Below, piece by piece: positions 1 through 64,000 of a stretch of 64,000 nucleotides of DNA (the stretch's first letter is position 1; every line of letters begins with the position of its first letter). Origin of the DNA: Arachis hypogaea (lineage: Eukaryota; Streptophyta; Magnoliopsida; Fabales; Fabaceae); NCBI RefSeq assembly GCF_003086295.3, contig NC_092040.1:60863559-60927558 (forward strand), written 5' to 3'. The notes beneath the pieces were generated by a model. The model was not told the origin of the DNA. It saw only the letters and a program-made list of their open reading frames with translations, and did not search any database. Made by a program: the position numbers and the translations under genes.

Positions 1-607
1 TTGCTTTTGTGCCTTCCAAGTGTTTGATGAAATGCTTGGTTGGATTTTAGTGTAGGTTTTGTTCCTCTTGGCCTAGGTAGAGTAATTAGTGACTCTTGAG
101 TTATCTAATTCCTTTGTCGATTGATAATTAGAAGTTGCTAATTGATTTGAATGCCTCTAAAACTAGTCTTTCCTTTAGGAGTTGATTAGGACTTGAGGAA
201 TCATATTGATTCATCTACTTGACTTTCCTCCATGGTTAGAGGTTAACTAAGTGGGAGTAATGGACAATTTGTTGTCACAATTGAGGAGGATAACTAGGAT
301 AGGACTTCTAGTTCTCATATCTTGCCAAGAGCTTTGTTAGTTGTTAGTTTGTTTATTTTTTTTTGCCATTTATATTTCTTGTCTAAAATCTTAAAAACCC
401 CAAAACAACTCATAACCAATAACAAGACACTTTATTATAATTCCTAGGGAGAACGACCTGAGGTTCAATACTTCGGTTTATAAATTTAAGGGTTTATTTT
501 AGTAACAAACAACTTTTTGTATGAGAAGATTATTGTTTGGTTTAGGAACTATACTTGCAACGAGAATTCATTTGTGAAATTCTAAACCATCAAAAATCCA
601 ATCATCA
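1..607 (+). repeat. E1 5' LTR, 3' portion
   Basis: It is nearly identical to 6087-6688, including the shared end AATCCAATCATCA. It stops three bases before a primer-binding site, which fixes the LTR boundary. The few differences from the 3' LTR are scattered substitutions and short T-run length changes, so the insertion is fairly recent. Confidence 0.9.
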
Positions 608-610
608 AAA

Positions 611-628
611 TGGCACCGTTGCCGGGGA
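611..628 (+). other. E1 primer-binding site, tRNA-Asp type
   Basis: TGGCACCGTTGCCGGGGA differs at one base from the complement of the 3' end of plant tRNA-Asp (TGGCGCCGTTGCCGGGGA, present exactly in R1). A three-base spacer separates it from the LTR end. This is where minus-strand cDNA synthesis would start. Confidence 0.85.
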
Positions 629-1919
629 GTTGCAATGAGTTTGTGTTAAATTCTACTTTTAGGGATGTTTTCATTAGTTTTTATGTTAAATTCACATTTC
701 TGGACTTTACTATGAGTTTGTGTGTTTTTCTGTGATTTCAGGTAATTTCTGGCTGAAATTGAGGGACTTGAGCAAAACTCTGATAGGAGGCTGACAAAGG
801 ACTGCTAATGCTATTGGAATCTGACCTCCCTGCACTCGAAATGGATTTTCTGGAGCTACAGAACTCCAAATGGATTCATTCCTTGTTCTTATTTCTTTCT
901 GCTTTTCGGTTTTTATGTTGTGTTCATTTATGTTTTGTGTCTCTACCTCATGATCATTAGCGTTTAGTAACTATGTCTTAAAGTTATGAATAATTCCATT
1001 AATCCTTCACCTCTCTTAAATGAAAAATGTTCCTAAATCAAAAGAACAAGAAGTACATGAATTTTGAAATTATCCTTGAATTTAGTTTAATTATATTGAT
1101 GTGGTGACAATACTTTTTGTTTTCTGAATGAATGCTTGAACAGTGCATATTTTTGATCTTGTTGTTTATGAATGTTAAAATCGTTGGCTCTTGAAAGAAT
1201 GATGAACAAAGAAAAATGTTATTGACAATCTGAAAAATCATGAAAATTGATTCTTGAAGCAAGAAAAAGCAAAAGCTTGTGAAAAAAAAAGTGGCAAAAA
1301 AAATAGAAAGAAAGAAAGAAAAAGCAAGCAGAAAAAGCCAATAGCCCTTAAAACCAAAAGGCAAGGGTAAAAAGGATCCAAGGCTTTGAGCATCAATGGA
1401 TAGGAGGGCCCAAGGAAATAAAATCAAGGCCTAAGCGGCTAAACTAAGCTGTCCCTAACCATGTGCTTGTATCATGCAGGTCCAAGTGAAAAGCTTGAGA
1501 CTGAGTGGTTAAAGTCGTGATCCAAAGCAAAAGAGTGTTCTTAAGAGCTCTGGACACCACTAACTGGGGACTCTAGCAAAGCTGAGTCACAATCTGAAAA
1601 GGTTCACCCAGTTATGTGTCTGTGGCATTTATGTATCCGGTGGCAATACTGGAAAACAAAATGCTTAGGGCCACGGCCAAGACTCATAAGTAGCTGTGTT
1701 CAAAGAATCAACATACTTAACTAGGAAAGTCAATAACACTATCCGAAATTCTAAGTTCCTAGAGAAGCCAATCATTCTGAATTTCAAAGGAAAAAGTGAG
1801 ATGCCAAAACTGTTCAGAAGAAAAAAGCTACAAGTCCCGCCATCTAATTAGAATTAATATTCATTGATATTTTGGAATTTCTAGTATATTCTCTTCTTTT
1901 TATCCTATTTGATTTTTAG

Positions 1920-1955
1920 TTGCTTGGGGACAAGCAACAATTTAAGTTTGGTGTT
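1920..1955 (+). promoter_or_regulatory. AGGA-type hairpin plus PPT-position motif, R3 terminal copy
   Basis: TTGCTTG (1920-1926) pairs with CAAGCAA (1931-1937) around the loop GGGA. AAGTTTGGTGTT follows at 1944-1955, directly against the 3' LTR start at 1957. The motif sits where the plus-strand primer (polypurine tract) belongs. The same pair of elements is found upstream of the third ORF in R1 and R2. Confidence 0.75.
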
Positions 1956-1956
1956 G

Positions 1957-3642
1957 TGATGAGCGGATAATTTATACGCTTTTTGGCATTGTTTTTACGT
2001 AGTTTTTAGTAAGTTCAAGCTACTTTTAGGGATGTTTTCAGTAGTTTTTATGTTAAATTCACATTTCTGGACTTTATTATGAGTTTGTGTGCTTTTCTGT
2101 GATTTCAGGTAATTTCTGGCTGAAATTGAGGGACTTGAGCAAAACTCTGATAGGAGGCTGACAAAGGACTGTTGATGCTGTTGGAATCTGACCTCCCTGC
2201 ACTCGAAATGGATTTTCTGGAGATACAGAACTCCAAATGGCGCGCTCTCAATGGCTTTGGAAAATAGACATCCAGAGCTTTCCGGAAATATATAATAGTC
2301 CATACTTTATTCGGGAATTGACGATGTAAACTGGCGCTCAACGCCAGTTCCATGTTGCTGTCTGGAGTCAAACGCCAGAAACACGTCACGACCCGGAGTT
2401 GAACGCCTAAAACATGTTATAACTTGGCGTTCAACTCCAAGAGAAGCCTCAGCTCGTGGATAGATCAAGCTCAGCCCAAACATACACCAAGTCGGCCCCG
2501 GAAGTGGATTTATGCATCAATTACTTACTCATGTAAACCCTAGTAGCTAGTCTAGTATAAATAGGATAGTTTACTATTGTATTAGACATCTTTGGTCTCA
2601 GATTTATTTTATTCTTCATCTTAAGAGGCCATTGATCACGTTTTGGAGGGGCTGGCTATTTGGCCATGCCTGAACCTTTCACTTATGTATTTTCAACGGT
2701 GGAGTTTCTACACACCATAGATTAAGGGTGTGGAGCTCTGCTGTATCTCAAGTTTTAATGCAATTACTACTGTTTCTATTCAATTCTCTTTATTCCTATT
2801 CTAAGATATTCGTTGCACTTCAACTTGATGAATGTGATGATCCATGACACTCATCATCATTCTCACCTATGAACGCGCGTGACTGACAACCACTTCCGTT
2901 TTACCTTAGGCCGGGCGCATATCTCTTAGATTCCTTAAACAGAATCTTCGTGGTATAAGCTAGAATTGATGGCGGCATTCATGGGAATCCGGAAAGTCTA
3001 ACCTTGTCTGTGGTATTCCGAGTAGGATTCCGGGATTGAATGACTGTGACGAGCTTCAAACTCCTGAAGGCTGGGCGTTAGTGACAGACGCAAAATAATC
3101 AAGGGATTCTATTCCAACCTGATTGAGAACCGACAGATGATTAGCCGTGCTGTGACAGAGCATTTGGACCTTTTTCATTGAGAGGATGGGATGTAGCCAT
3201 TGACAACGGTGATGCCCTACATACAGCTTGCCATGGAAGGGAATGATGTAAGAAAACTGTAATTTGAGCAGTAGGAAAGCAGAGATTCAGAAGGAACACA
3301 GCATCTACATACGCTTATCTGAAATTCCCACCATTAATTTACATAAGTATTTCTATCCTATGTTATTTATCTTTATTTCCTGTTTATTATTTATTATTAT
3401 TCGAAAATCCATAATCAATTATAATCCGCCTGACTGAGATTTACAAGATGACCATAGCTTGCTTCATACCAACAATCTCTGTGGGATCGACCCTTACTTA
3501 CGTAAGGTATTACTTGGATGACCCAGTACACTTGCTGGTTAAGTTGAACGGAGTTGTGTCCACACATAGCAAAGAGCCATAATAATGATTCCATACAATA
3601 ACAAAGAATACTACATTGATGTGATCACAATTTCGTCCACCA
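1957..3642 (+). repeat. R3 3' LTR (1686 bp)
   Basis: It starts TGATGAGCGGATAATTT and ends CGTCCACCA, parallel to the R1 LTR at 25598-27122. Near 2335-2440 it carries several GGCG..AACGCC-type words. A TATA box is at 2556-2563. Confidence 0.85.
2556..2563 (+). promoter_or_regulatory. TATA box of the R3 LTR
   Basis: TATAAATA lies about 600 bases into the LTR, downstream of the palindromic-word block, a normal position for the U3/R promoter. The homologous place in R1 reads TATTAATA (26195-26202), a weaker match. Confidence 0.6.
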
Positions 3643-3663
3643 ATTCCCTTGCTCATCTTTGAG

Positions 3664-3702
3664 TGCACCGAGGATGGTGCAAACTTTTAAGTGTGGGGAG
3701 GT
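3664..3702 (+). promoter_or_regulatory. Internal hairpin plus second polypurine tract, E1
   Basis: TGCACC-G-AGGA-T-GGTGCA (3664-3681) forms a six-base-pair stem plus a closing G-T wobble around the loop AGGA. AAGTGTGGGGAGGT follows at 3689-3702. The purine tract is identical to the one abutting the 3' LTR at 5200-5213, about 1.5 kb downstream. Confidence 0.75.
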
Positions 3703-5176
3703 CGTCCGACCGGTCGGCGATTTTGGGTGACAAATTTCTAATCCCAACACTTTTGCATTTCATTTTAGGTTTTTTTTTGGATTTTTTTTATTTGCATTTT
3801 TCCTATTTTTGCATACATATACACAATAAGCTTAGTCAAAATAATGAAATTTTTCAAGAAAATTATCCATAGGGCACCTCAATTGATTTGAGTGAAAAAT
3901 TTTCATAGAACTTGCTTGAATTATATATCTTGTGGATCATGTTTAGAGCTAAGAACACAAGCAAGTGAGTTTTGAGCCTATTGATGTGGTTACAATTTAT
4001 AACCACCTATTTTTCCTTCTTGTGTGCATTATTCTCTTTCTATGATTGTAATCTTTGAATTGTTTGATTCTTTATGTCCATTATTTTGTATATTCATGCA
4101 TTTATATGATTGAGGCCATCATTTCATTTAGCCCACTTACCCAAATAGCCTACCTTGTATCTTCCATTGTTAGCCAATTTGCGCCTACGATTAACCCACT
4201 TGTTCTTTAATTTAGCACATTACAAGCCTTAAAGCGAAAAACAATAAATGTCCTTATTTGGATCGTTGATTGACTTAGGCTAGTGTGTGTGAGTATCATT
4301 CAAGTGTGGGAAATCTTGGGACATTGGGGGAATAAAAGGGTAGTTTTGTATTTTTATTGAAATTATTTGGAATTGGGTACATGCTCATGTATTGATAAAA
4401 TGTATAGACCTTATGCATTGATATTCTTGTATATAATTTGAAAAAAAATGAGAAAAGAAAAATAATATGGAAAAGAAAAGAAAAAAATATATAGAAAGAA
4501 GAAAGAAAAAGAAGAAAAAAGAAAGAAATAAAAAGGGGACAAAAACACCCCAAAGTGAAGTTCAATAAAAGTCAATGCATAAGTGTTGTGAAATGAAAAA
4601 GAAATGCATGAGTATGTGGAAAAGTGAGGAACGAGTAGTTAGATTAGTACTTAATTGTATAGGTCATTATATAGGTTAGGTGGGAAGTCTAAGCTTATCA
4701 AAGATTCAAATTCCAAGCTCACTTAACCATATATGCATCCTACATTGACCCTAGCCCCATTACAACCTAAAGAAAAGACCTCATGATAATTGTATGCGTG
4801 CATGAAATATATGTTGATTGTGAGATGGAAAACAAATCTTGAAAAGCATGATTAGGAGAGAATTGAGAGAATCAACCCTAAACACTTGAGCGAATAGAGT
4901 GCAAACACTACCGGTGAGGGTTCGATTGCTCAACTACATGTTTTCACCCATAATGTCACTTTTCATGCAAGTTTGTAAAAATATTTAATAGCTCAACTCA
5001 ATTGTGGTTTGGCATGGTTGTTAATACCTTTTGCCCTTGAGCTTATATATGCATTCTGAGGAATTAATTTATTTTGACCAAGCAATTGCATTCATTTAGA
5101 TAGTTGCATATAGATAGATTGCATTTAGTTAGTTTCCATTAAATAAATGTCATGCCCTTTACTTCATTCTTGGTTT

Positions 5177-5213
5177 AAGCATGAGGACATGCTTGGTTTA
5201 AGTGTGGGGAGGT
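5177..5213 (+). promoter_or_regulatory. Terminal hairpin plus polypurine tract, E1
   Basis: AAGCATG-AGGA-CATGCTT (5177-5194) is a perfect seven-base-pair stem with loop AGGA. AAGTGTGGGGAGGT (5200-5213) abuts the LTR start TGATAAACC, which is the standard site for plus-strand DNA priming. Confidence 0.85.
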
Positions 5214-6688
5214 TGATAAACCCCATTTTTTAGGGTTTAACTTGTATTGACTTTAGGAGATTTTATTACCTTTTACCCACATTTATTCAATGAATTAGCA
5301 TGATTTTGTGATTGTCTCCTTATTTGTGCTTAGATGTGAAAACATACTTTTTAGGCCTTTAACATGACAATTTTAATCTCCCTTTGATTCCACTAGATGC
5401 CTTGATGTGTTTGTTAGTAATTTCAGATTGAAAAGGCCAGGAATGGATCAAAGGAGTGAAGAGGAAAGCATGCAAAGTGGAGAAATCAATGAAAGTCAAA
5501 GAAGTTGAACTCGCCCATGGACGCGCGCGCACACTTGGCGCTTGCGCGCAACCTGCGAATCACCCCATGGACGCGCACGCGGGATGTGCGCGTACGCGTT
5601 GGTGCCGGTTTATGATTTTTTTAATGAAAACGTACCCAACGAACTCTCAAGGGTTGTGGGGCCCAATCTCAACCAACTTTGGCGCCAGAAATGCTATTTA
5701 AAGCCAAGGAATGAAGAGCAAAGGGGGATTCCATTCATTCTTACACATTAGGATTAGTTAGAAGTAGTTTCTAGAGAGAGAAGCTCTCACTTCTCTCTAG
5801 GATTAGGATTAGGATTAGGTTTAGTTCTTAGATCTAGATTTTAATTCATCTTCTTCTACTTCTATCTTCTCAATTCCTTGTAGTGACATTCATTCTTCTT
5901 CCATTCTTTTGTTGTAATCTCTTTTATGTTGTTCTTGTATTTTGTTGTAGATCTACTTTTGTTCCTTCTATTTTCTTTCAATTCAATTTAAGGTAATTCA
6001 TAATAATTGTGTTTTTTTTTATTGTTGTTGTTAATTCCTTTCAATAATTGTTGTAGATTCTATTCTTGTTATCAATTTACTATGCTTTGCTTTTGTGCCT
6101 TCCAAGTGTTTGATGAAATGCTTGGTTGGATTTTAGTGTAGGTTTTGTTCCTCTTGGCCTAGGTAGAGTAATTAGTGACTCTTGAGTTATCTAATTCCTT
6201 TGTCGATTGATAATTAGTAGTTGCAAATTGATTTGACTACCTCTAAAGCTAGTCTTTCCTTTAGGTGTTGATTAGGACTTGAGGAATCAAATTGATTCAT
6301 CCACTTGACTTTCCTCCATGGTTAGAGGTTAACTAAGTGGGAGTAATGGACAATTTGTTGTCACAATTGAGGAGGATAACTAGGATAGGACTTCTAGTTC
6401 TCATATCTTGCCAAGAGCTTTGTTAGTTGTTAGTTTATTTTCTTTGCCATTTATATTTCTTGTCTAAAATCTTAAAAACCCCAAAATAACTCATAACCAA
6501 TAACAAGACACTTTATTATAATTCCTAGGGAGAACGACCCGAGGTTCAATACTTCGGTTTATAAATTTAGGGGTTTGTTTTAGTGACAAACAACCTTTTG
6601 TATGAGAAGATTATTGTTTGGTTTAGGAACTATACTTGCAACGAGAATTCATTTGTGAAATTCTAAACCATCAAAAATCCAATCATCA
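5214..6688 (+). repeat. E1 3' LTR (1475 bp)
   Basis: It begins TGATAAACCCC right after the polypurine tract and ends AATCATCA. It contains GC-rich CGCG words at 5516-5603, a TATA-like TATTTAAA at 5695-5702, then a purine/pyrimidine hairpin (GAGAGAAG 5776-5783 with CTTCTCTC 5790-5797) and GGATTA repeats to about 5820. Confidence 0.9.
5695..5702 (+). promoter_or_regulatory. TATA-like box of the A-family LTR
   Basis: TATTTAAA lies 70-100 bases before the conserved hairpin and GGATTA tract. The equivalent sequence and spacing are at 63524-63530 in the last LTR of the window. The transcription start is inferred, not shown. Confidence 0.55.
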
Positions 6689-7314
6689 GCTTTGCACTTT
6701 GAGCCTAGCCGTGACTTTAAATGTTTTGTCTCAAGCTTTACTTGACACAGAAATACCACAAGCACTTAACCGGGGAACTCTCTTTAAGTTCTAAATATTT
6801 TTATTTTATTTTTTTATTATTATCCCCAGACAGTGGTGCTCAAAGCCTTTGGCGTACTCTGCAATTGATCTCGACTCTAAATGTTTTGTCTTAAGGATTA
6901 CTTGACACAAGAACACCACAAGCATGTGACTAGGAAAACAACTCTTTGAGCTTTTAATCATGTCTGACCTCCCTAGTCATTGATGTTCAGAGCCTTGGAC
7001 CTTGCTTTTATTTTTCTTTTGCAGTTTCTTTTGCTTCAAGGATTAAACTTTCATTAATTTTAGAAAAATCATAATAATTCTCTAAATTCCTGTTCTTTGT
7101 ACATCAACATTCTTTCATTCAAATTTAAATATGCACTGTTCATGTCATGCATTTAGAATTACAATTAATACCACCACATTTAAGTAAATAAGACTACTCT
7201 TAAAATTAATTCAATTTCTCATGCAATACATCACTTATGTATTTTTTATTTGAATTCAAGTTCAGTGAGTAATACATGAGACATCTTTTCAGAATTAAGG
7301 CAACTAAGAGGAAA

Positions 7315-7515
7315 CTAAACTAGTCCTAGGATTCTAACTAATAAAGGATCATGCAACAAACAAAGCAAAATAGCAGAAAATCGGAACATAACATAGAAAA
7401 AGAGGGGATGAATAAAAAATGAAAGGAACTCAACCACCTTAGTTATCCTAGCAGTCGCTTTATTCTTCAGGTTGTGCTCCTCAGTGAAGATGATTCGCCT
7501 CCCTTTTGGTGCCAT
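7315..7515 (-). pseudogene. R2 third-ORF start, truncated
   Basis: An ATG at 7515 opens a 66-residue frame beginning MAPKGRR, similar to MAPKGKQ at the start of the R1 third ORF (33596). As in R1, the hairpin TTTGCTTG-AGGA-CAAGCAAA and AAGTTTGGTGT lie just upstream. After about 35 residues it turns hydrophobic and no longer resembles the R1 protein, so the rest of the gene has been lost or replaced. Confidence 0.5.
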
Positions 7516-7548
7516 AGGAATAAACAGAAAACCCTTAAGCGAAGCGTC

Positions 7549-7585
7549 AACACCAAACTTAAAGGTTTGCTTGTCCTCAAGCAAA
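7549..7585 (-). promoter_or_regulatory. Internal hairpin plus PPT-like motif, R2
   Basis: On the minus strand TTTGCTTG-AGGA-CAAGCAAA (7585-7566) is followed by AAGTTTGGTGTT (7560-7549). The hairpin is identical to the R1 internal copy at 33521-33540, although the two elements lie in opposite orientations. Confidence 0.75.
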
Positions 7586-7689
7586 GAAGAACTGAAAATA
7601 GAAAGAAACAAATATTATGATGAAAGAAAAAAAAGGATAAAAGAATAAGAGAAAATTAGGATTGCGAGAGGGGGAAAGAAAATTAAAAC

Positions 7690-8250
7690 TGGGCGGCGAA
7701 CTAGTGGAGCTGTGCGGCGCAGGCGATGCGTACGCGTGGGGTGCGAAATTTTCTTAATGACGCGTAAGCGTCAGGCACGCGTCTACGTGCCCTGGGTTTT
7801 GCGCGATTCGCGCGATGCCAGCCGCGCGTACGCACAACTCTTTGTTTGCGTGGCTTGGGAACCCAGATTTTCTATCGACGCGTGCACGTCATGCACACGC
7901 ACGCGCGGATGGCCATTTGTGCAAATGACGCACTCGCGTCAAAGACGCGTACGCGTGAATAAGTTTTGTGCTTCTAGCACACTTCTAGCCCCAAGCCAGC
8001 ACAACTCTCTGCCCAAACACATATTTACGCCGTTTTTCTAGGTCACGCATACGCGTCAGTAACGCGTATGCGTGGTGTGCCAAAATCACCAATGACGCGC
8101 ACACGTCATGGACGCGTACGCGTGAGCTTGTTTTTACGAAAGGCTTCATTCTGGCGCCACTCCCGCGTAACTCTCTGTTCATTTTTATTTTTCACGCACA
8201 CCCATCTGACGCGTACGCGTCAGTGACGTTTGCGTGTCATGTGCCCTCTT
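7690..8250. repeat. CpG-rich palindromic word array (ACGCGTACGCGT type), R2
   Basis: Palindromic words such as GACGCGTACGCGT and ACGCGTAAGCGT recur every 20-60 bases in otherwise AT-rich DNA. The array lies between the pol end and the third ORF. Arrays occupy the same relative place in B (15190-15740) and C (23810-24350). No continuous ORF explains it. Confidence 0.75.
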
Positions 8251-8369
8251 TTTTTTTCCGGTTCCTGTTCTAAAATAGCTGCATGATCAAAAAATTAGTA
8301 AGAACTCACTAAAAATCAAATATGTAAGAAAATTACTACTACGAAAAATAACTAAGGATACGAAATTAT

Positions 8370-8391
8370 TGGGTTGCCTCCCGACAAGTGC
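8370..8391 (-). promoter_or_regulatory. Post-pol hairpin GGGAGGCAACCC, R2
   Basis: On the minus strand, about 35 bases after the integrase stop, GGG (8382-8380) pairs with CCC (8373-8371) around AGGCAA. The same element, with longer stems, follows pol in R1 (32748-32763) and the second ORF in B (15880-15897). Confidence 0.65.
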
Positions 8392-8425
8392 CTCTTTAAC
8401 GTCACTAGCTTGACGGTCAGTTCTG

Positions 8426-11400
8426 CTAGTTCAGCAGATGAGTGGACCTCTGACGATCAATCTCGCCTCCAAGATAGTGCTTCAACCTCTGGCTATTCAC
8501 TGTAAATTTCCTGTCATAATTCTCTTCCTGTACAAACAGTCCTGACCATCGGGATTTCAGCTTCCCAGGAAAGAATTTGAGCCTTGAATTATATAGAAGC
8601 ACTCTTTGTCCTGGCTCAAAGACTCTGATGGCAATCTTCTTGTCATGCAGTAGCTTGGTTCTCTCCTTATAGAGCTTGGCATTCTCATAGGCTGAATATC
8701 TGAATTCATCAAGCTCATTCAACTGAAGCATTCGCTTAATTCCTGCATCTTCTAAATCAAGATTCAGATACCTGATTGCCCAGTAAGCTTTGTACTCCAG
8801 TTCAACTGGCAGGTGACAGGCTTTACCATAAACCAACTGATAAGGGGACATGCCAATAGGAGTCTTGTACGCTGTTCGGTATGCCCAGAGAGCATCATCA
8901 AGCTTCCTAGACCAGTCCTTTCTTGAAACACTGACGGTCTTCTCTAGAATCCTCTTAAGTTCCCTATTGGAAACTTCAACCTGTCCACTTGTCTGAGGGT
9001 GATAGGGGGTTGCCACTTTATGACAGACTCCATATCTCTGCAGAAGAGTCTAGCTGTCTGTTGCAGAAATGGCTTCCTCCATCACTAATAAGTGTCCTTG
9101 GGACACCAAACCGGCTAAAGATATATCTCTGAAGAAAGCTCATTATCACTTTGGCATCATTGGGGGGCAAAGCCATAGCTTCCACTTACTTGGACACATA
9201 GTCAACTGCCACTAGAATATAGTTGTTTGAATGTGAGGGTGGGAAAGGTCCCATGAAATCAATACCCCACACATCAAACAACTCAACCTCAAGAATCCTC
9301 TGCTGTGGCATTTCATGGTTGGAAGAGAGATTCGTGGCTTTTTTACATCTGTCACAGTGCTTTACAAATGCTCTTGAGTCCCTGAAGAGAGTCGGCCAAT
9401 AAAACCCGCTCTTAAGGACCTTTGTAGCTGTCCTTTCACCACCAAAGTGGCCTCCATACTCAGAACCATGACAATGCCAAAGAATCTACTATTTTTCTTC
9501 ATCTGGGACACACCTCCGGATAATTCCATTTGAACACCTTTAAAAAGGTATGGTTCCTTCCAAATGTAGTACTTTGCATCAGTCAATAGCTTCTTCACTT
9601 GTTGCCTACTGTACTTCCTTGGGATAAACTTTATGGCCTTATAATTTGCAATGTCTGCAAACCATGGAGCCTGCTGAATGAGGAACAATTGCTCATCCGA
9701 AAACGTCTCAGTCACAGCAGTGGGTGGTTGTACTCCTGCTTCAGGCTCAATTCCGAAAAGATGGTCAGCTACTTGATTCTCTGAACCTTTCCTATCTTTT
9801 ATCTCAATATCAAACTCCTGAAGGAGCAATATCCATCTGATTAATCTTGGTTTAGAATCCTGTTTGGTTAGAAGGTACTTCAAAAAAGCATGATCAGTAT
9901 AAATAATAACTTTAGAACCAAGTAAATAGGACCTAAACTTATCAACAACATACACAACAGCTAATAATTCCTTTTCTATAGTTGTGTAATTCTTTTGGGC
10001 ATCATTTAACACACGACTGGCATAGTAAACGACATGTACAAGCTTACCATGCCTCTGTCCTAAAACATCTCCTATAGCAAAGTCACTAGCATCACACATT
10101 AATTCAAATGGTAGATCCCAGTCAGGGGGAGCTATAATGGGAGCAGAGGTAAGGTTTGCTTTTAGAGTTTCAAAAGCATGCAAATAATCAGAATCAAAGG
10201 CAAAAGGAACATCAGCAACCAACAGGTTGCTTAGAGGTTTAGCAATTTTAGAAAAATCCTTTATAAATCTTCTATAAAATCCTGCGTAACCCAAGAAACT
10301 CCTGACTGCCTTAACATTAGTTGGTGGTGGTAATTTTTCAATTACCTCCACCTTTGCTCTATCAACCTCAATTCCCTTACTTGAAATCCGGTGTCCAAGA
10401 ACAATATCTTCTGTAACCATAAAATGACATTTTCCCAATTTAAAGCAAGGTTTGATTCTTGACACCGTTTCAAGACAAGAGATAAATGCTTAAGGCAAGA
10501 TTCAAAAGAATTACCAAAAACAGAAAAGTCATTCATAAATACCTCAATAAACTTTTCAACCATATCAGACAAAATTGAAAGCATACACCTCTGAAAAGTT
10601 GCTGGAGCATTGCAAAGTCCAAAAAGCATTCTTCTGTAGGCAAATACTCCAAAGGGGCATGTGAATGCTATCTTCTCTTGATCTTGAGGGTCCACTACAA
10701 TTTGATCATATCCAGAATATCCATCTAGAAAATAATAAAATGCATGACCAGCTAAACTCTCAAGCATCTGATCAATGAAAGGCAGGGAGAAGTGATCCTT
10801 CCTTGTAGCAGTCTTGAGCCTTCTGTAGTCTACACACATCCTCCAACATGTGATTGTTCCTGTGGGAATAAATTCATTTTTTTCATTCTTGATCACTGTC
10901 ATCCCTCATTTCTTGGGACCCACCTGCACAGGACTTACCCTAGGACTGTCAGAAATAGGGTAAATAATTCCTGCTTTCCATAGTTTCATTACCTCTTTTT
11001 GGACCACCTCTTTCATGGTTGGATTGAGTCTCCTTTGTGGTTGCACAACTGGTTTAGCATCATCTTCAAGGAGGATCTTGTGCATACACTTGGTTGGACT
11101 AATCCCCTTCAAGTCACTAATGGTCCACCCAAGAGTTGTTTTATGGCTCTTGAGCACTGAAATAAGCACCTCTTCCTCTTCAGGCTTCAGGGAAGAGCTA
11201 ATAATCACTGGATATGAGTCATTCTCACCCAGGAACACATATTTCAGAGAAGGAGGTAAGGATTTAAGCTCAAGCTTGGGGGCTTCCTCCTCTACTTTAG
11301 GCGTGTGAACCATAGCCTTCTGGGGTAGTGAATTATCAACATCAACTAATTTATACTCAGAGATAGGATCCAGAATGTCATCAAGCACCTTAGCTTTCAG

Positions 11401-11460
11401 TACCTCTTGAACAAGTGGTTCAATAATATCTATTTTCATACACCCTTCATAATCATTAGG
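8426..11460 (-). pseudogene. R2 pol (RT, RNase H, integrase), broken
   Basis: Athila-type pol. From 11460: the linker before RT, an in-frame stop at 10906-10908 within the N-terminal RT region, the RT core with motifs YRRL, LDGYSGY and FMND (the second position varies from FMDD), then a one-base deletion near 10437 compared with R1. RNase H shows DASD, TEKE and YTDHA. A second frameshift lies near 9530, before the integrase zinc finger. The integrase core (about 9350-9020) has several stops, and its C-terminal part is open from 9016 to 8426. It resembles R1 pol at roughly three residues in four by eye. It cannot make a full enzyme. Confidence 0.85.
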
Positions 11461-11465
11461 GTGCT

Positions 11466-12901
11466 TGATGAGAGAACTTTTGCGTGGTCTAGAAATTTGC
11501 GGATAAATCCTCGTTGCAAGTATAGTTTCTAAACCTTCAAAAGTCCTTTCATACAAACATTTTGGTTGTCACAAGTAACAAACCCCTTCAAAATTGATAA
11601 CCGAGTATTAAACCTCGGGTCGTCTTCTCAAGGAATTGCAGGGAGCTATGTTCTTATTATGAAAAAGGTAAAATTGGGGTTTTGGAAGTAAGGGGGCAGT
11701 ACGTTGCACAAAAAATAATAAGAAAAATAAATAAATAACTATAAAATAAACTCTTGGCAAGGTATGGGAACTGAAGGTCCTATCCTGGTTATCCTTATCA
11801 ATTGTAATGAGAATTGGATTTTTCTCCCACTTTGTTAACCTCTAACTGTGAAAGTAAGTTAAGTGGATGAATTAATTCTAATTCTCAACTAACAATGAGT
11901 TTGATAACTCAAGAGTCACCAATTATTTAACCAAGACCAAAAGGAAAGAAAATTGTATCTACTAGAGTAACAATATCTTCAGATTGGGGATGATAAAAAG
12001 AAAGCAAACACAATTCTAAAATACCTCAATTATATTAAATAAAATATTCAAATCATAACATGGAACAGTTCATAAATTTAATTGGAAAAATAAATAAAAA
12101 GAAACATTGAACCTGAATCGAGAGTCACTCTTAAAAACCAAGAGAAGTCCTAAATCCTAGTTTCTAAAAATCCTAATTTCTAATCCTAATCCTAATCTTA
12201 AGAGAGAGAGAGGAGAGAACCTCTCTCAAAACTAAATATAAATCATGGAAAGTGAATTATGAGAGCATGATTATGAATGGATGCATTCCCCCACTTTATA
12301 GCCTCTAATCTGTGTTTTATGGGCCGAAAACTGGGTCAGAAACAGCACAGAAGTCACTTCCAGCGCTTTTTGGTCCGTACAGGTCGCGGAAAAGTGACGC
12401 GGCCGTATGGCTCACGCGGCCGCGCGGGTTGCATGCCTGCCAGGTCACGCGTTCGCATCGCCTGGCGTCAGGGCAGTTATGGCAAATTATATATAAAATC
12501 GAAGCTCCGGACGTTAGCTTTCCAACGCAACTAGAACCGCGTCGTTTGGATCTCTGTAGCTAAAGTTATAGCCGTTTGAGTGCGAAGAGGTGAGGCTGGA
12601 CAGCTTAGCAATTTCTCCAACTTATTGTATTCCTTCCACTTTTGCATGCTTCCTTTCCATCCTCTGAGTCATTCCTGCCTTGTAATCTCTGAAATCACTT
12701 AACACACATATCAAGGCATCTAATGGTAATAAGAGAGGATTAAGCATAGGGAACTTAAGGCCAAAGAAGCATGTTTTCAATCAAAGCACATAATTAGGAA
12801 GGCAAATGTAAAACCATGCAAATAGTATGAATAAGTGGGTAAAGAGTTGATAAAAACCACTCAATTGAGCACAAGATAAACCATGAAATATGGGTTTATC
12901 A
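11466..12901 (-). repeat. B 3' LTR (1436 bp)
   Basis: It is bounded by the target duplication on the left and by the polypurine tract (12902-12915) on the right. The 17-base stretch near 12405-12421 in the CGCG words is missing from the 5' copy. Confidence 0.9.
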
Positions 12902-12940
12902 ACCTCCCCACACTTAAACATTAGCATGTCCTCATGCTAA
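12902..12940 (-). promoter_or_regulatory. Terminal hairpin plus polypurine tract, B
   Basis: On the minus strand TTAGCATG-AGGA-CATGCTAA (12940-12921) is a perfect eight-base-pair stem with loop AGGA. AAGTGTGGGGAGGT (12915-12902) follows, abutting the LTR. Confidence 0.85.
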
Positions 12941-14322
12941 ACTCAAGAGTAGCTATAAAGATGAAGAGGAATGATAGAATGTATGAGATGCAACCTATGA
13001 ATGCAACTAAATGCAACATGCTTCTACCTACTTGGTTAAAGGTAAACAATTCTTTTAAGAACATATATGAACTGGATTTCACTAATTCAAATCATAAAAA
13101 TGAAGTACAAATAGACTTGCAAGGAGAAAATAGCTCATGAAAGCCGGGAACAAGGAATTGAGCATCGAACCCTTACTAGTAGTGTATACACTCTAATCAC
13201 TCAGGTGTTTAAGGTTCGATCTCTCAATTCTCTACTAACCTTGCTTTCTAAGGCTTGCTCTTCATCTAATAATCAACACAAATTTAATGCACATATACAC
13301 ATATCAAGAGGTCTTTTAAGGGTTGTAATGGGGTTAGGGTCAAGGTAGGATTGTATTTGGCCAAGTGGACTAAAATCTGAATCCTTAATTAACTTAAGCT
13401 TTCCACCTAACTTTATACAATCCATGTAATCACAATACAAAAGCTAACTATCCATCAACCATGTTTTCCACATATTCATGCATTCTAATTTCAAGTACAA
13501 CTCATATACATTGCTTTCACCACTTACTTTAGGACATTTTGTCCCCTTATCACTTATTTTGCTCTTTCTTTTTTTTTCATAATTATTTATATATTATATT
13601 TTTTTTTGTTTTTCTCAATGCATATGATTAATTTATTGAATGCATGAACATGTCCTAAACATTTCTTTCACATTTTCTGAAAATTCTAACATACTCAATT
13701 CTCAAACCAGATGTTTCCAAACCCACTTTTCCTCACACTTAATTCATAAGCATTCTCACTAGTCTAAGCTATCCAAGGATTCAAATTAAGGACATTATTG
13801 TTTTTTCTCTTAAAGTTAATGATGTGTTAAAATAAAGAACAAAGGGGTAAAATAGGCTCAAAATTGGTTTGCAATAGATAATGAAAAGGTTAAGGCCATA
13901 TAGGTATGTAAGCTCAGTGAAACAAGGCCTCAATCATATAAGTGTATGCATACATTAAACAATGGAAATATAGAATCAAGCAAGACAAAGATCACAATTT
14001 TAGAGAGAAAAACACACACCAAAAGTAAAATATTGGTTAATAAAATGCAACCAATCAAATAGGCTCAAAATCTCACTGGTTTTGTGTGTTCAAGCTTTAA
14101 ACCGTGTTCCAAAATAAAATTTCTTCATACAAGTTATTCAAAAAGTTTTATTCAAATTAGTGAAATACTCTAAAAAGTCTCTTGAAAAAGAAAATATTAC
14201 TTCAACCAAGTGGTAAAATATGCACAAATAAAACAGACATGCAATCAAACATGCAAATGCAACAATAAAAAACAAAGATTGGTGTTAAGAAGGGACTAAC
14301 TGACCCGTGGAGATCGGTATCG
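12941..14322 (-). other. B non-coding region between the two hairpin/PPT modules
   Basis: AT-rich sequence with pyrimidine runs (13560-13620) and no credible ORF. It aligns with 21642-23030 in C and, reversed, with 3703-5176 in E1, so it is conserved within the family although it appears non-coding. Confidence 0.7.
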
Positions 14323-14468
14323 ACCTCCCCACACTTAAAGGTTGCACCGTCCTCGGTGCATGCAAAACTGTACAGGTGGGCGGATGGCTCCGCAGCTCGT
14401 GCTCTTTGTGTTCCTTTCCTTGCCAGTGGTATAAGAGTAGCATTTTCGTTACCTTTCTTGGTGGCCAT
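14202..14468 (-). pseudogene. B third-ORF remnant
   Basis: The frame begins MATKKGNENA at 14468 and encodes 88 residues. The internal hairpin and polypurine tract lie inside its nucleotide span, so only about the first 35 residues could be former coding sequence. The homologous start in C has lost its ATG (CTG at about 23157). I do not recognise a domain. It may be the beginning of the env-position ORF, with the remainder deleted. Confidence 0.35.
14323..14360 (-). promoter_or_regulatory. Internal hairpin plus second polypurine tract, B
   Basis: On the minus strand TGCACCG-AGGA-CGGTGCA (14360-14343) is a perfect seven-base-pair stem with loop AGGA. AAGTGTGGGGAGGT (14336-14323) follows and matches the terminal tract exactly. 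Confidence 0.8.
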
Positions 14469-15189
14469 CCTGAAAGGAAACGAGAAAAGACATTAGCATT
14501 CAAGGTTTATAGCAAGGAGAAGAATAGGAAAGGTGGTAATCGATGCACATGTATGGATAATGATGTGAACACATGGTCATGACTACATGTGGCAAATCAA
14601 CCGTGGAAATATAGCAAGTGCATGTGAGGAAAATTGAATGCAAGGTGTTTATTGGCATGCCAGCAAAGGGCATGAGAAGCATAGGTCAAGCATTCAATGT
14701 CCAAATTAGATTACCAAGTCGCTCAAATTAATAAGATGTTTGTAAAAACAATTATATCTAAGTAATAAAATAGAAAAGGGGTTTTGTGAAAAGCAGGCAT
14801 ATAGAGTAGTAGATTTAGAAGAAATCTAAAAATAGTGTAAAATGCCATATGGGCGTTTTCACAAACACATAGCATGCATGTTAAATAAGGTATGGAAAAT
14901 ATTAATTAAAACATGCAATTAACCCTTATAATAATATGTAATTGTTTAAACAAATCCCAAACAATCCATAAGCAACATAAAAATAATGACCCAAATAAAA
15001 TTCCAACACCAATGAAAATAATGCAATGAATGAAAGTACGCAAATAAATGAAATAAAATGAAAGAAAAGAAGAATGAGAAGTGAAAGAAAGAAGGAAGAG
15101 GTAAGTAAGAAGGAAAAAAGAAAGAAGAAAAGATAGAAGAAATTAGGATTGGGGAAGAAAAGATAAGATATTTGGCAAATTAGGATAAG

Positions 15190-15740
15190 CTGTGCGGCGC
15201 AAGCGACGCGGCCGCGGAGGGCACGCGCTCGCATGAGTGTGCTCCAGGTAGGGCGACGCGATCGCATGGGTCACGCGGTCGCGTGACCTATGTTGCGCTG
15301 CTGGCACGAGTGTAGCCTCGCTCCAGCACAACTCTCTGTTCAATTTATGTTAATTGCCAAAATCGGGTGACGCGATCGCGTGGGTGACGCGATCGCGTGG
15401 ATGGCCATCTTTTAAAAATGACGTGGACGCATGGGGCACGCGTTCGCGTGGTGAGGCTTGGGCTCCGAGCATGAGTCCAGCCCAACTCCAGCTCAACTTT
15501 ATGTCATACACCCTTTTTACGCCGATTTCAGGTCACGCGGCCGCGTAGGTGACGCGGTCGCGTGGGAGGCTATTTTTCCAAATGACGCGGACGCGTCATC
15601 GACGTGGTCGCGTGGAGTCAATTTGTGCTAATGGCGCGCCTCCAGCCACGTTTTCGCGTGACTCTCTGTTCATCTTCATTTTCTTCCAAACGCACATACA
15701 ACGCGGACGCGTCGGCGACGCTGTCTCGTCACGTGCAAAA
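15190..15740. repeat. CpG-rich palindromic word array (CGCGATCGCG type), B
   Basis: Words such as GACGCGATCGCGTGGG, ACGCGGTCGCGT and ACGCGGACGCGT recur in pairs, separated by short sequences that include repeated CCAGC-ACAACTCTCTGTT blocks. It occupies the same place as the R2 array but uses GATC or GGTC centres instead of GTAC. Confidence 0.75.
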
Positions 15741-15879
15741 ATCCCCTTTTTTTAAATGCAGAATGCAATGTTTAATGTGAATACTATGCGTGATTCCAGG
15801 TTCAATAAAATAAAATAAAATTCAAAAAACAAACAAAACTAAATTAAATTATAATTGAAAAAAGGAAAGATCATACCAT

Positions 15880-15897
15880 GGTGGGTTGTCTCCCACC
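15880..15897 (-). promoter_or_regulatory. Post-ORF hairpin GGTGGG-AGACAA-CCCACC, B
   Basis: A perfect six-base-pair stem with loop AGACAA lies about 90 bases after the end of the acidic ORF on the minus strand. It matches the post-pol hairpins of R1 and R2 in loop and position, with compensating stem changes. Confidence 0.65.
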
Positions 15898-15985
15898 TAG
15901 CACTTTTAGTTAAAGTCCTTAAGTTGGACATTTGATGAGCTTCCTGCTATGGTGGCTTGTGCTTGTACTGATCCAGGAATCTCCA

Positions 15986-16861
15986 CTAATGTTTGCAATT
16001 CCAATATCCTTCGGGATCCCAAACTAAGCATGTAAAGCCGTTACTAAGCTTCAAATAGATTCTTAGGCCCTTGGGATGACAAATGTCAGAACAGATTCCA
16101 GGATCCCAAACTTTACCTTTACACCTGTTTTTGTCTTGATCTGTATTTTTCCAGCCGGGTGAAAGGTGATATGAATTCTCACTGCAGCGACCAAACAACT
16201 TCCTAGACTCATTCAGTTGAGCTTTATACCAACCTTTGCGTTTAAACTTAAAGCTTCCAACCATGATGAACCTTGCAGGACAATTCTTACCACTGGCCAT
16301 CTTCCTCTTACTCTTAATGTCACAAAGAGCTCTAAGTTGACCATCTGTCTCCAGTAGCCCATATTCAAGTGGGATTAGAAAGCTATGGGATATGAATTTT
16401 ACCCACTTGAATGTTGTGAAGGATGATGGCAACTTAGGGGGAGGTATTTTTAATGAAATTGCAAGCTCCACTCCCTTGTGCTCTTCTCTGATAATTACCA
16501 CCTCTTTGCAAGCTTCTTCAATTTCAACATCTTCCTCTTGGTAGCTCTTTTTCAATTCAATCTTCTCTTTATTGCTTTCCAAGGGCATGGTAGGTTGTGC
16601 TTCTTCTTCTTGAATCTCCATCTCTTGATCAACCTCTTCCAAGTCTTCAACTATGATATGCTTTGGAGGTTGTACACCCTCCTCAGCATCAATTTCAACC
16701 GTCTTGGAAGGAAGCTCTATGTCTTGACTTTCCCATGGAGGTTCTGCATCTCCTAAGTCTTCAACCAGCTCTTCTTCTTGAACAATGACAACTTCTTCTA
16801 CTTGTTCTAGTACGAATTCATTCTCTGTCTTGTCCACTGGGGTTTCTGGTATCTCTTTCAT
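15986..16861 (-). CDS. B acidic ORF, unknown protein (291 aa)
   Basis: It starts MKEIPETPVD at 16861, 18 bases after the stop of the upstream ORF. Residues 1-130 are very rich in Glu and Val with EEV/EEE runs and look disordered or coiled-coil. Residues 140-291 are basic with several Cys and Trp, including FTTFKWVKF, CDIKSKRKM and LSNGFTCLVWDPEGYW. No gag, protease or polymerase motif is visible. It occupies the space that pol would fill in an autonomous element. It could be a captured host sequence or an element-specific protein. It is open over its full length, although no product is shown to exist. Confidence 0.5.
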   Translation of the reverse strand: MKEIPETPVDKTENEFVLEQVEEVVIVQEEELVEDLGDAEPPWESQDIELPSKTVEIDAEEGVQPPKHIIVEDLEEVDQEMEIQEEEAQPTMPLESNKEKIELKKSYQEEDVEIEEACKEVVIIREEHKGVELAISLKIPPPKLPSSFTTFKWVKFISHSFLIPLEYGLLETDGQLRALCDIKSKRKMASGKNCPARFIMVGSFKFKRKGWYKAQLNESRKLFGRCSENSYHLSPGWKNTDQDKNRCKGKVWDPGICSDICHPKGLRIYLKLSNGFTCLVWDPEGYWNCKH

Positions 16862-16879
16862 GCTACGCTCTTCACTAAA

Positions 16880-17497
16880 CTATCCACATGGAGCTGTGGC
16901 TGAGCCTTGTATATTTAAGCGCCTAGAAGCCCATTGAATTAATGCTTGCTCCACTGGTCGAATGGTTGCCTGAAATTGATTCACTGTTTCCTTGAAATGA
17001 TCCTTTGTCTCTTGATGCACTCGGCTTTCATAAATAGGATCATAGTGCTCTTGGATTGATGGATATGGAGATAGTGAATATTGAAGTGGTGGTTCTTGTG
17101 AGTAATTGGGTTGGAATTGGGGTGATTCTACATATGGTTCATATGGCTCATAAGGTGGTTGGTATGGTGGTTGAGGTTTAGGGTCATATGGAGGTGAATG
17201 GCAGAAAGGGGCTTGTGAGTATGGTGGTCTAAAGTCATGTTGAGGAGGGGGTTCATAGGCATATGGTGGTGGTTGTTGATAATCAAAAGAGCGCTCACCA
17301 TAGCCATCATCTTGATATGCATCATAGAATGGTTGTTGATAGTCCATTGGAGGTGGTTGTTGCCATGAGGGTTGATCAAATCCTTGTGGCTCCTCCTATC
17401 TTTGATTGTTCCAACCATGGTGCATGTTGTCATTATAATCTCCTCTTCCTGCAACATAATTGTAACCAGACTCATAGCCAAATGGGTGAGAGTTCAT
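16880..17497 (-). pseudogene. B Gln/Tyr/Pro-rich ORF with one in-frame stop
   Basis: The frame opens MNSHPFGYESGYNY at 17497 and runs to a stop at 16880, about 205 codons, with a single TAG at 17396-17398. After the TAG an internal ATG (17347) gives 155 residues. The composition is low complexity: repeated QQP, PPY and YEP blocks (17350-17030), then a calmer tail with VNQFQATIRP and IQWASRRLN. Repeated PPYxP motifs suggest a disordered, possibly phase-separating or capsid-substitute protein, but that is inference. The leader lies directly upstream, so this is the first ORF of the element. I recognise no gag domain. Confidence 0.5.
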
Positions 17498-17700
17498 AGT
17501 AGTAAGAGAAAATAAAAACAAAAATTAATAAAAAGAAAATATTTTGAAAAAGATATAATTTTTTGAAAAAGATAGGAAAATAATTTTGAAAAAGATATGA
17601 TATTTGAAAAAGATAAGATAAGATAAAAAAAATTTAAAATAAAAATCTGAAAATTTTTTTTTTGAAAAATATTTACAATAACTAATAATAAGGCACACGT
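17498..17700 (-). other. B AT-rich leader, truncated
   Basis: Purine-rich on the plus strand, with repeated TTGAAAAAGATA units (17545-17625). The primer-binding site and the last ~48 bases of the 5' LTR are missing: LTR similarity begins at 17701 opposite position 11514 of the other LTR. Confidence 0.6.
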
Positions 17701-19074
17701 TTGCAAGTATAGTTTCTAAACCTTCAAAAGTCCTTTGATACAAACGTTTTGGTTGTCACAAGTAACAAACCCCTTTAAAATTGATAACCGAGTATTAAAC
17801 CTCGGGTCGTCTTCTCAAGGAATTGCAGGGATGTATGTTCTTATTATTGGCTATGAAAAAGGTAAAATTGGGGTTTTGGAAGTAAGGGGGCAGTATGTTG
17901 CACAAAAAATAATAAGAAAAATAAATAAATAACTATAAAATAAACTCTTGGCAAGGTATGGGAACTGGAGGTCCTGTCCTGGTTATCCTTATCAATTGTA
18001 ATGAGAATTGGATTTTTCTCCCACTTTGTTAACCTCTAACTATGAAGGTAAGTTAAGTGGATGAATTAATTCTAATTCTCAACTAACAATGAGTTTGATA
18101 ACTCAAGAGTCACCAATTATTTAACCAAGACCAAAAGGAAAGAAAATTGTATCTACTAGAGTAACGATATCTTCAGATTGGGGATAATAAAAAGAAAGCA
18201 AACACAATTCTGAAATACCTCAATTATATTAAATAAAATATTCAAATCATAACATGGAACAGTTCATAAATTTAATTGGAAAAATAAATAAAAAGGAACA
18301 TTGAACCTGAATCGAGAGTCACTCTTAAAAACCAAGAGAAGTCCTAAATCCTAGTTTCTAAAAATCCTAATTTCTAATCCTAATCCTAATCCTAAGAGGG
18401 AGAGGAGATAACATCTCTCAAAACTAAATCTAAATCATGGAAAGTGAATTATGAGAGCATGATTATGAATGGATGCATTCCCCCATTTTATAGCCTCTAA
18501 TCTGTGTTTTCTGGGCCGAAAACTAGGTCAGAAACAGCCCAGAAGTCACTTCCAGCGCTTTCTGGTCCGTACAGGTCGCGGAAAAGTGACACGGCCGCGC
18601 GGGTTGCGTTCCTGCCAGGTCACGCGTTCGCGTCACCTGGCATCGAGGCAGCTATGGCAAATTATATATTAAATCGAAGCCCCGGACGTTAGCTTTCCAA
18701 CGCAACTGGAACCACATCGTTTGGATTTCTGTAGCTAAAGTTATAGCCGTTTGAGTGCGAAGAGGTCAGGTTGGACAGCTTAGCAATTTCTCCAACTTAT
18801 TGTATTCCTTCCACTTTTGCATGCTTCCTTTCCATCCTGAGTCATTCCTGCCTTGTAATCTCTGAAATCACTTAACACACATATCAAGGCATCTAATGGT
18901 AATAAGAGAGGATTAAACATAGGGAACTTAAGGCCAAAGAAGCATGTTTTCAATCAAAGCACATAATTAGGAAGGCAAATGTAAAACCATGCAAATAGTA
19001 TGAATAAGTGGGTAAAGAGTTGATAAAAACCACTCAATTGAGCACAAGATAAACCATGAAATATGGGTTTATCA
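17701..19074 (-). repeat. B 5' LTR, lacking its last ~48 bases
   Basis: It aligns with 11514-12901 almost throughout. The outer end GGGTTTATCA is followed by target duplication GTGCT. Confidence 0.88.
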
Positions 19075-19079
19075 GTGCT

Positions 19080-20103
19080 TGAGAGCTTCAAAAACATGAA
19101 AGACCACCTGTTCTTCATTGACCCTCAAGGTCAATTCACCATTTTGTACATCAATCAGAGCTCTACCTGTAGCTAAAAAGGATCTACCAAGTATAATAGA
19201 GGATTTTACCTCCTCTTCCATGTCTATTATAACAAAATCAACATAAAAGATGAATGGTCCTACTTTAACAAGTAAATCCTCAACAATACCCACAGGTAAT
19301 TTAATAGAAAGATCAGCAAGTTGAAGAGAAATACGAGTGGGTTTTACCTCCTCAATTTGAAGCTTTTTCATTACTGAAAGTGGCATTAGATTGATGCTAA
19401 CTCCAAGGTCACATAGAGCTCTCTGAATGGTGACATCTCCAATGGTGCAAGGAATGACAAAGCTCCCTGGGTCTGACATTTTCTCAGGGAGATTGTGTTG
19501 AATAATGGCACTGCATTCTTTAGTTAACACCACTGTTTCTTGTTCCTTCCAATTCCTTTTGTGGGTCAACAATTCTTTCATAAATTTAGCATAGAGAGGC
19601 ATTTGCTCAAGAGCCTCTACAAAAGGAATGTTGATCTGTAGCTTCTTGAAGACATCTAAAAATTTAGAAAACTGTTTTTCTTTGGAAGCCTTCTGAAGTC
19701 TTTGAGGATATGGCATTTTTGGCTTGTATTCAAGAGCCTTTGGCAATGTAGGATATGTGTCTAGAGAGTCAGGAAATGGGTTGTCTGCATGCTTTGGAGG
19801 GGCGTGCTCCACTTCTTCCTTTTTCTCCTCTGGAGGTTTCCTTTCAACTAGCTCTTCATTGGCCCTTGTCTCAGAGCCAGCTGTTTTACCACTTCTCAAT
19901 TGAATAACCTTGTAGTCCTCTCTTGGGTTCACCACTGTATCACCTGGAAATGTACTTGCAGACCTCTCAGGTATTTGCTTGCTCAGCTGGCCCATTTGCA
20001 CTTCCAAGTTTCTAATGGAGGCTCTGGTTTCCTACATAAAACTCCTCATCATCTCCCAATTAGAATCTTCCTTGGATTTAGAGTTAGCCTGCTGAGGCTG
20101 TTG
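19080..20103 (-). pseudogene. R2 gag C-terminal region and aspartic protease
   Basis: An open frame from 20007 to the B junction, plus the stretch 20008-20103 behind an in-frame TAG near 20036. The N-terminal part includes LEVQMGQLSKQI and VIQLRSGKT. The protease follows with active-site motif CDLGVSINLMP and flap-like ILGRSFLATG near 19170-19200. DLG rather than DTG is usual in Athila elements. The frame continues into R2 pol at 11460 once insertion B is ignored. Athila gag-pol normally yields capsid and protease by self-cleavage; this copy is broken. Confidence 0.8.
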
Positions 20104-20108
20104 TTGCT

Positions 20109-21602
20109 TGAAGAGAGAATTTTTGCGTGGTTTAGAATTCAGAATAAATTCCCGTTGCAAGTATAGCTTCTAAACCAACAAAAGTCCTTTCTTACAAATA
20201 TTTTGGTTGTCACAAGTAACAAACCCCTTTGAAATTGATAACCGAAGTATTTAAATCTCGGGTCGTCTTCTCAAGGAATTACAGGGAGGTATTTTCTTAT
20301 TATTGGTTATGAGTCTTGTAAATTGGGGGTTTTGAAAGTAAGAAAGAAGTATGTTCAATGATAAGAAAATTAAAATAGTAATAATAAAATAAACTTTTGG
20401 CAATGTATTAGAATTGGAAGTCCTATCCTTATCAATTGTGATGAGAATTGGATTTTAATCCCACTTAGTTAACCTTTAATAAAGCAAAGGAAAGTCAAGT
20501 GGAATAATTAGTTTGATCCTCAAGTCCTAGTCAATCCCTGTGGGAAGACTAGCTTTAGAGCGATCTGCCAATTTCAACCACTGCTTTATTTGATAACTCA
20601 AGCGTCACCAATTACTTAACCAGAGCCAAAAGGAAAAATTCTAAATTAAATTAAAGACATCATAAATAGAATAAAGCAAGCATAAATCTGAAATACCTCA
20701 ATTGCACTAATAAAAGCAGTCAAATCTAACAGGGAAAAGTTTATAAGCCAATTGGGCAACATAAGTCAGATACAAATAAAAGCATTAGAGTATCTAAAAG
20801 TGGAAGAGAAATATAAAGTAAAAGGAATATTGAACCTGATATAAAGATGAAATAAATCCTAATCCTGATAGAAATCCTAATCCTAAATCCTAAGAGAGAG
20901 AAGAGAGCCTCTCTCTCTAAAAACTACATCTAAAACCTAAAATTGTGAGTAATGATTGAATGATCTGATTCTGTTCCACTCCCAGCCTCTAATCTGTGTT
21001 TTCTGGGCCGAGAACTGGGTCAAAAATAGCTCAGAAGTCACTCCCAGTGCTTTCTGGTCCGTACAGGTCGCGACAGAGTGACGCAGAGGCGTCGTCCACG
21101 CGTTTGCGTGGATTGAAGTTCGCAGATGCGACACGAGCGCGGCATCCACGCGTTCGCATCGCCTAACTTCGGGGCAACTATGGCAAATTATATATCTTTG
21201 CGAAGCCCCGGATGTTAGCTTTCCAACGCAACTGGAACCATCTCATTTGGACCTCTGTAGATCAAGTTATGACCCTTTGAGTGCGAAGAGGTCAGGCTGG
21301 AGAGCTTTGCAGTTCCTTCAACTTCTTGTATTCCTTCCACTTTTGCATGCTTCCTTTCCATCCTCTGAGCCATTCCTGCCCTATAATCTATGAAATCACT
21401 TAACACACATATCAAGGCATCTAATTGTAATAAGAGAGGATTAATATTAGCAAATATAAGGCCAAAGAAGCATGTTTTCAATCTTAGCACAAAATCAGGA
21501 AGGAGAATGTAAACCCATGCATTTAGTATGAATAAGTTTATGAAAGATTGATAAAATCCACTCAATTAAGCACAAGACAAACCATAAAATAGTGGTTTAT
21601 CA
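20109..21602 (-). repeat. C 3' LTR (1494 bp)
   Basis: Bounded by the target duplication and by the polypurine tract (21603-21616). The portion 20691-21602 is nearly identical to the partial 5' LTR at 24391-25300. Confidence 0.88.
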
Positions 21603-21641
21603 GCCTCCCCACACTTAAACATTAGCATGTCCTCATGCTAA
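21603..21641 (-). promoter_or_regulatory. Terminal hairpin plus polypurine tract, C
   Basis: TTAGCATG-AGGA-CATGCTAA on the minus strand (21641-21622), then AAGTGTGGGGAGGC (21616-21603) against the LTR. The final T of the usual tract is C here. Confidence 0.82.
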
Positions 21642-23030
21642 GCTCAAGAGAAGCTATAAAGGAGTGAAGAGGAATGATAGAATGTATGAAATGCAACCTA
21701 TCTTTATGAATGCAACTACATGCAAAGATGATTCTACCTACTTGGTGAAAAATTAAATAAATCTTTCAAGAACAAATATGAACTGGATTTCACTAATTCA
21801 AATCACAAAATACAATACGAATAACTTGCAAGAAGAAGATAGCTCATGAAAGCAGGGAACATAGAATTAAGCACTGAACCCTTACTGGTAGTGTATATCA
21901 TTCTAACTCTTAAGTGTCTAGGGTCAATTCTCTCAATTCTTTACTAATCTTGCTTTCTATAGCTTGCTCTTCATCTAACAATCAACAAAAATTTAATGCA
22001 CCAATACACAAATCAAGAGGTCTTTTAAGGGTTGTAATGGGGTTAGGGTTAAGGTAGGATTGTATTTGGCCAAGTGGACTAAAATCTGAATCCTTAATTA
22101 ACATAAACTTTCCACCTAACTTAAGACAATCCATTTAATTAAAATACAAAATCTAACTTCCCATTAACTGTGTTTTTCATATATTCATGCATCCTAAATT
22201 TGAGTTCAGTACATATGCATTAATACCAACACTTACTTTGGGGCATTTTGTCCCCTTTTGTTATTTGCTTTTTTTTCACTTTTTTCTCTTTTTTTTTCTT
22301 TTTTTCTTTTATTCTTCTCAATGCATATGATTAAATCATTGAATGCAATAATATTTGCACAACTATTATTTTGCACATTTTCACACAAAGTTTAACATAC
22401 TCAATTCCCAAACCAAACGTTTCCAAACCTACTTTCTCCACACTTAATTCATGAGCACTCTCACTAGTCTAAGCTAATCAAGGATTCAAATTAAGGACAT
22501 TATTATTTTTCGCTTAGAGTTAGTGATGAGCTAAAGTAAAGAATAAAGGGGTAAAATAGGCTCAACATTGGTTTGCAAAGGATAATGAAAGGGTAAGGCC
22601 ATATCGGTATGTAAGCTCAGTGAAATAAGGCCTCAATCATATAAGTACATGCATACATCAAACAATGGAAATATAGAATTAAGCAAGGCAAAGATCACAA
22701 TTTTAGAGAGTAAAACACACAAAAATAAAATATATTGGTTGATAAAATGTAACCAATCAAATAGGCTCAAAATCTCACTGGTTTTGTGTGTTCGAGCTCT
22801 AAACTATGTTCCAAAATAATATTTCTTCATACAAGTTTTTTTTAAAAAGTTTTTAATTCAAATTAGTGAAATACTATTAAAAGTTTCTTGAAAAGGAAAA
22901 TGTGACTTCAACCAAGTGGTAAAATATGCGCAAAATAAAACAGACATGCAATCAAACATGCAAATGCAACAATGAAAAAACAAAAATTGGTGTTGAGAAG
23001 GGACTAACTAGCCCGTGGAGATCGGTATCG
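21642..23030 (-). other. C non-coding region between the hairpin/PPT modules
   Basis: AT-rich, with a long pyrimidine tract at 22265-22315. It aligns with the matching regions of B and E1. No ORF is supported. Confidence 0.7.
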
Positions 23031-23068
23031 ACCTCCCCACACTTAAAGATTGCACCGTCCTCGGTGCA
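23031..23068 (-). promoter_or_regulatory. Internal hairpin plus second polypurine tract, C
   Basis: TGCACCG-AGGA-CGGTGCA (23068-23051) followed by AAGTGTGGGGAGGT (23044-23031), identical to the internal module of B. Confidence 0.8.
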
Positions 23069-23809
23069 TGCAAAGATGTGCAGGTGGGCGGGGGTTGTGG
23101 TTCCTCAGCCGGTGCTCATTATAGAGTCTTTCTCTTTACTCTTCCTGGTGGCCAGCCTGAAAAAGGAAGAAGAGAAAGGGACATGAAGTCAAAGGGATAG
23201 AGCAAGGAAGAGGGCAGTACTAGTAAGAATCATGCCAAAATAAAGAAGAATGTCGTTAACACATGGTCGCGATTCCATGAAATTAGGACATCAATAGAAG
23301 CATAGCATGATAAATTGAGGCAATTAAATGCAAGATGTTTATTGGCATGCTGGCAAAGGCATGAGTAGCGTAAATCAAGCATTAAAAGCCTTAATGTATT
23401 ATTAGTCGTGAGAAACTAACAATAACGTTTGTATTGACAATTATATTTAATTAATAAAATATTGAAAATGGTTTTGTGAGAAACAGGCATTAGAGTAGAA
23501 GGATAGAATAATTAAGAATGCACAATGCCATACGGGCTTTTTCACAAACACAAAGCATGCATATTAAATAAGGTATGGAAAGTATTAAATTGAACATGCA
23601 AGCACCCTTAAAAAAAATAATATATAATTGTCAAGCAATTTCTTAACAATTCACAAGCAAAATAATGACCCAAATAAATTTCTAACACCAATTGAAAGGA
23701 AAAAAGAAAGAAAAAGAAAGGAAGGAAGAAAGAAATAAGAAGGGAAAGAAAAGATTTAGATTTAGGGAAGAAAAGATAAGATATTTGGCTTATTTGGATA
23801 AGCTGTGCG

Positions 23810-24350
23810 GCGCAGGCGACGCGAGCGCATGGGGCACGCGGTCGCGTGGGTCGCGCTTTGATGAAGTGACGCTAACGCGTGTGGCACGCGGACCCGTGAC
23901 TCGATATGTGCTAGTGGTGCGAGTGCAGCCTCGCGTTCGCACAACTCTCTGTTTAAATGCATGTTGCCAAAAATCTGGGTGACGCGATCGCGTAGGGGAC
24001 GCGATCGCATGGTTAGCCTTTTTCTGAAAAACGGCGCAGACGCGTGGGACATGCGTTCGCGTGGTAGGGCTTGTGCTTCTAGCACGAGTCCAGCCACAAT
24101 CCAGCTCAACTTTCGGCTATACACTCTTTTTACATCAATTTACAGGGCACGCATTCGCGTGGGTGACGCGGACGCGTGGGAGGCATTTTTCCCACAAGAC
24201 GCAGACACGTAGGCGATGCGGTCGCGGTGAACCAATTTGTGCCAAAGGCACGCGTCCAGCCACGCTTTCGTGTGACTCTCTGTTCAATTTATTTTCTTCC
24301 TAACGCACTTGTGACGCGGACGCATCAGCGATGCTTATGCGTCACGTGAA
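23810..24350. repeat. CpG-rich palindromic word array, C
   Basis: Similar to the B array, with words such as GACGCGATCGCGTAGG and ACGCGGACGCGTGGG. Some words have decayed at CpG (CGCATG, GCAGACACGT), as expected for methylated DNA. Confidence 0.72.
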
Positions 24351-24390
24351 TGTTTTTTTATGCAAGATGCAAAATGTAGTATGCAAATCT

Positions 24391-25300
24391 AAATACCTCA
24401 ATTGCACTAATAAAAGCAATCAAATCTAACATGGAAAAGTTCATAAGCCAATTGGGCAACATAAGTCAGATACAAATAAAAGCATTAGAGTATCTAAAAG
24501 TGGAAGAGAAATATAAAGTAAAAGGAATATTGAACCTAATATGAAGATGAAATAAATCCTAATCCTGATAGAAATCCTAATCCTAAATCCTAAGAGAGAT
24601 GAGAGAGCCTCTCTCTAAAAACTACATCTAAAACCTAAAATTGTGAGTAATGATTGAATGATCTGATTCTGTTCCACTCCCAGCCTCTAATCTGTGTTTT
24701 CTGGGCCAAGAACTGGGTCAAAAATAGCCCAAAAGTCACTCCCAGCACTTTCTGGTCCGTATAGGTCGCGGCAGAGTGACACGGAGGCGTCGTCCACGCG
24801 TTTGCGTGGATTAAAGTTCGCAGATGCGACGCGGGCGCGTCATCCATGCGTTCGCGTTTCCTAAATTCGGGGCAGCTATGGCAAATTATATATCGTTGCG
24901 AAGCCCCGGATGTTAGCTTTCTAACGCAACTGGAACCATCTCATTTATACCTCTGTAGATCAAGTTATGACCGTTTGAGTGCAAAGAGGTCAGGCTGGAC
25001 AGCTTTGCAGTTCCTTCAACTTCTTATATTCCTTCCACTTTTGCATGCTTCCTTTCCATCCTCTGAGCCATTCCTGCCCTGTAATCTCTGAAATCACTTA
25101 ACACACATATCAAGGCATCTAATGGTAATAAGAGAGGATTAATATTAGCAAATATAAGGCCAAAGAAGCATGTTTTCAATCATAGCACAAAATCAGGAAG
25201 GAGAATGTAAACCCATGCATTTAGTATGAATAAGTGTATGAAAGATTGATAAAATCCACTCAATTAAGCACAAGACAAACCATAAAATAGTGGTTTATCA
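24391..25300 (-). repeat. C 5' LTR, 910-bp partial
   Basis: It matches 20691-21602 of the 3' LTR. The deletion joint shows short shared sequence (AATCT then AAATACCTC). Confidence 0.85.
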
Positions 25301-25305
25301 TTGCT

Positions 25306-25597
25306 GCTGAGACTGAGATTGGCGATTATTGTAATTGTTCTGTTGGAAGCCGCCTTGAGAATTATTGTTGAAATTCTGAGGTCTCTGAGGTTGGTCTCTC
25401 CACCCAAAATTTGGGTGATTTCTCCATCCTTGATTGTATATCTGAGAATAGAGGTCATTGTTGGGATTTCTAGAACCACTCCCCATGTAACTGACCTATT
25501 TGGAAGAGGATTGAGCATAATCATAGTTATCATTTTGCACTAAATTTCCTGCCATGTCATAGGAGACCTCTTGAGGTGGATTTTAGGTGTTGATAGC
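25306..25597 (-). pseudogene. R2 gag, Asn/Gln-rich segment
   Basis: On the minus strand this encodes an Asn/Gln-rich stretch with MAGNLVQNDNYDY, MGSGSRNPNNDLYSQ and NNNSQGGFQQNNYNN, typical of the linker between gag and protease in Athila elements. One in-frame stop lies near 25500. The N-terminal capsid domain is missing because R1 begins at 25598. Confidence 0.65.
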
Positions 25598-27122
25598 TGA
25601 TGAGCGGATAATTTGTATGCTTTTTGGCATTGTTTTCAGTATGTTTTTAGTATGATTTAGTTAGATTTTAGTATATTTTTATTAGTTTTTAGCTAAAATT
25701 CACTTTTCTGGACTTTACTATGAGTTTGTGTGTTTATCTGTGATTTCAGGTATTTTCTGGCTGAAATTCAGGGTCCTGAGCAAAAATCTGATTCCGAGAC
25801 CAAAAAGGACTGCAGATGCTGTTGGATTCTGACCTCCCTGCACTCGAAGTGGATTTTCTGGAGCTACAGAAGCCCAATTGGCGCGCTCTCAACGGCGTTG
25901 GAAAGTAGACATCCTGGGCTTTCCAGCAATATATGATAGTCCATACTTTGCCCAAGATTTGATGGCCCAAACCGGCGCTCAAAGTCACCCTCAGAAATTC
26001 CAGCGTTAAACGCCGGAACTGGCATAAAACTTGGAGTTAAACGCCCAAACTGGCATGAAAGCTGGCGTTTAACTCCAGAAAAGGTCTCTACACGAAATTG
26101 CTTCATTGCTCAGCCCAAGCACACACCAAGTGGACCCAGAAGTGGATTTTTACGTCATTTACTCATTTCTGTACACCCTAGGTTACTAGTTTACTATTAA
26201 TAGGATCTTTTGACATTGTATCAGGACCTTTTGATGACCTTATGACATTTTTACACGTTTTCTTCCACAGCATGAGTCTCTAAACCCCATGGTTGGGGGT
26301 GAGGAGCTCTGCTGTGTCTTGATGGATTAATGCAATTACTACTGTTTCTCATTCAATCATGCTTGCTTCCATTCTAAGATAATACTTGTTCTTAATCCGG
26401 ATGAATGTGATGATCTGTGACAATCATCATCATTCTCAACTATGAACGTGTGACTGACAACCACCTCCGTTCTACCTTAGATTAAGTAGTTATCTCTTGG
26501 ATTCTTTAATCGGAATCTTCGTGGTATAAGCTAGACTGATGGCGGCATTCAAGAGAATCCGGAAGGTCTAAACCTTGTCTGTGGTATTCTGAGTAGGATT
26601 CAATGACTGAATGACTGTGACGTGCTTCAAACTCCTGAAGGCGGGGCGTTAGTGACAGACGCAAAAGAATCACTGGATTCTATTCCGGCCTGATTGAGAA
26701 CCGACAGATGAATTCCGCTATGCTGTGACAGAGCATATGCAATCGCTTTCACTGAGAGGATGGGAGGTAGCCATTGACAACGGTGAAACCCTACATACAG
26801 CTTGCCATGGAAGGAGACTTGCGTGTTTGAAGAAGAAGACAGTAGGAAAGCAGAGATTCAAAAGATGGAGCATCTCCAAACCTCAACCTATTCTCCATTA
26901 CTGCAAAACAAGTAATCATTTCATGTTCTTTTGCTTTTCACAATCAATCCTGATAATTTCTGATATCCTGACTAAGATTTACAAGATAACCATAGCTTGC
27001 TTCAAGCCGACAATCTCTGTGGGATCGACCCTTGCTCACGCAAGGTATTACTTGGACGACCCAGTACACTTGCTGGTTAGTTGTGCGGAGTTGCAAAAGT
27101 GTGATTGCAATTTCGTGCACCA
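25598..27122 (+). repeat. R1 5' LTR (1525 bp)
   Basis: Starts TGATGAGCGGATAATTTG and ends CGTGCACCA, six bases before the primer-binding site. The block 25973-26090 contains several GGCGTTnAACGCC-type half and whole words upstream of the presumed promoter. Confidence 0.9.
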
Positions 27123-27128
27123 AGTTTT

Positions 27129-27146
27129 TGGCGCCGTTGCCGGGGA
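27129..27146 (+). other. R1 primer-binding site, tRNA-Asp
   Basis: TGGCGCCGTTGCCGGGGA is an 18-base match to the complement of the plant tRNA-Asp 3' end, typical of Athila elements. Confidence 0.9.
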
Positions 27147-27699
27147 TTGTTGAGTTTGGACAACTGACGGCTTATCTTGTTGCTTAGATTAGGACTGTTT
27201 TATTTTTGTTGGTTTAGAGTCTTTTAGTTGAGTCTAGTTTCATATTCTAAGTTTGGTGTCAATTGCATGCTTTTGTTTTTCTTTTAATTTTCGAATTTTG
27301 CATGTTTTTAGTCCCTTTTTGATTCATAAAAATTCTAAGTTTGGTGTCCTCTTTGTGTTTTTCCCTTAAAAGTTTTCGAAAATTTTGTGTTTGATTTTCT
27401 AAAATTTTAAGTTTGGTGTCTTTTTGTGTTTTTCTCTTTCCTCTTTTTAAAAAAAAAAATCAAATCTTTTTCATAAAAATTTTTCAATCATATCTTTTTA
27501 ATTGCTGTTTTCAAAATCTTTTTAATTAACTAATTGATTCAGTTTTCAATTTGCTTTGATTCTATTTTCTTTTTGATTTTCGAATTTTTACTTTAATTTT
27601 CTTTTATTTTATTTTATTTTTTTCGTTAATTCAAAAAAAAAAAAACAAACAAACAAAATTTATCTCTCTGCAATCATTATCATTTCCCTTTTGTCCATT
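27147..27699 (+). other. R1 leader with three AAGTTTGGTGTC copies
   Basis: A T-rich untranslated leader. AAGTTTGGTGTC occurs at 27249-27260, 27337-27348 and 27409-27420. The same motif stands beside the third ORF (33547) and at the PPT position of R3 (1944). The 3' part is an A/T-run region with no ORF. Confidence 0.65.
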
Positions 27700-30600
27700 A
27701 TGGACTTAAGTGGGATCAATCAGTCCAAAAGGACTCTGGGGTCATATGCTAACCCCATTACAGCTGCATATGGGAGTAGCATCTGTACACCTCCCATCAA
27801 AGCAAGCAGCTTTGAACTAAATCCTCAACTCATTATCATAGTGCAGCAAAACTGCCAGTATTCCGGTCTTCCACAGGAAGAACCTACTGAGTTTCTGGCA
27901 CAGTTTTTACAAATTGCTGACACAGTACATGATAAAGAGGTAGATCAGGATGTCTACAGACTATTACTGTTTCCATTTGCTGTAAAGATCAAGCAAAAAG
28001 GTGGTTGAATAACCAACCTACAGCAAGCATAAAGACATGGAAACAGTTGTCAGACAAATTCCTGAATCATTTTTACCCTCCTAAAAGGATGACACAGTTA
28101 AGGCTGGACATCCAAGGCTTTAAACAAGAGGATAATGAATCCCTTTATAATGCCTGGGAGAGGTATAGAGGTATGCTCAGAAAATGTCCCTCTGAAATGT
28201 TTTCAGAGTGGGTACAGTTAGACATTTTCTACTATGGGCTTACAGAAAAGGCTCAGATGTCTTTAGACCACTCAGCTGGTGGATCTATACACATGAGGAA
28301 GACAATTGAAGAAGCTCAAGAGCTTATAGACACTGTTGCTAGAAACCAATATTTGTATTCTAGCAATGAGTTCTCTCCAAAAGAGGAAGTCATGACAGTA
28401 GTCACTGACCCTAATCCTCAAGAACAGATAAATGAGCTTAATCAACAATTGCTCCTGATGACAAAACAGTTAGCAGACTTTAAAGAGATGCTCTATGAAA
28501 CTAAAGTTGCTAACAAGAGCATAGAACTGCAGTTGAATCAAGCAAAACAGCAAATATCTAAACAGATAACAGAGGAATGTCAAGCAGTTCAATTGAGGAG
28601 TGGGAAGACCCTGAATAACACTGCTCAAAAGAGTAAAAAGCCAAACAAGGAACAATTGACAGAGGACAACCAAACCACTGTTCAAAATCCCTCTGAGGAC
28701 AATAAGAGCCCAGAGAGGAATGTTATTGGCGTTCAAACGCCAGAAAGGGAAGGAAAGTTGGCGTTAAACGCCCATTCCTTGCCCAGTTCTGGCGTTCAAA
28801 CGCCAGAAAAGGGGGAAAAGTTGGCGTTAAATGCCCAATTTCCTCCCAATCCTGGCGTTCAGACGCCTGGGGAGAATCAGACACCTGAGAGTGCTGACAG
28901 TAATCCCTCTAACAAGGCTTCTTCAACCACTTCTGTAAGGAATAAACCTGCAGCATCTAAGGTTGAAGAATATAAAGCCAAGATGCCTTATCCTCAAAAA
29001 CTCCGCCAAGCGGAACAGGATAAGCAATTTGCCCGCTTTGCAGACTATCTAAGGACTCTTGAAATAAAGATTCCGTTTGCAGAGGCACTTGAGCAAATAC
29101 CTTCTTATGCTAAGTTCATGAAAGAAATCTTAAGTCATAAGAAGGATTGGAGAGAAACTGAAAAAGTATTTCTCACTGAAGAATGCAGTGCAGTCATTCT
29201 GAAAAGCTTACCAGAAAAGCTTCAAGATCCAGGAAGCTTTATGATACCATGCACATTAGAAGGTGCTTGCACCAAGACAGCCCTATGTGATCTTGGAGCA
29301 AGCATCAACCTAATACCTGCATCCACTATCAGAAAGCTTGGGTTGACTGGAGAAGTCAAACCAACCAGGATATGTCTCCAACTTGCTGATGGCTCAATTA
29401 AATACCCATCAGGCATAACTGAGGACATGATTGTCAAGGTTGGACCATTTGCCTTTCCCACTGACTTTGTAGTGCTGGAAATGGAGGAGCACAAGAGTGC
29501 AACTCTCATTCTAGGAAGACCCTTCCTAGCAACTGGACGAACTCTCATTGATGTACAAAAAGGGGAAGTAACCTTGAGAGTCAATGAGGATGAGTTCAAG
29601 TTGAATGCTGTAAAAGCTATGCAGCATCCAGACAGACCAAATGACTGCATGGGCGCAGACATTATTGACTCTCTGGTAGAAGAGATCAATATGGCTGAGA
29701 GCCTAGAATCAGAGCCTGAGGACATCTTCAAAGATGCTCAACCTGATCAAGAAGAACTAGAGGAGGCAAAGGAATTTTCGAAAATTCCTCAGGAGGAGGA
29801 TAAGCCTCCCAAGCCTGAACTCAAACCACTACCACCATCCCTGAAATATGCATTTCTGGGAGAGGGTGACACTTTTCCAGTGATTATAAGCTCTGCCTTA
29901 AATTCACAGGAAGAGGAAGCACTGATTCAAGTGCTAAGGACACACAAGACAGCTCTTGGGTGGTCCATAAGTGATCTTAAGGGTATTAGCCCAGCTAGAT
30001 GCATGCACAAGATCCTGTTGGAGGATAATGCCAAACCAGTGGTTCAACCACAGAGGAGGCTAAATCCTGCCATGAAGGAGGTGGTGCAGAAAGAGGTCAC
30101 TAAATTACTAGAGGCTGGGATTATTTATCCTATTTCTGATAGCCCCTGGGTGAGCCCTGTCCAAGTTGTTCCCAAAAAGGGAGGCATGACAGTGGTTCAT
30201 AATGAAAAAAATGAACTGGTTCCTACAAGGACAGTCACAGGGTGGCGCATGTGTATTGACTACAGAAGGCTCAATACAGCCACCAGAAAGGATCATTTTC
30301 CTTTACCATTCATAGACCAAATGCTAGAAAGACTAGCTGGCCATGATTATTACTGCTTTTTGGATGGCTATTCAGGCTACAACCAAATTGCAGTAGATCC
30401 TCAGGACCAAGAGAAAACAGCATTCACTTGCCCTTCTGGCGTGTTTGCCTACAGGAGGATGCCTTTTGGTTTGTGCAATGCACCTGCAACCTTTCAGAGG
30501 TGCATGCTCTCTATCTTCTCAGATATGGTAGAGAAATTTCTGGAAGTCTTCATGGATGACTTTTCAGTATATGGAGACTCATTTAACTCCTGTCTTAATC

Positions 30601-32705
30601 ACCTAGCACTTGTCTTGAAAAGATGCCAAGAGACTAACCTGGTTTTAAACTGGGAAAAATGTCACTTTATGGTGACTGAAGGAATTGTCCTTGGGCACAA
30701 AATTTCAAGCAAGGGAATAGAGGTGGATAAGGCAAAGGTAGAGGTAATTGAAAAATTACCACCACCTGCCAATGTTAAGGCAATCAGAAGCTTTCTGGGG
30801 CATGCAGGGTTCTACAGAAGGTTTATAAAGGATTTCTCAAAAATTGCAAAACCTCTGAGTAACCTGTTAGCTGCTGACACACCATTTGTGTTTGACACAC
30901 AGTGTCTGCAGGCATTTGAGACCCTGAAAGCTAAGCTGGTCACAGCACCAGTCATCTCTGCACCAGATTGGACATTGCCATTTGAACTAATGTGTGATGC
31001 CAGTGATCATGCCATTGGTGCAGTGCTGGGACAGAGGCATAACAAGCTTCTGCACGTCATTTACTATGCCAGCCGTGTTCTAAATGACGCACAGAAGAAC
31101 TACACAACCACAGAAAAAGAGTTGCTTGCAGTGGTCTATGCCATTGACAAGTTTAGATCCTATCTAGTGGGATCCAAAGTGGTTGTGTACACTGACCATG
31201 CTGCTCTTAAATATCTACTCACAAAGCAGGATTCAAAACCCAGGCTCATCAGATGGGTGTTGCTTCTGCAAGAGTTTGATATAGAAATAAGAGACAGAAA
31301 AGGGACAGAGAACCAAGTAGCTGATCATCTGTCCCGAATAGAACCAGTAGCTGGGGCGTCCCTCCCTTCTACTGAGATTTCTGAGACTTTCCCAGATGAG
31401 CAACTCTTTGCCATTCAGGAAGCTCCATGGTTTGCAGATATTGCAAATTATAAAGCTGTGAGGTTCATACCCAAAGAGTACAGCCATGTGCAGAGAAAGA
31501 AATTAATTTCAGATGCCAAGTACTACTTATGGGATGAACCATATCTCTTTAAGAGATGTGCTGACGGAGTGATCCGCAGGTGTGTACCCAGAGAAGAAGC
31601 ACAACGGATCCTAGGGCACTGCCATGGATCACAGTATGGAGGACATTTTGGAAGTGAGCGAACAGCCACTAAAGTCCTCCAATGTGGCTTCTACTGGCCT
31701 ACTCTCTATAAAGATTCCCGAGAGTTTGTGCGTAACTGTGACAGTTGCCAAAGAGCTGGTAACCTGCCTCATGGATATGCCATGCCTCAACAAGGGATAT
31801 TAGAGATAGAACTGTTTGATGTATGGGGAATTGACTTCATGGGGCCATTCCCACCATCATACTCAAACACTTACATTCTGGTGGCAGTGGACTATGTGTC
31901 TAAGTGGGTAGAAGCAATTGCTACACCCACCAATGATACAAAGACCGTACTGAAATTCCTCCAGAAAAACATTTTCAGCAGGTTTGGAGTGCCCAGAGTG
32001 CTAATCAGTGACGGGGGCACTCATTTCTGCAATAAACAGCTACACCTTGCTATGGTTAGGTATGGAATTAGCCACAAAGTGGCAACTCCGTATCATCCAC
32101 AGACAAATGGGCAAGCTGAGGTCTCTAACAGAGAGCTAAAAAGAATCCTAGAACGGACTGTGATAGCCCGAAGAAAGGATTGGGCAAAGAGCTTGGATGA
32201 TGCTCTGTGGGCATACAGAACAGCATTCAAGACTCCTATAGGAACCTCCCCATACCAACTGGTATATGGGAAGGCCTGTCATTTGCCTGTGGAACTGGAA
32301 CATAAAGCCTACTGGGCAACCAGATTCCTAAACATGGATGCACAGTTAGCTGGTGAAAAAAGATTGCTCCAGCTAAATGAGCTAGAGGAGTTCAGACTCA
32401 ATGCCTTTGAAAATGCAAAAATTTATAAGGAAAAGGCAAAGAAATGGCATGACAAGAAGTTGTCAACCAGAGTCTTTGAGCCAGGACAAAAAGTTCTGCT
32501 CTTCAACTCTAGGCTCAGACTGTTTCCAGGAAAACTCAAATCCCGTTGGAGGGGTCCGTATGTGATTACAGGAGTGTCACCATATGGATATGTTGAGCTT
32601 CAGGATATTGATTCTGACAAGAAGTTCATTGTTAATGGACAGAGAATCAAGCATTATCTTGAAGGAAACTTTGAGCAGGAATGCTCAAAACTGAGGCTTG
32701 AGTGA
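27700..32705 (+). pseudogene. R1 gag-pol polyprotein, one frameshift
   Basis: ATG at 27700 (MDLSGINQSK). A single-base deletion near 27985 ends the first frame at 28008; the second frame is open from 28005 to 32705 (1566 codons), with positions counted from 28005. Capsid-type gag is at about 1-110 ([18 protein letters not shown]), then a 21-residue tandem repeat (242-288). The protease has CDLGAS near 427 and [12 protein letters not shown] has CIDYRRLN near 748 and FMDD near 848. RNase H has CDASD, TEKE and YTDHA (995-1065). Integrase has its zinc finger near 1204-1245, then GIDFMG, SDGGTHF and GQAEVSNRE. There is no chromodomain, which fits Athila. Pol looks catalytically complete; the gag frameshift probably prevents full polyprotein. 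Confidence 0.9.
28728..28868 (+). repeat. 63-bp tandem repeat in R1 gag built from palindromic words
   Basis: Two full 63-base units (28728-28790, 28791-28853) and a partial third. Each unit contains GGCGTTCAAACGCC and GGCGTTAAACGCC (or one-base variants) and encodes GVQTPE...KLALNA in frame. The words match those in the LTR and in the array after pol. Confidence 0.85.
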
Positions 32706-32740
32706 TTCTCAGTGAAAGTCCAGCTAAAGACAGTAAAGAA

Positions 32741-32763
32741 GCGCTTGCTGGGAGGCAACCCAG
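32741..32763 (+). promoter_or_regulatory. Post-pol hairpin CTGGG-AGGCAA-CCCAG, R1
   Basis: It begins about 35 bases after the pol stop. Stem CTGGG (32748-32752) with CCCAG (32759-32763), loop AGGCAA, preceded by GCGCTTG. I recall similar GGGAGGCAACCC sequences in Athila elements of other plants, but cannot check that here. Confidence 0.65.
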
Positions 32764-32870
32764 TCATTAGGAGGTTATATGATTAGTTCTTACAGAGGCA
32801 AATATCAAAAATGAAGGAATTCACAGAGTTACAGAAGGATTCAGCTCAAAAAACAGAGAAAATGAGCTTA

Positions 32871-33171
32871 CTGGCGAAAAAAACGCCAGTAAGGGGCATT
32901 TTGGGCGTTAAACGCCAGAATGGGTACCGTTCTGGGCGTTAAACGCCCAGAATGGTGCCATTTTGGGCGTTTAACGCCCAAAATGGCACCATTCCTGGCG
33001 TTAAACGCCAGGTGTGCAGCATCCTGGGCGTTTTGAAAAACGCCCAGTGATAAAGGCTTTCTGGCGTTTAACGCCAGCCAGGGCACCTGGCTGGGCGTTA
33101 AACGCCCAAAAGGGGTGCCAATTGGGCGTTAAACGCCAGAATGGGTGCCATTCTGGGCGTTTAACGCCAGA
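32871..33171 (+). repeat. Array of ten GGCGTTnAACGCC palindromes, R1
   Basis: Ten inverted-repeat words begin near 32871, 32902, 32932, 32963, 32996, 33024, 33061, 33091, 33123 and 33152, about 28-37 bases apart. 32950-32994 is a 45-base palindrome: 22-base arms (32950-32971, 32973-32994) pair perfectly around one T. Linkers such as AATGGGTGCCATTCT add to the symmetry. It lies between pol and the third ORF and appears non-coding. Confidence 0.9.
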
Positions 33172-33520
33172 AAGGTGGGGGGACCACATTTTTGTTTTCA
33201 ACTCAAATTTTTTCAAACTTTCCTCTTTTTACCCATACTCTTCTACATAAATGCACTTCAACCTTTCATCATTCACTTTCAAATCTTCACAAATCAAAAC
33301 CATTCTTCAAATCTATTTCAAATTAAACCCAAATCTTCTTCAAAAACTCACCCTTTTCTCAATTTCTTTCACAATCTTCTCAAATCTCCTTTCAAATCTC
33401 TCTTTTTTTTTCGAAAATACTCTCCCCCTCACCTTATAAATTCGTGTTTGGCTTCCTCATTACACCACACCATTTGAATTTCCTCTTCCTCTCTCTCTCT
33501 CTTCTCTCCTTTCTTCTCTT
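33172..33520 (+). other. R1 pyrimidine-rich region before the third ORF
   Basis: Dense TTC/CTT/ACC sequence with TTCAAATC-type repeats and a CT run at 33485-33510. No supported ORF. It may serve as an untranslated leader or a splice-acceptor tract for the third ORF; this is inference. Confidence 0.45.
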
Positions 33521-33558
33521 TTTGCTTGAGGACAAGCAAAACCTCTAAGTTTGGTGTG
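33521..33558 (+). promoter_or_regulatory. Internal hairpin plus PPT-like motif, R1
   Basis: TTTGCTTG-AGGA-CAAGCAAA (33521-33540) is a perfect eight-base-pair stem with loop AGGA. AAGTTTGGTGTG follows at 33547-33558, then the third ORF starts at 33596. Confidence 0.78.
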
Positions 33559-33595
33559 CTTTTCCGTGATCACTAAGCCAAGATTCATCAAGATC

Positions 33596-34450
33596 ATGGC
33601 TCCTAAGGGAAAACAAACCAACTCAAGAGGAAAGAAAGAGACTAATCCAAAGAATCTTTGGAATCAAGAGAAGTTCTTAACCAAAGAACATGAAGACCAT
33701 TATCACAAAATAATGGGTCTGAGGTCAGTGATCCCGGAAGTTAAATTTGATCTGAAAGAAGATGAATATCCGGAGATCCAAGAGCAAATTCGAAACAGAG
33801 GATGGGAAGTTCTGACCAATCCTGAAATAAAGGTTGGAAGGAACATGGTTCAGGAATTCTACTCTAATCTGTGGCTAACAGATAAGCAGAGAATGACTGG
33901 AACTGCTTACCATACCTACAGAACCATGGTCAGAGGGAAAGTTATGTACTTCCATCTGGACAAAATAAGAGAAATCTTCAAACTACCTCAACTGCAAGAT
34001 GATCCTGATTCCTTCAATAGGAGGATGGTGAGAGTAGATAAAGGGTTGGATCAAGTTCTAGAGGACATATGCCTCCCTGGGACTAAGTGGATAACCAATT
34101 CAAAGGGTGTCCCAAACCAACTCAAGAGGGGAGACCTCAAGCCAATTGCAAGAGGGTGGCTAGACTTTATTGGGCGTTCCATATTGCCCACTAGCAACCG
34201 TTCTGAGGTCACCATCAAGAGGGCATTGATGATTCATTGCATTATGCTTGGAAAAGAAGTGGAGGTTCATCATGTGATTGCTTGTGAGATCTATACAATT
34301 GCAAATAAGAATTCCACTGTAACCAAATTGGCTTATCCAAGCCTAATCTCCTTGCTCTGTAAAGAGGCTGGGGTGAAGATGGGAGCAGATGAGTTCATAC
34401 CTATTGAACATCCAATCACCAAGAAGTCAATGGAAGGACAAGGGGCGTGA
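33596..34450 (+). CDS. R1 third ORF: putative plant transposon protein (Athila env-position ORF)
   Basis: ATG at 33596 (MAPKGKQTNSRGKK), 284 residues. The N-terminus is basic; the body carries WEVLTNPEIKVG, MVRGKVMYFHLDKI, LKRGDLKPIARGWLDFIGRS, TSNRSEV and IKRALMIHCIMLGKE, which look like the domain called putative plant transposon protein (I believe PF20167). It sits after pol, where env would be in a retrovirus, but shows no signal peptide or membrane segment, so I do not call it an envelope protein. Its function is unknown. The stop at 34448 coincides with the end of recognisable element, so the C-terminus may be truncated. R2 has a shorter relative at 7515. Confidence 0.65.
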   Translation: MAPKGKQTNSRGKKETNPKNLWNQEKFLTKEHEDHYHKIMGLRSVIPEVKFDLKEDEYPEIQEQIRNRGWEVLTNPEIKVGRNMVQEFYSNLWLTDKQRMTGTAYHTYRTMVRGKVMYFHLDKIREIFKLPQLQDDPDSFNRRMVRVDKGLDQVLEDICLPGTKWITNSKGVPNQLKRGDLKPIARGWLDFIGRSILPTSNRSEVTIKRALMIHCIMLGKEVEVHHVIACEIYTIANKNSTVTKLAYPSLISLLCKEAGVKMGADEFIPIEHPITKKSMEGQGA

Positions 34451-34863
34451 ACTCCAAGTAAGTGATTGTGGCACCTGGGTAGTAACAGCAGTAGTGGATT
34501 ATTCCACTTACTCTAAGTTGAGCTTGAAACACCCGCTTGGGTAGTAGTAGCAGTTGTGGTTACTTCACTTGCTATGGGTTAGCAGGTAGTAGTAAGGGGG
34601 GTTGTGTCTCAATCTTGTTTGCTCCGTGGTGGGTGTTTCTGTCCAAGGTTTACTACCAGGACATGTCGGGTTTGACTATCTAGCCGATAGATGATATCAT
34701 CAGCCATAGAGAAGGCATTTATCATGTGCATTTGTTGGTTTTATTTGAGTTTGCATTACTTGAGTTTGTCTATTTGAATTACTATGTCTACTTGCTATCT
34801 GCTTTACTTGCTGTAACTACATCCTATTCGTGTTTTGCTTGCATGTATTATTTATCGGTGCAA

Positions 34864-36206
34864 TAGTGCGGTATTTTATAACCCACAAACTAACCGGCAA
34901 GTGCACCAGGTCGTACCAAGTAATACCTCAGGTGATGGAGGGTCGATCCCACGAGAATTGATGGATCAAGCAACAATGATTGAGTGATTGGCTTAGTTAG
35001 GCAAGCAGAAAAGGGTTTTGAGATATTAAAAAGGTTTAAATTGAAAATATCAGAAGGCAGGCACGCAAGTAAATAAGTTGAAAATAAAATATGGGAGAAA
35101 ATAGTTAAGGCTTCAGAGCTATCTATTTTTCTGGATTAACTTTTCTTACTAACTATTTTAATCATGTAGGATTTAATTTATGGGAAACTATATATGACTA
35201 GACCCTAATTCCTTAGACCTTTCTAGTCTCCTCTAAAATTCATCGACTGCTAATGCCTTGGTCAATTAATTCCAATTAGAGGGTGAAGATCAAATTCCAG
35301 TTTATATGCCACAAAAATTATAATTACTCAAAAATAAGAGGATTATATGTCACGTATCCTGTTAAATCCAGATAATTAAAATTTAGAAGAATATGTTTTC
35401 AAGCTGTTATTCAAGTAAAGAGCTTTTCCAAGTTATACAAGAACTCAAATAGAAAGAGGGTCATATTTTCGTTCCACCCAAATTCGTAAGATGAAGAGCG
35501 AAAACAATTATTAAATTATAAATCCATACATGAATTAAAATAGAAAAAGCAATAAAATCAATCCATACAAATATACAGAGCTCCTAACCTTAACAATGGA
35601 TGGTTAGTTGCTCATGGTTCAGAGAAAAAAATAAGAATTCTGATAAAATGTATAGAGTTCCAATCTGATGGCCTCCAAGTTAACTAATGGAATCCCTTTT
35701 TATAACTAATCCTAATAAATTTAAAATTTAATTATCTAAAATTAAAAATAATATCTTTTCCTAAAAATAAGATTTGAATTTAAATCAGAATAATTAGAAA
35801 TCGCCCCCAGCATTTTTTCTGCGTTTTCTGCACGTGGCGCATGTCACGCGTACGCGTCAGTCACGCGTACGCGTCGATGGTCTTTTTCGCAAGTCACGCG
35901 AACGCTTCGCTGAGAAAATCTTCAAATCACGCGTACGCGTCAGTCATGCACAGACGTCACCATGGAAAGCTCCAAATCACGCGCTCGCGTCAATCACGCG
36001 TACGCGTCGCTCCTCGCTGCCATCTCGTTTTGTTCTTGTGATGCAGAAACTCCATCAAATCCAGCTGAATGCTACCTAAAATAAACAAAATTGCAAAAAA
36101 CTCAAAGTAGCATCCATATTGGCTAAAAGATAATTAATTCTTTATTAAACTCAACAAATTAGATGCAAATTCACTAGAAAAAGATAGGAAAGATGCTCAC
36201 GCATCA
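34864..36206 (-). repeat. S1: solo LTR (1343 bp), target duplication TGCAA
   Basis: TGCAA occurs at 34859-34863 and 36207-36211. Read on the minus strand the LTR starts TGATGCGTGAGC and ends CCGCACTA. No internal region or second LTR is present, so it arose by LTR-LTR recombination. It contains four ACGCGTACGCGT-type words at 35845-36008 and no coding region. Confidence 0.8.
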
Positions 36207-36747
36207 TGCAAGTGAGAGGCCCTTTGTTTGGTAAAGGAGTGACGAGGGCAGTTCCATTGGAGTTCGAAGGGATGGAGGAAGCAGAAATTTAAGGGTTAAG
36301 TTAGAGTTTAAATTATAATTTGGAAATCTTAAGTTATATACCAAATTCTGGTTTAGTTCAAAACTTTAAGTTTTAAAAACTTAGTGTCGGAGTTCTAGGA
36401 TTGCCTCTAACTTTCCCAAGACCTTATATATTATTTATGTGGGCACCATTAACATGATGAGAATCTCTATTTCTCATCCCATACATATGTTGTCTTTTTT
36501 ATATGTAGGTCGAGAGGCACCTCGTTAGGCGTCTAGAGTTTCGATTGCAGCGAAGTGGGATTTTGGCTTTTTAGTGTTTTGTTATGTATAAGTATATATA
36601 TATTTATACTTCTCCTTTTATATGCTTCACTTTTGTGTCTCATAGAAGCTTGATGGAGAACTAGGATTCACTTTGAGTATTTTGGAACTTGGAATTGTAT
36701 GTATGTATGTAAATATTCTTCGACCAGCCTTAGCTTCGCAGGATGAG

Positions 36748-38381
36748 TGATGAACGAGAATTGCTCGATGGTCTAGAATTCCTCTCATAGAAATAAGGAC
36801 TTCGTTGTAAGCATAGTTCTAAAGCAACAAACAATTTCCATATCAAAAATTTGAGTTGTCACATGTACAAACCCCAAATAAGAATTAACCGAAGTATTTC
36901 AACTCCGGATCGTCTCACAAGGAATTGCAATGAAATGCTCAATTATTGGCTATGAGGATGCAAGGGGGTTTGATTTTATATTTTTTTGCAAGAAAAGTAA
37001 ATGGCAAGAAAAGTAAATGAACAATGAACTAACAAAAGAAATAGAAAGGTACTCTTGGCTAGACATAGGTAATTGAGATCACCATCCTTGTCTACAACCC
37101 ATATATTGATAATTATGAGAGGCCAACCTATTAAGTCTACTTCCAAAAGCCTTAAGTATGTAATATCTACTCCTAGGCTTGAGGTACGTCAAATAGGCTT
37201 GATCACATCAACCCATAAGGTCTAACCTCACTAATTAACCTAGTAGTAGGCTAGTGTCAATGGCTATGAAATTGATCACCAAGGGTTCTCAAATCACCAA
37301 TTCATTGAGACACAATGACTCAAGGTCACTCAATTCCCTTAGCCTAGGTCAAGAGTAAAGAGAACTACTCCAAAACTAGAGAAAATATTTCATCAAACAC
37401 TTAAAGTGCAAGAAAAGTAAACATCACAAAATGCTAGAATTAATGAAACCCATAACTATCACAAGCAAAAAATCAATAGTAACAATGAAGATAAACATCA
37501 AGAGACATGGAAATATAAAATTGCATAAAAAAATTGAGATCCAACAAGTGTTTCAACAACATAAAAGAGAGCAAAGCAAGAAATTAACAAGAGAAACTAA
37601 GAAGATTAAGACAATAGAACACTAAAATAAAATGAGAACTAAAATCAAAACAAGAATTGAAAGATAAATTTGAGTGTGATTAACCTAACTTTACCCTAAT
37701 TGCTATCCTAAATCTAGAGAGAGGAGAGAGCCTCTCTCTCTCTGTAGAATTCTACCCTAAAACATAATCAAAACTAAACTATGACTACTTGGTTCATCCC
37801 CTCTTCAATCCTTGGGTTCAATAGCATTAGAAATGAATTGGATTGGGCCCAAAATGAGCTAGAAATCGCCCCCAACGAGTTGCCCAAAATGGACCCACGC
37901 TGCTCCATCGGCGCGCACGTGTACATGGCGGGCGCGAGCCCCTATACATCAGGAAACTATGACAAATTTTATATCATTTTGAAGCCCCGGATGTTAGCTT
38001 TCCAACGCAACTAGAACCTCCTTATTTGGATCTCTATAGCTCAAGTTATAGTCATTTGAGTGCAAAGAGGTCAGACTTGACAGCTTTACGGTTCCTTCAT
38101 TTCTTCATGAGTTCTCCCACTTGCATGCTTTTCTCCTCACTTCTTCCATTCAATACTTGCCTTATGAACCTGAAATTACTCAACAAACATATCAAGGTAT
38201 CGAATGGAATTAAAGTAAATTAAATTTAGCTATTTTACGGCCTAAAAAGCATGTTTTCACATTTAAGCACAAATCAATGGAGAATTACAAAACCATGCTA
38301 TTTCATTGAATAAATGTGAGAAAAGGTGATAAAATCCCCCAAATTAAGCACAATATAAACCACAAAATCGGGGGTTTATCA
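36748..38381 (-). repeat. S2: solo A-family-like LTR (1634 bp)
   Basis: On the minus strand it starts TGATAAACCCCC and ends GTTCATCA. The flanks are ATGAG (36743-36747) and TTGAG (38382-38386), a target duplication with one mismatch. Between them is typical A-family LTR sequence, including CTCTCTC/GAGAGAG tracts and one GCGCGCACGTG block (37911-37921). The local ORFs are low complexity and unsupported. Confidence 0.75.
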
Positions 38382-38426
38382 TTGAGCCCAGAGCTTAAAT
38401 ATTTTGTATCCTTTGACACTCCACTC

Positions 38427-38430
<4 letters not shown>

Positions 38431-38475
<45 letters not shown>
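38431..38475. repeat. AT dinucleotide microsatellite
   Basis: An uninterrupted TA run of about 45 bases. Confidence 0.95.
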
Positions 38476-38480
<5 letters not shown>

Positions 38481-38810
38481 TACTTTTTTTTTCTATCCAA
38501 GTTTCCGTTTACGTAAGTGTTGCAATTTTTGTTTTATAACTTTTATTTAAGCTTTTCTTCAAGGCTTATGATCAAATCGTTAGGATGGATTATGATCAAA
38601 TTTACAGTCCAGTTATTAGACCATCCACTATATGAGTAATTCTTAAAATTGCTCTGACTCAAGAATGGGTAACAAGACAATTCAATTTTTTTTAGCAAGT
38701 GAGCTCAACACAATAAAATGGAGCGACAAAGTCACAAACAAAGCCTCAAACAACAAATACAATGACTTAAAACCTGAAAGCAATCCCTAATATTATCTCC
38801 GACATTGCCA

Positions 38811-39446
38811 TCAACAACCAAAGGGATTCAAACTACACCATTCACTGTAACTGTTCAAAGATCTAAGAAACACCTCTTTCACTCTGGTATCCTTGTTATT
38901 AAAAATCCGCCCGTTCCTTTCTACCCATACATTCAAAATAACTGCAAAGAAGCATATGAGCCACTTGTTATGCTCCTCTTTTCTGTTAACAACTCCTGTC
39001 CAACTTTCAAAGTGTTCTTTCAGTGAATTCGGAATAGCCCACAACCTTCCAAAGTCAGATAGCCATTCACACCACACCTTCCAGGTAAACTCACAACCAA
39101 GAAATAAGTGATAGATATGTTCGACTTCTTTTTTACATAATACACACATGTTATCACCGTGACTAATAATTCCTAGCCTATGCAATCTTTCTTTGGTATT
39201 CACTCTTCCTATCAAAACAAACCAGGCAAATAACTCTACTCGTGGTAGAACCAAACCTTTCCATAATATTTTGGTGAAATTATAGCTGGTGATGTCCTCT
39301 GAGAGTGTTTCTGACAACAACACATGCACAAAGGAGTTAGTTGAAAAAATACCTTGCTTGTCAAACTTCCAAAAAACTCTGTCTTGCGTATCAAAAGCTA
39401 ACTTCATAGGCCTTAAGGTCTCATGCAATTGATCCACTAATTCCAA
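38811..39446 (-). pseudogene. LINE C-terminal region with zf-RVT domain
   Basis: 211 residues open on the minus strand. It contains LPRVELFAWFVLIGRVNTKERL and CVLCKKEVEHIYHLFLGC, the Cys/His pattern of the zinc-binding RT domain (zf-RVT) of plant LINEs, then WERNGRIF-like VWVERNGRIFNN. The domain probably helps nucleic-acid binding during target-primed reverse transcription. Confidence 0.8.
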
Positions 39447-39503
39447 CTCCCATTGGAATAAAACTCGTCTCCACTGGAAGTTTCAAATCTACTCTAACCC
39501 GTC

Positions 39504-41046
39504 CTAAAACCCACAGTCTCCTATGACAGATTCTCTTTGGTTTGAAATAGAGAAGAGCCTCGGAAAATGCATCTTTAACGTACCACTTTGTAGCCAAATA
39601 TCTTCCCGAAACTGGGTCCTCCTTCCATTATCCACCTCCATAGACAAACCAGTAATCATCTTATCTCTCACATTACAATCTTTGAACTGAAACTGGCAGA
39701 TGTCCTTCCATGGACCCCCTGTACTAGGCAGTTTCTGAGATGATAGCATCACATTAGGATCCAAGTTATGACAAGAGCATACAACCTTCTTCCATAGTGG
39801 ACACTCCTCTTTTGAGAATTGCCACCACTACTTGAAAAGGAGGGCTGTATTTCTTACCACGGCATCACCCACCCCAATCCTCCCAACTTTTTAGGAGTCT
39901 AAACCACTTCCCACTTGATCAATGGAAAACCATTCCTACCTTCCTCCTTGCTCCATAGGAGTTTTCTCTGCAACAAAATCAACTTTTCTGCTACTGCTTT
40001 CGATATCTTATACAGGCTCAAATAGTATACTAGCAAGTTATTCAGTACTGCTTTAATAAGGACTAGCTTACCCACTTTATTGAGTACTTTTTCCTTCCAC
40101 AAGCTAAGCTTCTCCTCTACTTTATCAATTATTGGTTTCCAAGTGCTCACTCATCTTGGGTTTGCTCCTAAGGAATCACCAAGATATCTGATTGGACAGT
40201 TAGCCTCTTTACAACCCAATAGGTTGCATATATTGTAGGTCCACGGCTGTTTGCAATTGATTGTGATCAAACTTGACTTATCGAAGTTGATACTTAACCC
40301 CAACATCATCTCGAAACATCTTAGCAACTTGACATAGTTTCTGATGGTCTCCTCTTCTGGCGGACAGAACAATATAGTGTCATTTGCAAACTAGAGATGT
40401 GATAACTCTATATTATCCTTACCAACCAGCAAAGGTGAAATAGTCTGTTTCTGACTGCCTCCCCAACCATCCTATGCAAGACATCAACAACAAGTACAAA
40501 CAAAAATGGAGCCAGTGGGTCACCTTGTCTCAACCCCCTTTCCATCTTAAACGGTTTTGTTGGTGAGCCGTTTATCAAAATCGACATAGAAGCTGTACCA
40601 ACACATTCCTTCACCCATTCTCTCCACCTCCAAACAAAGCCCATCTTCTGTAACATTATATCCACGAAGCTCCACTTAACCCGATCATACGCCTTCTAAA
40701 AGTCTAATTTAATGATTGCAACTGTCTTCTTCTTCATCTTTAACCATTGTACTGTTTCGCACGCAATAAGCACCTCATCATATATTTTCCTACCCTTCAT
40801 AAATGCACTCTGAGTCTCCCCTACCAGACCTGCCATCACTGATCTCATCCTGCGGACCATCACTTTAGAGATTACTTTATACACGCAACCTACCATGCTA
40901 ATTGGCTGGAGGTCCTTAATCTCTTTGGCTCCAGTGAACTTTGGTGCTAAGGCCACCCACGTAATATTCAAACAGAAAGCAGCCTTGATGAATGAAAAAA
41001 TTCTAGTACAGCTAATGTGAACTCTGCACCAATGTCGTCCCAGCAC
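39504..41046 (-). pseudogene. LINE reverse transcriptase, broken
   Basis: Pieces in several frames: LQPISMVGCVYKVISKVMVRRM and QSAFMKGRKIYDEVLI (41046-40696), SILINGSPTKPFKMERGLRQGDPLAPFLF (40665-40408), then ILFCPPEEETIRNYVKLL (40372-40151). At the catalytic site the minus strand reads FAND where FADD is expected (about 40385), preceded by an in-frame TAG. The thumb/connection parts follow (39764-39504, 40150-39899). The missing aspartate, stops and frameshifts make it inactive. Confidence 0.8.
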
Positions 41047-41105
41047 TTTTTAATGAAATTCATGTTATACCCATCACTTCCTGGAGCTTTAGATGTCTCA
41101 CAATC

Positions 41106-42192
41106 CTAGACCGCCTCCCTAACCTCCTCTATTGACGGCATTCTCTCCAATGCTACAGCCTCTACTTCGTTGATCCGATTTACTAATCCATCCCTAAAAC
41201 CCATAACTGGCGATCTCTCTTGATGATACAAAGCCTTATAAAACTCTCTGATAGCAATCTTGATCCGCACTTGATTTCTTATCAGCCTTCCATTAATTAC
41301 CAATGCATCAATACTATTATTCCTTATTCTTGTCGACGCCAAGTTATGGAAGTACCTAGTGTTCTTCTCCATATCCCTTGCATGCCTAGACCGCAACATT
41401 TGCTTCCAGTATATTTTTTTTCTCACATACCACCGTTTACAACAGCTTACTTGATCTTTTCTTCTAGTCTCAACTGTATCATCATACACTCCATTGCCAG
41501 CCATCTCATTTACCTTCTTTATCTCCTCCTCAAAGCGTTGAATTTTCTTGTCCATGTCACCATAATTGTCCTTATATTATCTCCCCAAAGGCAGCGTTAA
41601 AGCCTTCAATTTCTCTGTAAACTGCAGCTCCCCAAGATTCCTCCATTCTTCCTTAATCATTCTTAAGAAACTCTCATGTGTAAACCCAGAATCTAAGCTT
41701 CGAAAAGGTCGTGGTCCACCTCTGAATTTGGAATCCTCTACTAGAATCGGGCAGTGATCTGACAAACCTCTCGGTCTACCTTTTAATTTTATTTCCGGAA
41801 ATTTCTCAAACCATTCTACACTTAACAGAACTCTATCAATACGACTGCAGGAGCGGCCTCTGAACCAAATAAATTTTCGATCATACAACGGTAAGTCCAC
41901 TAACTGCATATCTTGAATCCAATCCTTGAATTCTTCTGCCGATGCTGTTAACTTGTCCTAACCTTTCCTTTCTTCAATCCAGAGAACCTCATAAAAGGCT
42001 TCCATATAACATATCGGACCTTGACATAACCCAGCTACAAAGCTCAGTTCCTCCCACATAGCCATTCTCCATTCTAATATGAGCACCATATACCAACCAG
42101 AACGTACAATTGAACTCATTTTTGAATATTACTTCTTCAACAAACAAAGCAAAATTTTGATAATACTTCTTGAGGAACATGTATTCATGCAT
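41106..42192 (-). pseudogene. LINE endonuclease C-terminal part and linker
   Basis: Residues FRGRSCSRIDRVLLS and RGLSDHCPILVE are the C-terminal apurinic-like endonuclease motifs (SRIDR, SDHCP). An upstream piece at 41989-42192 reads NCTFWLVYGAH. 41106-41555 is the linker that precedes RT. The endonuclease would nick target DNA; here the N-terminal catalytic residues are absent. Confidence 0.75.
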
Positions 42193-42408
42193 GCAACAAT
42201 CACAGGGCTATGAAAATTTTGACCCTACATTGGTTTGTTAATTGAATCGAGCTCTCTTTATGTGCCTTGATATATGCTCCAAGAGCCAGGTTTCTCTTAA
42301 ATCAACATTATGGAATTTTGAATTTCAAAATACTAAAATTGATATCTCTTTATGTAAGACAATCTTTAAAATTCAGTTACCTATCTGTTAGTATATGTGT
42401 TGTTATAG

Positions 42409-43707
42409 GAAGTAATGCAGAAAAAAATTTTCAAAAATTGATCTCTAAGCTGAATAGCATTTTTCCTTTAAGGGCTTGTCTAGATTAAGTTCTGCCTTAG
42501 TATTAAAGGTGTCTTATTTAAGAGATGATAGTGTTTTATTCTCCCAACAAAAGTATGCCTCTGAATTATTAGCTAACGTAGGGATGTTATCAACAAATTC
42601 AATGCCAACACCCATGGTTTCGTCGATAAATTAAAATTGCACTCTAATGATTTTGAGCCTTGTGAAAATTCACAATTATATAGATATATAGTTGAAGCAT
42701 TGCAATACTTGACAACCACCATCTAAATTTGGCAAATTCAGTTAATAGAGTATCTCAATTCATCCCTAACATAATTAGTCAGCATTGAAAAGAAGTGAAA
42801 AGGATCTAAAGATTCTTTAAAGGTACCGTTAGCCAGGGGTTGATATTTTCTAAATCTACTGACTAGCTACAAGCTTTTGGCTTTTGCAAATGCAAATTGG
42901 GAAGGAGAAATGGAGGATCGAAAATCAATTATAGGCCATCATATATATCTAGGAACCAACCTTAATTATATCTTGAAAGTGTCACAAACAAAGCAAAATT
43001 AGTAGAAGTAGCATAGTAAAGTAACATATTCTATCTTCAACAAAATCCGAAATAATCTCTATTCTGCGGCTGCTTGAAGAATTGAGGGTCTCTCAAAAGA
43101 TGGTAAACATATTGTGATAATCAGAATGTGTGTTTTTTTAGTTGCAAATTTGATACTTCATATAGTAAGGACCAATATTTGGAACTTGATCTTCATTTCT
43201 TTTTTGATGCGTTGTTGGTATATTTTATTACTTGAGAAATAATGGAGCAGTTTAAATTTTATTATATTATTGATGGATTTAGAGATACAAAAATTTATAT
43301 TAATAATTTAATTTAAATCATTTATTATTTATTTATTTAAACTTATTAACGTTAAATTATTGAATTTTTGAACTGGATTCTGCTCTTAGAAACTTGGTTA
43401 GAGTACTTATTTGCTTTTAGGGGGACTATTTTAAAAATTATTAAATGCAAAAAATATTAATTATTAAATTAATTTTTATATAATTTTATATATAAATATA
43501 AATATTATTTAATTTTTTTAATATATATTTTACATAAATGATTATTTTTTATGCGTGCTTAGAATAATTATTTAAGAAAATGTCAGAAGTTAAATAAAGC
43601 GATTTATATAGTTACAAGCTTTCGTTGGAAAAAATTTATTTCCCTATGAGAAGAATAATACATCTGACACGCGGTGACGTTAGAAGATGAAATCACAATG
43701 AGGTATG
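42409..43707. repeat. Duplicated segment, copy 1, left part (A)
   Basis: About 1.3 kb that matches 55604-56894 with scattered substitutions and small indels. No ORF, LTR ends or recognised domain. It is interrupted at 43707 by the copia element and resumes at 52385. The 42231-42408 stretch before it holds nothing I can name. Confidence 0.85.
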
Positions 43708-44236
43708 TGTTGGAATAAATTAATTTTAATAATTCAGATTATTCATATTTAATCACTAAAAATATATCATAATGCGAAAGCGTATCTTTATTTATAAAAA
43801 TCAGAAATTGATGAAAGGATTTGAATCTTGTAGTTCTTTTGATCTTTTTCAACCAAAACCTTCTATATTTTTAGGCGATTGAACTGTGACTCTTTTAATA
43901 GGAAAAGAGTACCAAAGAAGACTTTGGTATATTGGAGACCGAAACTCTGAATACCTATTTATATTTGAGTATGGCATCCATTAAACCCTAAAGCCCAAAT
44001 AAAATAGTATCTAAAGTCCAAAAGATAATTATCTAAAGAACAAAAGATAATATCTGGTTTTATTCTCATTTAATTCCAAATCAAAAGTAATAATGAATTA
44101 TTCAATTTAGCTTTTATAACAATAAATGAGATCACCATTATATAAGTCATTTAATTTGAAATAGCATAATTTGTGATTATAATTAATATATGTATTGCCC
44201 ACAAACAAATTAGAAAATTAAAATAATTTTCTAACA
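43708..44236 (-). repeat. Copia 3' LTR (529 bp)
   Basis: On the minus strand it starts TGTTAGAAAATTATTTT and ends TTTATTCCAACA. A TATA box (TATAAATA on the minus strand) is at 43963-43956. The PPT-like AAGTGGGAGAT (44247-44237) abuts it. Confidence 0.85.
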
Positions 44237-44679
44237 ATCTCCCACTTGAGCTATACATATATTCTTTCTTAACATAATCACATCTTATAAACTTTATGCG
44301 CGCATCTGAATGCTATTTCTCTCATTACTTTAACAATATGGTCCGTCTCATACATTAGATATAGAACTACCGCAGCTTTTATCACATTAATGTCGTGACT
44401 AAACCAGGACAATCACCATCCTAATATACTTAACGACATAGATCAAATTTGGATGAGTAATATAGAAATTACATGCCAAGTGATCTCATGCATGTCTATT
44501 TCCAGCTGGTCCAAATTTAAAACTTTATTAAGATCAAACACAATACAAATATTGCAAAATAAACATTTCACAAAACATGAAATAAACCATCAACTTAATT
44601 CTACAGAAAAATAACTCAATATCTGTCATAGGACATATAGCATAAAATAAACTCCCACTAAACTAAGGCATCACAAATA

Positions 44680-45640
44680 TTGACACCCATCTGAGCAGTG
44701 TGCTCATGAAAGACTTTAGGGATCAATTCATTGGTTATTGAGTCTGCTAGCATATACTCTGTTCCTATATGTCCTATGGAAATCTATTTTTCTTAAACAT
44801 TCTCTTTGACAACTAAGAACTTGATGTCTGTATGCTTCGATTTTGTCAAGCTCTTATTGTTATTGGAGTATAGTACTGCTGACTTATTGTCACAAAATAT
44901 CTTTAATGACCTTTCAATGTCATCTACTATACGAAGCTCAGTGACAAAGTTTCACAATCATATGCCATGAAATCGGAATTAGAGTACCCAGTGATCTCCA
45001 AATTTTCTAATCTCCGATAAGTAAGCATGTAATCATTTGTTCTCTTTAGATAACGCATTACGCGTTTAACAGCTATCCAATAATCTATGCCCGGATTGCT
45101 CAAGTATCTACCCAACACTCCCACTATAAATGATTATCGGGACATGTGCAGACTTGAGCATACATTAAACTCCCTAATACTGATGCATAAGGTTTATCAT
45201 GTATTGCTGTCCTCTCAAGATTATTTTAGGGCATTGCTTGAGACTGAACTTGTCTCTGTTAGCTACGGGTGTGTCCATTGGTCTATAACTTTCCATGCCA
45301 TATCTACTTAAAATCTTTTCAATATAGTTATTTTGTGATAATACAAGAATACTTTGAGAGTGATCTCTTAGTATCTCGATTCCTAATAATAAAGGGGTAT
45401 CACCAAGATCTTTCATTTCAAATTTGTTCAATAAACATTTCTTAGTTTCATGCGACAAGCCTATATCGTTACTGACAAGAAGAATGTCATCAACATATAA
45501 GACCAAAAATATGTATTTACTTCCACTGAACTTGCGGTATACACATTCATCTATAATATTTACCTCAAAACCATATGAGGTAATGACTTGATTAAACTTG
45601 TGATACCATTAACAGGAAGATTGTTTGAGGCCATAGATGG
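44680..45640 (-). pseudogene. Copia RT C-terminal part and RNase H, broken
   Basis: LYVDDILLVSNDIG (45506-45460) carries the YVDD catalytic motif, followed by EMKDLGDTPLLLGIEI. RNase H pieces include YLSNPGIDYWIAVKRVMRYLKRT (45124 onward) and, near 44930-44680, remains of the C-terminal KHTDIKFLVV region. The fingers/palm half of RT that should precede YVDD is absent, so a deletion has removed it. Confidence 0.75.
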
Positions 45641-46099
45641 ATTTTTTTTCTCTATTGGATCTTCTTAATGACACTTCTTAAGGTTGTTGAGCTTGCTGTA
45701 TAGGTTGGGATTTAGGAGGATTCTCATAATTTTTCTATATTATAGCAGTATCTTGAGCAATAACAATATTCTCATTGTTCTCTTGTACTGTAACTGGATC
45801 TATAGTAGGATTCTCATTGTGCTTTTGTACTATAACTATATCTTGAACAATAATAGGCAAAGGACCTGATTATTGTCAGTTACAGAATCCTCATCAAAAG
45901 TAACATTCCTAATATTTTCTTCCCCCCAAACTCAACATCCTCAAGAAATATCGCATTTCTCGTTTCAAAAATAGACCTTGATGTAGGATTGTAAAACTTG
46001 TACCCTCATGAACACTCAACGTAACCAACAAAGTAGCAACTAATTGTTCTTGAGTTCAATTTTCTTTGATGCGACCTATAAGATCATGTCTTAGCTGGA

Positions 46100-46820
46100 C
46101 ATCCCCAAATATGCAAATGCTTTATACTGGGCCTTTTTCCAGTCCAAATTTCATAAGGATTTTGTTAACTACTTTATTTGGTACCCTATTAAAGATGTAC
46201 ACTGCGGTCTTTAAGACTTCTCCCCATAGTGATTCAGGCAATGAAGAATGACTAATCATACTTCTCACCATGTCCTTAAGAGTTCGGTTCCTTCGCTCTG
46301 TAATACTATTCATGCTAGGTTTGCCTGGCATGGTTTATTGCGGAACAATACCAATCTTCTCTAGGAAAAGAGCAAAAGGCCTGGGATGTTACTCACCTGA
46401 ACTGTCATATCTTCCGTAGTATTCACCATCACAATCAAATTTGACAGCTTTAATTTTCTTTCCAAGTTGAAGTTGAACTTCAGCTTTGAAAGACTTGAAA
46501 ACATCCAAGGTTTGGGACCTTTCATGAATTAAATATAGATACCAGTAATGAGAATAATCATCTATGAACGTAATAAAGTACCGTTGTCCATTCCAAGAGA
46601 CAGTAGAGAATGGGCCACATATATCGGTATGTATCAGTTCTAAGACATCTTTAGCTCTATCGGCACGTTATTTCCTTTCGTTTGTCCTTTTCTCCTTTAT
46701 GCACTCAATGCAGACTTCAAAGTCCACCAAATTTAGGGGTCCAAGAATTCCATTCGACACGAGCCTCTGAATTCTCTATTTAAAGATGTGACCTAGGCGT
46801 TTGTACCATAATGATGCCGA
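46100..46820 (-). pseudogene. Copia integrase, broken
   Basis: On the minus strand: ELIHTDICGPF, YFITFIDDYSHY, KFDCDGEYYG and [16 protein letters not shown] cover the D, D and E catalytic residues of the copia integrase, with stops between them. It would insert cDNA into the genome. 45640-46100 is degraded low-complexity linker. Confidence 0.75.
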
Positions 46821-46828
46821 ATTCTCAT

Positions 46829-47989
46829 TTAGTTTTTGTAGGAATTTAATTCAAGCCTATATAGATTATCCACCAAATGACCAGAGCGAATATTATTCGA
46901 ATCATAGAAGAGACTGACTTTATTGTCTCCGAACGAACAAGAAATAACCTGTTTGTCCAAACAAAAAATAGAAACCAAATTTCGTCTAAATGACGGTACA
47001 TAAAATATCTCTAATAAATCCAAGTAAAATCCACTCGTGGAACATAATCTAAAGGTTCTTATAGCTTCGACTGCAACTATATTGCCGTCTGCCACATAAA
47101 TGTATCTTTCAGCATCACTTGGTGGTCGGCTCCACAGGCAACCCTGTATAGTAACACTTACATGAGTAGTAGCAGCAGAATCTACCCACCAAATATCAAT
47201 AGGTGCATAACTTAAACTAGCCTCAGAATAAACGAAAGTAAAAATTATACCCTTCTTTACACGCCAAGTGGCATATTTGGTACAATCCTTCTTCATGTGT
47301 CCCACCTTCTTACAGAAGAAACAAGTTGAAACTTGACCCTGTTTCTTAGCCTTTTTTTACTGAGAAGGCACATTCGTAGTAATATCACGCTTTCTTTTAT
47401 ACTGAGAAGATGAAGTCATGTGAGCACTTTCAGTCTTATCTTGCTGTAGCCTCTCTTCTTCTTGCACATAGTGAGATATAAGCTCATTTAAGGACCAAGT
47501 GTCCTTCAGGGTCTTATAACTCACTTTGAATTGCCCAAAGTGTGCAGGAAGGGAGATCAAAATGAAATGCACGAGTAAGTCTTCAAACAACTCTAACTTT
47601 AGTGCTTTCAATTTTGAAGCAAGATGAGACATCCCCATAATGTACTCCTTTGTGTTCTCTTTACCTTTATACCTCATGGAGACAGGTTTGCTCAAAAGAT
47701 TACTTGTCTCTGCCTTTTCATTCTTAGTAAGAAAATTTTCAACATCTTTTAGGAACTGTTTGGCATCTTTATCCTCAGTAATTAAGCCCCGAAACGCCTC
47801 AGGAATTGAGCGTTTCATGATCAAAATGCTCATTCGATTGGATCTCTCCCACTTCTCTATTTTAACCTCATTGAAATTTTCCGGAGTGGAAGTAGGTTTC
47901 TCCTCTCGAAGTGCTATATCTAGATCCATACAACCGAAGACAATCTCCATGATATCCTTCCAAACTTTAAAGTTTGAACCATTCAGCAT
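46829..47989 (-). pseudogene. Copia gag and protease
   Basis: The gag frame (47989-47357) starts MLNGSNFKVWKDIMEIVFG and contains the UBN2-type capsid region with YVQEEERLQ. A zinc knuckle CFFCKKVGHMKKDC lies at about 47322-47281. The protease has WWVDSAATTHVS (normally DSGA). Gag and protease are separated by a stop near 47357. Confidence 0.8.
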
Positions 47990-48951
47990 AGAAATACTAC
48001 TAATTTATGCAGAAACATTGGTTGCTAAAGTCATAGTTTCTGGATTAGAATAAAAGGAACATGTAGTAAACATTAATTAAATAATAGGAAAAAGTCCATA
48101 TTGAGATATCTAGAACAACATTAATTTTTAATCTTTGGATAGAAAAATTAACTATAAGTGATACTCTCATTGCAGTAATCAAATATTGTCAAAATTCTTG
48201 TCACACATTAAACCTTTCTTTAGACCGACCTAATATGTACATGGAGACTTAAATTTCGCAATCTATTTATTACCGCATATATTTTCTATTAGTTTGCCAA
48301 ATAATAACCTTTTTTTGGGCCGATTATTGACCGCATAATTAATAGAAAATAAACAGAAGTGTGCAATATTTATTATTTGGCCAAACAATAAACTTCTTTT
48401 GGGCCGATTATTGTCCACATAAATAATAATCATTACTTTATTTTTAATTAATTACCCAAACATGTATTTACTATCAATATGTATATGTAATTCAGCCAAA
48501 TATAGTCCTTCTTTTGGGCCAGCCAATATTTGCATGAATTACTTTGGCAGCATAATGTTTAATCAATTTATTTCAAAACTAAATCTTTATAAAAATAAGT
48601 GGGTATAATAATCTAAATTGTTACTAGTTTTCTTATGTAACAATTTTAAAAAAATATTTAAATCGCAAAAGAATTTAAATCTTAATAGTGTCTTTTTAGA
48701 CCTTAAAAATCATGATTATAACTCAATTCATATGCCAAAAAAAGATCTTGATCCATTAAAATTAAAATTAATCATTATATAAATTAAATGTCAAATCGAT
48801 CTCGTATAATATATTTATATACATATATAAATATACTTTAATGTATAACCAAACAATGATAATGTCTATCAACTTATATACCTATTAGCACGTCTATCAC
48901 ATATAGAAAATTCATGATGTGCATCAGTAAACATACTAATTAATAAATATA
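47990..48951 (-). other. Copia leader with four degenerate repeats
   Basis: An untranslated AT-rich stretch. On the plus strand a unit like CCAAATAATAACCTTTTTTT followed by GGGCCGATTATTG recurs near 48203-48245, 48296-48340, 48379-48423 and 48494-48535, spaced about 83-115 bases. The primer-binding site and the inner half of the 5' LTR are missing. Confidence 0.6.
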
Positions 48952-49195
48952 GGTTTAATTACTCTATTGGTCTCTATAATTTCACGAAATTTTTAATTAG
49001 GTCCCTATACTTTTTTTCTTTTTAATTGGGTCCCTATACGTTATTTTTTTTTCAATTTAGTCCCTATTAACGTTAAACGTCAAAAAAAATGTTAGTGAAT
49101 TGTGAAATTACGTCTATACTCTTAGGGACCTAATTAAGAAGAAAAAAAAATATAGAGACTTAATTGAAAATTTGGTAAAACTATAAATATTCAAT
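48952..49195. repeat. Left terminal region, itself a fold-back
   Basis: 49120-49195 is an inverted copy of the terminal sequence (GGGACCTAATTAAGAAG... AACTATA), so the left end can fold on itself. This may be a nested shorter relative or a complex TIR. Confidence 0.55.
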
Positions 49196-49692
49196 GAAAG
49201 ATATTCCTATAATCCCTATTCAATGATTATAAGACATGAAAAATATTTCTATTATTCCTTTTATTTTGTCACTATCATTTTTTTGCTTATTTATATACAA
49301 ATTGTACTAAAAATACTTTCTCTTTTTTTTTTCGACTTTCAAAATACCTTATCTTAAGAACCTAAAAAAAAGAATGGATAAAATGAAATAGAAATAGTAG
49401 TAATAAGCATATATAAAATTCAGTTTTCATCCTTCAAGTATTGATTATGATAATGCATCCAGTTTACATAATAAACTTTACATTAATACTTAAGAGCATA
49501 CTTACATCTAGTTTGAAATTGGAGGAATGCATCCACCAATTGATATTGTATACAAATAAACAATAATCAATGTAAAATAAAATACTACAATTTTTGTATG
49601 CGCCCATTAGCAAATGGGCAAAAGATTATCACTATGAAAATCCTGCTATGCCTAATGAATGCAAAATTGGGTGACTTCAATTCAATAGATAA

Positions 49693-49779
49693 CTACTCAT
49701 GCCTGTCTAAGAATTTTTTTATAACGACTGAGAATGCCGCAAAGCCAGCACAACCAGCACATGCTGCTTTTGGACCACC
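49693..49779 (-). pseudogene. TIM22-like last-exon fragment (captured)
   Basis: On the minus strand 28 residues and a stop: GGPKAACAGCAGFAAFSVV then IKKFLDRHE. This resembles the C-terminus of plant TIM22-type inner-membrane translocase subunits (Tim17/Tim22/Tim23 family), including the GGPKAAC..CAGFA..SV core of the last membrane helix. It is joined directly to an FKBP exon at 49780, and the two frames differ. Downstream sequence to about 49400 may be its 3' UTR. The identification is from memory of the family. Confidence 0.55.
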
Positions 49780-49780
49780 T

Positions 49781-49828
49781 ATCAAATACTTGTCCAAAAG
49801 AAACCATTGCTACATAATTAGCTGCTAC
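49781..49828 (-). pseudogene. FKBP16-3: FKBP16-3-like third exon, truncated (captured)
   Basis: After a T-rich acceptor ending in AG (49830-49829), the minus strand encodes VAANYVAMVSFGQVFD. This resembles the start of the FKBP fold in chloroplast-lumen FKBP16-3. It is cut at 49781 by the junction with the TIM22-like exon. Confidence 0.65.
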
Positions 49829-50117
49829 CTGTAATTACAATTACAATTACATTACATAAGGTATATTACCAAAGGAGTGCGTATAGAAATGAAATTGCAT
49901 TTGGCTAGATACAAATATGTTTGATTACACTGAGACAGAGATACAGAGAGACACATCATGTCAAAACCATTGTCCCCGCGTCTTACATGTTGCTTAAAAT
50001 GCGAAAGTGTTATAGTTCTATATTTCCTTTTTCAACGGTTAACTTCGAGTAGAATAGATATTATCTATCTTGTATTGCATATAAAAAAGAACTGAACAAA
50101 TTAAAAAAATTTCACAC

Positions 50118-50200
50118 CTGAAATCCAACTGGGGACTAGAACCTTGTCCAACTTTAATATCCTTGTATTGCAAACCTGATTCAGTAGTTACCATAGTTAC
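50118..50200 (-). pseudogene. FKBP16-3: FKBP16-3-like second exon (captured)
   Basis: 83 bases on the minus strand encoding VTMVTTESGLQYKDIKVG and a few more residues, bounded by acceptor AG (50202-50201) and donor GT (50117-50116). GLQYKDIKVG is characteristic of thylakoid-lumen FKBP peptidyl-prolyl isomerases. Confidence 0.72.
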
Positions 50201-50674
50201 CTTCATTGCATAAAATTTTCAAAGTCAACATTAGTCATTTAGTTATGGGTATTCCAAGTAAAATCCATTGATACCATGGTGGTCATCGATTAAGGGTCTT
50301 AAAAATGTGAATATTAAAACTTAAGTGCAATTACATAGATTGGTTATTAATAGATTCTTTGCATGATGCATAAATTCTTTGAAAATATAAGAATGTCTGC
50401 TATTCCTTTAAGAATGATAGATTCTATTATCAAGAAAGAATAGCTTATATACTAATAATACTTTGAATTTTCAAGATTTATTTGAAGAATTTCTCTTAAA
50501 AAATAACTGACATTTGAAAAAGGTGCTGATTAACATTAGTAGAAACAGGAGATGCAATGCAATTACATCAAATATCAAAGCATTATTAGCAATTTACAAC
50601 AACCATTTGTAATGTTTTAGCAGAGAAAAATAAAGAAAGGAGGCAGAGAAGGAAACAATGTATTCTCACCATAC

Positions 50675-50955
50675 ATTATCATGCTCCTTTTCACAAGCTT
50701 CATCACATAGTTTCGGCTTATCTTCCGGGGATAAATCAGCTCCTTTGGCTTCCAATGAACCAACAAAGAGGCTTGAGATTCCCAAAGCCAATCCAAGAAA
50801 GTCTTTGCGGGAATTGGTATTAACCATAGCAGCACATTCAGTTGTATCTGAGGCCTTTGCTTTTACCACCGATCTTCGGTATTGCGGAACCAAGCATCAA
50901 AGCCTGTCAGCAGTAATGCCTTGAGGATTGCAGCCCAAACTTTTACAAGTAGAAC
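50675..50955 (-). pseudogene. FKBP16-3: FKBP16-3-like exon with lumenal targeting region (captured)
   Basis: On the minus strand the frame runs ...VPQYRRSVVKAKAS, NSRKDFLGLALGISSLF, AKGADLSPEDKPKLCDEACE to a donor GT at 50674-50673. The twin-arginine-free SRKDFLGLALGISSLFVGS stretch followed by AKGA looks like a thylakoid lumenal transfer domain. One in-frame TGA lies near 50898. A 474-base intron separates it from the next exon. Intact genes of this type encode a lumenal proline isomerase; this copy is a fragment. Confidence 0.7.
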
Positions 50956-51310
50956 CTGTATGCCTCTATGATAATGATCAATTAAACTCATAATCAACTA
51001 ATTATAGATAACATCATAATTAAAACTCATAATCAATTCAACTCTCTCAAAGGCATTTAATCAAACACCTTATCTCCAATCTCACCTCTTTCCTTATTTC
51101 TAACATAATAAATTAATTACAGATAAAATACATAACCAGAACTCATAATCAAAATGTTTTAGCACAATCAAAACTAATTTTAGCAAACTAAGCTTCACAA
51201 TTAGATCAATTGGTTCTCTTTGTCATTCAGAATGCTGGTTACCTAATCAAATAAAGTCAAATTATATACAAGCAACAACAAAAAATAAACATAAGCAAAA
51301 TTAGAGGTAC

Positions 51311-51433
51311 TTAACAATTAAGATTTCTCAACATTGAACCTAAAGCATTAGAATCGGGAGAGGATGCCGTTTGACTACTAGTTATTTTAAGCATAACATT
51401 TCTCTCGTTCTTAGTGTAGTGGGAGGAAGACAT
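51311..51433 (-). other. Small ORF within the Pack-MULE, unknown
   Basis: 40 codons starting MSSSHYTKNERNVMLKI and ending at a TAA (51311-51313). It follows a T-rich stretch ending CAG, as if it were the second exon after the GC-rich first exon. I do not recognise it, and it may not be coding. Confidence 0.25.
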
Positions 51434-51489
51434 TATTGAGAAGAATTATTATCCAATGCTGAAAAACTAAAACAAAATTCAATCATTAC

Positions 51490-51688
51490 CTGTTGTTGCC
51501 GAACCAGTCCAGACAGCAAAACGCGGAGTCGAGGAGCGGCGATTTAAGGCAAGGCACCGCGAGGCGCTGTGAGGCAAGGCGGGACGAGGGGATGCAATAG
51601 GCATGGCGGACGAGCGGAGCAGAACAGAGCACCTATGGGCGACGCAGAGAGACAACGACCACCCAACGACGGATGACGACGACGCCAT
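51490..51688 (-). pseudogene. GC-rich first-exon-like sequence in the Pack-MULE
   Basis: On the minus strand an ATG at 51688 opens a 66-codon frame (MASSSSVVGWSLSLCVAHR...) rich in Ser, Arg and Ala, resembling an organelle transit peptide, and ends at a GT donor (51489-51488). It is far more GC-rich than its surroundings, which suggests capture from a different gene. The source is unknown. Confidence 0.35.
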
Positions 51689-52023
51689 AGAAGACGGCAG
51701 CAGAGTGCAACGGAGGAGAAATCCAATTGGGAACTTAGGAGAATAACCTAGGGATAGTTAGAGTTCTCTGATTTTGGGGGGACAAAAATATAAAGGGTAT
51801 TTTTAGTATTTTATAAAAATAGAAGTGTTTTTAATTAAATTTTTTGACTAAATTATGAGAATATTTGTTTTTTTATGGAATATTCTGTTATTTCAAATGG
51901 TTTTATGACGGTAAGGACTAAATTAAAAGAAATAAAAGTATATGGATCCAATTAAAAGGAAAAAAAATATAGGGACATAATTGAAAATTTTGCGAAACTA
52001 TATGGATCAACAAAGTAATTAAA

Positions 52024-52025
<2 letters not shown>

Positions 52026-52078
<53 letters not shown>
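52026..52078. repeat. AT dinucleotide microsatellite
   Basis: A TA run between the Pack-MULE end and the partial copia 5' LTR. It probably grew from the target duplication. Confidence 0.9.
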
Positions 52079-52082
<4 letters not shown>

Positions 52083-52384
52083 CCTATTTATATTTGAACA
52101 TGGTACCCATTAAACCTAAAAGTCCAAATAAAATAATATCTAAAGTCCAAAAAATAATATATCTAAAATCCAAAAAATAATTATTTAAAGAACAAAAGAT
52201 AATATCTGATTTTATATATTATCATTTAATTCTAAATCAAAAGTAATAATAATTTATTCAATTTAATATTTATAACAATAAATAAAATTATCATTATATA
52301 AATCATTTAATTTAAAATAACATAATTTATAATTATAATTAATATATATATTACCCACAAATAAATTAAAATAATTTCCTAACA
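52079..52384 (-). repeat. Copia 5' LTR, partial (306 bp)
   Basis: It matches 43951-44236, from the TATA box (52092-52085) to the outer end. The remaining ~245 bases of the LTR and the primer-binding site are missing on the Pack-MULE side. Confidence 0.8.
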
Positions 52385-52735
52385 CTATGCACCTTCATTG
52401 CAATATCCAAAATAAAAGTTCCAGTCTCATACGCCATTATATATTTATATTCCACTTAGATCTAGATCCATTTTATCAACCAATGAGACTACGAGACACA
52501 TATATATTGCTCTTTTGAGGCTTAACATATATTCATGTGCATGTATATACATAATGTTTCTGGTAGTTTACCCACATCTAATGCACTCATCAACAGGGAA
52601 ATTATCCAATCATAGCAAGTCAATCACCATCAATTTGAAAACTAACTATACTATAATACATATAACAAATATTTTATTCGTATATCAGAATTAATTTTAA
52701 CTACTAATATATTAAATTATATAAATATATATATA
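52385..52735. repeat. Duplicated segment, copy 1, right part (B)
   Basis: It aligns with 56895-57237, starting with the copia target site CTATG. Similarity fades into AT-rich sequence near 52735. Confidence 0.82.
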
Positions 52736-53280
52736 ATTTAATATATTTTTAGTATATATTTATATTTTAATATATATTTTATATTAATAACTAATTTTAA
52801 TAACTAATTTTAGCATATACATAACATAATTATATATATATATAATCTCATTTTGTGGTCCACAACAACCATAATAATTAAGGGTGGCTATATATATTTC
52901 AATTAACATCTCATTAATAATAAGTAGTAACAGGAATGCATTTTATTTGATCTCCTCCTTAAGGATTAAGATATTTGTTCGAATCCTGAAAATCTACAAA
53001 TAATATTCAAAATGATTGTGGATTACGAAACTATCTAGCTGTTTCTTAACAAAGCATGTTCAATAGATAGGGATTAAGGGACATGAATTAAAGTGCATCA
53101 TAGCGAGCTCGATCTCTCACAGTGACTTCATTTCTTGCACGAAACGAAAGAGTCAAGACAACTTCGTTCTCTTGCCATGAAGCATGAATTTTAATGGACA
53201 CCACACATTAATTCAATAAAACTTGACTTTAACATTACCACTAACAATTAAACTCCTTGCATTGCATTGCTTCCATATTT
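52736..53280. other. AT-rich non-coding stretch
   Basis: Low-complexity TA-rich DNA (52736-52850), then a unique-looking sequence with no ORF, repeat or RNA gene that I can identify. Confidence 0.6.
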
Positions 53281-53289
53281 ATGTTATGC

Positions 53290-55116
53290 CAAGTTGTATG
53301 CCAAGTCGGTTTAGGTAGTCCAATCTATTAAAGCGTTGTATGTCAAGTTGACATTGATAACGATGTAATCTATGTTCAGTGTCTTCAATCTCATACCTTT
53401 TTCAAAAGTGGTGTACAAAGAGATGTATCTGAGGGGTTAGATTGGTGTGTCCCCTTGTTCGGGTAGACTTTTAAATCCCCTTTTTACAACCCAAGCTTAT
53501 CGAAAGTAGATTTGAATAAGATATCCACCTAATTGTCCTAGTTTATCAGGATTCTGTGGAGGTTGACATTTGCTAGGATCATTGTTATTACCATGGGGTC
53601 GTCGTGTCCAGATATTATTTCTTCGGTGTCTTTTTTGGTGAACGTGATGTAGGCAAGTCGGGTAGTTTATTTTCCTTTCCGACGTGGTATACCTCTTTGA
53701 GGTGCCTTTTCCGGGATGATTTTGACATGCCTTCCCCAGTAAACCCCCCATTGATCACGTGCACAGGCTGCTTCGGGGTCTGAGGTGGACGTTCTTGTCG
53801 TCCTTCCTCTTCCTCCCTCATTCTCTTCTTCGGGTCGTCCGATTTGTTAGCCAGGTATCTGTCCAACCGATCTTCTCTGACAATCTTTTCTATGACATTC
53901 TTTAAGTCATAACATTTATTGGTGGAATGTTCATAGAGCTTGTGGTATTCACAGTTCTTCGTTCGACTTTCTCCTTTTTTGTGTTTGTTCGAACGCAGAG
54001 GAGGAAGCTTCTCTATGTGGCATATCTCTCAATAGACGTCCACTAGCGATAGTATAAGAGGAGTATAATTGTGGTACTTCAGGGGCTTCTCGACATTCTG
54101 TTCTTCCTTCTTATTAGGTTCCTTATCTTTTTCGCGTGCTTGGTAGGGTAGATTTGACTGAGTCAGAGGTTCCTTGAGTCGGAAATTCTCCTCTATATTG
54201 ATATATTTCTCTGCCTTTTCTTGAACTTCATTTAGAGAGACCGGATGTTTATTGGATATTGACTGGGAGAATAGTCCTTCTTTGAGGCCGTTGACTAGTC
54301 TTATGATTACAGCTTCAGTGGGTAGGTTCTGGATTTTCAGGCATGCTTTGTTGAATATTTCCATGTAATCACAGATGCTTTCCCCAACCTATTGTTGGAT
54401 TCTTAGCAAGCTCGGTGCGTATCTCGGTTTATCCTTCTGGATGGAGAACTAGGAATGAACTTCTGAGATAAGTCGTCAAAACTAATTACCGACCTAAGAG
54501 GTAAGGTGTCGAACCACTTCATGGACGCTTTAGTTAGAGTAGTCGGGAATGCTTTGCAGCGGGTAGCGTCTGAGGCGTCAACCAAGTACATTCTGCTTTG
54601 AAGTTGCTGAGATGGTGCCTAGGGTTGGTCATCCCGTCATAAAAGTCCATGTCGGAGATTTTAAAGTTCCTGGCTGGGCACCTTGGCCAGCATGATTTCT
54701 TCGCAGAATGGGTCTTCTTGCCCCAGAGGGCTGTCTTCCCGATCTATCCAATTAGTTTGGTTTCAGAGATCAGTTTTCAACTTTTGGAGCATTTCTTCTA
54801 ACTCTTTTCGTCGTCTTACTTCTCTCCGTAGCTCTCATTCGGCCTCTCGCTGCCTTTCTACCTGGTACTTGAGTTGTTCTAGTCGATTTCGTTGGCCTCG
54901 AATGAGATCTAGTATCTTGACCGTCTGAGAGCGTTCTTTTTCCTCTAAGTGACGAACTTCCGAACAGATCTGCCTTGGTCGAGGATTAGCTGCTGGTCCT
55001 TCTCCTTGTGGGCCCTGTGGTTAAGGAGGTGGCAGTATGATGGCGTTACCCCCAGGTTGGGCCTCAGCTTTAGATTCTGATGCCGTATGGCCATCTTTAC
55101 GCTGGTTGTCCGTCAT
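53290..55116 (-). pseudogene. Tat1 gag and start of protease, broken
   Basis: ATG at 55116 (MTDNQRKDGHTASESK). Early in-frame stop at 55021, then a Glu/Arg-rich coiled coil, KISDMDFYDGMTNPRHHLSN, YLVDASDATRCKAFPTTLTK and MKWFDTLP of the retrotransposon gag domain. NKACLKIQNLPTEAVIIRLVNGLKEG (54364 onward) and GFTGEGMSKSSRKRHLKEV (near 53750-53690) follow in other frames. Remains of a protease (about 53400-53300) end the fragment. Multiple stops and frameshifts. Confidence 0.75.
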
Positions 55117-55137
55117 TGTTGTGGGATGAATTTCAGG

Positions 55138-55155
55138 TCCCTGACAACGGTGCTA
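55138..55155 (-). other. Tat1 primer-binding site
   Basis: TAGCACCGTTGTCAGGGA on the minus strand matches the tRNA-Asp-complementary site at 14 of 18 positions; all four differences are transitions. Confidence 0.65.
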
Positions 55156-55161
55156 ATATTT

Positions 55162-55601
55162 TGAGGGTTACCTGAAACGTTGATTTGAATTTGAACGTGA
55201 GGTCAAAATTTCTTAGTGTGGCAGTATCCGACCTCTTTGGTACGGAGGTGGCGCCTGTCCAAGTTTCTCGTGAGGAGGAGGAGGTGGTACTTGCAAGAGA
55301 CTCTGATGCTTAAGTTAGCAAGGGCTTTAGGTAGGTTTTTAGTAGATTAGAACGTGAATTATACCTGGGAGGTGCCAGTGTATTTATAGTAGAGTATGTG
55401 ACCTTCCTGGTAGGGAGTAATTCTATCTTATATGATGGATAGCCGTTCCCTGTACCTTGGAAGTTTGTTGGAGGTCTATCTTTTGAGAGGAGATAGAGAT
55501 TCAATTGAAGTTTCTAGAAGCGGTGATCTGTTGCTTTAGACAGGTGGAACTAAGTTTCTTGTTGGGTCTGGCCTTATATTTGAGTCAGGGTATGATAAAC
55601 A
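55162..55601 (-). repeat. Tat1 5' LTR (~440 bp)
   Basis: It contains CTATAAATA on the minus strand (55389-55381) and a TGGTAC-TGCAAGA-ACTC block shared with the Tat2 LTR (57335-57355). The inner boundary was set from the primer-binding site. Confidence 0.7.
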
Positions 55602-55603
55602 AA

Positions 55604-57237
55604 AAGTAATGTAAAAATTTTTTTTCAAAAATTAATCTTTAAGTTGAATACCATTTTTTCTTTAATGGCCTGTGTAAATTAAGTTCTGCCTTAGGATTAA
55701 AGGCATCTTATTTAAGAGATGATAGTGTTTTATTCTCCCAACAAAAGTATGCCTCGGAATTATTAGCTAAAGTAGGGATGTTATCAACAAATTCAATGCC
55801 AACACCCATGGTTTCATCGATAAAATTGCATTCTAATGATTTTGAGCCTTGTGAAAATTGAAAATTCACAATTATATAGATCTATAGTTGAAGCATTGCA
55901 ATACTTGACAACCATCATCTAAATTTGGCATATTCAGTTAATAGAGTATCTCATCCATAACCTAGTTAGTCAGCATTGAAAAGAAGTGAAAAGGATCTAA
56001 AGATTCTTTAAATGTACTTAGCCAGTTGTTGATATTTTCTAAATGTACTGACCACAAGCTTTTGGCTTTTGCAAATGCAAATTGGGAAGGAGTAATGGAG
56101 GATCGAAAATTAATTATAGGCCATCGTATATATCTAGGAACCAACCTTATCTCATGAAAGTGTGACAAACACAGCAAAATTAGTAGAAGTAGTATAGTAA
56201 AGTAACATATTCTATATATCTTTACCAGAATCCGAAATAATCTCCATTCTGAAGCTGTTTGAAGAATTGAAGGTCTCTCAAAAGATGGTACTTATAACAT
56301 ATTGTGATAATCAGAATGTGTGCTTTTTAGTTGCAAATTTGATACTTCATAGTAAGTATACCAACATTTGGAACTTGATCTTCATTTCTTTTTTGATGTG
56401 CTGTTGGTATATTTTATTACTTGAGAAATAATGGAGCATTTTAAATTTTATTATATTATTGATGAATTTAGAGATACAAAAATTTATATTAATAATTTAA
56501 TTTAAATAATTTATTATTTATTTATTTAAAGTTATTAACCACGGTTAAATTATTGATTTTTTGAACTGGTTCTTCGACTAAATTCTGCTCTCAAAAACTT
56601 GGTTAACGCACTTATTTACTCTTAGGGGGACTATTTAAAAAATTATTAAATGTACAAAAATATTAATTATTATATATTTATATATAAATACAAATATTTT
56701 TTAATTTTTTTAATATATATTTTACATGAATGATTATATTTTATGCGTGCTTAGAATAATTATTTAAGAAAATGCAAGAAGTTAAATAAAGCGATTTATA
56801 TTGTTACAAGCTTTCGTTGAAAAAAAAAATGTTCCCCTGGGAGAAAAATAATACATCTGACACGCGAGACGTTAGAAGATGAAATCACAATGTGCTATGC
56901 ACCTTCGTTGGCATATCCAAAATAAAAGTTCCAGTCTCATACGCCATTATATATTTATATTCCACCTAGATCTAGATCTATTTTATCAACCAATGAGACT
57001 AGGAGACGCCTATATATTGCTCTTTTGAAGCTTAGCATATATTCATGTGTATATATATAATGTTTCATGGTAGTTTACCCACATCTAATGAACTCATCAA
57101 CAGGGAAATTATCCAATCATAACAAGTCAATCACCATCAATTTGAAAACTAACTATATTTTAATACATATAACATAATATATATAACAAAGATCTATTCG
57201 TAATAATTAACCACCAATATAATTATATATAAATATA
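55604..57237. repeat. Duplicated segment, copy 2 (empty site of the copia insertion)
   Basis: An uninterrupted equivalent of 42409-43707 plus 52385-52735. It carries CTATG at 56895-56899 where the copia element sits in copy 1. No coding capacity is seen. Confidence 0.85.
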
Positions 57238-57623
57238 TATGTGTACAAGATGTCTCTTGTACGGGTTGAGGGATGGATCGGAAACTTGCAGGTCGAGGCG
57301 GATGTCGGATCGCTTGACTGGAGCAATGGGGGGTGGTACCTGCAAAGACACTCCGACGCTCAAGTCAGAATGGATCTGAGAGGTATTAGGTGTGAGGAAC
57401 GAATGATTACCTGGGGGGACCTGGGTCCTCTATTTATAGGTGATGGTAGTTATCTTATCTTATCTTGCTTGGCTAAGATAAGGGAGGCGTTTAAATTCGA
57501 AAGTTGGTTAGGAACTCTAGAGGGCCGGCTTCGGACCCTCTAGAAGGGCGAGGCGGGTTGGACCCGGGTAATCAGGTTTGGACGTAATCCTGGGTCATGG
57601 ATCCATGGGCTGGATCCGTAATA
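57238..57623 (-). repeat. Tat2 3' LTR (~386 bp)
   Basis: TATAAATA on the minus strand at 57438-57431. The inner end TATTACGGATCC abuts the purine tract. The outer end near 57238 is approximate because it grades into AT-rich DNA. Confidence 0.65.
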
Positions 57624-57637
57624 GTTGCCCCTGCAGC
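57624..57637 (-). other. Tat2 polypurine tract
   Basis: GCTGCAGGGGCAAC on the minus strand, directly against the 3' LTR. Confidence 0.6.
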
Positions 57638-58368
57638 AGGAGAGCGAGCAAGGTCGGTCTGTCGCTGGGAGGTGTGATCTTGATCATGAGCTGGGTCTTT
57701 GGTTCTTCTCGGGTAGTCGTTTGGCTTTTGGAGGGGAAGTCGGTGTCCCGGACCTGGCTTTGACGTGCCGAGGATTGGCCGTTCTGGTCCGACGCGGTCC
57801 TTCTGTGTCCAAAGCGCCTGTTGCGTTTTTCGAGGCGTGTTTTATTAGTTTCTTTTTCCCGAGGGGCATTTATTGAGAGGGGACGTTTTTAGGTGTCTTT
57901 CCCTTTATTGCCCCTATGCGCCTTTTTGTTACTTAGGGCTATTTGCATCTTTTTCCTGTTTCTTTTGAAACGGTTTTGGCTTTGCATCTTACTTCCATCG
58001 TTCATTTCATTTCACTTTCGTTCTCTCTTCTGAAAAATTTCTCCTTCTCTCTGTGGTGCTCTCTGGTGTTTCTTCAAGCTACTACTTCTGCCTCTACGCT
58101 TTTTTCAGGCCCCTTTTTCTGCATTTTCAGGTTGGTATGCCTTCGTTTTTCTTGCTTATGTGATGTTTTTGTGGCATTGTATCTTGTTATGCGTTATTCT
58201 TGTTGTTTTCCTTTCGTGCTGCATTTGTGTCTTTTTGGGGCGGTGGTATTCGGGTTTGAAGGGGCTGGGCACCGTCGTGTTAGTTCGATAGTGAGTAGTA
58301 GGTTTTTTCCTTCCTAGTTTCTGTGTAGGGTTGGTAGGCTGATGGTGGTGCTCCTCCCTGTTTTAGGT
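57638..58368 (+). promoter_or_regulatory. Upstream region of the antisense ORF
   Basis: A T/C-rich stretch on the plus strand with candidate splice signals (TTTTCAG at 58125-58131, TTTTAGGT before the ATG). It presumably holds the promoter and 5' UTR of the antisense transcript. No firm core element is identified. Confidence 0.35.
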
Positions 58369-60162
58369 ATGCACCGGCGGAGGAGTGAGGGTGTGGGTAC
58401 TCTGATAGCCCCCTCCTAGGGCGTCCCCGCTCGTTACGCTTGGGTGACTAGTGATGTGTGGGGCGTTCCGTCGCGAATGACGGAGGCCAATCTTCAGAGG
58501 CTCCGTGATCAGGGGGCGATTTGTGGTGGTGGCGATGCAGAGCGGCAGTACGAGCTTGCCCTCCCGGATGCCGACGAGCGTGTTTGTTATCTAAATCTTG
58601 ATTCACCCACTGTGCCGGACTGGATGTGGGTTTATGAGTCGATGTTCACTCGGCTCGGCGTGCGACTTCCCTTTTCACCGTTTGTTCAGGACTTGCTGAG
58701 TCGGTGTTCCGTGGCGCCGTCTCAGCTTCATCCTAATAGCTGGGCCGCCATCTGGTCTTTTGAGCTGGTGTGTCAGTATCTCGATCTTCCGGTGTCTGTT
58801 CCTGTGTTTCTCTTTCTTTTCTTATGCACTCTTCCGACTAAGGAGGGGAAGCATAAGAAAGGGTATATGTCGTTCCGGGCTCAGCCTCACCGCCGTATTT
58901 TTGGTTTGTTTGAGGATTCTTTCCATGGTTTCAAGAGGGAGTATTTTAAGGTGCGCCCTGTCCGGGGGCATCATCCATTTTGGCTGACCTTAGAGGGTGA
59001 GTGTTGGTTTTCAACCTACTGGAACTTCGGTGCCGGTCCGTCGGTTTCGACTAAGGGTACCTATGATGGCTTGTCTCCCGAGGATAAGGATATTGCTAGT
59101 GTCTTGTGGTATTTGTTTGAGGAGCGCCCGTTAAATCCTCGGGATGTCATAGGAGATCCTGAGGCCTGTCGAACGTATATTGGTGTGTGGTTTTGCTTCC
59201 TTCTTTTTCATGTTTGCTTCCCAATTTTTTGCCTCTGTTGTTTTTTGATGTTTTCTCTTTGGTTTCTCTCAGTTGAGATGGCTGGTGGTTTGAATTCTCT
59301 GGCGAGGCTGAAGGCTGCGATGGATCGGGAGGAGGGGTCGTCGGCATCTCCTGCCACCCCTGTCTCTAATCCTGCTGTGGGTTCCCAAGCTGTTTCTCAG
59401 GAAGTGGTTTCGGCCGGGGTTAGGGTTGACACCCAGGTCCCTCCTGGTCCCGTGGATTCGCTTGAGGAGGAGGTCGTTGTGGTTTTGGCTGCTGAGGCTT
59501 CTCGGAAGAGAAAGAGGCTTGAGGAGCCTAGTAGCGAGACATTGGGGGAAGAGGGTGCCGTTCCTACTGTGATGGATCGACGTTTTGATGCTCCAGGGTT
59601 CATAGATCAGCACTTGATGCCTGGCATGGAGCCATTTTTCGATGAATGTGATGTCTCTTTTCAAGCCAAGTCGGTGTATCGTGCCCTTCTCCGGTCTGCC
59701 GTTATTGTTCGGAAGGCCGAGCCCGTGATGGCTCAGGTCGGTTTGTTGCATAAGAAGCTTCGCCACTCCCAAGCTGATGTGACCAAGTTGAAAGAGCAGC
59801 TTGAATCTACTGAGGTAGCGAGGGAGAAGGCGGTGAAGTCTTCTGAGGAGGCCGGGGCATAGATCCTCCGTCTTTCCGAGGCCGAGACTTCGCTTCTTTC
59901 GCAGCTGAGTATGGAGAGGCAGCGGGCTTCCGATGCGGGTTCTTAAGCTGCTGTACTTCTCGGTGAGGTGGAAGATTTAAAGGCCGAAGTTGCTGCTTTA
60001 AAAAAGGAGAAGGCAGAGCTGTTGGCTGATGCGAAGAGTGCAATTGCAGCTGCCTAGGAAACGATAAGGGCTCAGGCTTTGGTTTTGGCCCCGGGTGTAG
60101 ACATGTCTGTGATGGGGGCTTTCAAAACCATCTGTGATGGCCGAATTGTGGACCTCGAGTAG
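58369..60162 (+). pseudogene. Tat2 antisense ORF: putative gypsy-type transposon protein
   Basis: A plus-strand gene opposite to pol. ATG at 58369 (MHRRRSEGVGT). Premature stops in the same frame: TAG 58417, TAG 59860, TAA 59944, TAG 60055; natural end TAG at 60160. The longest open part is 58444-59862. Residues such as CYLNLDSPTVPDWMWVYESMF, LPFSPFVQDLLSR, FSTYWNFG and SPEDKDIASVLWYLFE are typical of the domain I know as Transposase_28 (PF04195). 59183-59272 looks like a 90-base intron (GT...CAG). The C-terminal half is coiled-coil. Function unknown; it is not a true transposase. Confidence 0.75.
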
Positions 60163-60607
60163 CTTTCTTTGTTATCTTTGTTTGTTTTGTTTATTTTGGA
60201 TATTTGGTTGGCCGTGGGCTGTATGTTTTGGAACTTCGGTTTGTGCCTATTGTGGCCGTTTACATTTTGCTTTTGATAATTCGTATGGCCGTTTGTTCTT
60301 TTTTTATTTTGAGACGTTATGTGTTTAAGCCGTTGTGACTTTAGGACCTTCGGTAGGCCGTTAGTATTTTAGGGATATCCGTTTGTTAGGCCCCGAGGGT
60401 GATCAGTTCTCGGTGTCGTAGCCGTGTCTTTATTCTGTTTTGGGGAAAAGAAAAGGAAAAAACACAATGGAATTTTCTTGGGCCTCGTTAAAACCCTCCG
60501 TTTTTGGCGGGAAAGAGTACCCGTGATTAAAATATTCTAAATAGGGGAAATAAGTGTAGCGTGATTAAAAACATTAGAAAGATAAGGGATGACCTAAGGA
60601 GGTCGGT
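60163..60607. other. Spacer between the convergent antisense ORF and pol
   Basis: A T-rich non-coding stretch where the 3' ends of the antisense gene and pol face each other. The A-run near 60440-60465 may hold polyadenylation signals. Nothing else is recognised. Confidence 0.5.
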
Positions 60608-63223
60608 CTAAGTGTAATAGCGTCGTAAGTTGGCGGCATTCCATGTTCTCGGGACTACGTCGCCGTTGAGTCGTTCGAGTTTGTATGCTCCCCTCCCGAT
60701 GATGGCTTTGACTCTGTATGGTCCTTCCCAATTGGGGGTGAGTTTCCCTTCCCCTGGGGTCGGGGCTCCGATGTCGTTTTGTCGTAGGACGAGGTCGTCG
60801 GGTGCAAATTCTCGTTTGATGACGCCGTGGTTATACCTTAAGCTGATTCTTTGTTTTAGGGCTAGTTCTCTGATATGAGCTATTCTTCTTTCTTCGTCGA
60901 TGAGGTCACGTTCTGCTTCCTCGTCGTTCCCTCCGATCGTTTTTCTGGGGCTCGGGTCTCCTATCTCCACTGGGATGATGGCTTCTATACCGTATGTTAA
61001 TCAGAAAGGTGTCTCCCCTGTGGTCGTTTGGGGTGTAGTTCGGTATGACCATAGGACCGAACCGAGTTCGTCGGCCCATAGTCCTTTGGTTTCGTCGAGC
61101 CGTTTCTTGAGTCCTTTGACGATTATTTTGTTTGCGGATTCCACCTGTCCGTTTGTTTGGGGGTGTTCTACCGAGCTGAAACGGTGGGATATGTGTAGTC
61201 CTTCTAGGAATTCTCTGAACTTTTTGTTAGCAAATTGGGTTCCGTTGTCCGAGATGACGATCTCGGGGATCCCGAATCGGGTGATGATCTGTCGCCAGAG
61301 GAATTTTCGGCATTGGGTTGCCGTGATGGAGGCCAGGGGCTCGGCCTCGATCCACTTAGTGTAGTAATCTATGGCGACGATGAGATATCGGAGTTGGCCG
61401 GGTGCCGTAGGAAAGGGTCTGACAAGGTCGATTCCCCAGGTGACGAATGGCCGTTCTCCCGATGTGATGCTGAGCTGGTGTGGGGCGGCCTGATGGATAT
61501 TGGCGTGCCTTTGGCATTTATCGCAATTTTTAACTAGCTTCATGGAGTCCCGGATAACCGTGGGCCAGAAGTAGCCGGCTCGGATGATTTTCTGGGCGAG
61601 GATTTTAGCTCCGATATGGTGGCCACAGCATCCTTCGTGGATTTCGCGGAGTATGTACTCCGTGTTTTCGGGTTCGACGCATTTGAGAAGGGGTTGCGAG
61701 AGTCCGCGTTTGTATAGTTGTCCTGCGACAATCGTGTAATTGGCGGCTTCTCTTTCTGTTTGTTTCTCCTCTTTGGGGTCTTTAGGTAGGGTTCCGTCGA
61801 GGAGGTATTGTAGGATGGGGTAGGTCCATGATCCTTGTCTGGAGAGTGTCAGGCAAGCGTTAGCTGTTGTGAATATGGATGGTGATTTAACGACTTTCTG
61901 AATTAGCAATTTGTTGCCGTGTCCTGGTTTGGTGCTGGCTAGTTTGGAGAGGAGATCTGCTCTGGTATTTCGTTCTCTGGGAACGTGCCGTATGGTAATG
62001 TAATTGAACCCTTCTTTCGGTTCATTTACGTTGGCGAGGTATTATTGAAGTAAAGGGTCGCGTGTTTGGTAGTCTTCGTTGATTTGGGAGCGGACTACCT
62101 GTGAATCGGTGCTTACTTCCAGGACTTTCGCTCTGACGTCTTTGGCTAGGGCTAGGCCTGCCAGGAGGGCCTCATATTCTGCTTGATTGTTAGAAACTGG
62201 GAATTTGTATCGTACTGACTGTTTGATTACGACCCCGTTTTGGCTTTCGAGTATGACCCCGGCACCTCCGGTGGTGACGTTTAATGAGCCGTCGACGTGC
62301 AGCTTCCATGACTCGGGAGTGGTGTTTCCCGGAGTCATTTCAGCGATGAAGTCGGCCATGGCTTGTGCTTTGATTGCATTTCGGAGTTCGAACTTGATTT
62401 GGAATTGGGACAGCTCAATGGACGATGCTAGCATTCTTTCTGCTAGGTCGGGCTTTTATAGTACCTGTTTGACTGCTTGGTCGGTCCGGACCGTCACGGG
62501 ATGGGCCTGAAAGTATTGTCTTAAGCGCCGGGAGGCCGTGAGGAGTGCAAACGCGAGTTTTTCTAGGTGTGAGTAGCGGGTTTCTGCATCTTGTAAGACC
62601 TTGCTTATGAAGTATATGGGTCTTTGTTCTTTCTGCTTGTTTTCGCGGATGAGTGCTGCTGCGAGTTCCTCTTCCGTTATGGAGAGGTATAGGTAGAGGG
62701 TCTCCCCTGTTTGAGGTTTGGTGAGGACTGGTGGTTCCGCTAGGACTCTTTTGAAGTGTTGGAAGGCTTCTTCGCATTCTGCTTCCCATTTGAAGGGGGC
62801 TCCTTTCTTCATTAGTTTGAAGAAAGGGATTGCTTTTTGAGCCGATGCTCCGAGAAAGCGTGATAGCGCCGTCAGTCGGCCGGTGAGATTTTGGATGTCG
62901 TTAAGGTTTTTTGGGCTCGTCATCTCAAGGACGGCGCGACATTTCTCCGGGTTTGCTTCAACTCCGCGTTGTGTGATCATAAAGCCAAGGAACTTCCCTG
63001 CCTCCATCCCGAAGGCACATTTTGCCGGGTTGAGTCGCATTTGGTGCTTTTGTAAGGTGTTCATTATGACCTTGAGGTCGCTGATGAGTTGTTCGCCGGA
63101 TTCGGTCTTGGCGAGCATGTCGTCTATGTAAACTTCTAGTTTGCTTCCGGATAGGTTTTGGAATATCTTGTTAACAATTCTTTGGTAGGTGGCTCCGGCG
63201 TTTTTCAGGCCGAAGGGCATCAT
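60608..63223 (-). pseudogene. Tat2 pol (RT C-terminal part, two RNase H domains, integrase)
   Basis: One frame from 63223 to 60608 with three nonsense codons (TAA 62456-62458, TAA 62042-62044, TGA 61001-61003) and no frameshift. RT: MPFGLKNAGATYQR and catalytic YIDDM (near 63120). RNase H: RPIYFISKVLQDAETRYS, HPVTVRTDQ. The second, archaeal-type RNase H (62434-62042) has KLHVDGSLN, NNQAEYEALLAGL and STDSQ. Integrase: zinc finger with CDKCQRH, then WGIDLV, ISDNGTQF and NGQVESANK, and C-terminal LTPNWEGPYRV. It would replicate and integrate the element; the N-terminal RT is missing and nonsense codons inactivate it. Confidence 0.88.
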
Positions 63224-63257
63224 TGTGTAGCATCATTGTCTAGGTTTTGGAATATCT
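63217..63257. other. Rearrangement junction with templated filler
   Basis: GCATCATTGT occurs at 63217-63226 and again at 63230-63239. An 18-base stretch starting TAGGTTTTGG at 63152-63169 is repeated at 63241-63258. Beyond this, A-family LTR sequence begins in mid-LTR. Confidence 0.8.
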
Positions 63258-64000
63258 TTGGAAAGCTGTCAAGCCGACCTCTTCGCACTTAAACGACCAT
63301 AACTTGAGCTACAGAGGTCCAAATGATGCGGTTCCAGTTGGGTTAGAAAGCTAACATCCGGGGCTTCGAAACGATATAAGATTTGCCATAGTTGCTACAA
63401 GTATGGTAGCGCGCACGCGCATAGTACGTGCACGCGCCGTTGCTGCCACCTAGTCCACTTGAAGCAAAACGTGGCCAGCGATTTTAGAAGCCTTGTGGGC
63501 CCAATCCAACTCATTTCTGATGCTATTTAACCCAAGGAGTGAAGAGGGAAACACATGTTAGTTGCCAGTAGTTTAGTTTAGTAGTTAGAATTAGTTTCTA
63601 GAGAGAGAAGCTCTCACTTCTCTCTAGAATTAGGATTAGGATTAGGATTAGTTCTTAGATCTAGGTTTTAATCTTTGCTTTCTTCTACCTCTACATCTCA
63701 ATTCCTTGTTGTTAGATTCATTCTTCTTCCATTCTTTTATTGTAATTTCCTTTATGTTGTTCTTATGCTTTGTTGTAGATCTACTATTGTTCCTTCCATT
63801 TTCTTTCAATTCAATAAGAGGTAATTCATAATAATTGTTCTTCTTTGCTTTTCTATTGTTGATCTCTTGCTTTTGTAGTTAGATCTCTCTTTAATTCTTG
63901 CATTTAATAATGTTTACTTCCATTGCACTTTATGTGTTTGTTGAAATGTCTCTTTTAGTTTTAGTGTAGATTTTGTCCCTCTTGGCCTAGGTAGAGTAAT
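63258..64000 (+). repeat. E2: A-family LTR, 5'-truncated, runs off the window
   Basis: It starts within U3 (AAGCTGTCAAGCCGACC), includes CGCG words at 63410-63442, TATTTAA at 63524-63530, hairpin GAGAGAAG/CTTCTCTC (63603-63624) and GGATTA repeats, then follows the E1 LTR sequence to the window end. Confidence 0.85.

Follow-up and report, generated by a model that had tools for sequence, protein, structure and literature searches.

A covarying G-RGGA hairpin tied to the polypurine-tract motif of Athila-type retrotransposons in Arachis hypogaea

The window, that is, the whole 64-kb stretch of DNA that was analysed, holds LTR retrotransposons, here called elements A to F, in which hairpins with an RGGA loop lie next to a polypurine tract (PPT) or a motif in the PPT position. 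The features concerned are the following:

1919–1938, + strand: terminal hairpin of element F (T-type, inside element C), GTTGCTTG-GGGA-CAAGCAAC
1943–1954, + strand: terminal motif of element F, TAAGTTTGGTGT; the 3′ LTR starts at 1957
3664–3681, + strand: internal hairpin of element C, TGCACCG-AGGA-TGGTGCA, with a G·U closing pair
3688–3701, + strand: internal motif of element C, TAAGTGTGGGGAGG
5177–5194, + strand: terminal hairpin of element C, AAGCATG-AGGA-CATGCTT
5199–5212, + strand: terminal PPT of element C; the 3′ LTR starts at 5214
5214–6688, + strand: 3′ LTR of element C
7566–7585, − strand: internal hairpin of element E (T-type), TTTGCTTG-AGGA-CAAGCAAA; motif at 7550–7561
11514–12901, − strand: part of the 3′ LTR of element A, aligning with part of its 5′ LTR at 17701–19074 (95.0% identical)
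12903–12916, − strand: terminal PPT of element A; the 3′ LTR runs from 12901 downwards
12921–12940, − strand: terminal hairpin of element A, TTAGCATG-AGGA-CATGCTAA
14343–14360, − strand: internal hairpin of element A, TGCACCG-AGGA-CGGTGCA; motif at 14324–14337
20105–21602, − strand: 3′ LTR of element B
21604–21617, − strand: terminal PPT of element B; the 3′ LTR runs from 21602 downwards
21622–21641, − strand: terminal hairpin of element B, TTAGCATG-AGGA-CATGCTAA, the same arms as in element A
23051–23068, − strand: internal hairpin of element B, TGCACCG-AGGA-CGGTGCA; motif at 23032–23045
27248–27419, + strand: three copies of TAAGTTTGGTGT with no AGGA hairpin, located past the PBS-like motif and before gag in element D
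27936–32705, + strand: gag-pol frame of element D, with gag, protease, reverse transcriptase (RT), RNase H and integrase domains
33520–33541, + strand: internal hairpin of element D (T-type), TTTTGCTTG-AGGA-CAAGCAAAA; motif at 33546–33557
33530–34450, + strand: env-like ORF of element D, Transposase_32 (PF20167), after pol and downstream of the internal hairpin

Pfam analysis of element D revealed the domain order Retrotrans_gag, Asp_protease_2, RVT_1, RT_RNaseH, Integrase_H2C2 and rve; neither a second RNase H nor a chromodomain family reached E≤1e-3. This gag-PR-RT-RH-IN order, lacking a chromodomain and an additional RNase H and followed by an env-like ORF after pol, is that of the Athila lineage (Ty3/gypsy, OTA). 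Part of a Pipoka RT probe is 67–68% identical over about 290 nt to elements D and E. The PBS-like sequence TGGCGCCGTTGCCGGGG, a putative form of the PBS complementary to tRNA-Asp that is a trait of the Athila lineage, is found exactly at 27129 and with one mismatch at 611. Element D also carries an array of palindromes. Its env-like frame has its first ATG at 33596, 55 nt past the internal hairpin, and a TATA-like box upstream; in the G-type loci L237 and L252, whose pol lies outside the sequence read, the Transposase_32 frames end at the internal module. In element B, 20684–21602 aligns with part of the 5′ LTR at 24385–25300 (95.4% identity, 919 nt), and in element C, 6087–6688 aligns with the 5′ LTR end at 1–607 (96.5% identity). 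Because their LTRs are 95–96.5% identical, elements A, B and C are, to judge from sequence divergence, mid-aged, and at this LTR identity all three keep both hairpins, one internal and one at the 3′ PPT.

All nine hairpins of the preliminary description are present at their places, with some details corrected: the stem noted at 1920 has 8 bp and begins at 1919, that noted at 33521 has 9 bp and begins at 33520, and the closing pair at 3664 is G·U. Four of the nine (1920, 5177, 12940 and 21641) are terminal, adjoining a 3′ LTR, and five (3664, 7585, 14360, 23068 and 33521) are internal, with no 3′ LTR adjoining. The PPT-type motif that had been said to follow them does so in every case, AAGT[G/T]TGG[G/T]G lying 12–14 nt past the loop. 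A scan of both strands of the 64 kb for [A/G]GGA loops on Watson–Crick stems of at least 7 bp returned exactly eight hairpins (seven AGGA, one GGGA), all among the nine and all preceding the motif at this distance; 60 first-order Markov shuffles averaged 0.12 and never gave more than 1. ATAT/TATA repeats aside, the 4-nt loop seen most often on stems of 7 bp or longer in the window is AGGA (TCCT when read on the opposite strand). Motif copies free of a hairpin occur in the window as well, for example at 27248, 27336 and 27408, and Rfam gave no match at gathering score in the 64 kb.

Alignment of the nine hairpins gave 87.7% paired among 81 cells, compared with 59.4 ± 4.1% after shuffling (0/500) and 36.1% in the best slid register, and a covariation score of 0.787 (shuffled 0.227; 0/500). 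Both-sided change at seven of the nine stem pairs is not exceptional by itself (shuffles 4.9; 49/500). A larger alignment had been set beforehand as a test of covariation, and here 45 distinct arms, from a sample of genome sites found by motif, were paired in 89.4% of cells (shuffled 55.5 ± 2.0%), with 133 double-changed cells (48.6) and a covariation score of 0.879 (0.258), each reached by 0/500 shuffles. Covariation is thus present in the larger set, and the earlier claim of a covarying stem with a fixed loop, linked to the PPT, holds in both this sample and whole-genome counts. At stem pair 2, T-A (63,045) and C-G (14,738) far outnumber C·A (798) and T·G (810) across the genome, an odds ratio of 1,437. 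The closing pair (G-C 8,593, G·U 1,011, A·C 533, A-U 63) shows no compensation in the whole-genome counts, the 63 A-U pairs matching the 62.7 expected from independent decay; G·U closing pairs also occur in the stem classes GGCACCG/TGGTGCC and AGCATTG/TGATGCT. Since the stem pair compensates and the closing pair does not, the unit consists of a G-RGGA cap and a stem that is free to vary in sequence. The module, found before the 3′ PPT and before the internal motif copy, consists of a stem of mostly 7–8 bp and nearly free sequence, a G-RGGA-Y cap, a short spacer and TAAGT[G/T]TGG[G/T]G. The fold itself appears to be under selection, because the arms change together while the loop stays constant.

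The hairpin observation is correct and reaches far beyond the 64-kb window. Counted over the 2.56 Gb of the source genome, the two PPT-position motifs have 39,947 and 349,887 copies, against 17 and 1,087 for their reversed controls. The hairpin has tens of thousands of copies; because copies are related by descent, the counts cannot be treated as independent. A stem of at least 6 bp precedes 49 of 53 sampled LTR-abutting motifs, against 5 of 53 when the upstream 30 nt are shuffled, and the remaining four look like decayed stems. The GGA loop is absent at 37 of the 67 T-type motif sites read, an underestimate of hairpin-free sites, because the sites read exclude 25 of the 100 places listed, whose position pointed to leader or triplet copies. 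With a purine content of only half, TAAGTTTGGTGT is a poor PPT.

Spacing was measured in 53 terminal modules whose stems reach 6 bp or more, including eight loci (L228–L235) retrieved with the hairpin as query: the first LTR base lies 19 nt from the stem base in 26 of 37 G-type and 18 nt in 13 of 16 T-type modules. In terminal modules the loop lies 11 nt from TAAG in 13 of the 19 stems of seven bp and 12 nt from it in 26 of the 27 stems of eight bp, which leaves a gap of 4 from stem base to TAAG in 39 of the 53; the other 14 are off by 1–2 nt. Modules without a following LTR start are more loosely spaced (4–7 nt to the motif) and have no LTR to define. In the 98 modules that have a stem of 6 bp or more, the PPT motif lies 3–7 nt 3′ of the stem base. 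HIV-1 RT is described as cutting RNA at a distance of 18 nt from the polymerase site (PMC5766924), an agreement that may be coincidence, because the active sites of Ty3 RT, a closer relative, are described as about 13 bp apart (PMC5371799).

We propose, with a probability of roughly 45%, that selection keeps this hairpin for its structure, as a cis element belonging to the plus-strand primer (PPT) module in Athila-type elements. Its most likely task would be the placing of RT and RNase H, since the stem base lies 18–19 nt from the LTR in most terminal copies. A folded stem in genomic RNA would stall RT once the LTR and PPT had been copied; the stalled enzyme would hold its RNase H over the PPT/U3 junction, where the primer end would be cut at the right base, and the internal copy would mark a second plus-strand start. 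The stricter form of this proposal, an RNA stem that stalls and measures from a base 18–19 nt before the PPT/U3 junction at two plus-strand origins, with selection acting on its fold and distance and not on its sequence, is doubtful. Motif sites that lack the hairpin, the half-purine TAAGTTTGGTGT and the looser modules with no LTR to define count against the proposal.

A packaging hairpin, whose exposed GGA is bound by Gag or nucleocapsid and whose nearness to the PPT is a coincidence or due to a signal region that both share at the 3′ end, is rather unlikely. Retroviral packaging hairpins with GGAG loops exist, and an exposed purine cap that is the constant part of a free stem, with an uncompensated closing G, is what a protein-read loop would give, as might the two copies each in elements A, B and C; yet packaging would not need fixed spacing to the PPT/LTR junction. 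The gag-pol of element D yielded neither a CCHC zinc-knuckle pattern nor a Pfam match to one, a weak argument, as the motif scan also missed the protease and integrase motifs. The hairpin may act as RNA or as single-stranded DNA. Stem pair 2 shows no RNA-strand bias across the genome (T·G, the RNA wobble, 810; C·A, the antisense wobble, 798), and this, with the palindrome array in element D, would suit action as DNA, whether as a cruciform, as a hairpin in single-stranded minus- or plus-strand DNA that serves reverse transcription or integration, or as a palindrome bound by a protein. We consider such action quite improbable: a protein site should keep its half-sites and free its spacer, the opposite of what is seen, and G·U exceeds A·C at the closing pair by 1.9 to 1 (an excess also explained by a conserved left G), with G·U closing pairs in two further stem classes. 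Folded alone, three terminal modules gave z of −2.43 to −2.95 and four internal ones −0.53 to −0.85 (seven of the nine were folded). That the internal ones are no more stable than shuffles, and that the minimum-energy fold of the lone module at 33521 in element D lacks the hairpin, speaks against the primer-module proposal.

Control of the env-like ORF, as a 5′ UTR structure or a splice- or start-site signal with the 3′ copy as a by-product, would fit the place of the T-type internal hairpin of element D, where 55 nt separate it from the first ATG and a TATA-like box lies upstream, but the internal hairpins of the G-type loci L237 and L252 stand at the end of that frame rather than before it and terminal copies adjoin an LTR, so that this role is very unlikely. 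Least probable is that pairing is not selected at all. Reverse transcriptases can jump within inverted repeats, and template switching of this kind could keep palindromes perfect while descent spreads them; the symmetric single changes at stem pair 2 do resemble neutral decay, but neither the fixed cap and fixed place at the PPT across different families nor the uncompensated closing pair (63 observed, 62.7 expected) would be explained.

How RT in LTR retrotransposons settles on the one correct primer end, when purine stretches abound, has yet to be explained. A covarying hairpin that keeps a set distance to that end, and is repeated in very high copy number, amounts to a natural collection of mutants and lends itself to a simple assay. 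The hairpin would also serve as a sharp landmark for annotating the PPT and the 3′ LTR border in the Athila-type lineage, and would suggest that the Athila-type extra PPT is more than a stray purine run.

Like the lentiviral central PPT, the internal module may provide a second plus-strand primer site within the element, initiation here being putative. The central PPT of HIV-1 lies in pol, whereas the motif described here lies past pol or where the env-like frame ends, and a termination signal or flap would be putative; we know of no conserved hairpin of this type at a lentiviral central PPT. Retroviral packaging hairpins likewise combine a constant exposed purine loop with a stem of freer sequence, and differ in usually lying in the 5′ leader rather than being tied to the PPT. 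That no named element of this type exists, as first supposed, needs qualification: both the extra PPT of Athila4 and Calypso and the stem-loop at the terminal PPT of Sireviruses are published (PMC2829016), while no description of the RGGA hairpin was found in the literature searched. As in Athila4 and Calypso, a second PPT-like copy lies between pol and the 3′ LTR of env-containing Athila-type elements; PMC2829016, in the section that cites them, mentions no hairpin. In Sireviruses (Ty1/copia), an inverted repeat or stem-loop at the terminal PPT has been proposed to guide primer formation, and several PPT copies lie between pol and the 3′ LTR, as here (PMC2829016). A Sirevirus-type PPT inverted repeat was considered for our hairpin and rejected, as the motif lies 3–7 nt 3′ of the stem base (98 modules) and non-terminal modules have the hairpin. 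By that account (PMC2829016), the Sirevirus repeat has the PPT as its outermost stretch on the left, and PPTs further upstream have no repeat, whereas here the PPT lies outside the stem, on its 3′ side, internal motifs can carry a hairpin of their own, and the stem is of free sequence under a G-RGGA cap in elements of a different superfamily.

Direct reading of the window sequence located all nine RGGA-loop hairpins named in the preliminary description. They fall within retrotransposon elements A–F, whose layout was derived from a self-comparison of the window and a reading of the borders:

17701–19074 and 11514–12901, minus strand: element A, aligned LTR parts, 95.0% identical; 5-nt target duplication AGCAC on both sides
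20684–21602 and 24385–25300, minus strand: element B, LTR parts, 95.4% identical; AGCAA on both sides
1–607 and 5214–6688, plus strand: element C, 5′ LTR end and 3′ LTR, 96.5% identical
From 25598, plus strand: element D, 5′ LTR, with a PBS-like motif at 27129, a gag-pol frame at 27936–32705 and an env-like frame at 33530–34450
8546–11292, minus strand: element E, pol, 73.7% identical to D
From 1957: 3′ LTR of element F, which lies within C
1920 (F), 5177 (C), 12940 (A), 21641 (B): terminal hairpins, abutting a 3′ LTR
3664 (C), 7585 (E), 14360 (A), 23068 (B), 33521 (D): internal hairpins, not abutting an LTR

The elements likely belong to Athila, judging by domain order and the env-like ORF; a 3′ LTR of D was not seen. 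The G-type motif TAAGTGTGGGGAGG characterizes elements A, B, and C, and the T-type motif TAAGTTTGGTGT elements D, E, and F. A, B, and C each carry a terminal and an internal hairpin with different stems (AGCATG class terminal, TGCACC class internal) and the same cap and motif. An exhaustive scan of the 64 kb for RGGA loops on a Watson–Crick stem of at least 7 bp returned eight hairpins against an expected 0.12, all of them among the nine, and the proposed tie to the PPT was borne out, with AAGT[G/T]TGG[G/T]G lying 3′ of 8/8. The ninth (3664) needs a G·U closing pair. Covariation was likewise evident among the nine window rows (score 0.787 versus 0.227 shuffled, 0/500; slid registers at most 0.190), and Rfam gave no match within the window. 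When seven of the nine modules (hairpin, spacer, and motif) were folded in isolation, the three terminal ones exceeded shuffled sequence in stability (z −2.43 to −2.95) and the four internal ones did not (z −0.53 to −0.85). In its minimum-energy fold the D module lacks the hairpin.

Covariation in a larger alignment had been set beforehand as a test and was found: for 45 distinct arms, aligned without gaps and with the loop placed by GGA and spacing only, the score was 0.879 versus 0.258 (0/500). In this set 89.4% of 360 cells are paired, versus 55.5 ± 2.0 after shuffling (0/500) and 42.5% in the best slid register, and 133 cells are altered on both sides (48.6 ± 5.8 shuffled, 0/500). The counts of pairs changed in both arms (7/8) and of further pair types (22) were not above shuffles (488/500 and 149/500, respectively), which is to be expected where nearly all pairs vary. 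In a set of 46 distinct arms, arm-to-arm mutual information peaks in the paired column for stem pairs 2, 3, 6, and 7; for pairs 4 and 5 a neighbouring column equals it or differs by no more than 0.03 bits, pair 8 falls below off-register columns, and the closing pair is near zero. Among the 7-bp stem classes with full pairing are TAGCATG, AAGCATG, TGCACCG, TTGCTTG, TTGCTCG, AGCATCG, AGCACGG, and GGCACCG.

Whole-genome counts (2.56 Gb, 440 contigs) tell selection apart from decay. TTGCTTG-RGGA-CAAGCAA occurs 63,045 times (reversed control 0), TAAGTGTGGGGAGG 39,947 times (control 17), and TAAGTTTGGTGT 349,887 times as an exact match (control 1,087); one rare pattern alone matches 19 of contigs C1–C20 of the source genome. 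At T-type stem pair 2, T-A (63,045) and C-G (14,738) are accompanied by rare intermediates (C·A 798, T·G 810), though each is one transition away. Decay alone predicts approximately 10 doubles and the table margins 3,043 (odds ratio 1,437). The sampled C-G class is located at internal modules and may represent one or a few amplified events. A built-in negative control comes from the closing pair of TGCACC-class stems (G-C 8,593, G·U 1,011, A·C 533): A-U occurs 63 times versus 62.7 under independence, and there is thus no compensation. Its G is therefore part of a cap, G-RGGA, that is read as sequence, and the stem apart from this pair is read as shape. At the closing pair, the 1.9-fold higher count of G·U than of A·C (p ~2e-34 if copies were independent, which they are not) fits either wobble tolerance in sense RNA or retention of G, and stem pair 2 has no T·G versus C·A bias (p 0.78); these results together make it likely, not proven, that the fold acts as RNA.

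Individual sites were taken in listed order from the start of contig C1: 95 of the first 100 G-motif places (the last five left out; first 19 Mb) and 75 of the first 100 T-motif places (first 10.4 Mb). The other 25 T-motif places, at positions of leader or triplet copies, were omitted deliberately, and motifs lacking the hairpin are therefore under-represented among the T-type sites. Duplicates and sites less than 60–120 nt from a locus end were excluded, by different keys between analyses, leaving 85 G-type sites for the stem count, 84 G-type and 67 T-type for the GGA-loop count, and 79 and 65 for the position split. Eight loci selected by the hairpin itself (L228–L235) are absent from these sets and from the 45-arm alignment, and are present in the outer-stem, TATA, distance, and mutual-information sets. 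An upstream stem of 6 bp or longer, closed by a 4-nt loop, was found at 71 of 85 distinct G-type sites, and the loop is AGGA in 67 of the 71. Such a stem (at least 6 bp) accompanies 35/38 G-type and 14/15 T-type sites that abut an LTR (shuffled upstream 4/38 and 1/15), the four exceptions keeping much of a known stem, and 30/41 and 13/50 of the other sites (shuffled 2/41 and 2/50). The GGA loop is absent at 8/84 G-type sites, four resembling loop-mutated hairpins and four in another context, and at 37/67 T-type sites, one of which resembles a decayed hairpin.

The T-type motif TAAGTTTGGTGT is repeated without an AGGA hairpin in the leader of D (27248–27419). A T-type triplet with 33-nt spacing, also lacking the hairpin, lies ~0.8–0.9 kb before the internal module in L286 (1500–1577) and L294; its sequence CAAACTCTAAGTTTG is itself an inverted repeat, as is the 33-nt-spaced unit CAAACTCTAAGTTTGGTGT. 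At four G-type loci (L241, L244, L320, and L326) the motif lacks the AGGA hairpin and has a near-complement of its own sequence 3′ of it (GGGGAGGTCCCCCTCCCC in L244); in L241, L244, and L320 a terminal module is 3.4–3.5 kb away. Modules recur every ~6,665 nt at C1:16538374–16553248 (L309–L311), which looks like a tandem array of whole elements with common LTRs, and similar module spacing (8.8–9.1 kb) occurs near C1:9.21 Mb and 0.35 Mb.

Several other readings of the hairpin were rejected. A coding explanation fails because stop positions differ (the D hairpin contains TGA, counted from the frame start, and the L252 frame stops at the TAA of the motif) and because the stem classes do not appear to encode a single peptide. 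An env 5′ UTR would place the module ahead of the env-like frame, as in T-type D, where the frame starts 3′ of the module with its first ATG 55 nt downstream, but in G-type loci L237 and L252 the Transposase_32 frames (332 and 293 codons) end inside it; the module is therefore not simply an env leader. First folds suggested that the PPT pairs with the pyrimidine tract upstream of terminal hairpins, a possible outer stem. Shuffling this tract changed little in 115 modules, which argues against a general feature (mean z −0.20 terminal G, −0.48 terminal T, +0.54 internal G, −0.86 internal T, where internal, as in the TATA and distance sets, means no intact LTR start next and may include terminal copies with damaged borders).

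Upstream of the internal hairpin of D, 33340–33520 holds a TATA-like box and a pyrimidine-rich stretch, which resemble a plant core promoter; TATAAA or TATATA lies 200–40 nt upstream of 6/20 internal modules, but also of 7/42 terminal ones. Element D also contains eight palindromic boxes, GGCGTT[A/T]AACGCC (32902–33170), which follow the pol stop, precede the env-like frame, and are mostly spaced by 31 nt. Their outer bases also change pairwise (TGGGCG...CGCCCA, CTGGCG...CGCCAG). The boxes bring to mind the palindromic repeats that have been reported upstream of the Sirevirus env gene (PMC2829016).

The hairpin is real and selected for structure, and in this one plant genome it is tied to the module that holds the plus-strand primer in two related types of retrotransposon. 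Among the 115 modules of the distance set, 58 abut an LTR start, and in 53 of these the stem reaches 6 bp or more. From stem base to first LTR base the distance is 19 (26 modules), 20 (6), or 21 nt (5) for the G-type and 18 (13), 19 (2), or 17 nt (1) for the T-type. The loop end lies 11 nt from TAAG in 13/19 seven-bp stems and 12 nt in 26/27 eight-bp stems; since this gap grows with stem length, the stem base, not the loop, tends to hold its distance, although 7/7 6-bp stems deviate from the usual value. Modules without a following LTR start have 4–7 nt between stem base and motif. HIV-1 reverse transcriptase cleaves 18 nt, also 17 nt, from the polymerase site (PMC5766924), and the distance is about 13 bp for the Ty3 enzyme (PMC5371799). 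Should the element's reverse transcriptase stall at the stem or a few nucleotides before it, the RNase H of the stalled enzyme would sit on or near the PPT/LTR junction, a match in distance that is no more than suggestive. Primer-end selection is the function we favour for the hairpin, with a probability of 0.45; that it does so by stalling and measuring in this way seems rather unlikely.

Pattern matches in which at least 4 consecutive positions pair occur in three of 137 viral-contig loci (L021, 8 with G·U; L117 and L130, 5) and are taken as chance, and a viral-contig search with the D gag-pol frame gave 12 stretches and no relatives. Prokaryote contigs gave 90 matches in 90 loci, with a longest pairing run of 6. 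In all of viral contigs L001–L019 (19/19), TTTAAGTGTGGGGAGG lies within the same conserved context (GACCTTTGCGTTTTTAAGTGTGGGGAGGCTGCTGCCC), with no AGGA hairpin beside it. Titles and abstract openings of the literature searched do not describe the hairpin, and the word is absent from the main texts, as far as available, of PMC1142308 (Diaspora), PMC11963269 (Retand), PMC7264820, and PMC2410132 (Athila); the original Athila4/Calypso and BAGY-2 papers may mention it. The Sirevirus repeat has been proposed to aid correct primer formation (PMC2829016, section 18), and work on Ty1 cited in the same paper found the PPT sequence insufficient by itself.
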